Below are positions 1 through 64,000 of a stretch of DNA of 64,000 nt, piece after piece (the stretch's first letter is position 1; each line of letters begins with the position of its first letter). The DNA lies in assembly GCA_944383685.1 (NCBI GenBank), contig CALWQM010000005.1, positions 1-64,000 on the forward strand. The letters run 5' to 3'. The notes below the pieces were generated by a model that did not search any database, was not told where the DNA came from, and worked only from the letters and a program-made list of their open reading frames with translations. This DNA comes from an uncultured Clostridia bacterium. Its GTDB lineage: Bacteria; Bacillota; Clostridia; Christensenellales; UBA1242. The position numbers and the translations under genes are program-made.

Positions 1-272
1 CCTCTATCGTCACTAAAACCTGCTTGTCTACCAATAACAGAAAATGTTTGACAAGGAAATCCTGCTATTAACAAATCAAAATCTGGCAAATTCTCTTGAC
101 CAAGTTTTTTTAGATTGCCATAATTTCTATCCTCTGTTTGATGTAACAATCTGTATGAACAATCTGCCAATCTACTTGTATCAGAATGTCCAACACATTT
201 TAACCCACATCTTTCTAATCCAAGTCGTCCTGCTCCAATTCCCGAACAAAAATCAAAAAAGGTACTTATCAT
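1..272 (-). CDS. DNA (cytosine-5) methyltransferase, N-terminal 90 residues (runs off the window edge)
   Basis: This is the start of a C5-cytosine DNA methyltransferase, which transfers a methyl group from S-adenosylmethionine to cytosine C5. Reading the minus strand from the ATG at 272-270 gives motif I (DFCSGIG, residues 7-13, the SAM-binding loop) and motif IV (GFPCQTFS, residues 71-78, with the catalytic Cys74), in the order and spacing usual for the family. The start is supported by AGGAG at 279-283. The rest of the catalytic core and the target-recognition domain lie outside the window, so the recognised sequence cannot be judged and an intact gene is not proven. It is divergent from the STAND-like NTPase gene. 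It could be an orphan methylase, half of a restriction-modification pair, or a partner of the neighbouring module. Confidence 0.92.
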   Translation of the reverse strand, partial: MISTFFDFCSGIGAGRLGLERCGLKCVGHSDTSRLADCSYRLLHQTEDRNYGNLKKLGQENLPDFDLLIAGFPCQTFSVIGRQAGFSDDR

Positions 273-296
273 AAGTTACTCCTATAATTTACAATT

Positions 297-328
297 ATTA
301 TAACATATACTTTTTTAAAAAGCGTCAA
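297..328 (-). promoter_or_regulatory. Putative extended -10 promoter of the methyltransferase gene
   Basis: On the minus strand TATAAT (302-297) is preceded by TGT (305-303), an extended -10. A TTGACG hexamer lies at 328-323, but with a long 20-nt spacer, so the extended -10 probably does most of the work. Confidence 0.45.
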
Positions 329-403
329 AATGCAAAAGAAAAAACAACAAAATTTAAATTTGTTTATTTTCTTTAGTTTTATAAAAATTTTATGTAACCT
401 TAA

Positions 404-431
404 TTGAAAAGTTAGTTTCGTATGTTATAAT
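404..431 (+). promoter_or_regulatory. Sigma-A-type promoter of the STAND/HEPN operon
   Basis: TTGAAA (404-409), a 16-nt spacer and TATAAT (426-431) with an upstream TG (extended -10). Transcription would begin near 438, about 43 nt before the chosen start codon. An in-frame ATG at 430 overlaps the -10 box and so cannot be the start. Confidence 0.6.
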
Positions 432-480
432 GTCTATATTGATAAAAACTGCAGTAATTTATAAATCACAGGAGAATAAA

Positions 481-3400
481 ATGAACGAATATAAAACCAT
501 AGAAAAAGAATTGCTTGGGATTGGGCAAGCTAAAATGCAGGATATTGTTTTTCAAATTATGGATAAACGATACAAACCTACAAATATAGTAAATCTAGGA
601 AGTGCAAGTGGAGTTCAAACCACAAGATATGGAACCCCAGACGTCTTTCTTCAATTATCCAATGGAAATTATATTTTTGTTGAAGTTACCATTCAAAAAA
701 ATGGATTATTAAATAAAATAAAATCAGATATAGAAAAATGTAAAGAAAATGCTAAGAAACTTCTAGAAGAAAATGCAAATATTGAAAAGGTAATCTTTGC
801 ATGTGTTGGGAAAATAGAAACTTATGAATTGCAAGAATGTCAAAATTTATGTAAAGAGTTTTGTATTAATTCTAATACTCCTTTTGAATTTTTAGGCTTA
901 GATAAACTAAGTGCTCTACTATTACATACATATCAATCAGTTGCGGTATCTGAACTGAATATAAAATTTACATACGAAATTATTGAAACTTTAGATGAAT
1001 ATTTACAAAACGATAAATATGATGTTTCTCAACAACATGAATTTTTGTTTAGAGAAAATGAATTGTGCGAAATACAAAATAAACTTCTTGAAAAAAATAT
1101 TGTTTTACTTTATGGGCCTGCAGGATGTGGCAAAACGAGGTTATGTATACATTTAGCTCAAAAACTTAAAATTAGTAACCAAATAAATGAAATTTATTAT
1201 ATCAAAAATGCTTTTAGCAATTTCTTTGAAGCAATATGTAATGTTGTAGAACAAAATAATGTGGCGATTATTTTAGATGATGTTAATCGCTTACCATTTA
1301 TAAAAGATTTTATAATATATGCTCAAAAACATAAGAATGTTTATATACTAGCGACCGTTAGAGATTATGCTAAAGACACAATAGCTGTGGATTTAAAAAA
1401 TAATAATTTAGATAAATTATTAGAATTTATACCAATTAGTCCATTATCCAAAGAAGAACAAGAAAAAGTTTTAAAAACGATAATACCAGGTGCTAGTTAT
1501 GATATATTAGTTTCTATTCAAAATATCGCACATGAAAATCTAAGATTTGCTATAATGATGGCAGAAGTTTTAAAAAATCATGGATATTTGCCAACAAAAA
1601 TGAAAGAACTAATGGAGTATCACTTTAATAGTGTTAATACTGATTTAGAAAATGCTATCACTAAGGGTGATAATATAAATTATTTAAAATCACTTGTTGT
1701 ATTAGCTTTTTTCCATCGAATTGTTATGGAAGACGGAGATAATAACTGGGAATCTATAAAAGTTGCTTTAAATCAAATAGGAATATCGTGCGATATTTTC
1801 CATGATGCAATTGCATATTGGGATGTGCAAGAAGTTGTGAATTTATCATATGAAGGGAAAGTGTGCGAAATTGGTGATCAAATATTGTCAACATATTTAT
1901 TTTATAAATTAGTTATTGAAGATAAGCAAATATCATTAGCCACAATATTTAAATTATTTTTTCCTAAATATCGTAAATGTTTTATTGACATGTTTAACTC
2001 AGTTTTACCTGCATATGGATATCAAGATGACCTAATAAGACAACCTTTAGAAAAGCTATGGAATGAATATTATAAAATTATAAATAATAACGAAACAATT
2101 CAATTTGTATCAGTTTTCTTCGTATTACTTCCTTTAGAATCTTTAGAATATATCAAAGGACAAGGAATTCCATTAAGACAAGACTTCATAAATATTCTAT
2201 GTAACTATGAATCAAGCGATTATCATAATATAGCAATTGACTTATTATTTAACCACATAGATAATTATTCAATTGAAGAAAATATAATTACAAACTTAAT
2301 TGAATCTTTTTCTGTTAGAAGAGATTCGTTTGATAATCAATTTGTTAGTCAAAAATATTTTCTGAACAAATTATTAGATAGAATCGTAAATAATGATGTT
2401 TGTAGAAAAATATTTTTAGGATTATCTAAAAAAATGTTGGGCTTTTCTTTTCATACAACTGAATTAAATAAAAATTCTATGGTTTGTTTTACTATTGAAG
2501 CACAACCTTATAAATATTTATTAGAAACACGAACTCTTGTATGGAAAGGTTTGAAAATTTTATATGAAAATTGCTTTTATAAAGATTTAAGGCAATTATT
2601 AGAATATTTTCGCTACTTTCCTAATAGCGAAAAAAGTGGTAAATTAAAGGCTTTTTTTGATAATGACAAAAAGACAATTTTACCATTTGTAAATAGTCAA
2701 TTAAACAATCAACTTACCTTTGAGCAAATGATAATATTAAATAACATGTTAGAATGTTGTTGTTCGGATAGAAATGATGAATATAAAAATATTTTAAATC
2801 AACTAAAAGAAAAATCTATTGAATTTAAAATATACAATGAAGCATTCTCTAGAAGAAAAGAAAATTTTGACTGGCGCTCAAGAACTAGTAAATATGATAA
2901 TGTTTTTAATCTAATCAATATACCTGAAGATTTCCATTCATATATAATTGCATTACAATCACTTGAATGCAGTCATGATGTAATTTCTTATGCAGTAAAT
3001 GCATATTTTAGGTATGTAAACAAAAATTTATCCTCTTATTTTGAAGAATATTTAAAAAAGTTTATTGTTGAATTTAGCTATTTAGACATTAACTGTGGAG
3101 AAATAGCTAATATTATTTCTTATAATGATAAAACAATCGAATTTATAGATTTCATTCTAACGTCTTCAATGATAAATAAAAATATTATGATATTAGAATT
3201 ACTTAAAAACCTAAAATGCAAAGATATATCATTACAACTTTATAACTTATGCTTAAAAACTTTTAAAAATGAATATTGCGTTAAGAACGAAACAAATAGT
3301 GTATTATATGTAAGTGAATTTATTGAATTTGAAAAATTTCAATCTGGTTTTATTCTCAAAATATTTAAATTTATTTTAGAATCTAACAATAAAAACCTTA

Positions 3401-4185
3401 ATAAATATAGAATAATAGATGACTTCTTTATTGAAATGAAAATAAATGAATGGACTTATAAAGATTTGCAAATAGAAAAAATAGAATCATTTTTTGGAGA
3501 AGAATTAAAGTCTGTATATTATGAAATGTTCTTTATATTAATAAAGAAAAATATTTTGCATACATCAGATAAATTTATTCATTATTTAGCCGAAAAAGAT
3601 ATTGAATATTTGTATAGATATTATGATTTATTTTTTATTCACGAAGAATATTTTTCTTCAAATTATTTAGACATAGATGTCTTAAAACAACTACCAAATA
3701 TAGCAAATAATTTACTTGTTATATATGACAGAAGTAAAAAAATTAGTAAATATTCATTCCCTATTTATGCTATCGAAAAGATAATGTCAAACAATCTAAA
3801 TGATGAAAGTTTTCTAGATTTTTCACAAATTTTTATTGATAAATATATTTCAGAAAAAAAAGATTTGCAATATATGTCTACTTATGTTTCATCATTAAAA
3901 AGCAAATGGCAATTAATCTATGTTCAAACTTTGATATCAAAAAATGTAGATATTGAAATTTTTAAAGATTTAGATATATTTGGGCATCCATTAATCTGGT
4001 CTGGTAGCGATGTATTAATATATGAAAAAATGATTGAAATCGTTGATGCTTTTTTAGCATCCACAATCATAACGGCTGAAAACCTTTCTTATATTACAAA
4101 TATAAAAGAGAGAAAGAATAAATACATAGAATATAAAAAGAAGGCAAGATTAAGAGAGTTGTCTGATTACAGATTTTTTGCTTAA
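481..4185 (+). CDS. STAND-like P-loop NTPase with N-terminal PD-(D/E)XK-like domain; candidate defence protein
   Basis: The 1234-aa protein starts at ATG 481, six bases after AGGAG (470-474). Seen directly: an N-terminal region of about 190 residues with GTPD (51-54) and FVEVT (66-70), the spacing of a PD-(D/E)XK nuclease core but with Thr in the Lys position; a Walker A loop GPAGCGKT (212-219); a Walker B strand VAIILDDVNR (261-270); then about 850 residues of Leu/Ile/Phe/Asn-rich helical sequence resembling a solenoid sensor. This nuclease, NTPase, helical-repeat order is the plan of STAND-type antiviral ATPases such as Avs, and the NTPase resembles novel-STAND families in shape; no family is assigned. 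Inference: the C-terminal part senses a phage product and the N-terminal domain cleaves nucleic acid. The gene is more AT-rich than the rest of the window, suggesting transfer. The HEPN-like gene follows after 42 bp. Confidence 0.72.
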   Translation: MNEYKTIEKELLGIGQAKMQDIVFQIMDKRYKPTNIVNLGSASGVQTTRYGTPDVFLQLSNGNYIFVEVTIQKNGLLNKIKSDIEKCKENAKKLLEENANIEKVIFACVGKIETYELQECQNLCKEFCINSNTPFEFLGLDKLSALLLHTYQSVAVSELNIKFTYEIIETLDEYLQNDKYDVSQQHEFLFRENELCEIQNKLLEKNIVLLYGPAGCGKTRLCIHLAQKLKISNQINEIYYIKNAFSNFFEAICNVVEQNNVAIILDDVNRLPFIKDFIIYAQKHKNVYILATVRDYAKDTIAVDLKNNNLDKLLEFIPISPLSKEEQEKVLKTIIPGASYDILVSIQNIAHENLRFAIMMAEVLKNHGYLPTKMKELMEYHFNSVNTDLENAITKGDNINYLKSLVVLAFFHRIVMEDGDNNWESIKVALNQIGISCDIFHDAIAYWDVQEVVNLSYEGKVCEIGDQILSTYLFYKLVIEDKQISLATIFKLFFPKYRKCFIDMFNSVLPAYGYQDDLIRQPLEKLWNEYYKIINNNETIQFVSVFFVLLPLESLEYIKGQGIPLRQDFINILCNYESSDYHNIAIDLLFNHIDNYSIEENIITNLIESFSVRRDSFDNQFVSQKYFLNKLLDRIVNNDVCRKIFLGLSKKMLGFSFHTTELNKNSMVCFTIEAQPYKYLLETRTLVWKGLKILYENCFYKDLRQLLEYFRYFPNSEKSGKLKAFFDNDKKTILPFVNSQLNNQLTFEQMIILNNMLECCCSDRNDEYKNILNQLKEKSIEFKIYNEAFSRRKENFDWRSRTSKYDNVFNLINIPEDFHSYIIALQSLECSHDVISYAVNAYFRYVNKNLSSYFEEYLKKFIVEFSYLDINCGEIANIISYNDKTIEFIDFILTSSMINKNIMILELLKNLKCKDISLQLYNLCLKTFKNEYCVKNETNSVLYVSEFIEFEKFQSGFILKIFKFILESNNKNLNKYRIIDDFFIEMKINEWTYKDLQIEKIESFFGEELKSVYYEMFFILIKKNILHTSDKFIHYLAEKDIEYLYRYYDLFFIHEEYFSSNYLDIDVLKQLPNIANNLLVIYDRSKKISKYSFPIYAIEKIMSNNLNDESFLDFSQIFIDKYISEKKDLQYMSTYVSSLKSKWQLIYVQTLISKNVDIEIFKDLDIFGHPLIWSGSDVLIYEKMIEIVDAFLASTIITAENLSYITNIKERKNKYIEYKKKARLRELSDYRFFA

Positions 4186-4227
4186 CTTAAATTATCATAA
4201 TATCGAAAATAGAAATCGAGGTACATT

Positions 4228-5154
4228 ATGAGAGAAATAACAGTTTTCCACATGGAACCAGAATATCTCTTGGGAGATTTAAACAATTTGATTACATTGA
4301 AGAAAAAAATAGCTACAGATTCTATATTATTAGAAAAAATTAAAAAAGATTATAATCAAAACAAAAAACAATATAAAAACGAATATTTTACTGCAAAGAT
4401 TAATCATATGAGTAATAAATGCCTTTATTATTGGTTATACATTAAAAGATATTTTGACCAAGCTATTTATACAGACAGTACAACTTTCCCTGATTATCAA
4501 AAAGAAGAAATGAAAAAAAATGGATGGATGTTTCCACAAGCTTTTATTCATTCACGCATTACAACATCGGGCGGTGTTAAAATATCAACTGAAGAATTGT
4601 ATATTAGATATTTTGATAAATATTTTGATAATTTGTTTAATATCAATATCGGAGAAAAAGACTCTCGAATACACAGATATTATCAACAAGCAATCTTTAA
4701 TTACAAAAATAAATGTTATTATTCTTGTGCTGTATCGCTATTCCCAATAATTGAATCATATCATCAATTCATGAACAATTTTAATGAAAATCGATTTTAT
4801 AAAATAAAAGAAAATTTAGAAAATTTAGAAAATAAAATTGAAAACATTCATCAAATTTATAATATTAAAATATCTTACTATATAAATATAGTAAAGCAAT
4901 TCAATGACTTAGCAAAAAATCATTATTTCAATATATCTTTAGATAGAACAACAGAACCAAATATTATAAATAGAAATCGAATTATGCATGGCTTATTTAC
5001 AAGAGAAATTAGTCAGAAAGATTGTTTGCAACTTTTTTGCGTTATTTCAAATATGATTGTAATTAAAAATATAATTGAAGCGAATAATAAATTAAATCAT
5101 GTTTCTGAAGAATTAAAAGCATTAAAAAGTTTATTAAACAAACAACAATCATAG
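4228..5154 (+). CDS. Helical protein with HEPN-like Rx4H motif, second gene of the STAND module
   Basis: A 308-aa, mostly helical, Lys/Asn/Tyr-rich protein with no signal peptide or membrane segment. GAGGT at 4218-4222 supports the ATG at 4228. The most informative stretch is NRNRIMHG near residues 248-256: R-N-R-I-M-H fits the Rx4-6H signature of HEPN ribonucleases, and similar NRH..HG motifs occur in Abi-type helical domains. An upstream segment around residues 150-178 (YYQQAIFNYK...SLFPIIESYH) resembles the helical bundle that usually precedes this motif. A short coiled coil near the C-terminus is likely. Placed 42 bp behind the STAND NTPase, it is probably co-transcribed and could be an RNase effector, a toxin partner or a structural subunit. 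The HEPN assignment rests on one motif and general helical character. Confidence 0.5.
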   Translation: MREITVFHMEPEYLLGDLNNLITLKKKIATDSILLEKIKKDYNQNKKQYKNEYFTAKINHMSNKCLYYWLYIKRYFDQAIYTDSTTFPDYQKEEMKKNGWMFPQAFIHSRITTSGGVKISTEELYIRYFDKYFDNLFNINIGEKDSRIHRYYQQAIFNYKNKCYYSCAVSLFPIIESYHQFMNNFNENRFYKIKENLENLENKIENIHQIYNIKISYYINIVKQFNDLAKNHYFNISLDRTTEPNIINRNRIMHGLFTREISQKDCLQLFCVISNMIVIKNIIEANNKLNHVSEELKALKSLLNKQQS

Positions 5155-5280
5155 TTGTATTAGTAATTAACATTATATTTTAAATAAGTTTAACATATTT
5201 TTATATTTAAATTTACTAAGTTTTTATAAATGAAAAGTTCAATTTGGATAGTGTTGGTGCCGCCAAATAAAATTTAGTAG

Positions 5281-5306
5281 TAAGGAGGAGGCCTCCTTAT
5301 TTTTTT
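5281..5306 (+). terminator. Intrinsic terminator in the leader of the GNAT gene
   Basis: TAAGGAG (5281-5287) pairs with CTCCTTA (5293-5299) and is followed by seven T (5300-5306). It may simply end the STAND/HEPN operon. The GNAT start codon is only 13 bases beyond the T-run, leaving no room for a promoter, so GNAT transcripts must pass through this hairpin. A second small stem (ATTTGG 5242-5247 with CCAAAT 5263-5268) lies just upstream. Confidence 0.8.
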
Positions 5307-5318
5307 AAGGTATAAAAT

Positions 5319-5765
5319 ATGATTAAAAAAATGACTATTGATGATATTGAAGATATTATGCGAATATGGCTAGATGAAAATATAAAAGCCCATAATTTTA
5401 TTTCTAAATGTTATTGGGTGAATAATTACAATGCTGTTAGAGAAGCTTTATTAGATACAGAAGTTTATTGCTTTAAATCAAAAGGTGTGGTCCTTGGTTT
5501 TATAGGTTTAAAGGGTGATTATATAGAGGGAATTTTTGTAGACTCTAAATATCAACACAAAGGAATAGGAAGAGAACTGTTAGATTATGTAAAGAACATT
5601 AAGAGTTCTTTGGAATTGAGTGTTTATGAGAAAAATGTTGCTGCGATTCAGTTTTATAAAAATAATGGCTTTGAAATAATTTTTATCCAAAATGAAGCTG
5701 CGACTAATGAAATTGAGTATATTATGAAATGGAGTAGAAATAAAGACCCAAAAAGCAATAGATAG
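5319..5765 (+). CDS. GNAT family N-acetyltransferase
   Basis: A 148-aa acyl-CoA-dependent acetyltransferase of unknown substrate. The GNAT fold is visible: an N-terminal strand-helix (MIKKMTIDDIEDIMRIW), the acetyl-CoA pyrophosphate loop QHKGIGREL (motif A, Q/RxxGxG/A), and the C-terminal YEKNVAAIQFYKNNGF element that packs beside the cofactor. Length is normal for a single-domain GNAT. The ribosome site is weak (AAGG, 5307-5310) and sits directly behind the terminator T-run, so expression may depend on readthrough or controlled antitermination. The HNFIS..YW segment near residues 26-34 resembles the YjaB-like subgroup, but the substrate cannot be inferred. Confidence 0.88.
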   Translation: MIKKMTIDDIEDIMRIWLDENIKAHNFISKCYWVNNYNAVREALLDTEVYCFKSKGVVLGFIGLKGDYIEGIFVDSKYQHKGIGRELLDYVKNIKSSLELSVYEKNVAAIQFYKNNGFEIIFIQNEAATNEIEYIMKWSRNKDPKSNR

Positions 5766-5844
5766 GTAAAAGATAAACTTTTAGTGACCAACATTATATT
5801 TTTTTCATATTAATATAGTAATATGGTAAGTTATTAAATTAGTT

Positions 5845-6516
5845 ATGAAAAAATATCTAAATTTAGAAAATATAGTGCTAATAGCAAGCTTTATTATATC
5901 TTTGATTATTGCGATTCTTTATTCAAGCCTTTCTGTTTGGATAATCTTTTTTAGTTCTATATTTGGCATTATATCTTCTTTCTTTTCAAGTCAAGGAAAA
6001 TGGCTCGGGTTTGTTTTTGATATAATTAGTTATGCAATCTATATTTATACGTGTTTAACACAACTATATTATGGAGAAATGATTCTTTCTGTGGTAATCA
6101 TAGTTTTACATGTTTTAAGTTTAGTTCAGTGGAAAAAGCATGAAGAAAATGGTGTTGTGGTAGTTGATGATTTATCTAAAAAAATGCTTATTTCAAGTCT
6201 TGTAATAAGCATAATAGGTGTTGTAGGTTATACGGCTGTTTTGTGGTTTATAAACAGTGAATATCCAATTTTAAATGGTCTTGCAACAGTCGTCTATTTG
6301 CTTAAATGTTTCTATTCATATAAACGAAGTGTATGGCAGTTTGGATGCTATTTGGTGTATGAAATTATTTTTATAATTCTGTGGCTCCTGGCATTAGAAA
6401 ATGGAGAAATGGGTGGATATATTTTTCTTGTTGGTGGAATAAGTGAATTAATTTTTTGTGTTTTTGGATTAATTAATTTTAATAAATTAAAAATAAAACA
6501 AAATTTAAAAAAATAA
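5845..6516 (+). CDS. PnuC-like nicotinamide riboside/mononucleotide transporter family protein
   Basis: A 223-aa integral membrane protein with about seven predicted helices and a basic C-terminal tail. The segment LYYGEMILSVVI...VQWKKH matches the PnuC pattern of a helix beginning YG(D/E)M and ending in a W-x-x-W/QWKKH loop. The N-terminal half and the C-terminal YEIIFIILW-type helix also fit. PnuC proteins move nicotinamide riboside or related vitamins by facilitated diffusion, with a kinase trapping the substrate; no kinase gene is present here. A second Trp-rich substrate motif is less clear than in characterised members, so a related vitamin (thiamine or riboflavin, as for PnuT and PnuX) is possible. 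No good Shine-Dalgarno is seen upstream of the ATG at 5845 (GGTAAG lies about 14 nt away). Confidence 0.68.
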   Translation: MKKYLNLENIVLIASFIISLIIAILYSSLSVWIIFFSSIFGIISSFFSSQGKWLGFVFDIISYAIYIYTCLTQLYYGEMILSVVIIVLHVLSLVQWKKHEENGVVVVDDLSKKMLISSLVISIIGVVGYTAVLWFINSEYPILNGLATVVYLLKCFYSYKRSVWQFGCYLVYEIIFIILWLLALENGEMGGYIFLVGGISELIFCVFGLINFNKLKIKQNLKK

Positions 6517-6654
6517 TAAAATAATTAATTTTTCAACTATTTTTTGGTTACATATTATGGAATTTTAAAATATTTTTTATTTTTTATTAAAAAAACAGTA
6601 AAAATTAATAAAAATATAATTAAAAAATAAATTTTAATTATTTTAAAAATTAAA

Positions 6655-7419
6655 TTATAAGCATAAATCTAATACCATCATTAATAAGAAACCAATCATA
6701 AATGCCCATGTTCCAATTGATGTTTTTTCGTTGATGTGAAGTTCTGGTAAAAGTTCTTCTACAACTACATAGATCATGGCACCAGCAGAAAAAGATAACA
6801 GCCATGGCATTAGAAATGTTAATTGGCTCGCTAAGAAAAAACCTAGTATTGCAAAAATTGGTTCCACTATACCGCTTAGCATTCCAAAAATAAAAGCTTT
6901 ATGCTTACTGTGTAAGGTTTGGTTCATTGGTAAAGCTACGGCTAATCCTTCTGGAAAATTTTGAAGAGCAATGCCTAAGGCTATGAATAGAGCTCCTAAA
7001 TAATCGCCACTTGAAGCAAAAGCGACTCCAAAGGCAAAACCAACAGATAACCCCTCTGGAATATTGTGAACTGTGACTGCGGTAAAGAGTTTAAAGGCTT
7101 TATTTTTGCTTTTATCTTTTTTTAAATTGCTAAAATGTCCTGTTATTTTGTCTAAAAGAACCATGAACATTCCGCCTAATAACAGACCTAACCCAACAGG
7201 CAAAATGAAAATTTGAGAATATTGCTTCTCTGCATAATCTATTGACGGTAAAAGTAAAGACCAAATTGATGCGGAAAGCATTATTCCTGATGCAAAGCCT
7301 ATCGTTATCATATTGACAAAGTTGGAAGGCTTTTTTAAAAAATAGATGCAAACTGCACCCAATGTTGTCATCACAAAGATGATGCTAAAACCTATAATGA
7401 TATAAAAAATGTCATTCAT
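6655..7419 (-). CDS. ZIP family divalent metal (zinc) transporter
   Basis: A 254-aa polytopic membrane protein with about eight predicted helices, importing zinc and possibly iron or manganese. The two diagnostic metal-site helices are present: TVHNIPEGLSVG (HNIPEG at 118-123) and ALQNFPEGLAVALP (QNFPEG at 153-158), followed by GIVEPIFAILG, the third conserved ZIP helix. The loop between helices 3 and 4 is short and Lys-rich rather than His-rich. The first His of the second site is replaced by Gln, which often marks altered metal preference. Length and order match bacterial ZupT/GufA-like members. The start has only a weak purine stretch (AAAGAAG) in front of it, and GGAG lies about 14 nt upstream. 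It is convergent with the PnuC-like gene and stands alone. Confidence 0.92.
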   Translation of the reverse strand: MNDIFYIIIGFSIIFVMTTLGAVCIYFLKKPSNFVNMITIGFASGIMLSASIWSLLLPSIDYAEKQYSQIFILPVGLGLLLGGMFMVLLDKITGHFSNLKKDKSKNKAFKLFTAVTVHNIPEGLSVGFAFGVAFASSGDYLGALFIALGIALQNFPEGLAVALPMNQTLHSKHKAFIFGMLSGIVEPIFAILGFFLASQLTFLMPWLLSFSAGAMIYVVVEELLPELHINEKTSIGTWAFMIGFLLMMVLDLCL

Positions 7420-7772
7420 TTCTTCTTTCGTAAACTCCGCTATTATTATCTTATGTTGAAAGTGGTAGATTGTTAATTTGAAAACTTTTTTGTAAAAACA
7501 TGAAAAATAATAAAAAACCTAAAAAAATACAAGAAAATTTAGTTTTTTAAGCTGTTTTTTATTATTTTTGTGAAATTTTTACTAATTTTTCAGGTTAAAA
7601 AATGATTTTTTAATAAAAATATGAAAAAATCTTAAAAAATATTAAAAAAAGTGAATAAAAAGTGAATTTTTTGCATAAAATTGGAAAATTTATAAAACGT
7701 ACATCTCTTTATTTATCGCACATTTAGCTTTTTTATGGTTTAAAATATTTTTTTAATTTTTAAAGATTAAAT
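7420..7772. other. Very AT-rich intergenic stretch with no recognised gene
   Basis: Between the ZIP gene and the giant gene's promoter the DNA is mostly A/T runs. No ORF with a plausible ribosome site, no tRNA-like fold and no known riboswitch core was recognised. It may act as a flexible or curved region upstream of the strong promoter at 7773. Confidence 0.6.
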
Positions 7773-7802
7773 TTGACATTGTTTGCACATATATATTATA
7801 AT
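7773..7802 (+). promoter_or_regulatory. Consensus sigma-A promoter of the giant surface-protein gene
   Basis: TTGACA (7773-7778), an 18-nt spacer and TATAAT (7797-7802): both hexamers match the consensus exactly. The start site would be near 7809, giving a 5' leader of about 139 nt before the ATG at 7948. Strong constitutive transcription is expected unless the leader or an unseen repressor limits it. Confidence 0.85.
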
Positions 7803-7853
7803 AATTACGTGAGAAAAATTGTTATGTCTTTTTCGCAAATGATAAATTAATTG

Positions 7854-7881
7854 CTCTCGGTTCAAAAATAGATATTGAGAG
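7854..7881 (+). promoter_or_regulatory. Leader hairpin upstream of the giant gene
   Basis: CTCTCGGT (7854-7861) can pair with ATTGAGAG (7874-7881) using two G-U pairs, followed by TGTTTTT. It resembles a weak attenuator or a stabilising 5' hairpin in the 139-nt leader. The fold is inferred from complementarity alone. Confidence 0.35.
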
Positions 7882-7947
7882 TGTTTTTGCGTATTAAAAG
7901 TTACATAGCCATTTTGCACCAAAAGACAAATTTTGAGGAGTAAATCA

Positions 7948-8076
7948 ATGGATAGATTTAAACGTAAATTTGGATTAATTCTTTTTGTTGGGATTTGCAT
8001 GTTCGCAACCACATTTGGCATGGGTATTAGTTCTCTTGTCAATGCATTAACTGTTGTGAACACTGCATCCGCATCT
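7948..8076 (+). other. Signal peptide of the giant protein
   Basis: Residues 1-43: a basic start (MDRFKRKFG), a hydrophobic core (LILFVGICMFATTFGMG) and a small-residue cleavage region (NTASAS), where cleavage near residues 41-43 is plausible. It predicts Sec-dependent export. No lipobox is seen. Confidence 0.85.
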
Positions 8077-11000
8077 ACATCTGTTGAAGATGAGTCGATG
8101 GATGATGAAACAAGTGGGTTTGTTGCTGATCAAGTGTATGACAACCAATATGTGACAGGAGTTAGTTCCTTAAATCTTGGAACTACAACTGCAATCAATA
8201 ACTCATTGATTGAGTTTAGTGGTACTAATTTGTTTGGCAACACGGTTAGCGGGAAAACGATTCAGGTGACGAATAGTATTTTCGTTTACACAGGAACTGG
8301 AACTGCTAAACTTTATAACACGATAACCAATTCCAATATTCACCTAGAAAATGTTGTTTTCTTTTCAACAAAAGGTAATGTTTCATTTACCGCAAATAGT
8401 GCTGTTACAACTAAGGGCTTCTATTACAGCAGTAAAACAGGCAATACCACCGGTATTGGACCAAACGGAAGCACAAGTGTTACATCTTCAATCAATTTGA
8501 GCACTTTGACATCAAGAGTGGGATTTTTCGCACGCAACTCTTTTGATGTTAATGATAATGGAACGCTTGACACCCTTTGGACAGGTGCTTGGTTGTTTGG
8601 TGAAGGTGGCTGGGCATTTGCAAGTGATGAAGTTGTTGGTGGTTCAGTTCAAGGAACTGGCAAAATCTATCCATTGCCATATAGTTATGTTTATGAAAAC
8701 TATATCAACAACAATGATGATGCATATATAGTTGTTACACTTTACACAAATTTAGATAATGTTGAAATCGCACCAGGACAAGGAGATGACAATCAAGAAG
8801 TCAATAGGTCTATTGCGGTTATTTTTAGTGGAACAAGTTCTCAAACTATTGATTTAAGTGATACATATAAACTTGACAGAAATGGTTATAATCAAACAGG
8901 TTGGTATGTTTATCCTGATCAAATTGGAACTCCTTCAACAAGCATAACAGTTAAGGATGATATGACTTTGTATGCTTATTGGGAAGAAGCTACTAAATAT
9001 ATCACTTTTGCACCAGTAGGCGGAACTATTTCTGGTTTGGCTTATAACACCTCTAAGAAAGTTGAATATTCAACTGAAAGTGCCACAGCTTTGGGTGGAA
9101 CATCCACAACAGGCTTGGTTGGAGCTGCGGTATCAAGACCAGGTTTCACTTTCGGTGGTTGGAGAGTTGCAGCAACAAGTGGCTCTTGGGTGAAAGATAG
9201 AACTTATTCAGCGACAGATAATGTAGAAGGAATGTATGGCGATGTTACTTTAAATGCAATTTGGAATCACCAATCTTACGAAATTAGTTTTGAAGGAATT
9301 GATGGAGCAACTGTTTCAGGCGGAAGTTATAGTTCTGGAAAAATTACATACTATATTGACCAAACATTTACCTTGCCAACAGCAACAAAACCGGGATATG
9401 TTTTCAATGGTTGGAAACCAGGCGATGCATCTGGAAGTGGCGTTACAACAAGCAACAATGGTAACTGGGTGAAAACAACAAATTACACCGGAGCACAAAA
9501 CACAGATAATAGCACTGTTGATAAGGTTAATGCCAATCTTTTTGGAAATGTTACTCTTACAGCACAATGGACTGCTGAAAAATATACTTTAACTTTCGAT
9601 GCAAATGGTGGAACATTAAATGGTGCAAATTCTTGCCAAGTTACTTATGATGCAACCACAAACAACACTGGTGTGACAACGGCAAGCAGGGAAGGTTACA
9701 CCTTTAAGGGCTGGTACACAGCAACTTCTGGTGGAAAGCAAGTTTATGATGCGTCAGGCAATGCGGTGGCTGGGGATTATTGGACAGCAGCAGGTGCGAC
9801 AGGAAAATGGAAATATGATGCTGGAAATAATGGTGCAACAATTCCTCTCTATGCTCGATGGACAGAAAACAACTATAATGTTATCTTCAACTTTAATGGA
9901 CAGGGGGCAAATGTTGATTCTGCAACAATGAAAGTTACCTATGGTGGCTCATCTCAAAGTGCGACCACTGGAAATAATACAGGGGTATTTAGCGTTAATT
10001 ACACCGCATTGAAAGCCGGAGCTCAATTCGACATTACGGTTACTAACACAGCAGGTGCACATTTCTATATTACAACTGGCAGTGCAACACCAACAACAGG
10101 CTCTTCATTAGATAGCTATGGATATAAATTTGACCAAACAAGCTATGGAGAAAATGATTCAACCTTTACTATAACTGTAAATGTATATCAAAGATATTCA
10201 ATAACCTATAATGCAAATGGCGGAACTGGTGATTTGCCTGGTGTTACATATAAAGTTCATGGAACTAATGTTAATGTTGCAAGCAACACATTGACAAGAA
10301 CAGGTTATAGAGCTGATGGCTGGGCAACATCTGCAAATGGAGACAGGGCTTACACAAATGGTCAAGCTTACACAACAAATGCTAATGCCACTTTGTATGC
10401 TCACTGGACAGCAAACAAATATGCAATCACAGTAAACTATGCTGGTTTCACAGGTTCTGGAACTGCACCAGTATTGAACCTTACATATGGCACTGATGGT
10501 TCTGCCACCTTGAATGCAGATGGTTCAACTAAAATTACTGGTGTTGATTATAACTCAACACTTGCTTTGAATTTCAGTGTGGTTGGTGAATATTACATTA
10601 ATAATGCAGAAGTAAAAACTGACCCTAATTTAAATTCAAATACTGAAGATAATAATAAGACTTATGAAGTTACAATGAATTCTACTAATGGTGTAACTAT
10701 AAATATATATGTTTATAGTATTTATAGCATTACCTATAATGTAAATGGTGGAACAGGATCAGTTTCTCCAACTATTGATTATAAATTGCATGATATAAAC
10801 ACAAATCTTGCAACAAACAATCTCACAAAATTGGGCTATTATGCTGATGGTTGGAATACTAACACCGCTGGAACAGGAACAAATTATGCAAGTGGTTCAG
10901 CATATAGTGGTAACGCAGATGTGACATTGTATGCAGATTTTGCACCTGTTCAATTTAACTTTACATTCAATAATAGCACTAATGAAAACATTTCCGCAAA

Positions 11001-14000
11001 AGTAACTAGTGCATGGACAAGATATGGTGAGACCGTCCTTTACAAATCAAATGGAAGTGATGTTATTGATTATCCTATTGCAACTTTAACAGGTTATAAC
11101 ATTTATTATAGATATAACAATACAAACATCATTTTAGCTTCTACTGGTATTGTTTTTGAAGCTGGCGAATGGTCAACAATTTTTGGTGAATTATTGTCTT
11201 CTAAATCCCAAGAAGAATTGAAGGCTGGTATAGATTTGACACTTGATGCTTCTGTTACTCCTATTTCTTACACCATTACTTACACAACAGATGCTGCACA
11301 TAGTGGGGCAACTTTACCAAGTGCACAAGGTTATGATGTTGCCAATGCAGTGACACTTGGAACTGCAAGCCTTGCCGGTTATGAATTTACTGGCTGGAAA
11401 GTTACAGAGGTAAACGGGCAAGATTCTGGAAGTTATGGTGGATGGACAGTTGGAGCTGTTTATACTGGTGCTCAAGAAGCTGGTAAATATGGCAATGTTA
11501 CATTGCTTGCTCAATGGGAAAACTCAGTTTACACAATCACTTTGGATAAGCAAAATGGAACAGGTGGAACAAGCACAATTTACTTGAAATATAATGATGG
11601 CTTCTATATGAACGAAGGCTGCACAACACCTGTAAATTCAAGCAATTTTGTTAAACCAACTTATGGTGGTTATGTGTTTAATGGATATTACACAGATGTC
11701 AATGGCGCTGGAACTAAAATAATTAATGCTGATGGAAGTGTTGTAAATGGACTTACAACTTACACAACAGCAGACGACACTTTATATGCTTACTGGACTC
11801 TTGACACTTATACAATTACCTATAATGTAAATGGTGGAAATGCTATTGATAATAAAGATTATCAAGTGACTGATTCCTTTAATTTGTCAGCTGCAACACG
11901 TGATGGGTATATTTTTGGCGGATGGAAAGTTGACACTTCAAAAGAACATGGAAACTGGGATATAGCAAAAACTTATTCAACAACAGAAACTATCTCAGGA
12001 ATGTATGGTGATGTTACATTGATTGCACAATGGACTGCTGAAAAATATACAATTTCATTTAATGCAAATAACGGCAGTTTAGACGGAAGTGCAACAGTTG
12101 AAGTTACATACAATTCTTCAAATAACAACTCTGGTGTGACAATTGCAACCAGAAATGGTTATAATTTTGCTGGTTGGTATGATTCTGTAACTGGTGGAAA
12201 CCAAGTTTATGATGCATCAGGTAATGCTGTTGCAACTGGTTCAGGCACAACATATTGGTATTTGCAAGACAGCAGTTATGTTTGGAGATATGATGCTGGA
12301 AATAATGGAGCAACTGTTAACCTTTATGCTCATTGGACAGAAGGTTTGATTCAAGTTGCAGTTAATTCAAATGACTCAACAGGTTCAACAAAAGCACAAT
12401 ACAATGGCGGTAGTGTTCCTGCAAATATCTCTATTAGATATGATTCTAAGAATATGTACATTGGTGATGAACTTTTAACCAGATTTGTTTTAACTCGCAG
12501 TGGATATGATTTCAAGGGATGGGCATTATCTGCCGATGGTGAGATTATCACTGATGCAAATGGTATCATTCTTAACAACTGGACAAATGAAAACTACGCA
12601 AATGCTTCTGGTGGGGCAACCTTGTATGCAATTTGGGAAGCAGAACTTATTCAAGTTACACTTGATTTGAATGATGCAAATTCAACCACAAAATTTGGCT
12701 CAACAGTGGCTTCAACAACTTTTGGAACAAACGTTTATATCAAATTTGACACACAAGAAGTTTATCAAGATGCTGACGGAAGCACAAAACTTGGCGATGC
12801 AACCTCAAGCACCTTCTTTGCAACTCGTGATGGTTATGATTTTAATGGTTGGAAAGCAACAACTGGCGGAAGTGTTATCACAAATGCAAGTGGTGTTTTG
12901 AACGCAAATTGGACAAATGCAGGAAGTTCAACACTTATTGCAGATTGGACAGCAAGAAGAATGACGGTAACTTTAAATGCTGGCGAAGGTGAATTTGGCT
13001 CTGGCACAGGAACTAAGACACAAACTGTTTACATTCAATTTGATTCAAGGGATGTTTATGATGCTTCAACATCTGGAAATAAATTGACAACTTTCCCAAC
13101 ACCAGTACGTGCTGATTATGACTTTGTTGGATATAAGACAGATTCAACAAGAGTTGTTGTTTCACAAGGCGAGAATTGGGTATTAAATGATGACTGGGAT
13201 GTTGACTATTTAAATGTCAATGAATTGACAGCAGAATGGTCTGCACATAAATATGTTATAACATTTAATGCTAACGAAGGTACTTTCTCTAATACTGGTG
13301 TTTTGACAGGTGATAACACAAGATATGGACAAAACCTATATGTTGACCAAAATTTCAGTTTGGCAACTGCAAGTGGCTATGTTTCAAGAGATGGTTACAC
13401 ATTAACTGGCTGGAAACTTGGAACAACTTCAACTGTTTATGAAATTGATTTTGTTGCAAATGCAAATTCTGCTGAAATTCAAGCAATCAAAACAGCTCAA
13501 ACTCTTACGGCTGTTTGGGAAGCAAATGACTATACTATAACTTACACAGCATCAGCAACTGCAACAGAAAATGGGGCAAAAGTTCCTTCTCCATTAGACT
13601 ATGATATTGAAACCGCAGTGTCTCTTGCATCAGCAGAAAATGTGACAGCTCCAACAGGCTACACATTTGGCGGATGGAAAGTTTTGGAAGTTACTTTTGC
13701 AGCTGGTGAATCTCCAACAAAGACAACTGGTGGTTGGACAATTGGAACTATTTATCAAGGTAGCCAAGAAGCTGGCTTATTTGGTAATGTTAAAATGGAA
13801 GCTGTGTTCAATCCAATTACTTACACAATTGTTTTCAATGGTAATGGTTCAACAAGCGGAAGCACAGCAAGTGTTGAAGTAACTTATGACGATGCTGCTG
13901 TTAACCTTACCACAAATGGTTTTGTAAGAACTGGTTACACATTTGCTGGTTGGGCAACAAGCCAAGGGGCAACAACTGCTCAATATACTGACGGACAAAG

Positions 14001-17000
14001 TGTTACAGCAAATCAACTTGAAGGCTTTGCTGACAGTGGCAACAAAATAACCCTTTATGCTGTTTGGAATGCAAATATTATCACAGTTAATTTAGATCCT
14101 AACACAAAAGGTATTACTGGAAATGCTCTTATTGGAACTCCATCACTTACAAGTTCCACAGTTTATATCAAATATAATACAAATAAATTTTACACAACAA
14201 ACACTGATGGTGTTTTAAGTGGTGAAACTGCACCAAAGGGAACTTTGACAGGGTATGAGTTCCTTGGATTTGCTGAAAGTGCTGATGCAACATCAGGAGA
14301 TGATTGTGTTATTAAAGCAGACGGAACAGTAACAAACTGGACAATTTCAACAAGTCCAAAAACCTTATATGCAATTTGGGGAATCAATCAAGTTTCTTAC
14401 ACAATTTCTTACGCAGATAGACAAGCAAACGGTGACCCAGAACTTAAAATTTCTTCAATTTCTGGTGGTTCAAACGTTTCTGGCTTGAATGCTGAAACCA
14501 ATTTCAATGCAGATGGCACTGCTAACCTTATTGTAAGTGCAGATTATGGCACAGATGCAATTACAATTGTTATTAATGTTATTGGCGCAGACGGAACATT
14601 CTATGTTCGTGAAGGTGCTGCTCCAACAAATTCAACCCTCGGCGGTAATGGCACAATAACCCTCACTTGGACACCAAGTGCAGATGGCTCAACAAGCCTT
14701 TATGTTAGACAGGCTTTCACTGTTACACTCAATCCACAAGGCGGAACAATCAGTGGAACTCTTGTTAATGGCACAAGAAAATTATATGGCGAAGATTATG
14801 AGTTGCCAGGTGCTATTGCTGACACAACAACAGGGGATACCACTTTTGGTATTTATAGAAATGGTTATGAATTTACTGGCTGGAACACAAGTACCGATGG
14901 ACAAGGCACTCCTTATAGCGGAGTTTACACTGCAAATGCAGATGCAACTTTGTATGCTCAATGGAATGCAAGAAATTACAAAGTTACTTATGACAACTTA
15001 GATAATGGTAACTTTGTTGATGAAGAAGGTGTTTCAAACACATTCAACTACACAATTGAACAAACCTTTAACCTTTATGGAAATGATAAGGTTTATAAGA
15101 ATGGTTACAGCCTTTTAGGATGGCAAGTTACTGATTATGACAGAAATTATGCTTTGTCAAATGTTTGGATTAATGGTACTTCAACATATATTTCTCCAAG
15201 CACACAAATTTCTGGTGCTTTCGGTAATAATATTAAATTGAAGGCAATTTGGGAAATTGTTCCTTACACAATCACATATGTTTTAAATGGTGGAACAACT
15301 GCGGAAGAAACAACAGTTTCCTATGATTTCAATACTTCTCTCAATATTTTATCTAGCACACAAGTGACAAAAACTGGTTATACATTGAATAGTTGGACAG
15401 TTACTCCAACTTCTCCTGATACTTCAATTGGTAACTGGGCTGCAACAGTAACACAAGGTGCGCCATTAACAAAAATGTATGGTAATGTTACTTTGACAGC
15501 AAACTGGGAAACAAATCCTTACACAATCACATATAACACAGATGGCGGTGTGGATGCAGATGGAACAAGCCAAGGCTTTGATATTGAAGATACTTTCACA
15601 TTGCACACAAACATCACAAAATCTGGTTATGAACTTTTAGGTTTCACAATTTCTAATGACCAAGGTAACTGGGAAGAAAAATTCCCACTTAGTGGCAACC
15701 TTAATATCAACATTGAGAATGATCAACACATTGATTTAACTGGAATGTATGGTAATGTTACTTTGAAAGCTGTTTGGGAAGCAATTGCTGTTTCTTATGA
15801 TATTGTTATTCAAGTTAGAACAGCAAGTGGTGAAGATCAAATTTTAACAACTTTAACTGGTGTAACAACTGGGGAAGTAACTGGTGCAACTTTAAATATC
15901 GACACTGTGAAAGCTTATGCAGAAGCTCAAAGTGGCGTTAATGTTGCTGGTTTTAGTTATGACACTTACACAACAAACAAAGAGGGAAATTCTCTTGTGC
16001 TTGTTGGAGACGGTTCTCTTGACATTAATCTTTTCTATAATCCTGTAACATACACAATTAACTATGTTGCAAGCGAAGGCGCATTTGGTAGCGGGGTTAC
16101 AACAAGCGTTTCTTATAACGTTTATGGACTTTTAAATCCTGCTGGCGGTGAAATTTCAATCTTAACTGAAAATGATGCAACAAGAAATGGTTACAGACTT
16201 CAAGGATTCACTATCAGTGGAGCTGGGGCAACAAATGGAAGTTGGAATAAATTCCTTAAAAATGGAATTATTGAACAAGGCTCATCATTCAGTTTAGATT
16301 TAGATAACAGAACTTATGGAAATGTTACTCTTACAACATCATGGCAATTACTTGCATATTCTATGACATTTAATGCCAATGGTGGAGAAGATGTAGCAAG
16401 TGTTTATTATAACATTGAAGGCACAACAAGTGGTTCTTACAGAAAGGTTGGAAACAGCTATGTTGAACAAACAACAGTTGCTGTAATTTCTGGAACAACA
16501 CGCACAGGTTACACACTTGATGGCTGGACAGTTGCTGCAAACAGTGGAAATTGGTCAACAAGTGATGCTGTTTATAAAGCAAATAGTTCAGTTGCTGGAA
16601 AATACGGCGATGTTACCTTAAATGCAAAATGGCTTAACAATGTTTATAAACTTAATGTAAATCTTAACGATGCTGATGAATCTAACGGTTCAACAAAAGT
16701 TACAGACGACACAATGCTTGGTTATGAAACAAATGGTGTTTATGTTAAGTATGGAACAAAAGAGTTCTATGCTGGAAGAACAGGTACAACAACTGCAACA
16801 AGCCCTATTTCAAACTTTGCTCCAACACGTGGTGGCTACACCTTCAAAGGTTGGGCATTGTCAACTGACACAGGCACACTTATCACAGACAACAAAGGTG
16901 TTCTAATTAATAATTGGAATTTGTCTAGTGATGATGATGCAACTTTGGTTGCTCAATGGCAAGCAAACACTTATACTGTTGTGTTTAACGGAAACGGCTC

Positions 17001-20000
17001 AACAAGTGGCAGTGTTGCAAATCAACCTTTCACTTTTGACGTGGCACAAAAATTAAATAAAAATAACTATGTTCGTAATGGTTATATCTTCAAAGGTTGG
17101 GCATTAAGCAGAGAAGCAACTGTTGAAAATTATGAAGATGAACAAGAAGTAAGCAACTTAACAGAAGAAGCAAACGGCACAGTTAACCTTTATGCTGTTT
17201 GGGAAGCAAGAACAGTTGTTGTTACATTCAACCTTAATGATGCAAGTGCTGGTAATGGTTCAACAACTGCAACTCTTACATCTGGCGCAACAACAATGAA
17301 TGTTAAATATTCTCTTACTTTTGCAAGTCTTTATGTTACCGACCCTAACTCTCCAACAGGACTTCCTGAGGCTCAAAGACATGGTTACACCTTTGATGGT
17401 TGGTATATTGGAGACACAAAGATTGAAAACAGTCATTTGGTTGCAACTTATGATGACGGCTTAACTTTAAGTTTAACTTTAACTGCTCACTGGACTGCAA
17501 AGAAATATAATGTTGTTTACCATGGAAATGATGGAACAGTTGGCGAAAATGAATATGTAAATGGTGTTCAAGCAACTTTCGACCAAAATTATTTGATTTT
17601 ACCTAACAGCAACGAAGCACTTGGCTTTATAAGAACTGGTTACACATTTGCTGGTTGGGGCTTTGCAAGAGGTGGCGACATTGAATATGCAACTGGTGAA
17701 CTTGGCTCAGATGGACTTTCAGTTCGATTCAATTTTAGTGCAAGCCAACTTTCAAATGACACATTAACTTTATATGCTCATTGGAGTGAAAACACTTACA
17801 CAATTAAGTTTGACGGCAATGACGGAGAATACTTTGGAACAGCAACTTTAATTCCTGGAAAGAGTGACACTTTAAGCGGTATTAGATTTACACAAGAAGT
17901 TACTTTTGAACAAATCTTCAATAGAGCAGGCTTCACATTCCTTGGTTGGGCGGAAGAGCCAACAGGAGAAGTTAAGTATAAAGTTGGTGCAACTGCTTCT
18001 GGAATTTTAACAGAACCAGGAACAAAAACTTTCTATGCAATTTGGAAGGCTAATCCTGTTAAATACACAATTAACTATTACTATCAAAAAGTTTCAAGTG
18101 CAAGCCTTGGACAAAGTGATAACTATGCAAGCGATTATGCTCTCTTTGGCCAAGCAGAAACCTATCAAGGTGACACTGGAACTAACGTAAACTATACAAC
18201 TTATAGAGATAATTTCATCTCAACAAATGGAATTTTAAAACCTGCATTTAAAGGTTACACAACAAATGGACAAGATAACAGTTTGGCAATTTTGGGTGAC
18301 GGAACATTACAAGTTAACCTATACTTTACACGTGGCACTTATGATGTTTCAGTAACTCTTGGCACGGGCATTCAAAGTGTAACTGTTACAAATGCTGACA
18401 GAGGACCAATCACTGGCTCACAACAAGGTATGAAATTCACTTATGCAATCTTCTATCAAGAAGTGATTTCAATAACTGCACAAACCAAGGCTGGTTATGG
18501 CAACCCTGTGTTTAAAGAAGGCGACTCAAATGTCACAACTTCATCTTTAACAATTGAAGGAAACAGAGATTTCACAGTTTCAGCAACAGCAGGAATTGCA
18601 ACCTTCAAAGTTGAAATCTATTATGAAACATTGACAGATGATGTTTATAATTCCTCTGCCGATGAAACAAAATCAAACAGCGGAACAACTGATTCACCTC
18701 TTGTTGTTAATGCAACTGGTAAAAACATCAGCATTAACGGCCAACAATATACAAAAGCTGGATTCAGCTATGACAACACCAAGACCGTTGCAGAAAACGG
18801 AAATAAAGAACTTAACACAATCACAGTTTTAGGTGATAACAGTTTGGTTGTTAAACTTTACTTTTCAAGAGATTCTTACACATTAACCTTAAATAATGGA
18901 ACTGGAATTTCTTCTGTATCTGGTGGCGGAAGCTATAAATTTGAACAAGATGTAAGCATCAGCGCTGTTGTTGCAGTAGGTTACGAATGGAATACTTGGG
19001 AACAAACTTCTGGCACAGCACTCACAGGTTTTGCTGCTGGAACAAAAGACCAAGCAAATCTTAAAATGGGTGCAGGAAATGCGACCTTAACTGCAACTGC
19101 AACAATTTTGCAATTTAGATTGACAATTGACCTTGCAGGTGGAACTTACACAGGCTCAGTTACAGGCACAGATGAACAAAACAGACCTTATGTTAAACAA
19201 GATTACAACACAACTTATGTTCTTGTTAACCCAACAAAGACAGGCTATGTGTTCACAGGTTGGAGTGATCCAACAGCAGGTAGCCTTGCCGAAGATGGAT
19301 ACACTTACACATTTGCTGCAACTGATGCAACAATAACTGCAACTTGGAGACCTATCACTTACCAAGTTAAGTTCGATGGAAACAACGCAACAAGCGGACA
19401 AATGGATAATCAATCATTCACATATAATGATCCACAACCTTTAACTTTAAATAAGTTTACAAGAACTGGTTACACATTTAAAGGTTGGTCAACAACTTCA
19501 ACTGGAACTGTTAATTTTGCAGATGGTGCAACACCTGGAAACTTAACTGCAAAAGATAATGATGTTGTTACTCTCTATGCTGTTTGGGAAGAAAACACTT
19601 ACACAATCAACTTCAATGGCAATGATGGTGAATACTTTGGAAAAGCAAGCCTTATTGACGGGGAAAGCGCCTCTGTAACTTTGAAATATACACAATCTTA
19701 CTCATTAAAGAGTGTTTATGAAAGAACAGGTTACACATTTAGTCACTGGACAACAGAGGCTGACGGAACAGGAACAAGATATAATGAAAATCAAAGTATC
19801 AATTCACTTCTTGAAACAGGATCAATGACTCTTTATGCTCAATGGACTGCAAATAGATATGCAATTAATTTAAATGAAAACGAAGGCTCTCTTGTTGGAA
19901 GTGACATTGAAAACTTAACAGTTTATGCAGAATTTAACACTCAAAAACTTTATACAAGCAAAACTGGTTCTGTTGAAGCAAAACCAGTTGCTGAAAGAGA

Positions 20001-23000
20001 AGGTTATGAATTTGGCGGTTGGTCAACAACACAAAATCAAGCATCAAGCCGTTTGATTGATGCAAGCGGTGTGCTTACAGCAATTTATCACACAGCAAGC
20101 GACCAAACAGTTTACGCTTTATGGACAGCAAATACTTATGAAATTACTCTTAACTTGAATGTTCCAGAAAGTGAAACAACAGCTCAAATTGTTGATAACA
20201 GCGACCCTGCAAACACAATTACTGATGGAAAAGTTTACATCACATTTGACTCCACAACCATTATGAATGCAGAAACAAGTGGTGTGGCTGTTAAACCTAT
20301 TGCAACAAGAACAGGTTACACATTCCTTGGTTGGGCAACAAGTGCAGGAGTTACAACAGCTGCTGGCTGTGTAATTGACAATCAAGGTAATTTGAAGAGT
20401 GCTTCTAAATTTAGCTCTGACACAGAATTGTTTGCTATTTGGACAGTTCTCTCTTACAACCTTACAATCAACACAGACAGTGCACAAATCAGTGATTTAA
20501 CTGTTACTGGTAATGACACTGAAAATATTTCTGGCAACACTTATAGAGTTGCTTATGAATCAAAAGTAAGAATCACATTTAATAATATAGCTGGTTATTC
20601 TTTCGTTAGATTTAACAAATCAGTTGAAAGTGTTGTTATTAATAATGTTAGCGGTGGTTATGAATTGACTATGCCATCACAAGATTTAACTTTAACCATG
20701 ATTTCTTCTGCTAACTTGATTAAAGTTAACATGAACGCAAATGATGAAGTTGGTGCAACAAAAGCTGATGCATTAACAAACAATGAAGTTTACATTAGAT
20801 ACAACACAAAAGAAATTTATGCAAATCGTTCAGCAGAAAATCTTTACATGCCTGTTGGCGAAGCAATTAAACCTGTTGCAAGCCGTGATGGTTACACATT
20901 CAAAGGCTGGGCAACAAGCAAGACTGCAACAGAAGCTGATGTTTTAATTGACAGTGAAGGACAACTTAAAGCAAACTTCACATCTTCAACAGTTGATGGA
21001 GCTGTTACATTGTATGCAGTTTGGACAGCAAACACAAACACAAGATTTGTTGTTGAATACTATTTCCAAAATATTGCTGGAAATGGATATGATAAACAAG
21101 ACAGCTTGACACTTGATGATTTGACTGGACAAACTGATGTTAATATCAATATTGAAACATATAAATCTTATTACACAACTGAAATCAACGGCTTTACATT
21201 TGCAAGATACACAACATTAAACAGTGCAAATGGAACAGAAGTTGAAAATGGTTCACTTAATATTGATGGTGATGGTTCAAGAGTTGTAAGAATTTACTTC
21301 ACAAGAAACACTTACACCTTGACAATCAATAAAGATAATGGTGAAAGCAATTTGACTGTTACTCAACGTCACGGTTCAACTTACTCATTGCCAACAGTGA
21401 CAAAGACTGGTTACAACTTTAACAGCTGGACAAAGACAAGTGGTGAAGGAACAGTAAGCGAAAACACATTCACATTTGGAATTGGCAATGCTGTGGTTAA
21501 GGCTCTTTGGGATGCAAAGATTATCACTGTTACACTTGATAAAGGTGAAGGTGACAGTGTTACAACTGAAACTGTTTATGTTAAATATGACAGCAACATT
21601 ATCTATAAAGATGCTGGATGTGAAACACCAATTGTTACACCTCCAACAGCAAGCAAACTTGCTTATGATTTCAATGGCTTCTATTATGATGGTAGTTTGG
21701 TGATTTCAAGTGTTGGTGCTCTCACCTCTCCTTGGACTTTAAGTGAAGGTCCAACAATCACCTTGACTGCTGAATTTAAGCCACATACTTACACAATCAC
21801 TTATGAAGGAAATTATGGCAACCCTTCTGTCAGCGACACAGAATACACCTATGTAAGCGAAATTGTGTTTGCAACTGCAACCCGTGATGGTTACACCTTT
21901 GGTGGATGGAAAGTTAAAAATGAAGGTGATATTGGAAATTGGGTGGTTGACCAAGTTTACCAAGGCACAATTGATGCTCCATCAAACTTGTATGGAGATA
22001 TAACTTTGGTTGCTGAGTGGACTGCAACACCATACACCGCAACATTTAACACAAATGGTGGAAGCACAGTTGACCCTATTCCATATGACATTAAATCAAC
22101 TTTAACAATGCCAACTGTATCAAAAGCTGGATATAAATTCACAGGTTGGACAGTTGATGAAACGGTTGGAAACTGGAACAAAGATGCAACATATCAAATT
22201 GGCGAACAAATTAATAACAAATTTGGTAATGTTTCATTTACTGCAAACTGGGCTGAAAGCACAGACACAGAATATCAAGTTCATATCTATTATCAAAACT
22301 TAGACAAAGGCTACACAACCTTTGAAACAAGTCAAAGATATGGCACAACAGGGCAGACAATCACAATTGATTATGTAACAAATCCTAATGCTGTAACAAT
22401 CACAGATTCAAATAAATCTCAAACTTACAGCCGTGATGGTTTCCATGTTGACACCACTCAATCTAACACCCAAAGTGCAACAGTTGGTGCAAACGGCGAC
22501 ACAGTTATCAATGTTTATTTTGCAAGAAATGAATACACATTAACCGTAAATGCTGGTAACGGAATTTCTTCTGTAACACCAAATGGTGCAAAAAGTGTTA
22601 TCTTTGGACAAGAAGTTGCCATTGATGCAACAGTTCAAGACGGTTACAACTTTGTTAACTGGACTGTGACAAGTGGAACAACTCCAACAACAAAAGATGA
22701 AGAAGAATTTATTGCAACAGCAAAATCTCAAACAATTGTTATTGGACTTGGAAATGTTACACTTCTCGCTAATGCAAGCACACAAAGCTACACAATCACC
22801 TATGTTAATGGTGAAGAACAAACACCAGCAAGCTATGATGTGACAGACCCTATTAACTTAATGCAAGTGACAAAAACTGGTTACACCTTTGGTGGTTGGG
22901 CAGTTTCAAATAATGAAGGTAACTGGACAGAAGAAGTTATCACATCAACAACAATTCCTGCTGGTAAGTGGGGAAATGTTACCTTAACTGCAAAGTGGAA

Positions 23001-26000
23001 TGTTAATACTGTTGAGGTTACACTCAAGGCAAATGACAGTGTTGGTTCAACAAGAATTGACAGTTTGCCAAATGGCGGAAAAGTTTATATCACTTATGAT
23101 AGTAAAAACATTTATAGCACAAGGGGTGGAGATGCTTATCCTTACACAGTAAATCCTGATAACCTCATTGAAAACTTGAAAGTTACAAGAAATGGTTATG
23201 AGTTCTTAGGATGGGCTTTGACTCCTGATGCAACTGCTGATGATTGCATAATTGGAAGCGACGGACTTTTGAAAGAAGTTTGGACAACAAACGGACAAGA
23301 TGGTTCAGTGCTTTATGCAATTTGGAAAGCAAACACAATTAAAGTTACTTTGAATATTGATGCTGAAACAACCTTAACTGACACAGAAGTTTATGTTGTT
23401 TTCGATAAGAATGTCATCTATGCTGACAATACTTTATCCACGACCTATGCTCCTGTTGCAACAAAACCTGGTTACACCTTTGACGGGTTCTATCAAGACG
23501 AAACACAAGTTATCAATGCTTCTGGAAAACTTGTAAGCAACTGGACATATAGTTACACTGACACTTCACTTGATGCTAAATTCACTGCAACTTCATACAC
23601 AATCACTTATGAAGGTGCAAATGGCACACCAAGTGTTAATTCTCAGCCATACACAACAGATAGTTCAGTTACACTTGCAACTGCAACAAGAACTGGTTAC
23701 ACCTTTGCTGGCTGGATTGTTAAAGAAAATGTTGTTGTTGATGGAGTGACAACTTGGACAAAAGATGAACAAATTTCATCTCCTGTTGACACAAGTGAAA
23801 GATATGGTGATGTTACTTTGGTTGCAACATGGACTGCAAACACTTACACAATTAAATATGATGCAAATGATGATGCTTTAATTGGAACAGCAACTGGCAC
23901 AACTCATGACACACCTGCAACTTATGACCAAAATGTTACACTTCAAATGAACGGATATACTTTAACTGGTTACAAGTTTAAAGAATGGAACACACAAGCA
24001 GATGGAAATGGAACATCTTACACACAAGGTCAAGCATTAACAAAACCTAACTTCTGCACAGGTGCAAGTGGAAACACTGAATTTACACTCTATGCAATTT
24101 GGGAAATTCAATCATATGAATTGACACTTGAAAAAGCAACAGGAATCGCTTCTGTTTCTGCAAAAGAAGTTGCTGGACAAGTGACAAAAGTTGAAGGAAG
24201 TGAAAATAAATATACAGTTGTTTATGGAACTGCTGTAACATTAAATTACACACTTGAAAGTGGATATAATTTTGACAAGTGGACAGTTACAACTGGCACT
24301 GCAACTATTAGTGATAATGTTTTAACAATGCCTGCTAACAATATCACTGTTACTGCTTATGCAAGAGCTATTGGTTACTACATCAACTATAATGGTAATG
24401 GTGGTCGAATCAATGGAGACACATCATATTCTGTAGCTGTTGATTATGCCCAAACAGTAAATATCTATGGTGCTGGCGAAGAAGCAAACACAATTTCAAG
24501 AACAGGTTACACATTTGCTGGTTGGAATACTCAAGAAAATGGAAGTGGAACCCCTTATACAGCTGGACAATCATACACACATGAAATAGTTGGAGATTTG
24601 ACATTGTTTGCACAATGGACAGCACTTAAATATGATGTTATCTATAATGCTGACAATGGTTTAGACGACAGTTACACACAAGTTGATGGTGCAACTTATG
24701 ATGCAAATTACACATTCCTTGCAAACACAGACACAAATCTTCAATTCAAGAAAACTGGTTATACCTTCCAAGGTTGGTCAACAACACAAGGTGCACCAGA
24801 AGTTGAATACAATGCTGGAGATTCAATTGTTTATACAACAGATGAAGATTTGACATTGTATGCTGTTTGGAAGGCTAACAACTATTCAATTGAATACAAT
24901 GCAAATGACACAAGTGGTTATTACTATGGCTCTGCCGCAGGTTCAACTCCATACACTTCTGCAACTTATGGCCAAGATGTTGAAATCCGTGCATGTGGCT
25001 ACACTTTAAGTGGTTACACATTTAAAGGATGGAACACACAAGCAGATGGAAATGGAACTTCTTATACACCAGGGCAAGAAGGAGTTAGAAACCTTAAAAC
25101 AGAAGAAGGGGAGGTTCTCACTCTCTATGCAATCTGGAATGCAAACCCATACACAATCACTGTGAAAGATACAGACACAGGTTCTGCAAATGAAAATAAG
25201 ATTATAGATGTTCATTATGCTGACATTTTAACAGCGGAAAACTTTATTGACAATGCAAGCACTTACACAAAGACAGGTTACACACTTTCTGGCTTCTTTG
25301 TTGAAGGCACAGAAGTTATGTTTGCTGCGGCAGATGGAACACTTGTTGAAAATGTTAAAACAACAACTGACATTATTAAAAATAGACAATATGTTTATGC
25401 TAATAACCTTGTTGTTGAAGCAAAATATAATGCAAACCCATATACAGTTAACTTCAATGTTAACGATAGACCTGATGATCCTAATGACCATCCAACAGTT
25501 GAAACTCCAAGCAAGACTGTTCATCAAGATGGAACATTTGACGAAGGTAACTTGTGGCCAACACCAGTGAACGAAGGTTATATCTTCTATGGCTGGTCAA
25601 CAAGAAATGATTACTATATGTATCTTGAAGAAGCATTTAGAACAAATTATTCTAAGTTTGCTGATGCTCTTAATGACACATATCTCTTTACAACTACAAT
25701 TGAAAGTGAAAATGAAGAGACACAAGAAAAAGAAAATGTTAAAGTTGTATTTATGAAAACTAATGCTCCAAGTGTGGATGAAGCAACTTCAATTGACGAA
25801 ATTTTGTGGAAAGTTACAGATATTAAAGGTGCGAGTGGCGAAGATGACCATGATTTCATTTTAGGTGATGAAGTTGTTGATGGAACAACATGGACAGATA
25901 ATACTCTTAACCTTTATGCAATGTGGGTAGGTAAAAACGATATTAAATATACAATTCTTTATCTTAAAGAAGAATTGGTATATAATCAAGATGCAACAGA

Positions 26001-29000
26001 ATTTACAGATATAGATCAATATCCTGATGAAGAAAATATGTTAGCTGTTGGTGACAGTGTTAACTATCAAGATCCTCATGCTACAGAAGAAAATAAAGAT
26101 GTGCCTAAGTTAACATATAAGGTAGAAAAAATTGATAAACCTGCAAATGCTATGACTGGTGATAATGTCTATAACTATATTGCTTCTCAAAATTATAGAG
26201 GTTTTAAATATTATGCTTATGAATATTATCAAGAAACTATAACTGGTGAAGGAAATACTGTAATTTATGTATTCTACACAAGAATAGCTTATGACCTTAA
26301 CTTGTCAACATCAAAGGGTATTGCAAGTGTTGGTGCAACCATAACAGGAAGCGAAACAGGTGCTGTTACGGAAGTTACTCCTGGAAAAGCTTATAAAGTT
26401 AAATATGGCGCAACTGTTACATTGAGTTATGTTAAAAGTGCAGGTTACACATTCAGCACATGGACACAAAATAAAAGTGATGTTGAAAAGGTTTCTGTAA
26501 GTGGAAATTCATTCGTTATGAATGCAGTTAACCCTGTTAACTTAACCGCTTATGCAACACCAAATGTTGATACTCAATTTATTGTTGAACATCATTTTGA
26601 ACAACTTGATGGAACACATAAGCAAAACACAGGCTTAAAGCCAAATGATGTTGAAAAAGGAACAACTGACACATCAATCACAGTTACAGGTTTTGTTGAC
26701 AACAGTATTACTGGCTTTACTTATGAATCAAGATATGAAACTGGTAAATATGTTGACGGAAGATGGACAAAGGATGAAGACTCTTCACTCAATATTGATG
26801 GCGACGGTTCAAAAGTTGTTAGATTGTTCTATTCAAGAAATGATTATGCTTTCACATTTAACAGTAATCAAGCAAATGGTTACAGTGATTTAAGTGTTAC
26901 TGTTGGAAGTGTAGACCAAGGTGATACTCTTGCAAATATCACTGTTCCTTATGAACAACAAGTAACAATTTCAGTTACTGTTAAAAATGGTTATACTTTT
27001 GAAGGATTTATTTCTTCAAACCCTGAACTTATTGCAAATGTAGATAAAGGCAACGAAGGAATTGTCAAAAGCGGTTCTACATACTCTTACACATTCACAA
27101 TGCCTGCTGACAACTTCACATTTACTGCAAACATTTCAAGAAATACAAACACCGCATTTACAATTAAATACATGTTTGAAAAATTAGACATTCAAGATTT
27201 AACTGGACACAACAAATATGAAGAATTGGGTGCACACCCAAGCACAACTGGACATGGAACAACAGAAGATGTTATCACTCTTGCTCATCTTGGAACACTT
27301 CCAACCGAAACAGGATTTACATATGTAAACTTTGGTTACTTAGAGGCTGATGGCTCATTCAGTCCTGTTTACATCAGTGGCGAAGGTGACAGCACGGTTT
27401 ATGTTTACTTTAATCGTAAGACTTACACAGGAACTGTAAATTATCTCTATGGTGCTGGCAGTATCCATGAAAATGATCAAATCAAGGCTTCAACTGTGAT
27501 TGAAGGAATGAGATTTGGTGAAAGACAACCTGTTTCTGTTGACCCAATCACAGGATACACTGCAAGTGACAATTCAGTTACTGTTGCAATCACAGAAGAT
27601 AAAGATTTCACATACAACGTTACATTCACACCAAACACTTACGATATCACATGGGATTTTGCTGGTGGACAAGGAAGTGCTGGTGCAGGAAATTACACAA
27701 TTGAAACTGCAATCACATTACCAACATTAACAAAAGCAGGTTATGTTTTTGGTGGTTACACTGTTGGCCTTGTTGGTGATGGTGAACATAGTTTTGTTGG
27801 AAATGAAACATTTAAAGATACTATTGCAGCAGGAAATTATGGCGACATTAAACTTACTGCAATTTGGGGTGAAATTGAAAATAATGTTAAATTTAAGCTC
27901 ACTAACTTAACATACACTGGTGAGGACGCTGTTCTTAGTGGTAATGAATACACTGCAACTCTTTCTGCAAACAAGGGATATAGTTTACCTGAAACAATTA
28001 AGGTTACTATTGGCGGAACAGAACAAACTGTTACTTATGACAAAGAAAGTGGAAAGATAACAATACCTGGCAACCTTGTTGTTGGAGATATTGTGATTAC
28101 CGCTGACGGTGTTGCAAATAGATATAAAGTTACACTTAACATCAATGATGCAAACTTCTTAAACGGTTCAACAAATGCTGTTACAACCGTTGAAAATGCA
28201 AGCATCAACAATGGTATTATTGAGCTTTGGGCTGTTTATAATGGAGATTACAACACTCTTTACACAACAAAAGATGGCAGTGTATCTATTGACCTTGACG
28301 CATTCACAAGCGAAACGTTGACAAGAACAGGTTATGATTTCACTGGTGAATGGCTTACTGCAAGATATACCGCAGACAATAAAGCAAGCGATGCTGTTCA
28401 AGTTACTGGTGACACTAAGTTTGCTCTTGACGAAGATACAACAGTGCTTTATGCTTACTGGACAACAAAGATTATCACTCTCACATTAACTGAAAACGAA
28501 GGCGAAACCGCAACCCATGATAAGGTTTACGTTCGTTATGATGGAAATGGAATTTATAGCGATGAAGATGCAACAAATCTTTGCAACCCAACAGCAACAA
28601 AGACTGGCTACACCTTCAATGGTTTCTATAATGCTGATACATTGATTATCACAAGCACAGGAACATTGAATGCTGCTCCTTGGAGAAATGGTGATGCTGA
28701 CATGACCTTGACAGCTGACTTCGACGCAACACCATACACTATCACATTTGTGGCAGATGGTGGAGCTGATGTTGAAGCAATGCCATACACAATTGAAAGC
28801 TTGGAAAGATTACCTTCAACCACAAAGAATGGTTATGATTTCTTAGGCTGGAAACCAACACAAAATGTTGGACCAATAAGTGACGGCTATGCTTGGCTTG
28901 CAAGCGAAACTTATGCAGCTGGCACTGCCCTTACTGGTAAATATGGCGATGTTACTTTGGTTGCTCAATGGAATCCAGTTGAATACACAATCACATATAA

Positions 29001-32000
29001 TGCTGGTCAAGTCGATGAACAAAATGTTGGTTCATTCACAGAAGATTACTTAGATAAGACAACTCAAAAATATACAATTGAAAGCACAGAAACAGTTTAT
29101 CCTGCAAGTGCTGTTGAATTACAAGGTTATAGATTCACAGGCTGGAAAGTTACAAGCGAATCACAAGGCAGTTGGACAAAAGATGCAATAATCACAGCTG
29201 ATTATGCACTTCTTAACAAGACTGGCAATGTGACCTTGACAGCTCAATGGGAAGCTCAACCAAACACAGTTACAATCAATGTGACAAATGCAACAGCAGA
29301 TTATGAACAAACTGTTTTGAGTGGCGAAGAATATACAGCAACAATCACTGTAAATGCTGGATATACTTTACCTACGGCTATCACAGTTAAGGTAAATGGA
29401 ACAGAAATTACACTCACAGAAGATTACACTTATGAACAAGCAACAGGAACAATCACAATTAAAGAGGGTGTTATCAACGGAAATGTTGAAATTACTGGCG
29501 CAAGTGTTGCAAACAAATATGATGTTACAATCACAGGACAAAATGGTCACGCACAAGTGAGTGCAACTAACGAAAATGATTACGATTATACAGTAAAATA
29601 TAATGCAACAACTGGTGTTAACTTCACAGTTTACGCGAAAGCAGATGCTGGTTACAGTGATGTTGAATTTACAGTGACAGCAGGAAGCGCAACAATTGGT
29701 GAAGTAACATTTAAAGATGGTGTTTATAGCGCAGAAGTATCTGGCTTTACAGCATCATTCACAATCACAGCAACAACAACTGCAAACACAAATAACGTTA
29801 TTTACACATTAAATAATGTTCAAAGAGATAGCGGTGCAGACAAAGTTGCAAGTGGTGAAGAATATAAAGGAAAGATTAGTGCAGTTAATGGTTACAGTAT
29901 TCCGTCCGCAATCACAATCAAGAACGGAACTGAAACATTAGAAGCAAACACACATTACACATATAGTGCAGAGACTGGTGAGTTTACAATCAATGCTGGT
30001 GTTATCACATCAACGGTTGAAATCATTGCAACAGGTGTGGCAAACAACTATCAAGTTACCTTCAACTTGAATGACTTTGCTTCAACACAAAATGGTTCAA
30101 CAAGTGTTGAAAGCGTGGTAGTTGGTGAGCAAAATATTGCAATCTCAAACGGAAGAATTTCTCTTTGGGTTAAATATGGCACTGATTACAACACACTTTA
30201 TATTGACGAACAAGGTTCAGCAAGTGTTACATTTGATGCTTTTGCAAGTGCAAGTGTAATCACAAGAAAAGGTTATGTATTTGGTGGCTTCTACACTGAA
30301 CAACTTGCTGTTGGTGCTTCAATAGAAGGCAAAACTGAGGTTAATGGAGATGATACATTTACAACCCCAAATAACACAACAGAAGTTTTCGCTTACTGGA
30401 CAGCAGGCACAGCAGAATATAAAGTTGAACACTACAAGATGAACTTGCAAGGAAATTATGACAGTGTTACACCAACAACTGAAACATTAAGTGCAACAAC
30501 TGACACAATGGTAACTCCTGCTGTTAAATCAACCGCTTTAAGCACTGATGAGTTCTATGGTTTCACTGCTCCTGAAACTCAAACAGTTAAGGTTGAAGCA
30601 AATGGCTCAACAGTTATCAAATATTACTACACAAGAAATGTTTACACATTATCTCTCACATTGGGTAATGGTGTGAAATCAGTCAGCGCAACTATCTCAA
30701 ATCCTGTTGCAACAGGTGGTGATGAATTAGGTGAAAATCAATATCATGTTTACTTTGGTGACAGTGTGACAATTGATGCTGTGGCAGAAGAGGGCTACAC
30801 ATTCAAAGGTGTTTGGACAAAGACAGAGTCAGGTTCTCCTGATATCACTGTTGGTCAAGATACAACCGAAGGAACATTCACATTAAATGTTGCTCAAAAT
30901 GTTGGATATCAAGCAGAAGCAACTGCAAATGAATATGAAGTAACCTTTGATGTAAATGGCGGTAACGCATTAGAAGAAGGACAAGACAAGAAGACTGTTA
31001 CATATAACCAAAAATATGGTGCACTTCCAACTCCAACAAGAGACGGTTTTGCATTCGGTGGCTGGTATGTTGAAGACCTTGATGATAATGCTCCTGTTGA
31101 AGGAAAAACATTAATCACAAGCGAAACAATTGTTTCAATCACTGGACCACAAACACTTTATGCTTATTGGACAGTTAATAATTATGACTTGACAGTTATC
31201 TATAAGTATGCTGACCAAGAAAAACCAGCAGCTGAAACTTTGGTTGTTAGCATGGCTTATGGTGCTGAAATCACAGAAGCAACCTTACAAATTCAAAAAA
31301 TTGAAGGTTACTCACATGATTATGTTGTTGGCGGAGGTATTTCACTTCCAACAACTATGCCAGTTGGTGGATTGACTGTTACAGTCACATACACACCAAA
31401 TGAACATAAAATCATATTAGTTCCAAATTATCCAGATTCTGCTTCTGCAAGCGAACCTGAAAATGTTGAAATTCCAACTGTTTACAATCAAAACATAGCA
31501 ATCACAACAATTAAAACTCTTGGTTGGACAGTTGCTGGATACACATTCCAAGGCTGGAAAGCAGCTGACGGACAAACTTATGCTGATGGTTACACATTTG
31601 CTCCATGGAATATTGATGCAGATTTGACTCTTGAAGCACAATGGCAAGCAAATACCGACACTACATTCACAGTTAACATCCACATGATGGGAACTGATGG
31701 AGAATATGATGTTGTTGAAACCCCAATGACTGGAACAACAGACAGCAAGATTGTATTCACATCAAATGAAACAACTCTCACAATCAATGGAACTTCTTAC
31801 ACATATCCAGGAATGAAATTCAATAGTGAAAAATCAACTGTAATCACAACTGAAATCTATATTTCTGGAAATGGTGACACTGAGTTTGATGTTTACTTCG
31901 ATAGAATGCAATTCACATTGACCTTAAATAAAGGAACTGGAATTGGCAGTGTAAGCATGACACCAGACCCAGTTGAAGGAAAATATTATTACGGACAAGA

Positions 32001-35000
32001 AGTTACAATCAATGCAGTTGTCAGTGAAGGTTACACATGGTCAACATGGAATGTTGCTGATGGTATTGCTCCAACAACAAAAGACCAAACAGGATTTGTT
32101 GGAACAACTCAAAATCAAACAATCATTATTGGTCTTGGAGATGTAACTTTACAGGCCGAGGCAACCATTAATTCTTACAAACTCTTTATTGACCCTAATG
32201 GTGGTAATTATGCCGGAATTGATGATGTTGATGAAACATCAGGTTTACAATATGTTGAAATGCCATATATGTCAACATATACTTTAAACAGACCTTCAAA
32301 AGATGGCTTTGACTTTGCTGGTTGGGCTCTTAAAGAAGGCAGCAAAGGAAATGTTGAATATGATGCCGAAACTGGCTGGGTATATACCTTTGGCGCAGGT
32401 GATGGCACAGTGATTGCTCAGTGGTCTGCAAATAGATATGAAGTTGTTATCAACCTTAATGACTTCTATAATGACAACGGAACAACCACAGCAGAAACTA
32501 CCTTAACAACCTTACCAAATGGCACTGAACTTAGCATTGTTGATGGCAAGATAACTCTTTACGCAACTTATGGACAAAAATATGACAAACTCTATATAAG
32601 CACTTCAAGTGATGAATATGTTTCAATTGCAGACTTCACTATAGACACTTTGACAAGAGATGGTTACACATTTGTTAACTTTACTGACAGTCAAGGTAAC
32701 CCTGTTACAGCTGATACAACTTGTGACGAAACATCAAGTGTTGAAATAAAAGCAAACTGGCAAGCAAAAGTTTACGACTTAACTGTTAATGTAAATAAAG
32801 CTGGAAAAGTTTCAGTTGCTGTTACTGGTGCAGCAGAAGAAGAGGGAGTTTACAAGGTAACATTCGACACTGAAATCACTCTCACTGCAACTCCAAGCGA
32901 AGGATATCACTTTGTTAACTACACTGCAACAAGTGAACTTTCACAAAATGCAACATATAAGTTTAGATACACAAATGTTGGACCTATGACAATTACTGCC
33001 AACGTTGCAAATAACACATACACAATCACATACAACAATAACGGCGGTTCCGGAACAATTGACCCAACAGATGCAACTTATGATGAAAATGTTACATTGT
33101 CAAGTGGTAAAGGATTTGTTAAGGCAGGCTACACACTTACTGGCTGGGCTTATGAAGAAGAAACTTATGAGCCAAGTGAAGAAGGTATATTCAACTTCAC
33201 AAGTGTCAATGGTGGTTCAGTTGAACTTAGGGCAATCTGGACAGCAAACACATATAATGTTAACTTTGTAACAAACGGCGGAACAGATATGAACCCAATG
33301 AATGGTGTTACTTATGATGTTCCAACAATGATAACAGAAAGCACAACAAAAGCTGGTTACAACTTCTTAGGCTACGCATTAACAAATGGCACAAGTGCAG
33401 AAGTGACAACAGTTACTGACGAAGATATCCAAGGTGCATCTTGCGCAGACTTAACTGAATACCTTGTTCAATTAGGTGAAGGCGGAATTTACTTATATGA
33501 TGAAAATTATTATGTGTTCAACCTTGCTGAAACTAATGGAGCAACAGTTCCAGTTTATGCAATTTGGACACCAGGAAAGGCTGATTATAAAGTTGAATAC
33601 TATCTTGAAGGGCTCACAGATAATGATTGGATTTTGGATACTGTTTTTGAGGAAGAAGGTATCACATTCACTCCAAATTCAACAACAATCAATGGAAATA
33701 CAGAATCATTAGTTACTATTGACGAAACTAAGACTTACACAGGCTTCACACTTGATAAATCTGTTGCAGGAACAAAGACAAGTGGTGAAGTTGCTGGTGA
33801 TGGTTCTCTTACACTCAGATTGTATTACAGAAGAAACACATACAGTGTTAATATTATCATTCCAGATTTGAGTGATGCTGAAAGAGGTGAAACTGGAATA
33901 ACAGGTGTTAACAGTGTTGACACAACTGGAACATATAAAGTTGAAAATAGATTCAAGTTCAACACAGAAGTAACTGTTTCCGCTGATATTAAAGCTGGAT
34001 ACACCTTCAACAATTATACTGTTACTGATGGCGAAGTTTACACAACAGGTGCAAGCTACACATTCACAATTAAAAATGACACTGAAATCACAATCAACCT
34101 TACTCGTGGAACATTTAATTACACAATCAACTACAAGTTCCAAAACCTTGAAGGAACAGCTTATGTTGATGATGAAAACTATGAATCAACCACATTAAGT
34201 GGACTTGTTGACAGCAAAGTGCTTTACAGTGACATTGCTGGAAAGATTGTTGAAGTTCCTGGATTCCTTTATGCAGGTTTCACAGAAAATGTAACTGTTA
34301 CAAGTGATGGCTTAGCAGAAGTTAATATCAATTATGATAGAGATTTCTTTGAAATTACATTGCAAACAACCACTGGTGTTGCAAGTTTAACTGCAACAGG
34401 TGACTATTGCACACCAAATGGAACAACAGAAGGAACAACAACTTATAGAGTTAAATTTGATTCAAGCGTGACACTTAATTATGTTCTTAACGCAGGTTAT
34501 GCATTCAAGTCTTGGAGTGAAACTCTTGTTCAAGTTGGAACAGACGCTGATGACAATGACTTGACCGGCTTTGGAACATTGACAATGCCAGCTGATGACC
34601 TTAACATTGTTGTTAACACAACTCCTGTTATTGTTGACTTCACATTAAATTACTTAGGTGAAGCATTCAAAGATTACGACCCAGAAAGTGGCAACTTTGA
34701 TGTGTTCACAGTAAGCCTTGGAACTGAAACAAAACAAGGTTACACAGACACTGAAATTGATGACATTAGAGATTATAATCCAAAAGATTTTGATGGATTT
34801 ACTCGTGCAACATTTGAAAGTGGCAAAAAGATTTCTGGTGACGGAACAACTGTTATCAATGTTTACTACACAAGAAACGACATTAACATTACTGTTGATT
34901 TAACAGAAGGAGTTGAGAGCATAACTTTAAATGTTAACGAAACAGATTACACATTAACAAAAGAATTTACTGCTGATGAAAGCATATCTATTAAGTATGA

Positions 35001-38000
35001 AGCAAAAGTTTATGTTTCATATACTCTTACTGATGATGCTGGATATAAATTTGTAAGCTTCAATGGTGTTCAAGTTAATGCAGATGAAAGCGAAAATTAC
35101 TTCACTGTTCCAAAAGATGCATTCACACTTTCAATCACAACTGAACCTAACGAATTTACAATCACATTCCAAGGAAATAACGGAACTTACACACCAAGTG
35201 AACCTGAACAAGACAATACTTACTACACACAAACTGGCGTTAAGTTTAACCGTGAAGTTACACTTATAGCAAACGAGTTCACAAGAGCTGGTTACGAATT
35301 CTTGGGCTGGGCAACATCACAAGAAAATGCTGATTCAAGAACTGTTGAATATACTGATGGTGAATCATTCATGTTCGACAATGCAGAAAATATGACTCTT
35401 TATGCTGTTTGGGGAAATAACACATACACAATCACCTATAATGGTAATGGCGGCTACATTGAACAAGAAGAAGGTGACCCAATTGTAACTTATCCTCATG
35501 GTGAAGAAGTTAACTATGATGAAGAGATCACACTTCTTGAAAATAGATTTGATAGAACTGGCTTCACATTTGTTGGTTGGTCAAGAAGTGATAAGACTCT
35601 TGACACAACAGGACTCACAAACAGCGATGGCACTTGGACTGCAATTAACCTTACAACAAAAGCAAACGAAAATGTTGTGCTTTATGCTTGGTGGGAAGAA
35701 AACACTTATACTCTTAAATACAACAGCAACTACTCACAATATAGCGACAACGAAGATGTTGAAATTGAAGATAAGGTTTACACTTACACAGAAAAATTCA
35801 ACGCACTTGCACATAGTGATGAAAAACTTAACTTTGCATTAACAGGTTACACATTTGCTGGCTGGAACAGAAAACCAGATGGCACAGGTGACAGTGTTAA
35901 CGCAGGAGAAGAACTTGAATCACTTACTGCAAAAGATAACGACACAGTTGTTCTCTATGCAATTTGGGAAGCAAACGAGTACACAATTGTGTTTGACGGC
36001 AATGGTGCAACAAGTGGAAATATGGACTCTGTAACTGCAACATATGACACACCTTATGCAATTGCAGCAAACGGATTTAATAAGACTGCTTATGACTTCA
36101 ATGGTTGGAGTTTGAGTAATGACAATGTTTCAGTTGTTAAAAATGTTGACAGCTTAGATGAAATCACAACAAGCGGAATTTACTACTTGACAACAACAGG
36201 AACATACTATGTTTACAACTTAGCAACTGGCGAAACTGATGACACATCAAAGACAATTTATGTGGCATGGCTTGCTCATACTTACACAATCACTTATATG
36301 GCAAACGGCGGAACTTTTGACGAAATCTTAACAGCTGAAAGCACTTATGAAAAGACCTTCACAATTGAGGATACAGTGACATTTGTTTCTGGTGATGAGC
36401 TTACTCTTGAAGGTTACACGCTTGTTGGTTATTCACTTTCAAACATCAATGGTAACTGGACTGATAAGTTTAGTGGTGATATCACTTTAAGTGCAACACC
36501 AAGTGTTACAGGTGTTTACGGAAATGTTACTTTAACCGCAATTTGGAGAATTAATTCTTACAATCTCACAATCACATATAAGTATGGCGCAAACGGAAAT
36601 GATAAAGATGAAACAGAAGCTTATGACGAGTTCACAAGCCAAGTTGAATTTAATGCTTCATATAATCAACCATCTCCAAGCATTAATGGATATACTGCTG
36701 ACCAACTTACTGTTTCTGGAACAATGCCTGCTCATGATGTTGAGGTTGAAGTTCTTTACACAGCTAATGTTTACACATTAACCTTTAACTATATGGACAC
36801 AACTGGAACAGGTGATGTTGACAAGTTTGAATACGATAAAGTTAAAGTTAAATATGATGCTAAATACGAAACAGCTTACGTTGAAGGACAAGAAGGCAAA
36901 CCAGTTGGACTTGGTGCTCCAACAAGAGAAGGATACACCTTTGCTGGTTGGTATACTGACAGCAAGTATAGCGCTGGAACATTGATTACAGATGATGATG
37001 TTGTTTCAATTTTGAGAGATACAGAAATCTTTGCAAGATGGACTCCAAATGCTGACACAGCATACACAGTTGAATATTACTTTGAAAGCCTTGACAGTGC
37101 TGAAAACTTTGAAATTGATGCATCTTACACAAAGACTGGCACAGGAACAACAGACACTGCAATCACTGAAACAATGGTTAAAACCTTAACAAGCGGACAA
37201 TGGCCAACAAAGACAGGCTTCACATACAGCCGTAACAGTTTGAACAACACCACAATTAATGCTGATGGTTCAACTGTTGTTAAAGTTTACTATTCAAGAG
37301 ATTATAACACTTTAACTCTCAATTCAACTGATGGAATAGACTCCTTTGTTGCATCTGCAAATAAAGTGGCAGAAGGACAACAAGATACTTTCTACATCAC
37401 AGGCTCTGGCAACACTTACCGTGTAAGATATGGCAGTGAAATTAAACTTACTTACACAATAAGCGACAAAGGGTATAGATTTGTTAATTACACTGCAACA
37501 GGAATTGATGCTGAACAAGACATTGATGACAACGGTGTGTTCACAATGGTTGACAGCAACATCCAAATCACTGCAAACGCAGAAGCAAAAGAATTTACAA
37601 TTATCTTCCATAAGAATGATGGTGCTAAGCCAGAAGAAACCACAACTCAAACTGCAACTTATAGGGAAACAGTTAAATTAAATAACAACACCTTTGAACG
37701 TGCTGGTTATGGTTTTGCAGGTTGGGCAAGAAGTCCAGAATCAACCGAAGTTGCTTATGCAAATGGTGCTGATTTCACACTTAGCTCAAATTATGCAACC
37801 GAATATAACTTATATGCAATCTGGACAGCGGATGCAATAAGCTTTACTATTGATGCTGGCACAGGAATTATCAAGGAAAATATTGTTCTTAAAGTTAACG
37901 GTGAAGTTAAAGATGTTAACACTGCAACTTTGAGATATGAAGACAATGTTGAAATTGATGTTTCAGGTGCAATTAAGAATGGTTATGATTTTGAATCAAT

Positions 38001-41000
38001 TGTCAATGGTGCAACAACAATTAGAGAAATGACATACTCATTTGTTTTGACAGAAACAACTGTTCTTAAAGTTAATGCAACCCCAAGAAATGACTCACAA
38101 TTTAAAGTTGTGTTTGCTCAAAGAAATATTGAAGATACCGCTTATGTTGAAACAGAATCTCAAATTGTAAGTGGTGCAACAACTGATAAGGTTGTTACAA
38201 GAGTTTACTTAGATGAATTTATTTCAAATATTGACACTAAGTTTGCTGGTTTCTTCTACACAAGCTTCTCTAACAGCTTGACAGAAGGTGAACAAGTATT
38301 CACAATTATCTATAACAAAGAAATCACTGAGGAAGATGAAGAAGGTTCTTACACAACTGTTTATATCTTATATAACAGATATCACTATGGTATGAGCTTA
38401 AATGCAACAACTGGATATTCAACATTCACTGCTGACGGCACAGTTGACGGCACAGTTAACTACTATGATGCAGATGGCGAATACCGTGTTGACTTTGGTG
38501 CAGAAGTAAGAATTTATCTTGATTTGAACCCTGGTTATAGCCTTGAAGGATTCAGCATTAAAGCTATTGAGGCAACCGGTTCTAAGGATGGCACAGAAGA
38601 AACAGTTCTTGGCGAAGAACATGACCTTACATTTAATGAAGATGAAAATGCTTACTATTTGGATGACACAAAACTCTTCACATTCATTTACAATGATGCT
38701 GGTTACTATGTTCTTTCAGTTATGCCATATTATGACCTTGAAATCACTGCAAACATCACAGCAAATGAATATGAAGTAAGATATTATAGATACTGGAACA
38801 CTGCTGATGTAACTTATGACCCAGATACTGTTACATTCAACACTCCATATTCAATCAAGAACATTAATAAATTCCCAGACTTTAATAAATCAGGTTGGGA
38901 TTTCGCTGGTTGGGCAACAAGCAAAGTTGATGCTGACCAAAAGACTGTAACTTACAGAGCAGAAGACTTTGTTGACGAAAATGACCTTTCAATTGGTAAT
39001 TACACATTTGATCATGACCTTGAACTTTATGCAGTTTGGACACAAGGAAATTCTTCATATAAGATTGAATACTATCTCGAAGAATTAAATGGTGATTACA
39101 ATATTGACAGCGAAAGAACAAAGAACTTATCTGGTTTAACAGACAGCACAGTTACAACAACTGATTATGAAGTTTCAATCACTGGTTATGTTATCAACAG
39201 AGAATTGTCAACAACAAGCGGAACTGTTACTGCTGACGGACAATTAACACTTAAACTTTATTACGAAAGAATTAATTATAAGTTAACAATCAACGGAAAC
39301 AACAGATTTACTTCACTTGGTCTTGTTGCAAGTAAAAATGTAACAAACGAAAACTTTGATGAAGAAACTTGTGTTTACACCGCTGATGTAACTTATGGTG
39401 CAACTGTAACTCTTACTTATGAAACTGTTCCAGGCTACACATTTGCAAGCTGGAATGTAACTTCTGGCTCGGCTGACATTGAAGGCAACACATTAACAAT
39501 GCCAGCAGACAATGTTGTTGTTTCAGTTGTTGAAAAACCTGAAACTTACACATTGACATTTGAAGCTAACGGCGGACATGTTGAAGGTGAAGAAGAAACA
39601 ACTTCTTATGAACAACAATTTGAATACATGTCAAGTGCAAACTTAACAGCAAACAAGTTTGTTAAAGATGGTTACACATTTAAGAACTGGACAATCAATG
39701 GAAAAACATATCAAGATAATGAACTCTTTACTTACAACTTTACTGAAAATGTAACAGCAACTGCTGAGTGGACACCAAACACAAACACTGCTTACAAGAT
39801 TATTGTTCACATTCAAAACTTAAACGGTGAAGGTTACACATCTTCAACTGCTGCTGACATGACTGGAACAACAGGTGCCACAATCACACAAGACAATGCT
39901 AAGACTGCATTAATTAACAAGTTAACAGAACTTGGCATAACAATAACTCGTGGTGAAGAAGGTTTCAACTTTGTTAGATTTGAAGAAGATGATTTAACAA
40001 TCAACGGCAATGGAACAACAGTTGTTAATGCATACTTTGACAGAAAGATTTTGACAAATGAATTTAGAATTGACAGTGAAGGTGTTGAAAAGATTGTTGT
40101 TAACTACTTCTCTATTGAAGACAAGCAAGAACATACATTTGAATACACAACAGGTGCTGAAAATAAGACTATTAAAGTTGCATTTGGACAAGAGTTCACA
40201 ATTCAACCTATCTTTGAGGCTGGTTATGAATTTGATTTGATTGCTCGTTACTTTGGCGAAGATGTTGACTTTACTTGGAACCATGAAGACCTTGGTGCTG
40301 GCCAAGATACCAACACTTTAACAACTTCAAGTGGAATTAATGATAATGCAATCTATGCAGTTACTGCAAAGAGATTGTCATACACAATCACTTATCATGA
40401 AAACTTCTTGGAAACAGGAACTGGCACAGATACTCAAACAGTAACTTATCTTGATGCATTCAGTTTAAGAACTCCATTCAGCCATGCTGGATATAACTTC
40501 TTGGGCTGGGCAGAAGAGGAAGATGGTGCAAAAGTTTATGAGCCAACACAAAGCTTTAATAACTATACTTGGACAGATAACATTGATCTTTATGGTGTTT
40601 GGGAAGCTATCACTTACACAATCAAATATAATCCATATCAAGCAAGTGAAGGCGAAATGATGGAAGACACAGCTGTAACTTATGATGTTATCACTGCTCT
40701 TTCAAACAATGTATTCACATATCTTGGACACAACTTTGTTGGCTGGTCATTATCTGCTGGTGGTGAAAATGTTGTTCAAACAGTTGCCACAAAAGCAGAA
40801 ATTGTAAACCCAGGCTACTATTATTGCGAAGAAGATTCAACTTACTATGTTTATAATGTTACTGTTACTGATAAAGATGTTATCACACTTTCTCCTGTAT
40901 GGGAGGCTAACACTTATAAAGTTATCCTTCACAGCAACACAGAAGCTGATTTAACAAGTGACATTGGCGACTTTGAATATGGTGTTGAAGGAAAGATTCC

Positions 41001-44000
41001 TGCATTCAACACACTCAGCTGGACAAATGAAGGATATGACTTCAATGGCTGGTATTACATGAATGGCGATGATAAGGTTCTTCTTGGTGAAGGAGTTGGT
41101 GCTGACAAAGAAGTGACATTCATGAACTTAACCCTTAATGATAATGCAACTGTTGACCTCTATGTAAATTGGGTTAAAGGTTTAACAACATATAAAGCAA
41201 TTATTTTGAAACAGATGCTTAATGAGGAGTACGATTCAACAGATCCTGAAAATTATATCTTGTTCAGTTCTTCATTAAATGCAATCACTGGTGACTTTGT
41301 TACTGCTAAATATGTTTACGACACTTACATTGTTGAAAGTGAATATGCTGAAATTACAGGCTTCACTTATGACGCTGAAAGAAATGCAGAAGAATCATTC
41401 GAAATCAAAGGTGATGGTTCGACAACTGTTTACATTTACTACACAAGAAACACTTATACTCTTAACATAACTCTTGGAACAGGTATTGAAAGTGCAGAAG
41501 CAATTATTGCAGACACAAATTACAGCTTTGCAGGACAAGATGGAAATGTTATGAAATATAATATTTACTATCAAGGTCAAGTTTCAATGACTGCAACTGC
41601 AAAACAAGGCTATCAAGATGTTCCTCCAACCTTCGTTTCAAACACAAGTGATGTTGAAATTGAAGAAGGAAACTTAATTACAATGCCTGCAAAGGATGTG
41701 TTTGTAACAGTTTCTGCTGAACCTGATAAAGACACAGTTTATGGAATTGAGGTTTACCTTGCTGACGCAACTGGTGGCTATGAAGATACAACAACTTTGA
41801 AGACCACTGGCACAGGAACAACTGATGAAGCAATCGACCTTTCAACAGCACAAGGAATTGCAAACAGCACATTTACAGACGAACTTGTTGGATACACATA
41901 TACTAGATATGAATTTGCAAACAGCGTTTCAACAATCGCTGGTGATGGCTCATCAATTATCAAACTTTACTATCAAAGAGTGCCATACAGAGTTACATTC
42001 TCATCAAGCTTAACCAATGGCGCACAAATTCCTGAACAACAATCTGTTATTCATGGAACAGAAGTTGAAGTTGTCTTTGTTATAAATCAAGGATACAACT
42101 TGCCAACCGAAAACAGATTTAAAGTTACAAGTGGTGAAAGTGATTACTCTCTTGAACTTCAAGTTGAAGAAAGCGAAACACCAGAAGGACTTAAACAATA
42201 CACAGTGACATTCACAATGCCAACAAGCAACATCAACATCAATATCAATGTTGCTGCAAACACTGACACTAAGTATACTGTAATTTATAAGTTTGAAAGT
42301 GTTAAGAACTTAAACACTTATGATGAAGCTCTTAATGAGACTCATGACTTTACAGGAACAACAGGTGAAGTTATAACAAAAGATATGATTGGACTTGGCG
42401 AAGAATTTGTTGCTCCAACAGGATTTATTCTCAGCCACACAAGCATTGATGACCTTGCTCTCACAATTGGTGGAGATGGAAAGACTGTTGTTGAAGTGTT
42501 CTTCCTTAGACTTAGACAAAATCTTAAAGTTGAACTTCATGATGATAATCAAGGTATTGACGGAGATGTTGTTGTTAAGGTTGAAGGTGTTGAAGTTCCA
42601 ACAATGCAAACAAGAGAGTGGACCATTGCTTATGAACAAAAGGTTGAACTCACCTTTAACATGAAGAGTGGTTACACCTTTGATGGCTTTGTTGTGAGTG
42701 GAAATGTTAAGGATAAGACCGAAGATGTTTCTAACCGCAAACTCACCTTTACAACTGATGTTGAAGATGTCAATGTTTCAATCACTTTAACTGCAAGAAA
42801 TTCTAAATACACAGTGAGATACTTCTTACAGAAAGTTGTTGATATTGACAATTACTATGATCAAGACCCTGCAAACTATGATGTTCTCAACTGGGCTGTT
42901 GAACAAACTGCTCCAACAAACACCCACTTGACAACTGAAAACATCACAACTCAATTTATCACAAATATTGAATCTCTCAGTGGATACAATAGTGTTAAGG
43001 ATAAATTTATTGGTTACGATTTAACCGATGATGTGTTCACAACAGGTGGTGGTTGGATAAGTGCAACCGTTAACAGCACAGACGACATCACAGATTGGAT
43101 TTATGTTGACGGCAACGGAACAACAGTAATCAATCTTTACATCAACAGGCTTATTGTTAATGTTGATATCAATGTTGACGATGACACACATATTGGAAAT
43201 GTTGATGGTGAAAAAGATTATGTTTATGGTGATGTTGTTACCATGACAGCAAACACAAACCCAGGTTATATCTTTGATTACTTAATGTTTAACGACACAA
43301 GACTTGACAAAGATTCACCTAACTTGAAGGTTGTTGACAATGATGACAACACTCAAACAATAACTTACACATTCACAATCACAGAAGACACAATTGCTGA
43401 AAATGGTGGAATTGATATTCAAGTTTACAGCACATTTGGAACTGCAAAATACACCATTGAACTTTATAAGCAAGTTCTTGATAACTCATTAAATATTGTG
43501 TTTGGTGAACCTGAAAAGATTGAACTTACAGGAACAACTGAAAGTGCAATCAACTATGAAGAATATACAACCGCACCAGCAGGATACACTTATGAGGTTG
43601 AAAGAACTGATGCTGATGAAATAATCAAAGGTGACGGAACAAGCATTGTTAAACTTTACTTCATGCTTAATGCGATAACATTCCATTTGACCTATGGTGA
43701 AGGTGTAACAAATGTTCAAGTTTACAGCACATTTGGAAGTGTTGCTCAAAGTGAAGTTGTTGACAATGTTTACACATACACTGTTTCTTATACTGACACA
43801 ATTTACTTTGAAGTTGAGCTTGAAGTTGGTTACGACTTTGATGGTATTGGCTTGTTAGTTGACGGCGAATATGAAATTCAAGATAACTCTGCAAATCCTG
43901 AATACAGAATGGTTATTCCTGCGGAAGAATTTAATATTCAAGCAAAAGCTTCAAGAAGATTAGTTTATGTTTACTATTTCACAGACACATCATCATCTTC

Positions 44001-44322
44001 TTATGCAGATTTCAGTATGTATAAATATGGTGCCACTGCAACACTTAAACCAAACACATTCACAAAAGATGGTGCAACCTTCATGGGTTGGGCAACAACA
44101 ACTGACAAGGCAAACCAAGGTGTTGTTGACTACGAAGATGGTGCAACCTTCACAATTACTGGCAATGTTAACTTGTATGCTGTTTGGGCAGAAAGTGGCG
44201 GAAGCAACTGGTGGATTTGGATTATAATTGCCTTTGCAATCATACTTGTAATAGTAATAATAATTATTATTATAGTTGTGGTTAAGAAGAAAAAAGAAAA
44301 GGATAAGATCCGCGCGAAATAA
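7948..44322 (+). CDS. Giant secreted/surface protein (12,124 aa) with InlB B-type and MucBP-like repeats and a C-terminal membrane anchor
   Basis: One stop-free gene of 36.4 kb. The start is ATG 7948, behind GAGGAG (7935-7940) and a consensus promoter. The order is: signal peptide (about residues 1-43); a unique N-terminal region to about residue 315; about 28 nearly continuous InlB B/Flg_new-type repeats to about residue 3370; a mosaic of the same repeats with divergent InlB-like (Flg_new_2-like) and MucBP-like modules to about residue 12,010; and a membrane helix with a Lys-rich tail. The repeat signature is Y-x-(I/V)-x-(Y/F)-(N/D)-x-N-x-G-G, then TxxGYxFxGW, then LxAxW; I count about 70 such endings by eye. 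No enzyme domain and no LPXTG motif were found. Repeats of this kind in Listeria internalin B and many gut Firmicutes proteins form elongated beta-rich stalks, so an adhesin or cell-surface fibre is the likely role (inference). The gene ends at its own terminator. Confidence 0.93.
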   Translation: MDRFKRKFGLILFVGICMFATTFGMGISSLVNALTVVNTASASTSVEDESMDDETSGFVADQVYDNQYVTGVSSLNLGTTTAINNSLIEFSGTNLFGNTVSGKTIQVTNSIFVYTGTGTAKLYNTITNSNIHLENVVFFSTKGNVSFTANSAVTTKGFYYSSKTGNTTGIGPNGSTSVTSSINLSTLTSRVGFFARNSFDVNDNGTLDTLWTGAWLFGEGGWAFASDEVVGGSVQGTGKIYPLPYSYVYENYINNNDDAYIVVTLYTNLDNVEIAPGQGDDNQEVNRSIAVIFSGTSSQTIDLSDTYKLDRNGYNQTGWYVYPDQIGTPSTSITVKDDMTLYAYWEEATKYITFAPVGGTISGLAYNTSKKVEYSTESATALGGTSTTGLVGAAVSRPGFTFGGWRVAATSGSWVKDRTYSATDNVEGMYGDVTLNAIWNHQSYEISFEGIDGATVSGGSYSSGKITYYIDQTFTLPTATKPGYVFNGWKPGDASGSGVTTSNNGNWVKTTNYTGAQNTDNSTVDKVNANLFGNVTLTAQWTAEKYTLTFDANGGTLNGANSCQVTYDATTNNTGVTTASREGYTFKGWYTATSGGKQVYDASGNAVAGDYWTAAGATGKWKYDAGNNGATIPLYARWTENNYNVIFNFNGQGANVDSATMKVTYGGSSQSATTGNNTGVFSVNYTALKAGAQFDITVTNTAGAHFYITTGSATPTTGSSLDSYGYKFDQTSYGENDSTFTITVNVYQRYSITYNANGGTGDLPGVTYKVHGTNVNVASNTLTRTGYRADGWATSANGDRAYTNGQAYTTNANATLYAHWTANKYAITVNYAGFTGSGTAPVLNLTYGTDGSATLNADGSTKITGVDYNSTLALNFSVVGEYYINNAEVKTDPNLNSNTEDNNKTYEVTMNSTNGVTINIYVYSIYSITYNVNGGTGSVSPTIDYKLHDINTNLATNNLTKLGYYADGWNTNTAGTGTNYASGSAYSGNADVTLYADFAPVQFNFTFNNSTNENISAKVTSAWTRYGETVLYKSNGSDVIDYPIATLTGYNIYYRYNNTNIILASTGIVFEAGEWSTIFGELLSSKSQEELKAGIDLTLDASVTPISYTITYTTDAAHSGATLPSAQGYDVANAVTLGTASLAGYEFTGWKVTEVNGQDSGSYGGWTVGAVYTGAQEAGKYGNVTLLAQWENSVYTITLDKQNGTGGTSTIYLKYNDGFYMNEGCTTPVNSSNFVKPTYGGYVFNGYYTDVNGAGTKIINADGSVVNGLTTYTTADDTLYAYWTLDTYTITYNVNGGNAIDNKDYQVTDSFNLSAATRDGYIFGGWKVDTSKEHGNWDIAKTYSTTETISGMYGDVTLIAQWTAEKYTISFNANNGSLDGSATVEVTYNSSNNNSGVTIATRNGYNFAGWYDSVTGGNQVYDASGNAVATGSGTTYWYLQDSSYVWRYDAGNNGATVNLYAHWTEGLIQVAVNSNDSTGSTKAQYNGGSVPANISIRYDSKNMYIGDELLTRFVLTRSGYDFKGWALSADGEIITDANGIILNNWTNENYANASGGATLYAIWEAELIQVTLDLNDANSTTKFGSTVASTTFGTNVYIKFDTQEVYQDADGSTKLGDATSSTFFATRDGYDFNGWKATTGGSVITNASGVLNANWTNAGSSTLIADWTARRMTVTLNAGEGEFGSGTGTKTQTVYIQFDSRDVYDASTSGNKLTTFPTPVRADYDFVGYKTDSTRVVVSQGENWVLNDDWDVDYLNVNELTAEWSAHKYVITFNANEGTFSNTGVLTGDNTRYGQNLYVDQNFSLATASGYVSRDGYTLTGWKLGTTSTVYEIDFVANANSAEIQAIKTAQTLTAVWEANDYTITYTASATATENGAKVPSPLDYDIETAVSLASAENVTAPTGYTFGGWKVLEVTFAAGESPTKTTGGWTIGTIYQGSQEAGLFGNVKMEAVFNPITYTIVFNGNGSTSGSTASVEVTYDDAAVNLTTNGFVRTGYTFAGWATSQGATTAQYTDGQSVTANQLEGFADSGNKITLYAVWNANIITVNLDPNTKGITGNALIGTPSLTSSTVYIKYNTNKFYTTNTDGVLSGETAPKGTLTGYEFLGFAESADATSGDDCVIKADGTVTNWTISTSPKTLYAIWGINQVSYTISYADRQANGDPELKISSISGGSNVSGLNAETNFNADGTANLIVSADYGTDAITIVINVIGADGTFYVREGAAPTNSTLGGNGTITLTWTPSADGSTSLYVRQAFTVTLNPQGGTISGTLVNGTRKLYGEDYELPGAIADTTTGDTTFGIYRNGYEFTGWNTSTDGQGTPYSGVYTANADATLYAQWNARNYKVTYDNLDNGNFVDEEGVSNTFNYTIEQTFNLYGNDKVYKNGYSLLGWQVTDYDRNYALSNVWINGTSTYISPSTQISGAFGNNIKLKAIWEIVPYTITYVLNGGTTAEETTVSYDFNTSLNILSSTQVTKTGYTLNSWTVTPTSPDTSIGNWAATVTQGAPLTKMYGNVTLTANWETNPYTITYNTDGGVDADGTSQGFDIEDTFTLHTNITKSGYELLGFTISNDQGNWEEKFPLSGNLNINIENDQHIDLTGMYGNVTLKAVWEAIAVSYDIVIQVRTASGEDQILTTLTGVTTGEVTGATLNIDTVKAYAEAQSGVNVAGFSYDTYTTNKEGNSLVLVGDGSLDINLFYNPVTYTINYVASEGAFGSGVTTSVSYNVYGLLNPAGGEISILTENDATRNGYRLQGFTISGAGATNGSWNKFLKNGIIEQGSSFSLDLDNRTYGNVTLTTSWQLLAYSMTFNANGGEDVASVYYNIEGTTSGSYRKVGNSYVEQTTVAVISGTTRTGYTLDGWTVAANSGNWSTSDAVYKANSSVAGKYGDVTLNAKWLNNVYKLNVNLNDADESNGSTKVTDDTMLGYETNGVYVKYGTKEFYAGRTGTTTATSPISNFAPTRGGYTFKGWALSTDTGTLITDNKGVLINNWNLSSDDDATLVAQWQANTYTVVFNGNGSTSGSVANQPFTFDVAQKLNKNNYVRNGYIFKGWALSREATVENYEDEQEVSNLTEEANGTVNLYAVWEARTVVVTFNLNDASAGNGSTTATLTSGATTMNVKYSLTFASLYVTDPNSPTGLPEAQRHGYTFDGWYIGDTKIENSHLVATYDDGLTLSLTLTAHWTAKKYNVVYHGNDGTVGENEYVNGVQATFDQNYLILPNSNEALGFIRTGYTFAGWGFARGGDIEYATGELGSDGLSVRFNFSASQLSNDTLTLYAHWSENTYTIKFDGNDGEYFGTATLIPGKSDTLSGIRFTQEVTFEQIFNRAGFTFLGWAEEPTGEVKYKVGATASGILTEPGTKTFYAIWKANPVKYTINYYYQKVSSASLGQSDNYASDYALFGQAETYQGDTGTNVNYTTYRDNFISTNGILKPAFKGYTTNGQDNSLAILGDGTLQVNLYFTRGTYDVSVTLGTGIQSVTVTNADRGPITGSQQGMKFTYAIFYQEVISITAQTKAGYGNPVFKEGDSNVTTSSLTIEGNRDFTVSATAGIATFKVEIYYETLTDDVYNSSADETKSNSGTTDSPLVVNATGKNISINGQQYTKAGFSYDNTKTVAENGNKELNTITVLGDNSLVVKLYFSRDSYTLTLNNGTGISSVSGGGSYKFEQDVSISAVVAVGYEWNTWEQTSGTALTGFAAGTKDQANLKMGAGNATLTATATILQFRLTIDLAGGTYTGSVTGTDEQNRPYVKQDYNTTYVLVNPTKTGYVFTGWSDPTAGSLAEDGYTYTFAATDATITATWRPITYQVKFDGNNATSGQMDNQSFTYNDPQPLTLNKFTRTGYTFKGWSTTSTGTVNFADGATPGNLTAKDNDVVTLYAVWEENTYTINFNGNDGEYFGKASLIDGESASVTLKYTQSYSLKSVYERTGYTFSHWTTEADGTGTRYNENQSINSLLETGSMTLYAQWTANRYAINLNENEGSLVGSDIENLTVYAEFNTQKLYTSKTGSVEAKPVAEREGYEFGGWSTTQNQASSRLIDASGVLTAIYHTASDQTVYALWTANTYEITLNLNVPESETTAQIVDNSDPANTITDGKVYITFDSTTIMNAETSGVAVKPIATRTGYTFLGWATSAGVTTAAGCVIDNQGNLKSASKFSSDTELFAIWTVLSYNLTINTDSAQISDLTVTGNDTENISGNTYRVAYESKVRITFNNIAGYSFVRFNKSVESVVINNVSGGYELTMPSQDLTLTMISSANLIKVNMNANDEVGATKADALTNNEVYIRYNTKEIYANRSAENLYMPVGEAIKPVASRDGYTFKGWATSKTATEADVLIDSEGQLKANFTSSTVDGAVTLYAVWTANTNTRFVVEYYFQNIAGNGYDKQDSLTLDDLTGQTDVNINIETYKSYYTTEINGFTFARYTTLNSANGTEVENGSLNIDGDGSRVVRIYFTRNTYTLTINKDNGESNLTVTQRHGSTYSLPTVTKTGYNFNSWTKTSGEGTVSENTFTFGIGNAVVKALWDAKIITVTLDKGEGDSVTTETVYVKYDSNIIYKDAGCETPIVTPPTASKLAYDFNGFYYDGSLVISSVGALTSPWTLSEGPTITLTAEFKPHTYTITYEGNYGNPSVSDTEYTYVSEIVFATATRDGYTFGGWKVKNEGDIGNWVVDQVYQGTIDAPSNLYGDITLVAEWTATPYTATFNTNGGSTVDPIPYDIKSTLTMPTVSKAGYKFTGWTVDETVGNWNKDATYQIGEQINNKFGNVSFTANWAESTDTEYQVHIYYQNLDKGYTTFETSQRYGTTGQTITIDYVTNPNAVTITDSNKSQTYSRDGFHVDTTQSNTQSATVGANGDTVINVYFARNEYTLTVNAGNGISSVTPNGAKSVIFGQEVAIDATVQDGYNFVNWTVTSGTTPTTKDEEEFIATAKSQTIVIGLGNVTLLANASTQSYTITYVNGEEQTPASYDVTDPINLMQVTKTGYTFGGWAVSNNEGNWTEEVITSTTIPAGKWGNVTLTAKWNVNTVEVTLKANDSVGSTRIDSLPNGGKVYITYDSKNIYSTRGGDAYPYTVNPDNLIENLKVTRNGYEFLGWALTPDATADDCIIGSDGLLKEVWTTNGQDGSVLYAIWKANTIKVTLNIDAETTLTDTEVYVVFDKNVIYADNTLSTTYAPVATKPGYTFDGFYQDETQVINASGKLVSNWTYSYTDTSLDAKFTATSYTITYEGANGTPSVNSQPYTTDSSVTLATATRTGYTFAGWIVKENVVVDGVTTWTKDEQISSPVDTSERYGDVTLVATWTANTYTIKYDANDDALIGTATGTTHDTPATYDQNVTLQMNGYTLTGYKFKEWNTQADGNGTSYTQGQALTKPNFCTGASGNTEFTLYAIWEIQSYELTLEKATGIASVSAKEVAGQVTKVEGSENKYTVVYGTAVTLNYTLESGYNFDKWTVTTGTATISDNVLTMPANNITVTAYARAIGYYINYNGNGGRINGDTSYSVAVDYAQTVNIYGAGEEANTISRTGYTFAGWNTQENGSGTPYTAGQSYTHEIVGDLTLFAQWTALKYDVIYNADNGLDDSYTQVDGATYDANYTFLANTDTNLQFKKTGYTFQGWSTTQGAPEVEYNAGDSIVYTTDEDLTLYAVWKANNYSIEYNANDTSGYYYGSAAGSTPYTSATYGQDVEIRACGYTLSGYTFKGWNTQADGNGTSYTPGQEGVRNLKTEEGEVLTLYAIWNANPYTITVKDTDTGSANENKIIDVHYADILTAENFIDNASTYTKTGYTLSGFFVEGTEVMFAAADGTLVENVKTTTDIIKNRQYVYANNLVVEAKYNANPYTVNFNVNDRPDDPNDHPTVETPSKTVHQDGTFDEGNLWPTPVNEGYIFYGWSTRNDYYMYLEEAFRTNYSKFADALNDTYLFTTTIESENEETQEKENVKVVFMKTNAPSVDEATSIDEILWKVTDIKGASGEDDHDFILGDEVVDGTTWTDNTLNLYAMWVGKNDIKYTILYLKEELVYNQDATEFTDIDQYPDEENMLAVGDSVNYQDPHATEENKDVPKLTYKVEKIDKPANAMTGDNVYNYIASQNYRGFKYYAYEYYQETITGEGNTVIYVFYTRIAYDLNLSTSKGIASVGATITGSETGAVTEVTPGKAYKVKYGATVTLSYVKSAGYTFSTWTQNKSDVEKVSVSGNSFVMNAVNPVNLTAYATPNVDTQFIVEHHFEQLDGTHKQNTGLKPNDVEKGTTDTSITVTGFVDNSITGFTYESRYETGKYVDGRWTKDEDSSLNIDGDGSKVVRLFYSRNDYAFTFNSNQANGYSDLSVTVGSVDQGDTLANITVPYEQQVTISVTVKNGYTFEGFISSNPELIANVDKGNEGIVKSGSTYSYTFTMPADNFTFTANISRNTNTAFTIKYMFEKLDIQDLTGHNKYEELGAHPSTTGHGTTEDVITLAHLGTLPTETGFTYVNFGYLEADGSFSPVYISGEGDSTVYVYFNRKTYTGTVNYLYGAGSIHENDQIKASTVIEGMRFGERQPVSVDPITGYTASDNSVTVAITEDKDFTYNVTFTPNTYDITWDFAGGQGSAGAGNYTIETAITLPTLTKAGYVFGGYTVGLVGDGEHSFVGNETFKDTIAAGNYGDIKLTAIWGEIENNVKFKLTNLTYTGEDAVLSGNEYTATLSANKGYSLPETIKVTIGGTEQTVTYDKESGKITIPGNLVVGDIVITADGVANRYKVTLNINDANFLNGSTNAVTTVENASINNGIIELWAVYNGDYNTLYTTKDGSVSIDLDAFTSETLTRTGYDFTGEWLTARYTADNKASDAVQVTGDTKFALDEDTTVLYAYWTTKIITLTLTENEGETATHDKVYVRYDGNGIYSDEDATNLCNPTATKTGYTFNGFYNADTLIITSTGTLNAAPWRNGDADMTLTADFDATPYTITFVADGGADVEAMPYTIESLERLPSTTKNGYDFLGWKPTQNVGPISDGYAWLASETYAAGTALTGKYGDVTLVAQWNPVEYTITYNAGQVDEQNVGSFTEDYLDKTTQKYTIESTETVYPASAVELQGYRFTGWKVTSESQGSWTKDAIITADYALLNKTGNVTLTAQWEAQPNTVTINVTNATADYEQTVLSGEEYTATITVNAGYTLPTAITVKVNGTEITLTEDYTYEQATGTITIKEGVINGNVEITGASVANKYDVTITGQNGHAQVSATNENDYDYTVKYNATTGVNFTVYAKADAGYSDVEFTVTAGSATIGEVTFKDGVYSAEVSGFTASFTITATTTANTNNVIYTLNNVQRDSGADKVASGEEYKGKISAVNGYSIPSAITIKNGTETLEANTHYTYSAETGEFTINAGVITSTVEIIATGVANNYQVTFNLNDFASTQNGSTSVESVVVGEQNIAISNGRISLWVKYGTDYNTLYIDEQGSASVTFDAFASASVITRKGYVFGGFYTEQLAVGASIEGKTEVNGDDTFTTPNNTTEVFAYWTAGTAEYKVEHYKMNLQGNYDSVTPTTETLSATTDTMVTPAVKSTALSTDEFYGFTAPETQTVKVEANGSTVIKYYYTRNVYTLSLTLGNGVKSVSATISNPVATGGDELGENQYHVYFGDSVTIDAVAEEGYTFKGVWTKTESGSPDITVGQDTTEGTFTLNVAQNVGYQAEATANEYEVTFDVNGGNALEEGQDKKTVTYNQKYGALPTPTRDGFAFGGWYVEDLDDNAPVEGKTLITSETIVSITGPQTLYAYWTVNNYDLTVIYKYADQEKPAAETLVVSMAYGAEITEATLQIQKIEGYSHDYVVGGGISLPTTMPVGGLTVTVTYTPNEHKIILVPNYPDSASASEPENVEIPTVYNQNIAITTIKTLGWTVAGYTFQGWKAADGQTYADGYTFAPWNIDADLTLEAQWQANTDTTFTVNIHMMGTDGEYDVVETPMTGTTDSKIVFTSNETTLTINGTSYTYPGMKFNSEKSTVITTEIYISGNGDTEFDVYFDRMQFTLTLNKGTGIGSVSMTPDPVEGKYYYGQEVTINAVVSEGYTWSTWNVADGIAPTTKDQTGFVGTTQNQTIIIGLGDVTLQAEATINSYKLFIDPNGGNYAGIDDVDETSGLQYVEMPYMSTYTLNRPSKDGFDFAGWALKEGSKGNVEYDAETGWVYTFGAGDGTVIAQWSANRYEVVINLNDFYNDNGTTTAETTLTTLPNGTELSIVDGKITLYATYGQKYDKLYISTSSDEYVSIADFTIDTLTRDGYTFVNFTDSQGNPVTADTTCDETSSVEIKANWQAKVYDLTVNVNKAGKVSVAVTGAAEEEGVYKVTFDTEITLTATPSEGYHFVNYTATSELSQNATYKFRYTNVGPMTITANVANNTYTITYNNNGGSGTIDPTDATYDENVTLSSGKGFVKAGYTLTGWAYEEETYEPSEEGIFNFTSVNGGSVELRAIWTANTYNVNFVTNGGTDMNPMNGVTYDVPTMITESTTKAGYNFLGYALTNGTSAEVTTVTDEDIQGASCADLTEYLVQLGEGGIYLYDENYYVFNLAETNGATVPVYAIWTPGKADYKVEYYLEGLTDNDWILDTVFEEEGITFTPNSTTINGNTESLVTIDETKTYTGFTLDKSVAGTKTSGEVAGDGSLTLRLYYRRNTYSVNIIIPDLSDAERGETGITGVNSVDTTGTYKVENRFKFNTEVTVSADIKAGYTFNNYTVTDGEVYTTGASYTFTIKNDTEITINLTRGTFNYTINYKFQNLEGTAYVDDENYESTTLSGLVDSKVLYSDIAGKIVEVPGFLYAGFTENVTVTSDGLAEVNINYDRDFFEITLQTTTGVASLTATGDYCTPNGTTEGTTTYRVKFDSSVTLNYVLNAGYAFKSWSETLVQVGTDADDNDLTGFGTLTMPADDLNIVVNTTPVIVDFTLNYLGEAFKDYDPESGNFDVFTVSLGTETKQGYTDTEIDDIRDYNPKDFDGFTRATFESGKKISGDGTTVINVYYTRNDINITVDLTEGVESITLNVNETDYTLTKEFTADESISIKYEAKVYVSYTLTDDAGYKFVSFNGVQVNADESENYFTVPKDAFTLSITTEPNEFTITFQGNNGTYTPSEPEQDNTYYTQTGVKFNREVTLIANEFTRAGYEFLGWATSQENADSRTVEYTDGESFMFDNAENMTLYAVWGNNTYTITYNGNGGYIEQEEGDPIVTYPHGEEVNYDEEITLLENRFDRTGFTFVGWSRSDKTLDTTGLTNSDGTWTAINLTTKANENVVLYAWWEENTYTLKYNSNYSQYSDNEDVEIEDKVYTYTEKFNALAHSDEKLNFALTGYTFAGWNRKPDGTGDSVNAGEELESLTAKDNDTVVLYAIWEANEYTIVFDGNGATSGNMDSVTATYDTPYAIAANGFNKTAYDFNGWSLSNDNVSVVKNVDSLDEITTSGIYYLTTTGTYYVYNLATGETDDTSKTIYVAWLAHTYTITYMANGGTFDEILTAESTYEKTFTIEDTVTFVSGDELTLEGYTLVGYSLSNINGNWTDKFSGDITLSATPSVTGVYGNVTLTAIWRINSYNLTITYKYGANGNDKDETEAYDEFTSQVEFNASYNQPSPSINGYTADQLTVSGTMPAHDVEVEVLYTANVYTLTFNYMDTTGTGDVDKFEYDKVKVKYDAKYETAYVEGQEGKPVGLGAPTREGYTFAGWYTDSKYSAGTLITDDDVVSILRDTEIFARWTPNADTAYTVEYYFESLDSAENFEIDASYTKTGTGTTDTAITETMVKTLTSGQWPTKTGFTYSRNSLNNTTINADGSTVVKVYYSRDYNTLTLNSTDGIDSFVASANKVAEGQQDTFYITGSGNTYRVRYGSEIKLTYTISDKGYRFVNYTATGIDAEQDIDDNGVFTMVDSNIQITANAEAKEFTIIFHKNDGAKPEETTTQTATYRETVKLNNNTFERAGYGFAGWARSPESTEVAYANGADFTLSSNYATEYNLYAIWTADAISFTIDAGTGIIKENIVLKVNGEVKDVNTATLRYEDNVEIDVSGAIKNGYDFESIVNGATTIREMTYSFVLTETTVLKVNATPRNDSQFKVVFAQRNIEDTAYVETESQIVSGATTDKVVTRVYLDEFISNIDTKFAGFFYTSFSNSLTEGEQVFTIIYNKEITEEDEEGSYTTVYILYNRYHYGMSLNATTGYSTFTADGTVDGTVNYYDADGEYRVDFGAEVRIYLDLNPGYSLEGFSIKAIEATGSKDGTEETVLGEEHDLTFNEDENAYYLDDTKLFTFIYNDAGYYVLSVMPYYDLEITANITANEYEVRYYRYWNTADVTYDPDTVTFNTPYSIKNINKFPDFNKSGWDFAGWATSKVDADQKTVTYRAEDFVDENDLSIGNYTFDHDLELYAVWTQGNSSYKIEYYLEELNGDYNIDSERTKNLSGLTDSTVTTTDYEVSITGYVINRELSTTSGTVTADGQLTLKLYYERINYKLTINGNNRFTSLGLVASKNVTNENFDEETCVYTADVTYGATVTLTYETVPGYTFASWNVTSGSADIEGNTLTMPADNVVVSVVEKPETYTLTFEANGGHVEGEEETTSYEQQFEYMSSANLTANKFVKDGYTFKNWTINGKTYQDNELFTYNFTENVTATAEWTPNTNTAYKIIVHIQNLNGEGYTSSTAADMTGTTGATITQDNAKTALINKLTELGITITRGEEGFNFVRFEEDDLTINGNGTTVVNAYFDRKILTNEFRIDSEGVEKIVVNYFSIEDKQEHTFEYTTGAENKTIKVAFGQEFTIQPIFEAGYEFDLIARYFGEDVDFTWNHEDLGAGQDTNTLTTSSGINDNAIYAVTAKRLSYTITYHENFLETGTGTDTQTVTYLDAFSLRTPFSHAGYNFLGWAEEEDGAKVYEPTQSFNNYTWTDNIDLYGVWEAITYTIKYNPYQASEGEMMEDTAVTYDVITALSNNVFTYLGHNFVGWSLSAGGENVVQTVATKAEIVNPGYYYCEEDSTYYVYNVTVTDKDVITLSPVWEANTYKVILHSNTEADLTSDIGDFEYGVEGKIPAFNTLSWTNEGYDFNGWYYMNGDDKVLLGEGVGADKEVTFMNLTLNDNATVDLYVNWVKGLTTYKAIILKQMLNEEYDSTDPENYILFSSSLNAITGDFVTAKYVYDTYIVESEYAEITGFTYDAERNAEESFEIKGDGSTTVYIYYTRNTYTLNITLGTGIESAEAIIADTNYSFAGQDGNVMKYNIYYQGQVSMTATAKQGYQDVPPTFVSNTSDVEIEEGNLITMPAKDVFVTVSAEPDKDTVYGIEVYLADATGGYEDTTTLKTTGTGTTDEAIDLSTAQGIANSTFTDELVGYTYTRYEFANSVSTIAGDGSSIIKLYYQRVPYRVTFSSSLTNGAQIPEQQSVIHGTEVEVVFVINQGYNLPTENRFKVTSGESDYSLELQVEESETPEGLKQYTVTFTMPTSNINININVAANTDTKYTVIYKFESVKNLNTYDEALNETHDFTGTTGEVITKDMIGLGEEFVAPTGFILSHTSIDDLALTIGGDGKTVVEVFFLRLRQNLKVELHDDNQGIDGDVVVKVEGVEVPTMQTREWTIAYEQKVELTFNMKSGYTFDGFVVSGNVKDKTEDVSNRKLTFTTDVEDVNVSITLTARNSKYTVRYFLQKVVDIDNYYDQDPANYDVLNWAVEQTAPTNTHLTTENITTQFITNIESLSGYNSVKDKFIGYDLTDDVFTTGGGWISATVNSTDDITDWIYVDGNGTTVINLYINRLIVNVDINVDDDTHIGNVDGEKDYVYGDVVTMTANTNPGYIFDYLMFNDTRLDKDSPNLKVVDNDDNTQTITYTFTITEDTIAENGGIDIQVYSTFGTAKYTIELYKQVLDNSLNIVFGEPEKIELTGTTESAINYEEYTTAPAGYTYEVERTDADEIIKGDGTSIVKLYFMLNAITFHLTYGEGVTNVQVYSTFGSVAQSEVVDNVYTYTVSYTDTIYFEVELEVGYDFDGIGLLVDGEYEIQDNSANPEYRMVIPAEEFNIQAKASRRLVYVYYFTDTSSSSYADFSMYKYGATATLKPNTFTKDGATFMGWATTTDKANQGVVDYEDGATFTITGNVNLYAVWAESGGSNWWIWIIIAFAIILVIVIIIIIIVVVKKKKEKDKIRAK
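8095..8890 (+). other. Unique N-terminal domain of the giant protein
   Basis: Residues about 50-315 have no InlB signature. They are Asn/Thr/Ser-rich with short strands at regular intervals (SLIEFSG, IQVTNSIFVYTG, NIHLENVVFFS), suggesting a small beta-helix or beta-sandwich cap. As the outermost part of a C-terminally anchored stalk, it is the best candidate for a ligand-binding tip (inference). Confidence 0.5.
8890..18060 (+). repeat. Block 1: nearly uninterrupted array of InlB B/Flg_new-type repeats
   Basis: About 28 repeats of roughly 65-130 residues each. Units end in LYAYW, LNAIW, LTAQW, LYAHW and similar, and start again with Y(T/N)ITYN-type strands. The central (T/R)xGYxFxGW motif occurs in most units. 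Repeats are diverged at the protein level, so the array is old rather than freshly expanded. Confidence 0.88.
25462..26285 (+). other. Acidic, non-canonical segment in the middle of the giant protein
   Basis: About residues 5839-6113 break the repeat pattern. The segment is rich in Asp, Glu and Asn (for example NDRPDDPNDHP and DIDQYPDEENM), lacks GYxFxGW apart from one relict (GYIFYGW), and includes helix-forming stretches. It sits near the midpoint and could be a hinge, a binding insert or a protease-sensitive linker. Confidence 0.55.
27871..30055 (+). repeat. Third repeat type: three copies of a SGEEYTA...GVANxY module
   Basis: Copies of about 85-90 residues start near 27871, 29260 and 29785. 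Each runs N-x-V-x-(F/I)...(L/A)SG(N/E)EY(T/K), then GY(S/T)(L/I)P..I.(V/I)..G, then a (T/S)G.(I/F)TI strand, and ends in (G/S)VAN(R/K/N)Y. The last two are separated by one other module. The spacing suggests a local duplication. Confidence 0.75.
44204..44322 (+). other. C-terminal membrane anchor and basic tail of the giant protein
   Basis: After the last repeat (LYAVWAESGGSN) a WWIWIIIAFAIILVIV-type hydrophobic helix of about 25 residues leads into a tail of 12 mostly basic residues (KKKKEKDKIRAK). There is no LPXTG or related sortase motif before the helix. The protein is therefore expected to stay anchored in the cytoplasmic membrane by this helix rather than be linked to peptidoglycan. 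Confidence 0.85.
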
Positions 44323-44323
44323 T

Positions 44324-44358
44324 AACAAAAAGACTTAGCAAATGCTAAGTCTTTTTTG
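44324..44358 (+). terminator. Intrinsic terminator of the giant gene
   Basis: AGACTTAGC (44331-44339) pairs perfectly with GCTAAGTCT (44344-44352) across an AAAT loop, followed by TTTTTG. Flanking A and T runs extend the stem. Confidence 0.93.
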
Positions 44359-44457
44359 TTTGTTTAAGGGATAAAATAGAAAAAAATTAATTTTAAAAAT
44401 TTGAATTTTATTTGGTAATTTTTGTTATTTGTTATAAAATAATTAAAGGAGGATTTT

Positions 44458-45624
44458 ATGAAAATTAATGTTGTTCAATATGGTTGTGGCAAAATGAGCA
44501 AATACACAATGCGTTATGCCATGGAAAAAGGTTGCAAAATTGTTGCTGCTTTTGATTGTGATGAAAATAAGATTGGAAAAGATATTGGAGATATAATTGA
44601 AGACGGCAAGACTTATAAAGTTAAAGTGCAAGATTCCAAAAATTTTGAGAAGTATATCTCATCTCACACCGTGGACATTGTGATTGTGACAACCATGTCA
44701 TATATCAAAGATATGTATGAACCACTTTTAATTTGTGCAAAGTGTGGAGTAAATGCAATAACAACTGCCGAAGAAGCATTTTTCCCACAAAACAGCAGTC
44801 CAAAAACATACAAGATGATTGATGATTTGGCTGTGGAAAACAACTGCACAATTTGTGGAAGTGGTTACCAAGATGTTTTTTGGGGAAATTTAATCAGTGT
44901 GCTTGCTGGGGCAACTCAAAAAATAACAAAAATTAAGGGTTCAAGTTCTTATAATGTTGAAGATTATGGCATTGCACTTGCAAAGGCACATGGGGCAGGG
45001 CTTTCACTTGAAGATTTTGAAAAAGAAGTTGCTTCTGCTGATAATATTTCTAATGTTGAACGCAAAAAACTTATTCAAAAGGGTGAGTTTGTTCCAAGTT
45101 ATATGTGGAATGTTAATGGTTGGCTTTGCAGCAAACTTGGGCTTACTGTGGTTAATCAAACTCAAAAATGCATTCCGCATGTTGCAAAAGAGGACTTATA
45201 CAGTTCAACTTTAAATATGACAATTCCAAAAGGTTATGCAACTGGCATGAGTGCAATTGTAACCACTGAAACAAAAGAAGGGATTGTTATCGAAAGTGAA
45301 TGCATTGGCAAGGTGTATGATAAAACTGAGTGCGATAAAAACGATTGGACAATCATGGGTGAACCAAACACCAGAGTTGTGATTGAAAGACCAAGCACTG
45401 TGGAACTTACTTGCGCAACAGTTGTCAACAGGATTCCAGAAGTTATCATGGCACCAGCTGGATATTTCACAACAGATTTAATGCCAGAAAATTTTTATAA
45501 GTTTGGCAAACTTGACGATTATCTTTTTGAAGTTGAAGAAGATGAATGTTGCTGTCACGATGACTGTCATTGTCACGAACATGAAGAATGTGACTGCGGA
45601 GATAAAAAACATTCAAAAAAATAA
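44458..45624 (+). CDS. 2,4-diaminopentanoate dehydrogenase-like NAD(P)-dependent oxidoreductase with a Cys/His-rich tail
   Basis: A 388-aa enzyme starting at ATG 44458 behind AAAGGAGG (44445-44452). The N-terminus has a Rossmann nucleotide site (QYGCGKMSKYTMRYAMEKG, glycines near residues 9-11), followed by a catalytic region typical of the dihydrodipicolinate-reductase-like amine dehydrogenases. 2,4-diaminopentanoate dehydrogenase of clostridial ornithine fermentation is the closest type I recognise. It would deaminate a diamino acid using NAD(P)+. No other ornithine or lysine fermentation gene is beside it, so the substrate is uncertain. The last 26 residues are unusual: 7 Cys and 5 His in CCCHDDCHCHEHEECDC plus a Lys-rich end, which looks like an added metal-binding tail. 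A terminator follows immediately. Confidence 0.62.
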   Translation: MKINVVQYGCGKMSKYTMRYAMEKGCKIVAAFDCDENKIGKDIGDIIEDGKTYKVKVQDSKNFEKYISSHTVDIVIVTTMSYIKDMYEPLLICAKCGVNAITTAEEAFFPQNSSPKTYKMIDDLAVENNCTICGSGYQDVFWGNLISVLAGATQKITKIKGSSSYNVEDYGIALAKAHGAGLSLEDFEKEVASADNISNVERKKLIQKGEFVPSYMWNVNGWLCSKLGLTVVNQTQKCIPHVAKEDLYSSTLNMTIPKGYATGMSAIVTTETKEGIVIESECIGKVYDKTECDKNDWTIMGEPNTRVVIERPSTVELTCATVVNRIPEVIMAPAGYFTTDLMPENFYKFGKLDDYLFEVEEDECCCHDDCHCHEHEECDCGDKKHSKK

Positions 45625-45629
45625 AAATT

Positions 45630-45656
45630 AAAAGTAAGATTTAATCTTACTTTTTT
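45630..45656 (+). terminator. Intrinsic terminator between the dehydrogenase-like gene and tmk
   Basis: AAAAGTAAGAT (45630-45640) pairs with ATCTTACTTTT (45644-45654) across a TTA loop, with further T. Only 26 nt separate it from the tmk start, so tmk is read either by partial readthrough or from a promoter overlapping this hairpin. Confidence 0.85.
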
Positions 45657-45682
45657 GTAAATAAAAAATTTAAAGGAGAGAT

Positions 45683-46315
45683 ATGAACAAAGGATTTTTG
45701 GTCACCTTTGAGGGCGGTGAAGGATGTGGCAAAAGCACACAAATTAAATTGTTTATAAAATTTTTGGAAGAACAAAAATTGAACTTTATTTTGTCACGTG
45801 AGCCAGGTGGCTGTGTGCTTGGTGAAAAGATAAGAGCAATTCTTTTGCATTCAAAAGAAGACATGAGTGCTTTGAGTGAGTTTTTTCTTTTTTGCGCAAA
45901 CAGGGCTGAACATGTGAAGGAAGTTATTAAACCTGCTCTTGAAGAAGGAAAAATTGTTGTGATTGATAGATATTACGATTCTTCTTTGGCATATCAAGGT
46001 TATGCAGGTAATTTGGATATTAAAAAATTAAAAAACATAACTGCTTTTGCAACAGACAATGTTGTGCCAGATTTAACTTTTCTTCTTGACATAAGTTATG
46101 AGGAGGGTTTTGGAAGAAAGGCGAAAGATGAAAACTTAAAAAATCTGGATAGAATTGAGCAAAGAGATAGGGCATATCATGAAAAAGTAAGACAAGGATA
46201 TTTAAAACTTGCAAAAGAAGAACCAAATCGTTTTGTGGTTATTGACGCATCTAAAAGCCTTGAAGAAATACACGAAGAAATTATTAAAATATTCTTAAAA
46301 AGAATAAAAAAATAA
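45683..46315 (+). CDS. tmk: Thymidylate kinase
   Basis: A 210-aa dTMP kinase that makes dTDP from dTMP and ATP, an essential step of dTTP synthesis. Visible features: P-loop GGEGCGKST (residues 11-19); the REPGG substrate loop near residue 40; DRYYDSSLAYQG (about residues 92-103), the family signature with the catalytic DR; and a LID-like RKAKDENLKNLDRIEQRD segment. AAAGGAGAG lies seven to eight bases before ATG 45683. Length matches the bacterial enzyme. In many Firmicutes tmk is near holB or recA-associated genes, but here it stands alone between two terminators. Confidence 0.96.
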   Translation: MNKGFLVTFEGGEGCGKSTQIKLFIKFLEEQKLNFILSREPGGCVLGEKIRAILLHSKEDMSALSEFFLFCANRAEHVKEVIKPALEEGKIVVIDRYYDSSLAYQGYAGNLDIKKLKNITAFATDNVVPDLTFLLDISYEEGFGRKAKDENLKNLDRIEQRDRAYHEKVRQGYLKLAKEEPNRFVVIDASKSLEEIHEEIIKIFLKRIKK

Positions 46316-46421
46316 ATAATTAAAAAATAAATAAAAATATTTTAAATAAAATTAAAATAAATTTATGAAAATATTGTATATTCGTGTTAAAAAATATATG
46401 AAAAAATAAAATATAAATTAA

Positions 46422-46451
46422 AAAACACATTAATTAATTTTAATGTGTTTT
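46422..46451. terminator. Bidirectional terminator between tmk and the leftward glycerol operon
   Basis: AAAACACATTAA (46422-46433) pairs with TTAATGTGTTTT (46440-46451). A-rich and T-rich flanks serve both directions, ending the leftward four-gene operon and backing up tmk termination. Confidence 0.88.
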
Positions 46452-46456
46452 ATTTT

Positions 46457-46966
46457 TTATTCAAAAAATTCTTTTGGATATTCCACTGTGGCATTAAGTT
46501 TTTCCTTGTTATGATGTAAGCTTAAAGCCATAAAGTTTTTGCTTGGAACTTTGAAAGGTGAATTGATACCCAAATCTTTTGACGGTGAAAAACCAAATTT
46601 TGGATAATATTTTTCACTCCCAAGAACCACCACATAATTGTAGCCAAGTTCTTTTGCAATTTTAAGGCCCTGCCTAATTAATAATGTTCCAAGGCGCCTA
46701 TGTTGATATTTTGGAAGAACAGCAAGTGGGGCGAGGGATAAGCCTTTTTCTTTGCCAATCTTGTTTTTTGTGAACATAATGTATGCAACAATTTCTCCTT
46801 CTTCTTCACAAACAAGGGAAAGTTCGTTGATGTATGCTTCACTTTTTCTTAAATTATTGACAAGGTTCTGTTCATTTCCATCACTATGTTCAGCCAATGA
46901 AAAGGCAATTTTTATTACATCATAAATTTGTTTAAAATCTTCCTCTTTTTCTTTTCTAATCTTCAT
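46457..46966 (-). CDS. YhbS-like GNAT N-acetyltransferase
   Basis: A 169-aa GNAT enzyme. It begins MKIRKEKEEDFKQIYDVI, contains PLAVLPKYQHRRLGTLLI (strand 4 followed by the acetyl-CoA loop, QxRRxG) and GSEKYYPKFGFSPSKDLGI, the last being characteristic of the YhbS type. The substrate is unknown; relatives act on small molecules or tRNA-linked substrates. It is the last gene of the leftward operon, 12 bp downstream of the YhhN-like gene, with GAAGGGAAG as ribosome site. Co-transcription with glpK and lipid-type genes hints at a metabolic rather than ribosomal role, but nothing in the sequence proves it. Confidence 0.88.
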   Translation of the reverse strand: MKIRKEKEEDFKQIYDVIKIAFSLAEHSDGNEQNLVNNLRKSEAYINELSLVCEEEGEIVAYIMFTKNKIGKEKGLSLAPLAVLPKYQHRRLGTLLIRQGLKIAKELGYNYVVVLGSEKYYPKFGFSPSKDLGINSPFKVPSKNFMALSLHHNKEKLNATVEYPKEFFE

Positions 46967-46978
46967 GCTTCCCTTCTA

Positions 46979-47677
46979 TTACAAACCAAAAAGCATGAAA
47001 AGTGCAAACATGATTTGAGCAAGATAATATGCAATATGGTTGATGTAGATGAATATTTTTTGGTCTTTTCCACCAAAGTATTGCATTGAAAGAATTAAAT
47101 CTGAGAATAAGAATACCAACATACCTGCTGCAAATATCCAGAAGATTGGGTTGTATATTGCAACAAAAACTGAATAGAAGAACATAAATGTTAAGATAAT
47201 GCTGTATCCAATAACTGCCCATTTAACTTTTCCAAAATCCATTCCCATTTTCTTTGATGAAAATAATATTACAAGAGTCATCAAAACTGCAAGCAAAAGT
47301 GCAACAGGAATTGCCCATGCAACACTTGCTTGGTTAGATTCAAGATTAATTAAAAGTGTTGCCACAAAGTAGAAAACATGTCCAACTGCGAAGGATGCTG
47401 TTCCAGAAAGGAAAAGTGCATCATTTTTTTCAGGATACATAACTTTGAGGTCAAGAATAATGTCGCCTGCAAGTCCGCAAATTAAACCAACCAAAATTAA
47501 AATTCCAATTGTTGAAAAACCATTAAGTTTTAATGCAATTATGCCTGAAAATATAAAACATAGAGAAGCCAAGGTTTTAAGTGTTAAAGAGTAAAAAGTT
47601 GCTTTTTGACTTCTAAACACACAAAAGACTATGCAAAAAATCATTGATAAAACTGCAAAAATTATACTTCCTATCAT
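46979..47677 (-). CDS. YhhN/TMEM86 family membrane protein (lysoplasmalogenase-like)
   Basis: A 232-aa protein with about eight membrane helices. Two acidic helix motifs mark the family: GLAGDIILDL...SFAVGHVFYF in the middle and FLFSDLILSMQYF...HIAYYLAQ near the C-terminus, containing the conserved Asp pairs and His. Characterised members hydrolyse the vinyl-ether bond of lysoplasmalogens; Legionella YhhN and animal TMEM86 are examples. Many anaerobic Clostridia make plasmalogens, so the substrate could be present. AGGAGGAAG precedes ATG 47677. It lies 8 bp after the lipase-like gene and 12 bp before the acetyltransferase, inside the glpK operon, supporting a role in ether-lipid turnover (inference). 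Confidence 0.8.
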   Translation of the reverse strand: MIGSIIFAVLSMIFCIVFCVFRSQKATFYSLTLKTLASLCFIFSGIIALKLNGFSTIGILILVGLICGLAGDIILDLKVMYPEKNDALFLSGTASFAVGHVFYFVATLLINLESNQASVAWAIPVALLLAVLMTLVILFSSKKMGMDFGKVKWAVIGYSIILTFMFFYSVFVAIYNPIFWIFAAGMLVFLFSDLILSMQYFGGKDQKIFIYINHIAYYLAQIMFALFMLFGL

Positions 47678-47685
47678 ACTTCCTC

Positions 47686-49137
47686 CTAATCTTCATAAAA
47701 ATTCAAAACATCTTGATATACTTCGTCTTTGTTGAGTTCGTTGAGAAGTTCATGTCTGCATTCTGGGTAAATTTTACATCTTGAATCAATATTGTTACTT
47801 AAATATAATTTGTTTAACTTAACAACTTGTTTTCCACATGAACCAACTGGGTCTTTTGCACCTGCAATCAAGAAGATTTTCTTGTTGCCTATTTTGTTGA
47901 TTCCTTTGTTAACTTTTTTCATGTTTGTTAACATGCTTTTATAGAAACCAAATGGGAAATTTCCACCACAATATTCATCTTCTTTATATCTTTTGATTAC
48001 TTCATTGTCTCTTGAAAGCCAGTTGCCATGTTCAAAGCCTTTGCCATATTTTTTAATGCTCATTTTTTCAACAAGTCCGGCATTTGAATTGTCGTTTTTG
48101 AAAAGGGAAATAAGTTTTGCAAATGAGCCACCTGATTTCATTATTCCACTTGAACCATTTGCCGTTCCACAAAGCACACATTTTTCAACTATATCTGTGT
48201 TTTGGATGATTGATTGACACACCATTGAACCATATGAATGCCCAAAGAGATAAACTGGGAGGTTGTAGGCATCTTTGATTTTTTCTATCATAACAATTTC
48301 ATCTTGCACAGTTTCTTGATATATATCATTTTCACCAAACCCAAACTTTTTATCTATTGCTGTGTGGCCATGACCTCTTAAATCGTTTGCAATAACAATG
48401 TAGCCATGTTGATTTAAGAAGGTTGCAAATTCTTCATATCTGCCTGCGTGTTCTTGCATTCCATGCACAATAAGCACAACCGCTTTTGCATTTTGAATTT
48501 TATCATAAACATAACTATAAAGTTTTAAATGGTGATAACCTTCAACCAGCAAAACATCATAAGGTTCTTCTTGTTTAATTTCCTTTGGAGTCTCTTCCTT
48601 TTTGCTTGATTTTGAAGTTTTTGCTTTTGTGATTGCTCTTGGTTTTGTAGCCTTTTTTTCACTTGATTTTGCAGCTTTCTTTGTTGCCACTTTTTTAGGG
48701 GTTTCTTTTTCTTCTTGCTTTGTTTCTTCTTTCAAGTCTTCTTGTTTTTCTTCAACAACTTTTTTATTTTTTTTGTTATCGGTTTTTTTTGCGGCTGTTT
48801 TTGAAGTTTTAGCCTTTGAAGCCTTTTTCTCCTCTGCTGCCATAGTTACATTTTCAGCAGTATTCAATGTTTCAACATTTTCCTTGTTTTCAACTATAAT
48901 CTCTGCTTTTTCTTCTACCTTTTTGGTTGTTTTCTTTGCTGTCGTTTTTGGCTCAGCCTTCATGGCTTTTGAACTTTTGGTTGCACCTTTTGTTTTTGTT
49001 TCGGTTTTTGCCTTTTCAGTTGTCTTTTTCGTTGTTGCAGGTTTTTTGTTAGTTGTCACCTTTTTTTCGGTTTCAGTTTTTTTGGTTGTCTTTTTAGCAC
49101 TTTCTTTTTTTGGCTTTTGTTCTTCCAATTCTTCCAT
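47686..49137 (-). CDS. Alpha/beta hydrolase (lysophospholipase/monoacylglycerol lipase-like) with a 193-aa Lys/Ala/Thr/Glu-rich N-terminal extension
   Basis: A 483-aa protein. Start is ATG 49137, six bases after AAGGAGGG; a longer in-frame reading to 49182 overlaps the end of glpK and has no ribosome site. Residues 1 to about 193 are low-complexity KKTTKK/AAKK-type sequence like histone H1 tails, highly charged and probably disordered. The rest is a serine hydrolase of the PldB/MGL group: oxyanion region HGMQEHAGRYEEF, strand DLRGHGHT, nucleophile elbow GHSYGSM (Ser near 300), acid AGAKDPVG (Asp near 429) and CRHELLNE (His near 463). It likely releases fatty acid from lysophospholipid or monoacylglycerol. 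There is no signal peptide, so it acts in the cytoplasm; the basic tail might bind acidic membrane lipids or nucleic acid. It follows glpK by 10 bp, giving the freed glycerol a direct next step. Confidence 0.85.
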   Translation of the reverse strand: MEELEEQKPKKESAKKTTKKTETEKKVTTNKKPATTKKTTEKAKTETKTKGATKSSKAMKAEPKTTAKKTTKKVEEKAEIIVENKENVETLNTAENVTMAAEEKKASKAKTSKTAAKKTDNKKNKKVVEEKQEDLKEETKQEEKETPKKVATKKAAKSSEKKATKPRAITKAKTSKSSKKEETPKEIKQEEPYDVLLVEGYHHLKLYSYVYDKIQNAKAVVLIVHGMQEHAGRYEEFATFLNQHGYIVIANDLRGHGHTAIDKKFGFGENDIYQETVQDEIVMIEKIKDAYNLPVYLFGHSYGSMVCQSIIQNTDIVEKCVLCGTANGSSGIMKSGGSFAKLISLFKNDNSNAGLVEKMSIKKYGKGFEHGNWLSRDNEVIKRYKEDEYCGGNFPFGFYKSMLTNMKKVNKGINKIGNKKIFLIAGAKDPVGSCGKQVVKLNKLYLSNNIDSRCKIYPECRHELLNELNKDEVYQDVLNFYED

Positions 49138-49147
49138 TTTTCCCTCC

Positions 49148-50602
49148 TTAAACTTTTTTAACGGCTTTTTGCCAGCCATCATAATATTTTTTTCTTTGCG
49201 CTTCTGTCATTTTAGGACAAAAGACTTCTTTTCCACTTGTCAGTTTTTTAATTTTTTGCTTGTCAATTAGGTCAAGAGATAGCATTGCCACAAAGATTGT
49301 TCCCATCACGGTTGCTTCAATGTTTTTGCTTCTCACCACATCATGATTAAGCATATCAGCTAAAAATTGCAATAGGAAGTCGTTGTTGCTTCCTCCGCCA
49401 TCTGCCGAGATGATGGAAAATTTGTGACCATCTTTTCGCATCTCATCAAAAACAGCTTTGGTGTTGTATGCCATACTTTCCAGCATTGCACGAACAATAT
49501 GTTCTTTTTTTGTTGAGAAGGTAATTCCTGAAATCTCCCCACGAGCATCATTGTTCCAATAAGGTGCTCCAAGCCCAGTGAAGGCGGGAACAAAATAAAC
49601 TCCATCATTATCTTCAAGGGATGAAGCCATGTGACTTGTTTCACGCACTTCATCAAAAAGGTTAAGGTTATGTTTCAAAAAGTTAAGTCCACTGCAAGCA
49701 CTGTAAATGCTTCCTTCAACGGCATATTCTGTTTTGCCATTTAATGTTGAAGCCACAGTGAGCAAAAGTTTTTCTGGCTTTTTGTCAATTTTTTCACCAA
49801 TATTTGTGAGTATAAAGCCACCAGTTCCATAAGTCACTTTTGTGCTTCCGTAATCTATTGCACCTTGTCCAATCATGCTTGATTGTTGGTCGCCAATCAT
49901 GGAGCAAAGTGGTGCATCAAAGAATTTTTTGCAAAATCCAAATTTAGCATCACTCGGCATGATTTTTGGCAAACTCTCTTTTGGAATTTTGAAAAAGTTT
50001 AAAAGTTCATCGTCCCAATCAAGAGTTTTAATGTTCATAAGCATTGTTCTGCTTGCATTTGTGGTGTCGGTAACAAAATTTCCTGTTAGGTTATATGCCA
50101 AGAATGAGTCAATTGTTCCAAAACAAAGGTCACCACTTTTTGCAAGTTTTTTCGCATCCTTAACATTATCTAAAATCCATTTCATTTTGGATGCACTGAA
50201 ATATGGGTCAGGGATAAGCCCTGTTTTTTCTTTTATCATTTCCTTAACAGAAAGAGGCAAAGATTTTATATATTTTGTTGTTCTTCTGCATTGCCAAACA
50301 ATGGCATGATAAATTGGCTTTTTTGTTTTTCTATCCCATGCAACAACAGTTTCCCTTTGGTTTGTTATTCCAACACCGCATAGTTCACCTTTTTGAACTT
50401 TGTTTCTGGTTAAAACTGTTTTTGATGTGGAAAGAATGGCATTAAGAATTTCCAAAGCATCTTGTTCAACATATCCACTTTCAGGATAAAACTGTTTGAA
50501 GGTTTTGTTTTGAATATCAACAATTTGATGTTTATCAATATCATAAAGGACACTTCTTGCACTGGTTGTGCCTTCGTCGAGCCCCAAAATAAATCTTCTC
50601 AT
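49148..50602 (-). CDS. glpK: Glycerol kinase
   Basis: A 484-aa FGGY-family kinase that phosphorylates glycerol to sn-glycerol 3-phosphate with ATP. Signatures: LDEGTTSARSV at the N-terminus (phosphate loop), NQRETVVAWDRKTKKPIYHA and IVWQCRRT (glycerol-kinase motif 1; family usually WQDRR, here Cys), DTTNASRTMLMN, GDQQSSMIGQG with YGTGGFILTN, and VPAFTGLGAPYW. Length is standard. The start at 50602 has AAAAGGAGC six bases upstream. It leads a four-gene leftward operon (glpK, hydrolase, YhhN-like, acetyltransferase) divergent from the glycerol-3-phosphate oxidoreductase operon. No glycerol facilitator gene is present, so glycerol may come from internal lipid turnover or from a transporter elsewhere. 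Confidence 0.96.
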   Translation of the reverse strand: MRRFILGLDEGTTSARSVLYDIDKHQIVDIQNKTFKQFYPESGYVEQDALEILNAILSTSKTVLTRNKVQKGELCGVGITNQRETVVAWDRKTKKPIYHAIVWQCRRTTKYIKSLPLSVKEMIKEKTGLIPDPYFSASKMKWILDNVKDAKKLAKSGDLCFGTIDSFLAYNLTGNFVTDTTNASRTMLMNIKTLDWDDELLNFFKIPKESLPKIMPSDAKFGFCKKFFDAPLCSMIGDQQSSMIGQGAIDYGSTKVTYGTGGFILTNIGEKIDKKPEKLLLTVASTLNGKTEYAVEGSIYSACSGLNFLKHNLNLFDEVRETSHMASSLEDNDGVYFVPAFTGLGAPYWNNDARGEISGITFSTKKEHIVRAMLESMAYNTKAVFDEMRKDGHKFSIISADGGGSNNDFLLQFLADMLNHDVVRSKNIEATVMGTIFVAMLSLDLIDKQKIKKLTSGKEVFCPKMTEAQRKKYYDGWQKAVKKV

Positions 50603-50622
50603 AATGCTCCTTTTCAATAAGT

Positions 50623-50631
50623 ATTTTAGCA
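50623..50631 (-). promoter_or_regulatory. Putative extended -10 promoter of the glpK operon
   Basis: On the minus strand TGCTAAAAT (50631-50623) is an extended -10 about 21 bp upstream of the glpK start. No convincing -35 is seen at normal spacing. Confidence 0.45.
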
Positions 50632-50677
50632 CAATTAAAAAAAATTAGGAAACAAATTGCTTATCTTTTTGTTTTAA

Positions 50678-50706
50678 TTGACAAAGAATTTTTAAAAAAG
50701 TAAAAT
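50678..50706 (+). promoter_or_regulatory. Sigma-A promoter of the glpA-like/glpB-like/DUF1667 operon
   Basis: TTGACA (50678-50683), 17-nt spacer, TAAAAT (50701-50706). Transcription would start near 50713, about 47 nt before the chosen start codon. The 158-bp gap to glpK holds both divergent promoters, a natural site for a shared glycerol regulator, though no clear operator was seen. Confidence 0.8.
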
Positions 50707-50759
50707 TATTTATGATAACAAGAACAACAGAAGTATTCTTTATAAGAAAGGGAGAGTTA

Positions 50760-52175
50760 ATGAAAGAATTTTATGATGTTGCCGTGATTGGTGGTGGCGT
50801 TGTTGGGTGCTCAGTTTTCAACAAACTTATCCGCCTTGGAAAAAGTGTTGTGCTGATTGATAAAGCAGCAGATGTTGCAACAGGTGCAAGCAAGGCAAAC
50901 AGTGGGCTTATTCATGCAGGGTATGACCCAGCGCCAAACACTTTGAAAGCAAAACTTAATGTTGAAGGGAGTAAACTTTATCCTTCAATTTGCAAAAGAT
51001 TGAGTGTTCCTTTAAAAACAGTGGGAGCACTTGTTGTTGGTGACGACATTGAAAAAATCAAAAATTTGCATGAAAGAGGGATAACAAACGGGGTTGAAGG
51101 GCTTTCTATTTTAAGTAGGAAAGAACTTCTTAAAATTATTCCAGATCTTCAAGAGCATATAACCTGTGGACTTCAAGCAAAGACTGCCGCACTTATAAGC
51201 CCATATTATTTCACAATTTCAATTTGTGATGAGGGAATATTAAATGGCGGAGAAGTTTATCTTGAACAAGACATAAAAAGTGTTAAGAAAGAAAAGGAAT
51301 ATTTTGTTATTAAAACAGAAAACAATGTTTTTAAAGTTAAAAATGTTGTCAACAGTGCTGGGGCTGGCTATAATGATGTGGCAAAACTTCTTGGCAGTGA
51401 AAGTTATGACATTAAATTTGCACGAGGAGAGTATTTTGTCTTTTCAAAGACTTCAACCACCAAAGTTCCTTGCACAATTTTTCCTTTGCCAACTGCAAGA
51501 GGTAAAGGCGTGCTTTTAACCCCAACAGTGGATGGAAATTATCTTGTTGGTCCAACAAGCATTGAAAGTGATGACAGAACTGTCACAACAGATGCTGGAC
51601 TTAATGAGATTAAAGAAAAGGCAAAACTCATTTTAAAAGATGTCAATTTCAAAAATGCTATAAGGGAGTTTTCTGGAATAAGGACAATTTGTGGTGATGA
51701 CTTCATTATTGAGAAAAGCAAAAAGAGGAAAGGGGTTGTCAACCTTGCTGGAATTTGTTCGCCAGGGCTTTCAAGCGCACCTGCCATTGCAAATATGGTG
51801 GCAAAGCTTTTGGGATATAATGAAGAAGAAAGAAAAAATTTAAAGAAACTTAAACCATATAAGATGTTTAAGGACATGACCCAAGAAGAACAACAAAAAG
51901 TGCTTAAAAAAGATAAAAATTATGGACAAGTTGTTTGTAAGTGTGAAAAGATAACAAGAGGGGATATTATTCAGGCTCTTAACAGACCTCTTAAAATTCG
52001 TTCTGTGGACGGTGTGAAAAGAAGGACAAATGCTGGCATGGGAATTTGCCAAGGCGGTTTTTGTTTCACAAAAGTTGTCAATTTAATTAAAGAGCAAAGA
52101 AAGATTAGATATGAAGATGTTTTGAAAGAAAACCGTGGAAGCGAAGTTGCTCTTGGTGACATAAGAGAGGTGTAA
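50760..52175 (+). CDS. GlpA-like FAD-dependent glycerol-3-phosphate dehydrogenase with C-terminal Fe-S domain
   Basis: A 471-aa flavoprotein. Start is ATG 50760 behind GGGAGAG (50750-50756); an in-frame upstream ATG at 50712 lies at the predicted transcription start. The N-terminus has the FAD dinucleotide fold VAVIGGGVVGCSVFNKLI with the acidic end of the second strand (VVLIDK), followed by GASKANSGLIHAGYD, a DAO-type FAD-contact segment. The C-terminal 60 residues are a BFD-like [2Fe-2S] domain: CKCEKITRGDI and, further on, GICQGGFC. The clostridial three-gene set GlpA-like/GlpB-like/DUF1667 is known, and the enzyme would oxidise glycerol 3-phosphate to DHAP and pass electrons to its partner. 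Its stop codon is followed by the next start after one base, suggesting translational coupling. Confidence 0.87.
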   Translation: MKEFYDVAVIGGGVVGCSVFNKLIRLGKSVVLIDKAADVATGASKANSGLIHAGYDPAPNTLKAKLNVEGSKLYPSICKRLSVPLKTVGALVVGDDIEKIKNLHERGITNGVEGLSILSRKELLKIIPDLQEHITCGLQAKTAALISPYYFTISICDEGILNGGEVYLEQDIKSVKKEKEYFVIKTENNVFKVKNVVNSAGAGYNDVAKLLGSESYDIKFARGEYFVFSKTSTTKVPCTIFPLPTARGKGVLLTPTVDGNYLVGPTSIESDDRTVTTDAGLNEIKEKAKLILKDVNFKNAIREFSGIRTICGDDFIIEKSKKRKGVVNLAGICSPGLSSAPAIANMVAKLLGYNEEERKNLKKLKPYKMFKDMTQEEQQKVLKKDKNYGQVVCKCEKITRGDIIQALNRPLKIRSVDGVKRRTNAGMGICQGGFCFTKVVNLIKEQRKIRYEDVLKENRGSEVALGDIREV

Positions 52176-52176
52176 G

Positions 52177-53394
52177 ATGAGAACAGATGTTTTGGTTATT
52201 GGCGGTGGCCCAGCTGGCATGAGTGCAGCCCTTTCTGCTTCGCAAAATGGAAGCAAAGTTGTTATTGTGGAGAGAGATGCAATTTTGGGCGGAATATTAA
52301 ATCAGTGCATTCACAATGGCTTTGGGCTACATTATTTTAATGAAGAATTAACTGGACCTGAGTTTGCTCATCGTTTCAGGAAAATGGTGGAAGCGGACAA
52401 AAACATCAAGGTCTTAACAAACACCTTGGTAACAGAGTTTAAAAATAAAAAAGTTGTTGTTATGGGAGCCAATGGAACAGAAGAAATCTCTTGCAAGGCA
52501 TGTGTTATTGCCATGGGTTGCAGAGAGAGAACTGCTGGCAACATTTCTTTAAATGGAACTCGACCAATGGGGGTGCTTACTGCTGGAACTGCACAAAAAA
52601 TGGTGAATATTGACGGCAAAATGGTGGGCAAAGATATTGTGATTTTAGGAAGCGGAGATATTGGGCTTATCATGGCAAGAAGATTGACTCTTGAAGGAGC
52701 AAAAGTGCATGCCGTCCTTGAGATCAACCCAACAAGCAGTGGGCTTCGCAGAAATATTTTGCAGTGCTTAGATGATTTTAACATTCCACTTTTATATAAC
52801 ACAACAATCTTTGAAGTTGTTGGCAAAGATAGAGTTGAAGGTATTTACTATGGGCAAGTGGATGAACATTTTAACCACATTGAAAGCACAAGAAAATTTT
52901 TGAAATGTGACACAGTCATTTTGTCGGTTGGGCTTATCCCAGAAATGCAATATCTTCAAGATGTGCCAATCAACCCAAAAACAAATGGTGCTTTTGTTAA
53001 CGAGCATTATCAAACAAACAAGCCTTGGCTCTTTTCATGTGGAAATATTTTACATGTGCATGACCTTGTGGATAATGTGGCACTTGAAGGGAAACAAGTT
53101 GGACTTTTTGCAAGTTTGTATGCAAAACAACAACTTAATGAAGGAAATTTGATTAAGGTAAGCCATTCACAAGATTTTGCTTACATTTTGCCTTACACAC
53201 TTTTTGAAGGGGAAGAAGATGTTGAAATGAAATTTCGCTTGAAGAACAAAATTGTAAGAAAATGGATAGTTGCAAAAAGCCAAGGAAAAGAAATTGCCAA
53301 AAAATTTGTGCTTGCTGGTGTGCCTGGTGAAATGATGACCTTTACTCTTTCAAAGAAAGATGTCAAAGGTGAATTGACGTTTGTGGTTCAGTGA
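52177..53394 (+). CDS. GlpB-like NAD(P)H/FAD oxidoreductase, partner of the GlpA-like dehydrogenase
   Basis: A 405-aa pyridine-nucleotide-disulfide-type flavoprotein. It has two Rossmann sites: VLVIGGGPAGMSAALSASQN at the N-terminus (FAD) and IVILGSGDIGLIMARRL near residues 152-168 (NAD(P)H), plus LFSCGNILHVHDLVDNVALEG near the C-terminus, the FAD-contact Asp motif of the family. ILNQCIHNGFG after the first fold is typical of the clostridial GlpB/NADH-oxidase-like group. It probably carries electrons between glycerol 3-phosphate oxidation and NAD(P)+ or an acceptor protein. GAGAGGTG upstream overlaps the end of the previous gene. The third gene of the set begins 7 bp after its stop. Confidence 0.87.
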   Translation: MRTDVLVIGGGPAGMSAALSASQNGSKVVIVERDAILGGILNQCIHNGFGLHYFNEELTGPEFAHRFRKMVEADKNIKVLTNTLVTEFKNKKVVVMGANGTEEISCKACVIAMGCRERTAGNISLNGTRPMGVLTAGTAQKMVNIDGKMVGKDIVILGSGDIGLIMARRLTLEGAKVHAVLEINPTSSGLRRNILQCLDDFNIPLLYNTTIFEVVGKDRVEGIYYGQVDEHFNHIESTRKFLKCDTVILSVGLIPEMQYLQDVPINPKTNGAFVNEHYQTNKPWLFSCGNILHVHDLVDNVALEGKQVGLFASLYAKQQLNEGNLIKVSHSQDFAYILPYTLFEGEEDVEMKFRLKNKIVRKWIVAKSQGKEIAKKFVLAGVPGEMMTFTLSKKDVKGELTFVVQ

Positions 53395-53401
53395 GGTGAG
53401 T

Positions 53402-53743
53402 ATGGAAAAAAGAGAAATGACATGTATCATGTGTCCACTTGGTTGCAGTTTGGTGGTGACAAAAGATGGCGACAAAATTGAAGTCACTGGCAACAACTGT
53501 CAAAGGGGAGTTATTTTTGCAAAAGAAGAGCTTACCTGCCCAATGCGCATTGTGACAAGTTCTGTGAAAACTGCTGAGGGAGTAAGAGCTTGCAAAACCA
53601 GCAAACCAGTTCCAAAAGCAATGATTTTTGATGTCATGAAAGAAATTGAAAAACTAAGGCTTAAAAAGGTTAAGTTTGGAGATGTTGTTATTCATAATGT
53701 GCTTAACACTGGTGCAGACATAGTGATAACAGCAAATGAATAA
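53402..53743 (+). CDS. DUF1667 family cysteine-rich protein, third gene of the glp operon
   Basis: A 113-aa protein starting at ATG 53402 behind GAGGTGAG. A longer in-frame reading from 53381 overlaps the preceding gene and has no ribosome site. Cysteines form CIMCPLGC near the N-terminus, then NNCQRG and LTCPMRIVTSSV, the DUF1667 pattern. These could bind an Fe-S cluster or zinc. DUF1667 genes regularly follow GlpA-like and GlpB-like genes in anaerobic Firmicutes, so this is taken as a subunit or electron-transfer partner of the dehydrogenase; the biochemistry is not established. The C-terminal half (KLRLKKVKFGDVVIHNVL) is the usual second part of the family. Confidence 0.9.
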   Translation: MEKREMTCIMCPLGCSLVVTKDGDKIEVTGNNCQRGVIFAKEELTCPMRIVTSSVKTAEGVRACKTSKPVPKAMIFDVMKEIEKLRLKKVKFGDVVIHNVLNTGADIVITANE

Positions 53744-53771
53744 ATATAAAAGGGTAATTAAAAAAGCCACG

Positions 53772-53800
53772 TTGACTTTTAAAGCATTTTGTGATATAAA
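53772..53800 (+). promoter_or_regulatory. Promoter placing the start codon of the next gene at the transcription start
   Basis: TTGACT (53772-53777), 17-nt spacer, TATAAA (53795-53800). The ATG at 53807 is seven bases after the -10, where transcription normally begins, which implies a leaderless message. Confidence 0.7.
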
Positions 53801-53806
53801 CAAAAT

Positions 53807-54343
53807 ATGTTTGAAGAAGAAATAAGTTTAAAAAATCAAGAAGTTGTTTTTGTTAGCCTTATCAAAACAAAGGATAACTATATTTTCAGTGCCGTAACAA
53901 AAACAGGTGAGATTGTTGGAAAATGTGTTTTTGAAATTTGCACCCTTGAAGTTATACCTTTTAAAAATGGTCAAGATAAATTTTTGCTTAAAGAGAAGGA
54001 TGAATTTAACGGAAATATATCTTCAAAAATTGTTAACTTAGATTTTTTAAAAGCAAATAATATTAAAGTTAATTCAAAAATAAATATTTGTAAATTAAAT
54101 CAAATTGAAATTTCAAATGAAAAGTTTTTCAAGGTTGGGCTTGGAACAACACTTGTTAAGAGAATGGAAAAGTTTGCGATTTCAAAAAATTGTAATGAGA
54201 TTTATGGTTGGTTTTATCCCAATGGAAATTTTTGGCACGGAGCAAGCACTTTTTATTCAAAAAATGGTTTTTCTTTTAAGAAAGATGAAAACAATATGAC
54301 AATCATTACAAAAAACATTTCAAAAGTGAATGTTAAAGAATAA
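53807..54343 (+). CDS. GNAT-like acetyltransferase, probably translated from a leaderless mRNA
   Basis: A 178-aa protein. The recognisable part is C-terminal: FKVGLGTTLVKRMEKFA (acetyl-CoA loop with GLGTxL, about residues 107-123), then NEIYGWFYPNG and STFYSKNGFSF, the usual final GNAT elements. The N-terminal 100 residues are beta-rich and diverged. The substrate is unknown. No Shine-Dalgarno precedes the ATG at 53807, and the promoter just upstream fits leaderless initiation. An alternative internal start with a ribosome site was not found. A bidirectional terminator lies downstream. Confidence 0.7.
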   Translation: MFEEEISLKNQEVVFVSLIKTKDNYIFSAVTKTGEIVGKCVFEICTLEVIPFKNGQDKFLLKEKDEFNGNISSKIVNLDFLKANNIKVNSKINICKLNQIEISNEKFFKVGLGTTLVKRMEKFAISKNCNEIYGWFYPNGNFWHGASTFYSKNGFSFKKDENNMTIITKNISKVNVKE

Positions 54344-54349
54344 AAAATA

Positions 54350-54382
54350 AAAAAAGGACCTTAATTTAAAGGTTCTTTTTTT
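54350..54382. terminator. Bidirectional terminator between convergent genes
   Basis: AGGACCTT (54355-54362) pairs with AAGGTTCT (54369-54376) with one G-U pair, flanked by A and T runs on both sides. It serves the GNAT-like gene and the leftward YwaF-like gene. Confidence 0.8.
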
Positions 54383-54400
54383 AATTGAAATTTATAATTT

Positions 54401-55210
54401 TTAGGATGTAAATTCATTGTCACGCAAACAGTTCATAATTATATTAAAACTTTTGTCTTCTTTCTTCATTTTAACTTTGTCAATTATATAGAAAGGCATG
54501 ATGCTGACAAGCGCAATAACTCCCACCAAAATGACGTAATCAAGAAGATATGAATACTCCCAATTTAAGAAGGCAAAGATGTCAAAAGGAAGCCCATTTT
54601 CCATAAGATATAAATAGTTTGCATCTTCCACCAATAAGTTTCCAATCATTGACCAACAAGCAATAAGGAAAATACCTAAAAATGCCTGCCAAAAATCTTT
54701 AACTCTAACTTTGTAATAGCCAGTTGCAATGCAAGCCATAACCACTGTTGGCATAATGAAATGAAGAAGTAAACTTTCAATATGAAGGAAGGATAAAGTT
54801 AAAAGGTAATAATAATCACCAAAAAGGAAGGTTAAAAAACCACCAAAGAATGTGACTGTTAAGATTGCAAGAAACCCCTTTTTAATTTTGAATAGGTAAA
54901 AAATTGGAAAAACAAAACTCATAAGGTGACATAGGTGCCAAGGCAAAACTTCCACAAAGGTTTGTTTACCACTGATAAGTAAAAGTGCCATTCTAAAAAT
55001 TCTAAAAAACACCATCACAAAGCAAAGCACAGTTGTAAGTTTAAGGGCAAAGTTTTTATATTTTTTGAAAAGAAAAAATGAGCCGACAATCCAAGCAATA
55101 AGAAGGACAAGTAAAGTGATGTGCAAAGGACACCAATGCCCAGGACCATCTCCCATCACTTCGGTGTTTTCAACAAGCCAATCATAGAAAGTGAAAACAG
55201 CATTTAACAT
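54401..55210 (-). CDS. YwaF/TMEM164-like integral membrane protein, copy 1
   Basis: A 269-aa protein with about seven membrane helices and a short charged cytoplasmic tail. The key motif is LPWHLCHL (residues 89-96, Cys94), with a later helix carrying LLHFIMP (His150). This matches the YwaF (TIGR02206)/TMEM164 family. Human TMEM164 has been described as a cysteine acyltransferase that makes ether-linked phospholipids; bacterial members are uncharacterised. The tail SFNIIMNCLRDN resembles SFEIIMHTIKLD of the copy at 57606, supporting shared ancestry. GGAGAG precedes ATG 55210. It is divergent from the 188-aa membrane protein gene. Confidence 0.72.
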   Translation of the reverse strand: MLNAVFTFYDWLVENTEVMGDGPGHWCPLHITLLVLLIAWIVGSFFLFKKYKNFALKLTTVLCFVMVFFRIFRMALLLISGKQTFVEVLPWHLCHLMSFVFPIFYLFKIKKGFLAILTVTFFGGFLTFLFGDYYYLLTLSFLHIESLLLHFIMPTVVMACIATGYYKVRVKDFWQAFLGIFLIACWSMIGNLLVEDANYLYLMENGLPFDIFAFLNWEYSYLLDYVILVGVIALVSIMPFYIIDKVKMKKEDKSFNIIMNCLRDNEFTS

Positions 55211-55345
55211 CTTATCTCTCCAAAAGTATATTTATCTGCCAAATAAAATATAACAAAAATAAAAGTTGTTTAAATTATTATACTTTTAATGACAAAAAAA
55301 GTAAAGAAAAAGGTAAAATCATTTTCTTATTTTTAAATTACATGA

Positions 55346-55351
55346 TATAAT
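55346..55351 (+). promoter_or_regulatory. Extended -10 promoter of the 188-aa membrane protein gene
   Basis: TGATATAAT (TATAAT at 55346-55351) is a good extended -10; the -35 (TTTCTT) is poor. Transcription would begin close to the GAGGT ribosome site (55358-55362), so the leader is very short. Confidence 0.5.
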
Positions 55352-55369
55352 CTTTTTGAGGTATCAAAA

Positions 55370-55936
55370 ATGCCATTAAATGATTGCGTAAAAGAAGTTA
55401 AAGAAGAAATCAAAAAAGAATCTAAAAAAGATTTTAATGATATTGAAACAATCAATGTGAAAGCAGAGTCTTCACTTGAAATTTTTTCAGGCTATAATTA
55501 TGATACAAACGAAGTTTTGAATCAAGAACTTGCAGGTTATCTTGTGGAAAGAGCAGAGACCATCCCTTTGAAAAGTAAATTGAGAATTAAAATTTTCACA
55601 AAGACAGATGTTGATGAAAAAGAAGTTGAAAATGCATATAGAAGCAAGTTTAAAAAAGAGTTTGAAGATTATGACAGAAAGCTGAAACAAAATGCAAGGT
55701 TTGCTTTTATTATGCTTCTGCTTGGTATTTTGTTTTTAGGATTTCTTATTTTGGAACAATATTTAATTGACGAAATGGTTTTGTCAATTATCTTAGAAAT
55801 CGCTTCTTGGGTTTTCATTTGGGAAGCAGTTGATGCATATTTTTTGCAACGGATACAGATTCGAGAAAAGCGTTTTCAAATGGCAAGGCTATATAAAGCA
55901 GAGTTTGAAATTGTTGAGATAGATTTGAATAAATAA
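55370..55936 (+). CDS. Uncharacterised two-helix membrane protein
   Basis: A 188-aa protein that I do not recognise by name. Residues 1-100 are soluble, charged and partly helical (KEVKEEIKKESKKDF; VDEKEVENAYRSKFKKEFEDYDRKLKQ), with no signal peptide. Two membrane helices follow at about 108-128 (FAFIMLLLGILFLGFLILEQY) and 135-155. The end, FIWEAVDAYFLQRIQIREKRF, is strongly patterned and likely conserved. Similar short clostridial membrane proteins exist, but no function is known to me. GAGGT lies eight bases before ATG 55370. It is transcribed away from YwaF-like copy 1 and towards degV, and may share a transcript with the latter unless the CTTGAA...TTCAAG hairpin at 55947 stops it. Confidence 0.7.
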   Translation: MPLNDCVKEVKEEIKKESKKDFNDIETINVKAESSLEIFSGYNYDTNEVLNQELAGYLVERAETIPLKSKLRIKIFTKTDVDEKEVENAYRSKFKKEFEDYDRKLKQNARFAFIMLLLGILFLGFLILEQYLIDEMVLSIILEIASWVFIWEAVDAYFLQRIQIREKRFQMARLYKAEFEIVEIDLNK

Positions 55937-55946
55937 TTTTATGGTG

Positions 55947-56024
55947 CTTGAACAATTCAAGTTTATTAATCATATGCTGTTTTTATAATATTAAAATTTT
56001 AAATATTGGCTAGAAGTTTTCTAG
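55947..56024 (+). promoter_or_regulatory. Promoter region of degV with two 15-bp inverted repeats
   Basis: CTTGAA-CAA-TTCAAG (55947-55961) and CTAGAA-GTT-TTCTAG (56010-56024) share the same 6-3-6 layout. They flank a TATAAT -10 (55984-55989), the first touching the -35 zone and the second lying just past the expected start site. They look like paired operators; the first could alternatively be a weak terminator of the preceding gene. Confidence 0.4.
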
Positions 56025-56047
56025 TGTTTTGTTTATTGGAGGTAAAA

Positions 56048-56878
56048 ATGAAATATCAAATTATTGTGGATAGTTGTGCAGATTTGGACAACAACCATCT
56101 TGATGGCACAGGTATAGGTTTAAAAATTGTTCCTTTAACAATCAATGTTGGGGATAAAGAATATGTTGATTTAGAAGGTGTTAATATTGATGAAATGTTA
56201 AACGAACTTAAAACACCTAAAATAAAAAGTTCAAGTGCTTGCCCAAGCCCAGAAAGTTTTGAAAGAGAATTTCAAAATGCAGAATACACTTTTGTGGTGA
56301 CAATAACATCTAAACTTTCTGGATGTTACAACAGTGCATTATTGGCAGAAAACAACTATGCAGATTCTGCACATGTTCATGTTATAGACTCGAAAGCAGT
56401 TTCAGGAACTGAAATTTTGATTGTTGACAAGCTTGTGGAACTTATTAAAGCAGACCTTGATTTTGACACAATTGTGCATGAAATTGAAAAGTTTAGAGAT
56501 AATTGCACACTACTGTTCTCACTTCAAAGATTTGACAACCTTGTCAACAATGGGCGTATGAGCAGGATTGCAGGAATTATTGCCAGCACAATTTCCTTAA
56601 AACCAATTTGCAAGGCTGTGGATGGCGAAATTAAAATAATTAAAAAGATAATTGGAAGTAAACAACTTTTTCCAAAAATTGCATGGATGATTAAAGATGA
56701 ATTAAAGGGTGACACAAACAGAAAAATAATAATAAGTCATTGCCATGGTGAGGAAGAAGCAAACATATTAAAAGAACAAATTGAGAAAATTTGTGAAGAT
56801 AAAAATATTGTCATTATTCCTATGAAAGCCCTCACAAGTTACTATGCCCTTGAAAAAGGTGTTATTGTTTGTTTCTAA
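56048..56878 (+). CDS. DegV family (FakB-type) fatty acid-binding protein
   Basis: A 276-aa protein starting at ATG 56048 behind GGAGG (56038-56042); an in-frame upstream start near 56006 has no ribosome site. Family landmarks: IIVDSCADLD at the N-terminus, SSACPSPESF (the TSxPSP-type loop that holds the fatty-acid carboxylate), TITSKLSGCYNSALLA, VIDSKAVSG, and RFDNLVNNGRMSRIAG. In FakAB systems the FakB/DegV protein carries a fatty acid that the FakA kinase phosphorylates for phospholipid synthesis. No fakA gene is in the window. Its place among lipase-like and TMEM164-like genes fits a role in recycling fatty acids. Length is normal. Confidence 0.92.
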   Translation: MKYQIIVDSCADLDNNHLDGTGIGLKIVPLTINVGDKEYVDLEGVNIDEMLNELKTPKIKSSSACPSPESFEREFQNAEYTFVVTITSKLSGCYNSALLAENNYADSAHVHVIDSKAVSGTEILIVDKLVELIKADLDFDTIVHEIEKFRDNCTLLFSLQRFDNLVNNGRMSRIAGIIASTISLKPICKAVDGEIKIIKKIIGSKQLFPKIAWMIKDELKGDTNRKIIISHCHGEEEANILKEQIEKICEDKNIVIIPMKALTSYYALEKGVIVCF

Positions 56879-56893
56879 ATTGCTTAAAATCCT

Positions 56894-56922
56894 TTGACAA
56901 ATTTTTCTTAAAAGGTTAAAAT
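56894..56922 (+). promoter_or_regulatory. Sigma-A promoter of the 160-aa membrane protein gene
   Basis: TTGACA (56894-56899), 17-nt spacer, TAAAAT (56917-56922), just after the degV stop. Leader of about 18 nt before ATG 56947. Confidence 0.8.
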
Positions 56923-56946
56923 GAAAATAGTTAAAAGGAGAGGGAT

Positions 56947-57429
56947 ATGAAAGAAGGAATGAAAAAAGCACTTTTGACATTTGCTGCGGTTGTCTTTGCT
57001 GGCCTTACTTATGTTTTCTTTGCCGTTGAAAATGTTTTCATGGGCGAGGGAGATCACACAATTGGAACAACAGGTTTCGATTTGTATGAAGGCGGAAGTG
57101 ACTTTATGAAAGCAATGCTTATCTTAACTTGCATTTTTGTTGGGCTTACAGTTTTGTTTGGGCTTATCAAACTTGTGACTGATTCCAAAATGGTTAAAAG
57201 CAAGTCCGCATCAAAGATTGTTAATTTCATCTTTGTTGTAAGTGCAATTGCAATGGTTGTTTGTGCAGTGCTTTACACAATTGCAATCGCTTCAATGTGC
57301 AATGACACAACATTGGTTGGGGATTACAGACTTTTAAATCCAACAGTATGGTCACTTGTTTTGCTTGCTGTTTTTCCATTTATTGGACTTGTGCTTGGCA
57401 TGTTTTCACTTCAAAGCAAAAAGAAGTAA
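56947..57429 (+). CDS. Uncharacterised four-helix membrane protein
   Basis: A 160-aa protein that I do not recognise. It has four hydrophobic helices (about residues 7-27, 54-76, 88-112, 132-153), with an extracytoplasmic loop between helices 1 and 2 rich in Gly and acidic residues (VFMGEGDHTIGTTGFDLYEGG) and a Lys-rich C-terminus (SLQSKKK). The N-terminal helix could be an uncleaved signal anchor. AAGGAGAGGG lies directly before ATG 56947, and the gene has its own promoter and terminator, so it is a single-gene unit. Such small tetraspan proteins are common in Clostridia, but no function can be given. Confidence 0.75.
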   Translation: MKEGMKKALLTFAAVVFAGLTYVFFAVENVFMGEGDHTIGTTGFDLYEGGSDFMKAMLILTCIFVGLTVLFGLIKLVTDSKMVKSKSASKIVNFIFVVSAIAMVVCAVLYTIAIASMCNDTTLVGDYRLLNPTVWSLVLLAVFPFIGLVLGMFSLQSKKK

Positions 57430-57435
57430 ATAACT

Positions 57436-57466
57436 AAAAACACATTGAAAATCAATGTGTTTTTTA
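57436..57466 (+). terminator. Intrinsic terminator
   Basis: AAAAACACATTGA (57436-57448) pairs with TCAATGTGTTTTT (57452-57464) across an AAA loop, followed by T. Confidence 0.92.
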
Positions 57467-57555
57467 TTGCAAATAAGATTAAATATGCATTAACAAGAAA
57501 TTTTTATGAACCTATATAGTTAGTAATTATTAAATTGCAAAAGCTTTAATTTATT

Positions 57556-57583
57556 TTGTAATAACAAATTTAAGTGTTATAAT
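57556..57583 (+). promoter_or_regulatory. Promoter of the tandem YwaF-like genes
   Basis: TTGTAA (57556-57561), 16-nt spacer, TATAAT (57578-57583) preceded by TGT, an extended -10. GAGGCGAAAG near 57590 may serve as a distant ribosome site. Confidence 0.55.
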
Positions 57584-57605
57584 AAAAAGAGGCGAAAGAT
57601 AAATT

Positions 57606-58376
57606 ATGTTTGTTTGGTCAAAGGCAGAAGGAGTTGTTTTGCCAATTTCTTTATTGATTATACTTGTTTTAGCAGTGGGAACTTATTATATAACAAGAAA
57701 CAAAAGTCAATTAATTAGACAAATTCCACTTATGATTATTTCAACAATTATGTTGGCACTTGAAATTGCAAAGCAAATCATAAGCATTGTTAACGGTTAT
57801 AGTTTATGGAGTATTCCACTTCATTTTTGCAGTTTATTTCTTTATTTTTTTCCATTGGCAAGTTTTGCAAAAGGAAAATTAGGTGATTTTGGAAGAACAA
57901 TGTCGTTTGCTTGTGGTACTCTATTTCTTGTTTTGTTTTACATAAATCCAGGATCAATAATTGGGGATGCATGTGCAAATATCTTTACTTCTTTCTCGAC
58001 TTTTCATACATTTATATATCATCATTTGATAACTCTTTTTTATTTAGTTATGCTTTTATCAAAAATTTATAAGCCTACCATATTTGATTTTCTTTATGTT
58101 TTTATTGGCATCACAGTTTATGCAGTTGTTGCAATTCCACTTGCTCATATACTTAATGTTAACTTCTGTTCGCTTTTAACAAATGTTGTGCCATTCTTAG
58201 AAGCAATTAGGCTTCAAGTTGGGCAGGTTTTTTATACAATTTTTATGTATTTATGCGGAATAGGTGGTGGATTGCTTGCTGTTGGGCTTTCAAATTTGGT
58301 AAAATACTTAGTGAATAAAAATAAAAAGAAAAAAGATTCTTTTGAAATTATTATGCACACAATAAAACTTGATTAA
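57606..58376 (+). CDS. YwaF/TMEM164-like integral membrane protein, copy 2
   Basis: A 256-aa protein with about seven membrane helices. Diagnostic points: LEIAKQ in helix 2 (residues 52-57), PLHFCS (71-76, Cys75) and a later FHTFIYHH segment (His134, 139 and 140), which gives the Cys/His pair expected of the YwaF/TMEM164 family. The C-terminal tail SFEIIMHTIK resembles that of copy 1 at 54401. It lies 10 bp before copy 3 in the same operon, and the two share the LEI-x-KQ motif, so they may act as a pair or heterodimer. Function in bacteria is unknown; a lipid acyltransferase role is inferred from the animal homologue only. Confidence 0.72.
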   Translation: MFVWSKAEGVVLPISLLIILVLAVGTYYITRNKSQLIRQIPLMIISTIMLALEIAKQIISIVNGYSLWSIPLHFCSLFLYFFPLASFAKGKLGDFGRTMSFACGTLFLVLFYINPGSIIGDACANIFTSFSTFHTFIYHHLITLFYLVMLLSKIYKPTIFDFLYVFIGITVYAVVAIPLAHILNVNFCSLLTNVVPFLEAIRLQVGQVFYTIFMYLCGIGGGLLAVGLSNLVKYLVNKNKKKKDSFEIIMHTIKLD

Positions 58377-58386
58377 GGAGTGAAAA

Positions 58387-59280
58387 ATGAATTGGTTTGA
58401 AAAAATACTGGCAGGGCTTAATGGTAAAATGGAAACGCCTCTTGCCTATGGATGGTTCCATTTAATGTGTTGGTTTTTGGTTATTGTTTTGACAGTTATC
58501 TTGGTTATGCTGGCAATCAGGTATCGTAAAGACGATGCAAAAATTGCAAAAATAACCAGAATAGTTGTTTTAACTTATTCAATTTTAGGTATAATTCTTG
58601 AAATCTATAAACAACTTAATTTTTCTTTTACTCCAACCGAATATGGTGGTGTTTGGGATTATCGTTGGTATGCTTTTCCTTTTCAATTTTGTTCCACTCC
58701 TATGTATATTGGGCTTATTGCAGGGTGTCTTAAAAAAGGTAAATTTCAAGAATATTTATATTCATATTTAGCCACCTTTGCCTTGTTTGCGGGACTATGT
58801 GTTATGATTTATCCAGGTGATGTTTTCACAAGAACAGTCGGCTTAAACATTCAAACAATGGTTTGCCATGGTGGAATGGTTGTTATGGGAATTTATCTGT
58901 TGTTTTCTGGTATGGTCAAACTTGAATGGAAAACAATTTTCAAAGCATTGAGTGTTTTTGCTGTGCTTGTTTGCATTGCAGATGTGTTCAACATTATTTA
59001 TCACTTTGCAGGTGGAACAGAAACTTGCAATCTATTCCTTATAAGTCCATACTTCCCATGCACGTTGCCAATTCTCAGTATGATTTATGAAGTTGTGCCT
59101 TATCCTGTCTTTTTAATCATTTATATCATTGGCTTTACACTTGCGGCTTTTGTTATGCTTGCAGTTGCCATTGGAATTGACAGGCTGATTAAACATAAGA
59201 AGAAAATCAAAGTTTGGCATGGCTTAGAAGATGATGCTGTTATGGATAAAATTTTTGATGCTATGAAAAATTTAGAATAG
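58387..59280 (+). CDS. YwaF/TMEM164-like integral membrane protein, copy 3
   Basis: A 297-aa protein with about seven to eight membrane helices. It carries LEIYKQ (71-76), FPFQFCST (97-104, with Gln replacing the motif His, and Cys102) and TMVCHGGMVV (His161). The motif layout matches copies 1 and 2, but it is about 30-40 residues longer, mainly in the N-terminal region and tail. AAGGAG lies eight bases before ATG 58387, and the gene follows copy 2 by 10 bp. Loss of the His two residues before Cys may mean altered chemistry or a regulatory role. The terminator at 59351 follows. Confidence 0.68.
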   Translation: MNWFEKILAGLNGKMETPLAYGWFHLMCWFLVIVLTVILVMLAIRYRKDDAKIAKITRIVVLTYSILGIILEIYKQLNFSFTPTEYGGVWDYRWYAFPFQFCSTPMYIGLIAGCLKKGKFQEYLYSYLATFALFAGLCVMIYPGDVFTRTVGLNIQTMVCHGGMVVMGIYLLFSGMVKLEWKTIFKALSVFAVLVCIADVFNIIYHFAGGTETCNLFLISPYFPCTLPILSMIYEVVPYPVFLIIYIIGFTLAAFVMLAVAIGIDRLIKHKKKIKVWHGLEDDAVMDKIFDAMKNLE

Positions 59281-59350
59281 TTGATAAACAATAATATATA
59301 AAAATTAAATTTTACTATTAAAGATTTTAAATTTAAAGTTTGAATTAGAA

Positions 59351-59382
59351 AAAAGGATAGATATTAATTACTCTATCCTTTT
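59351..59382. terminator. Bidirectional terminator between convergent genes
   Basis: AAAAGGATAGA (59351-59361) pairs with TCTATCCTTTT (59372-59382). A and T runs on both flanks allow use in both directions. Confidence 0.9.
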
Positions 59383-59397
59383 AATTTTACGATTATT

Positions 59398-60330
59398 TTA
59401 TAACGCAATGGTTTCGGTAAATCCATTTTTATATTCAAACAAATATCCTGTTTCTAAAACTGTAATAGTAAAGGTTTCTTTAATTTCATTTTCGTTTGTT
59501 GAATTTTTAACTTCAACACTATATTTATTTGGATTATTATTATATTGTGTCAATTCATATTTAACTTCACTTTTAATCTCTGTAGAATTATCTATGAATT
59601 CAAGCTCCAATTTTTTTTCAGATCTTTCATTTTCATATTCTACTTCTGTTTTATTTAACAATCTATTGTTTTTGTAAATAGAATATTCATATTCAATTTC
59701 ATCATTTTCAGCACTATGTTCGATTTCCACATAATCATTTGGAGTATCCATTGACCAAGTTTTAAATTCAATAGAAACCTCAGTTTCTCTTCCTTCCTTT
59801 TCATACTCTCTCATACCTGACACATTAAAGGTTTCATTTCCAACTGTAATTACTCCTTCAAGTGTTGTGTTTATTTCAAGTTCAATTTCATTATCATCAA
59901 TTTCTTCTTTTGTTTCTGTATTTATTTCTTTATAATACATAACAAAAGTTTCTGTTTCTCCAGTGATTGTAGGGATACTCATTGTCATTTTAAGATTATA
60001 TGTTCCATAATATTCATCGTTTTCTGTGACTTCACCATTTGAAAAATAATCATTCCCACTTGATAATAGACCTTGAAACATATCCATATAACTTGCTATG
60101 CTGTTAACATCTGTTTCACTTATAGTTGAAGGTCGTGAAACTTCGTTCATTGAACTTAAACTTTGTGTTCCAGATTCTTGTAAATAACTTACACTTGAAA
60201 CAGCTGCCATAGCATAAAAATTCTGAGCATCAATGTTAGATTGATTTTCTCCACAACAACCCGCAGAAATCACACCAACTGAAGCAACCATTGCACATGC
60301 CAGTCCAAACCCTAAAAGCTTTTTTTTCAT
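59398..60330 (-). CDS. Predicted lipoprotein, unknown function
   Basis: A 310-aa exported protein. The N-terminus MKKKLLGFGLACAMVASVG is a signal peptide, and VISAGCC offers a lipobox-like site (SAG-C near residue 24, with Ser instead of Leu at -3), so lipid attachment is likely but not certain. After a Gln/Ser-rich linker the mature part is Glu/Asn/Thr-rich and almost all beta strand, with repeated acidic runs (ETKEEIDDNEIELEI, EHSAENDEIEYEYSIYKN). The fold resembles the shell of a beta-sandwich or lipocalin-like cell-envelope protein; I do not recognise the family. AAGGAGG precedes ATG 60330. It is a single-gene unit with its own promoter and terminator. Confidence 0.75.
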   Translation of the reverse strand: MKKKLLGFGLACAMVASVGVISAGCCGENQSNIDAQNFYAMAAVSSVSYLQESGTQSLSSMNEVSRPSTISETDVNSIASYMDMFQGLLSSGNDYFSNGEVTENDEYYGTYNLKMTMSIPTITGETETFVMYYKEINTETKEEIDDNEIELEINTTLEGVITVGNETFNVSGMREYEKEGRETEVSIEFKTWSMDTPNDYVEIEHSAENDEIEYEYSIYKNNRLLNKTEVEYENERSEKKLELEFIDNSTEIKSEVKYELTQYNNNPNKYSVEVKNSTNENEIKETFTITVLETGYLFEYKNGFTETIAL

Positions 60331-60349
60331 AAAATATCCTCCTTATAAT

Positions 60350-60379
60350 TTTATAACATATTTATTTTCATTTGGTCAA
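60350..60379 (-). promoter_or_regulatory. Promoter of the lipoprotein gene
   Basis: Minus strand TTGACC (60379-60374), 18-nt spacer, TATAAA (60355-60350) preceded by TGT. Confidence 0.7.
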
Positions 60380-60440
60380 CTAAATAAACATACACAAGAT
60401 TATATAAAGAATGATTGAAACATAAAAAATATAAAAAGTA

Positions 60441-60476
60441 AAAAGATAGTGTTTTAAAATGATTACACTATCTTTT
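60441..60476. terminator. Terminator of the DUF2188 gene
   Basis: AAAAGATAGTGT (60441-60452) pairs with ACACTATCTTTT (60465-60476), with A/T flanks on both sides. It lies downstream of the leftward gene ending at 60560. Confidence 0.85.
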
Positions 60477-60559
60477 TATTAAAATTTAACAAATGATATG
60501 TTTTATTTTAAATATTTATGTACAGACTTAAAGACTTTTTTATGATAATATAAAATTAA

Positions 60560-60973
60560 TTATTTTTTCTTTTGGAACTTACCATCTTTTTTATGTACTA
60601 TAACTTTTAAATTTTGAGACTCACAAAGTTCTTTAACTCGTTTAAGAGCTTCTTCTTTTGTTGGGTAAGAGGTTATAACTCTCTTTGCTCCATCTTTCTT
60701 AATTTGCCAAGTTTTATCTTCTTTGTTGTAAATAACTCTGTAAACACCCTTCTTTTCTTTTTGTTCCACTTTTTCCTCCTTATCTTCTTTTGGAGTTTTG
60801 TTTTCCTTTGTTTTAACTGTTTTTGCAGCAGTCTTTTTTTGTTTTGTTTCTTTCACAGTTTTTTCTTCTTCTTTTACGGAACTATCGTTTTCTTTTTCTT
60901 CAACTTCTTGTGTTTGTGCCTTTTCAATTTTTTCTTCGTTTTTAGATTTCTTTTTCTTTCCAAATAACCACAT
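60560..60973 (-). CDS. DUF2188-domain protein with Lys/Glu-rich N-terminal half
   Basis: A 137-aa cytoplasmic protein. Residues 1 to about 75 are Lys/Glu-rich low-complexity sequence, probably disordered, much like the N-terminus of the hydrolase at 47686. Residues from about 76 form the DUF2188 fold: GVYRVIYNKEDKTWQIKKDG, ITSYPTKEEALKRVKEL, LKVIVHKKDGKFQ (strand, helix, strand). DUF2188 proteins are small and widespread, and no function is established for them. TAAGGAG lies upstream of ATG 60973, with a strong promoter at 61025-60997. The Lys-rich half could bind nucleic acid or acidic membrane (inference). Confidence 0.82.
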   Translation of the reverse strand: MWLFGKKKKSKNEEKIEKAQTQEVEEKENDSSVKEEEKTVKETKQKKTAAKTVKTKENKTPKEDKEEKVEQKEKKGVYRVIYNKEDKTWQIKKDGAKRVITSYPTKEEALKRVKELCESQNLKVIVHKKDGKFQKKK

Positions 60974-60996
60974 ATTTTTTTCTCCTTATATTAATA

Positions 60997-61025
60997 ATTA
61001 TATAACTTTTTGTTTGAAAAATCAA
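60997..61025 (-). promoter_or_regulatory. Promoter of the DUF2188 gene
   Basis: Minus strand TTGATT (61025-61020), 17-nt spacer, TATAAT (61002-60997). Confidence 0.8.
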
Positions 61026-61048
61026 TAGCTATTTATCATTAAAAAAAT

Positions 61049-61432
61049 TTAATTTTCATATAAGGCTTCATAAATTTCTTTTGCAGTGTTGATTGCTTTA
61101 AAAAGGTTTTTAATTGCAATATTTTTCACAAGGTCTTCACTTGCAGAAAGATAGGAACCTAAATACATTGAAATTTGATTTAATGCTTTAATTAATTCCA
61201 TATTATTTGGATAATCATAGTCATTGGTTTCTTGAATATTTTCACCAATAACCTCTTCAATTTCTTTAAAGCAATCTTTGATTAATGCTTTCATTAAAAT
61301 TTGACCATTTTTACTGTATTTTTGAGATTCTTGAATTTCTCCATCATTAACCATCATTTCACATTTTATGAAAGAGTCACATGCATTTGCTGTGGTCTCT
61401 AAAAGTTCAGCGATGATATCTAAATTTGCCAT
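61049..61432 (-). CDS. Small helical protein of unknown function
   Basis: A 127-aa soluble protein, Met/Glu/Lys/Asn-rich and almost entirely helical, with two Cys in the first 30 residues (NACDSFIKCEMM). Start chosen at ATG 61432 because GGAGG (61440-61444) is well placed; an upstream in-frame ATG at 61459 lies in the promoter -10. No known family was recognised. The pattern of four or five amphipathic helices (ELLETTANACDSFI, GQILMKALIKDCFKEIEEVI, MELIKALNQISMYL, AIKNLFKAINTAKEIYEAL) suggests a helical bundle. It has its own promoter, divergent from the MscS gene. Confidence 0.7.
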   Translation of the reverse strand: MANLDIIAELLETTANACDSFIKCEMMVNDGEIQESQKYSKNGQILMKALIKDCFKEIEEVIGENIQETNDYDYPNNMELIKALNQISMYLGSYLSASEDLVKNIAIKNLFKAINTAKEIYEALYEN

Positions 61433-61458
61433 TTTTGCCTCCAATATTTTCTTTTTCA

Positions 61459-61486
61459 ATTATAACAATTTTTAAAATTTTTTCAA
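61459..61486 (-). promoter_or_regulatory. Promoter of the small helical protein gene
   Basis: Minus strand TTGAAA (61486-61481), 16-nt spacer, TATAAT (61464-61459) with an upstream TG. Confidence 0.75.
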
Positions 61487-61519
61487 AGTATATATTAATT
61501 AATTTTTATTTTATATTAA

Positions 61520-61548
61520 TTGACTTAAAAAAATAAGAGAGTTATAAT
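61520..61548 (+). promoter_or_regulatory. Promoter of the mscS/dinB operon
   Basis: TTGACT (61520-61525), 17-nt spacer, TATAAT (61543-61548). The ribosome site AAAGGAG follows almost at once, so the leader is about 15 nt. Confidence 0.85.
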
Positions 61549-61569
61549 TTCTCCAAAGGAGTACAAAAG

Positions 61570-62664
61570 ATGGATTGGGGAAAAATTTGGGATGACATTG
61601 TTAACTATTTTTCAACTAATGCTTGGAACATTTTATTTTTCTTTGTCATTTTAATTTTAGGTATCATAATCATTAAAATTTTGCTTACAGTGATAAGAAA
61701 GGTTTTAAGCAAAACCAAGATGGAAAAAATTGCACAGCAATTTATCTGCACAACGATTAAATTTTGCTTGTGGCTTGTTTTGATATTACTTTTGTTAAGT
61801 CAAATAGGTATTGAGATTACAGGTATTTTGACAACAATAAGTGCACTTATTCTTGCTGTTGGTATGGCACTTGAAAGTAACATGGCAAACCTTGCAAATG
61901 GCATTGTTATGGTTTCTAACCACATGTTTAAAAAGGGTGATTACATAATTGTTGATGGAGTTGAGGGGAACATCACAGACATCAATTTCCTTTTCACAAC
62001 TCTCATGACTTCGGATAATAAAAAGGTGACAATTCCAAACTCAACTTTGGTTAACAGCAGTGTTTCAAACTTGGGCGCAAATCCAAAAAGGAGAGTTGAT
62101 TTCACATTTTCAGTTGCCTATGAAAGTGATGTTGAGCTTGTTAAAAAAATTGTTATTGCTGTGATGAAGAGTGATGGCAGAGTTTATCTTGCCCCAGAAC
62201 CATTTTGCCGCCTTAAAACAATGAATGCATCAAGTTTGGATTTCTTCGCAAATTGCTGGTGTGACAATGAAGATTATTGGGATGTTTATTATTATGTTAT
62301 GGAATGGGTTTATAACGAGTTTAAACGAAACAAAATTTCTGTTCCATACAATCAACTTGAAGTTAGGGAACGCAAAGATAAAGTGCCAAACATTGTTATT
62401 GGAAAAGCTTTACCAAAACGAGTTGAAAAAATTAGACCAGAAAAGAAGCTAGATATGTTAACTTCTTGGAAGGTTAAAATGACCAGGAAGGAAAGAAAAC
62501 AAGAGAAGAAAAAGAATAAAAAATTAAAAAAGCTTGAACAAACAGAAAATCAAAACTTTGACGAAGCGGATACACAAAATAAAACTGTTGAAGAAGTGAA
62601 TACAGTTGAAGTAAAAGAAGCTGAGACAAAGAAAAATCCAAAAAAAGATAAGAAAAAAGCATGA
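61570..62664 (+). CDS. MscS family mechanosensitive ion channel
   Basis: A 364-aa small-conductance mechanosensitive channel that releases solutes when membrane tension rises. Three membrane helices are followed by the pore-lining helix and beta domain: ILTTISALILAVGMALESNMANLANGI (TM3), then FKKGDYIIVDGVEGNITDINFLFTTL and DNKKVTIPNSTLVNSSVSNLG, all typical of MscS/YggB. The C-terminal alpha/beta domain runs to about residue 275 and is followed by a Lys/Glu-rich tail of about 85 residues, a third case of basic low-complexity sequence in this window. AAAGGAG precedes ATG 61570. Its stop overlaps the start of the DNA polymerase gene by four bases (ATGA), so they are translationally coupled. Confidence 0.93.
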   Translation: MDWGKIWDDIVNYFSTNAWNILFFFVILILGIIIIKILLTVIRKVLSKTKMEKIAQQFICTTIKFCLWLVLILLLLSQIGIEITGILTTISALILAVGMALESNMANLANGIVMVSNHMFKKGDYIIVDGVEGNITDINFLFTTLMTSDNKKVTIPNSTLVNSSVSNLGANPKRRVDFTFSVAYESDVELVKKIVIAVMKSDGRVYLAPEPFCRLKTMNASSLDFFANCWCDNEDYWDVYYYVMEWVYNEFKRNKISVPYNQLEVRERKDKVPNIVIGKALPKRVEKIRPEKKLDMLTSWKVKMTRKERKQEKKKNKKLKKLEQTENQNFDEADTQNKTVEEVNTVEVKEAETKKNPKKDKKKA

Positions 62665-63884
62665 GTGAACTAAGAGCCATTTTGCATTGCGACTTGAACA
62701 ATTTTTATGCAAGTTGCGAATGTTTAATTAACAAGGAACTTAAAGGAAAGCCTGTTGCTGTTGGTGGGAATGAAGAAGACAGGCACGGTGTGATTGTGGC
62801 GGCAAACTATGAGGCAAAAAAATTTGGTGTGCGTTGTGGAGTTACCACATATCAAGCAAAGAAACTTTGCCCAGAGATACAAATTTGTCAACCACATTTT
62901 GAAGTGTATAACAAATATTCAAAACTTGTTAGAAATATTTATGAAGAATATACCGACCAAGTGGAAGTGTTTTCAATTGACGAATGTTGGCTTGATGTTA
63001 CACACAGCAAAATTTTTGGAAATCCAATTAAAATCGCTAATGAAATAAGGGAAAGAGTGAAAAAGGAAATCGGGCTGACAATTTCAGTTGGGGTGAGTTT
63101 TAATAAGACCTTTGCAAAAATTGGAAGTGATTTGAAAAAGCCAGATGCAACAACTGTTATCACACAAGAAAATTTCAAACAAAAGGTTTGGAATTTGCCA
63201 ATTGGATACATGTTTGGTGTTGGAAGAAAAAGTCAGGAAAAACTTTTAAAACTTGGAATCAACACAATAGGAGATTTGGCAAACACAGATAAAGAATTTT
63301 TAAGCAAGGAATTTGGAAAGGTTGGCGAAGAACTTTATCTTAAAGCAAATGGGCTGGACAATGATGAAGTTGGATATGTTACTGATGAAGTTATGCCCAA
63401 AAGCATTGGTAACAGTTCAACTTTTTATAAAGACTTGACAACTAAAAAAGAAATTGAACTTGCGTTCACAGTTATTGCAGAAAGTGTTGTGGAACGCATG
63501 ATAAAAAAAGGAATTGAGCATGCAAGAACAGTGGCAATAGTTGTAAGGGACAGCGATTTAAAATTCTACCAAAGGCAAACCAAAATTCAGCCATGCAGAA
63601 GCAGTGAGATTTTTGCAAAAACTGCAATAAAATTGTTTTATGAAAGTTTTTCAAACATAAAAAAAGTGAGATTGCTGGGAATTTCTGTAAGTGGTTTTCA
63701 AGAGGAAAATCAGCTCAGTATGTTTGACAGTGCAGGAAACAAAGATGTGCTTGATGAAGTTATGCTTAAAATTAGAGATAAGTTTGGACATAATATAATC
63801 AAAAGAGGTAATGCCTTAGTTGATGAAAAAATTGCAAAATCAATGGATCGTGTTCAGTTAGATAAACTTAATAAGGATGAATAA
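62661..63884 (+). CDS. dinB: Y-family DNA polymerase (DNA polymerase IV, DinB-like)
   Basis: A 407-aa translesion polymerase that copies past damaged bases without proofreading. Catalytic acids lie in HCDLNNFYASCE (metal-binding Asp near residue 11) and FSIDECWLD (Asp-Glu near 107-108). VAANYEAKKFGVRCGV and VGVSFNKTFAKIGSDLKKPDA are the fingers/palm signatures, GYMFGVGRKSQEKL is the thumb helix-hairpin-helix, and QLSMFD near residue 350 is a sliding-clamp binding motif. Length fits the family. It overlaps mscS by four bases, an unusual partner; no LexA box was seen at the shared promoter, so an SOS link is not supported here. Confidence 0.94.
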   Translation: MSELRAILHCDLNNFYASCECLINKELKGKPVAVGGNEEDRHGVIVAANYEAKKFGVRCGVTTYQAKKLCPEIQICQPHFEVYNKYSKLVRNIYEEYTDQVEVFSIDECWLDVTHSKIFGNPIKIANEIRERVKKEIGLTISVGVSFNKTFAKIGSDLKKPDATTVITQENFKQKVWNLPIGYMFGVGRKSQEKLLKLGINTIGDLANTDKEFLSKEFGKVGEELYLKANGLDNDEVGYVTDEVMPKSIGNSSTFYKDLTTKKEIELAFTVIAESVVERMIKKGIEHARTVAIVVRDSDLKFYQRQTKIQPCRSSEIFAKTAIKLFYESFSNIKKVRLLGISVSGFQEENQLSMFDSAGNKDVLDEVMLKIRDKFGHNIIKRGNALVDEKIAKSMDRVQLDKLNKDE

Positions 63885-63905
63885 ACCACTTGTAAATTGT
63901 GTATT

Positions 63906-63914
63906 TGTGGATAA
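63906..63914 (-). promoter_or_regulatory. Isolated DnaA-box match
   Basis: TGTGGATAA is an exact reverse complement of the DnaA box TTATCCACA, in AT-rich DNA after dinB. A single box this size can occur by chance in 64 kb, and no cluster or AT-rich 13-mers are visible before the window ends. Confidence 0.25.
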
Positions 63915-64000
63915 CTTATTTGCTTATTTTTAAGGAAAAACAAAATTTTTAAACAAAAAGTGTTTGATGATTTAAAATTTTCAACTTTTACTAAAATTAG

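Follow-up and report, generated by a model that had tools for sequence, protein, structure and literature searches.

A 12,124-residue InlB-type repeat protein of a Clostridia bacterium with a 1.13-Mb genome belongs to a clade-wide, positionally conserved giant family

Introduction

Can a single open reading frame that takes up 36,375 of 64,000 bases of bacterial DNA be a genuine and maintained gene and, if so, what would its product do? The question is raised by the window analysed here, a stretch of 64,000 nucleotides starting at base 1 of contig C5 (CALWQM010000005.1) of an uncultured Clostridia bacterium. The genome (G000, 17 contigs) contains 1,130,304 bases and is 99.07% complete; the giant gene makes up 3.2% of these 1.13 Mb. 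A preliminary description, made from the letters of the window, had proposed an intact gene for a surface protein built of repeats.

Giant proteins have been described in other bacteria. Giant1 to Giant5 of Apilactobacillus kunkeei are presented as extracellular proteins of 3,000–8,000 residues that are kept in position within the bacterial group and are encoded in a 1.5 Mb genome (PMC12863079). The giant genes of PVC bacteria (West-Roberts et al. 2023, as summarised in PMC12057145) encode up to 85,800 residues, with multiple transmembrane helices and carbohydrate-degrading domains, while the giant genes of Reva and Tummler (2008), as cited in PMC11573180, include a surface-protein class and are called strain-specific. 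A search of the titles and abstract openings in a collection of published papers found no description of the giant family presented here.

Results

The giant gene and its flanking signals

On the forward strand, an uninterrupted reading frame extends from 7933 to 44322 (12,129 amino acids when counted from the TTG at 7933). The ATG at 7948 was taken as the start rather than this TTG because it is preceded by GAGGAG, a ribosome site read from the sequence at 7933–7947 of the same strand. From this ATG, the gene (7948–44322) encodes 12,124 residues with a molecular mass of 1.324 MDa and a pI of 4.25, and contains a single, terminal stop, bearing out the initial reading of one intact gene that fills 57% of the window without stop or frameshift. 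The protein is very acidic (net charge −795) and contains 14.5% threonine. A sigma-70 promoter-like sequence, TTGACA-18-TATAAT, is located upstream at 7773–7802 (forward strand) and matches the consensus at 12 of 12 positions. The number of promoter-like sites upstream of the gene, four, is not above chance (shuffle mean 4.0); only the score of 12 is unusual, being reached by 1 of 1000 mononucleotide shuffles of the upstream stretch, with 52 of 1000 scoring at least 11. Among 14 orthologues, the upstream region scores 11 or 12 at best in nine, while four reach 10 and a single one reaches 9. The gene is followed on the same strand by a terminator-like hairpin of 13 pairs with a T tail, identified by hairpin search at 44327–44356. 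A search of the window against Rfam at gathering scores gave no match.

The chain starts with a predicted signal segment (residues 1–35, 8053 being the first base beyond it; 7948–8052), assigned from a hydropathy peak and from orthologue identity. This is followed by a non-repeat N-terminal tip (residues 36–285, 8053–8802), delimited by the repeat profile and perhaps forming a short beta-solenoid according to a low-confidence model. Next come an N-side repeat array (residues 286–7500, 8803–30447), colinear with nearer species only, and a C-side repeat core (residues 7501–12082, 30448–44193), defined by one-piece BLASTP alignments. The predicted membrane anchor (residues 12083–12124, 44194–44319), recognised from hydropathy and the layout of the orthologues, is made up of WWIW, a helix and a KKKKEKDKIRAK tail. 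The Kyte-Doolittle mean over 19 residues exceeds 1.6 only at residues 7–31 and 12083–12118, the latter being followed by the lysine-rich tail. The consensus promoter, good ribosome site, signal peptide, membrane anchor and strong terminator of the preliminary description were thus all recovered.

The GC3 of the giant gene (0.234) equals that of its neighbours (0.245). Its codon adaptation to a reference of two genes only, those for EF-Tu and EF-G, is 0.595, while 19 neighbouring genes range from 0.341 to 0.545; for its composition, 0.465 would be expected with neighbour codon use and 0.718 with reference-gene use. The codon bias leans towards being expression-like.

Repeat content

In Pfam searches, the Flg_new family (PF09479) was found in all three scanned pieces of the giant, with 417, 300 and 171 bits (curated cut-off 27 bits), and Flg_new_2 (PF18998) was above its cut-off in two of the three. 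Further families all failed to pass a limit of E 0.001 anywhere in the chain, and relaxing this limit to E 1 for five pieces (residues 1–346, 5801–9097 and 9743–12124) added only chance-level matches below the cut-off. The lack of enzyme families along the full chain at E 0.001 agrees with the preliminary description, which had recognised no enzyme domain; MucBP, suggested there as a family to search for, is absent from the full chain at E 0.001 and from the part searched at E 1. Leucine-rich repeats were likewise missing from the full chain at E 0.001 and from residues 1–346 at E 1, and no SH3 family was detected in the full chain at E 0.001 or in part of it at E 1. At E 0.001, Flg_new matches number 84 in the genome, many of them inside the giant frame, and zero in 14 control genomes. 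By sequence, residues 435–1017 match internalin B chains (E 0.00085–0.0037).

A repeat profile of 73 positions was found at 84 places, covering 55% of the chain; over four rounds, in which the profile drifted to 169 positions, this increased to 90 places and 92%. Neither model matched any of 20 shuffled copies of the chain. InlB-type and related repeats, proposed early on for almost the whole protein, are present. Gaps of at least 60 residues were left by the profile at residues 1–285, 5972–6060, 6449–6508, 10049–10222, 10706–10770, 11331–11495 and 11718–11886. In the DNA, Tandem Repeats Finder detected just three arrays of 25–41 bases each. Recent repeat expansion is ruled out by this lack of long tandem arrays and by the 15 best long internal matches, which are only 26–33% identical, while single windows of 150 residues reach up to 50.7% identity with another part of the same chain. 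Calcium-binding motifs of the DxDxDG type (a crude motif) occur twice, where 200 shuffles gave a mean of 1.3 and a maximum of 5; at this chance level, stiffening by calcium, as in giant adhesins of the LapA and SiiE type, is unsupported.

Structure of the stalk and the tip

An AlphaFold2 model of residues 11245–11769, calculated from an alignment of six rows, has a mean pLDDT of 80.2 and a pTM of 0.56, with all ten-residue blocks from position 11 to 370 between 80 and 93. By our reading, the strands of this predicted stalk piece fall into four beta modules in series, each about 88 residues long and joined without long linkers. A fold search with this model returned seven PDB chains at E ≤ 0.001, with TM-scores to the query of 0.11–0.26 and 10–12% identity over the matches. 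Five belong to Gram-positive surface proteins (Bacillus anthracis TIE twice, Lactococcus YwfG twice, and SraP); the other two, 7kpj_E and 7kpj_F, come from an entry of an immunoglobulin-binding protein with Fab and may be antibody chains. Immunoglobulin-fold proteins predominate further down the list, which makes the evidence from fold generic in part. When a profile of the C-terminal alignment was compared with PDB sequences, none was below E 0.24.

The tip model, calculated from the single sequence, has a mean pLDDT of 40.7; a ladder of short paired strands is predicted at residues 61–140 (pLDDT 53–73), the rest being below 50. Residues 70–280 of the tip are 33–47% identical in five orthologues (G053, G051, G065, G072 and G076) and 17–26% in the other nine. 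In the signal segment (residues 1–35), identity is 60–63% to G051 and G053 and 21–49% to the other twelve.

Orthologues within and beyond the genus

A profile of the last 869 positions of the giant (A1, four rows) was compared with 112 genomes from the same genus, scoring the best eight candidates or fewer per genome, and matched 47 of them at E 1e-10. Twenty-nine match it nearly end to end (from position 1–10 to 860–869); the other 18 match partially, with E no better than 2e-32 among the matches listed. Among the 29 near-complete matches, 15 loci can be read to the start codon, 13 run off a contig edge (G109, G067, G019, G058 and G082 among them) and one, in G113, is frameshifted between the overlapping frames C31:2-964 and 778-5760 of its assembly. 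The 15 complete proteins, with start codons picked by eye, contain 12,801, 12,714, 12,690, 12,556, 12,124 (the gene in the window), 11,489, 11,285, 11,081, 9,654, 9,402, 9,391, 9,205, 8,971 (G096, which begins at a contig edge), 8,186 and 8,022 residues, so none is shorter than 8,000. From these sequences, the giant represents a clade-wide family and not one odd gene. Beyond the genus, the profile had no match that reached E 1e-30 among 197 genomes of the family (42 genera; at most the best four candidates per genome) or 297 of the order (125 genera; at most the best three), both totals including the genus members; a relative outside the genus may have been missed, because few candidates were scored per genome.

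All 15 complete orthologues end in the same manner: the last repeat (LYAVW, LYAIW or IYAVW) leads into a hydrophobic helix, which is followed by a basic tail. None of them contains LPxTG. The sortase family PF04203 has no match in the 99% complete genome, while three of the 14 control genomes contain one; the transpeptidase family PF00905 has two matches. A search for the SecA family gave one SecA_DEAD match. With neither a sortase match nor LPxTG, sortase anchoring is unsupported, as is export by an accessory SecA2 system of the kind used by serine-rich repeat proteins, with a single SecA match. The predicted anchor is a membrane helix.

Elsewhere in the genome, a second giant gene (G000:C6:51754-70872) encodes a protein of 6,373 residues that begins with a signal segment and ends in a similar transmembrane segment and basic tail. 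It aligns with the giant of the window over at most 298 columns, and its N-terminal text gives a beta-helix-like impression. Contigs C12 and C15 of the same genome contain frames with Flg_new repeats of 784, 774, 1,059 and 1,544 residues, two of which have lipoprotein-like starts (LLAGC).

The locus and its descent

The giant gene is located between a ZIP transporter gene on the reverse strand (6655–7419, identified by Pfam) and, on the forward strand, genes for a protein with a DAP_DH_C domain (44458–45624, likewise from Pfam) and for thymidylate kinase (45683–46315). In each of the 14 loci where the contig continues beyond the start of the giant, a ZIP relative is found upstream within 0.2–4.2 kb, on either strand. 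Downstream, among 23 loci with compared flanks, relatives of thymidylate kinase are present in 19 and of the DAP_DH_C protein in 17; the DAP_DH_C gene is in two frames in G107 and on a separate contig in G103. Because related species hold the same giant at the same chromosomal place, it appears to be real and long maintained, and no assembly accident.

DAP_DH_C is matched in 81 of the 112 genomes; 20 giant-less loci were chosen from these, and in none of them is a giant directly upstream of DAP_DH_C. In 14 of the 20, a frame of 604–679 residues stands there instead; as it occupies the site, arrival or loss of the giant may have accompanied a local rearrangement. In a tree of 42 of the 81 DAP_DH_C proteins, rooted at the midpoint only and leaving out eight of the 29 giant-bearing genomes (gene missing, partial or not fetched), all 21 giant-bearing rows group with a single further row, G013, in a clade of 22 (support 99/98). 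G013 is not countable as an absence, because its gene is cut at a contig edge; it is due to this row that the tree tool counts two changes. In the giant-less genome G009, a repeat frame of 2,315 residues (on C31), 23% identical to the C-terminal part of the giant, lies six genes upstream of DAP_DH_C, and A1 is matched partially (E 2e-32). Together, these point to a possible diverged relative outside the giant clade. Viral contigs searched with the downstream neighbour gave no match.

Further from the giant, positions 430–4185 of the window encode a STAND-type NTPase of 1,251 residues (nSTAND3 above cut-off, weak IetA matches in PADLOC), situated in a stretch of 25% GC at the contig start; it is perhaps a candidate defence protein. 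Three genes that match TMEM164 (PF14808) lie within 5 kb at 54401–55210, 57606–58376 and 58387–59280.

Colinearity and selection

The giants of the window and of G076 align over residues 3925–12097 in one BLASTP alignment of 8,625 columns with 40% identity, with further pieces at residues 1–2052 and 2959–4206 in the same order. More distant orthologues align in one piece on the C-side: G001 over 4,823 columns (31% identity, from residue 7503), G003 over 4,767 (27%, from residue 7810) and G023 over 4,185 (26%, from residue 8358). For each window of 150 residues, it was then determined whether the giant of another species is a better match than any other part of its own chain, and how many best hits lie in one increasing order. 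With G076, 63 of 78 windows prefer the other species and 66 are in order; the corresponding numbers are 66 and 69 for G051, 53 and 53 for G053, 35 and 35 for G044, 34 and 39 for G001, 12 and 29 for G003, and 12 and 28 for G023. Between G072 and G076, all 82 windows prefer the other species and all 82 are ordered, while G003 and G023 give 38 and 35 of 59. These counts indicate that module identity is fixed between nearer species and is progressively lost in more distant ones. Fifteen windows match their own chain better than G076, and 13 of them are located within residues 450–3900.

Selection was evaluated on two pairs of orthologues, G072–G076 and G072–G065, which do not include the window's own gene. 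The alignment of the giants of G072 (12,690 residues) and G076 (12,714 residues) covers 12,549 codons at 76.5% identity and has 306 gap columns; a Nei-Gojobori script gave a dS of 0.745, a dN of 0.164 and a dN/dS of 0.22, with low values in all 16 windows (0.100–0.288). From these alignments, purifying selection acts along the chain in this pair. For G072–G065, dN/dS is 0.164 overall, but dS is saturated (2.6) and is undefined in one window. Along the pair G072:C2–G076:C1, dS varies from 0.39 to 1.39 in windows of 800 codons, a variation that hints at recombination tracts inside the gene. The early impression of a gene that looks expressed and maintained is backed by the similar-scale orthologues, the fixed position, purifying selection and the expression-like codon bias, expression itself being inferred.

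Discussion

The giant is probably a Sec-exported, sortase-independent and membrane-anchored adhesin-like stalk carrying a small N-terminal tip. Its chain would exit by the ordinary Sec route, with the C-terminal helix remaining in the cytoplasmic membrane and the basic tail inside. Some 90–135 beta modules (from 84–90 profile matches and the approximately 88 residues per module of the modelled stretch) would cross the peptidoglycan and project past it as an extended, surface-exposed array, and the small N-terminal domain would be carried at the far end to make contact with a ligand or a second cell. A conserved base would be formed by the C-side 4,000–4,600 residues, while the N-side array, variable in length between species, would set the reach; on the assumption of 3–4 nm per module, this would come to some tenths of a micrometre. 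Counting against this reading are the lack of a recognised ligand-binding domain, the poor tip model and the low identity of the tip (17–26%) in nine of 14 orthologues. There is some chance, if a lesser one, that the giant is an ordered heteropolymer rather than a passive spacer. Module order may itself be read, because scores of modules keep their identity and order between species differing at 60% of residues. If so, the stalks of two cells could pair like a zipper, a succession of different ligands could be bound, or the chain could serve as a length gauge.

Rather unlikely, but deserving consideration, is a structural coat, in which chains pack side by side as a fibrous shielding sheath with no specific tip ligand. 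The net charge of −795 and the threonine content of 14.5% make a hydrated or glycosylated layer possible, the codon bias is expression-like and the tip is poorly conserved beyond the five nearest complete orthologues. A passive layer has no obvious need for modules to stay in place, yet most windows prefer their G076 counterparts and are ordered (63 and 66 of 78); this fixity is weaker with distance, with only 12 of 78 windows preferring G003 or G023. That the long, multi-module chain is a precursor from which proteases release a large number of short secreted repeat proteins appears very improbable given the single anchor kept at the far C-terminal end of all 15 complete orthologues and the modules adjoining without long linkers in the one modelled stretch. 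Similarly improbable is a giant for predation or wall degradation, as in Omnitrophota and other PVC lineages: the size class and the proposed surface location are similar, as described in PMC11573180 and PMC12057145, but the chain has one C-terminal helix, not several, and no enzyme family at E 0.001, weak names such as Glyco_hydro_2_N (E 0.34) being below the cut-off and looking like chance.

An assembly artefact or a decaying repeat gene is extremely improbable. The genome is in 17 contigs, its relatives are listed as metagenome-assembled and the G113 copy has a frameshift; against this stand full-length colinear copies in other assemblies, purifying selection in all 16 windows of the G072–G076 pair and the absence of near-identical DNA repeats prone to mis-joining. 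The artefacts and frameshifts that the preliminary description had named as possible refutations are countered by these orthologues, and an assembly artefact is contradicted by colinearity, selection and the absence of long tandem DNA arrays.

The stalk reading brings the giant close to several known systems. Like the A. kunkeei giants as described in PMC12863079, the nearest published case found, it combines an elongated repeat region with positional conservation and a small genome; unlike them, the family spans 8,000–12,800 residues. An N-terminal beta-solenoid has been proposed as binding tip of A. kunkeei Giant1–4, where the low-confidence tip model here contains short paired strands; Giant1–3 have alpha-helical repeats, where InlB-type repeats are present here; and the A. 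kunkeei giants are described with SH3b-like C-termini and no transmembrane domains (PMC12863079), whereas the window giant has a predicted C-terminal membrane helix and no SH3 family. The PVC giants are putative surface proteins too, but are larger, with several helices and catalytic domains (PMC12057145). Where the giants of Reva and Tummler are called strain-specific (PMC11573180), the present giant occurs across a clade, with conserved synteny and signs of purifying selection in the pair tested. Listeria internalin B and other Flg_new (PF09479) proteins have the same repeat module; unlike internalin B, the giant contains some ninety or more modules, has no leucine-rich repeat or SH3/GW family in Pfam and ends in another anchor. 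The adhesins YwfG, TIE and SraP resemble its C-terminal stalk modules in fold, at only 10–12% identity. These adhesins are sortase-anchored, whereas the genome of the giant has no sortase match. The repeat module and the idea of giant adhesins were thus already known; the present family is set apart by its clade-wide spread, fixed position, purifying selection in the tested pair and greater length.

Export and anchoring of 12,000 residues in a genome with one SecA match and no sortase match present a puzzle. A 1.13-Mb genome gives 3.2% of its length to one protein, and the clade has kept that bargain. Its 15 full-length orthologues allow comparisons of length, of module order and of the tip and base, so that the purpose and the length limit of giant bacterial surface proteins become directly testable.
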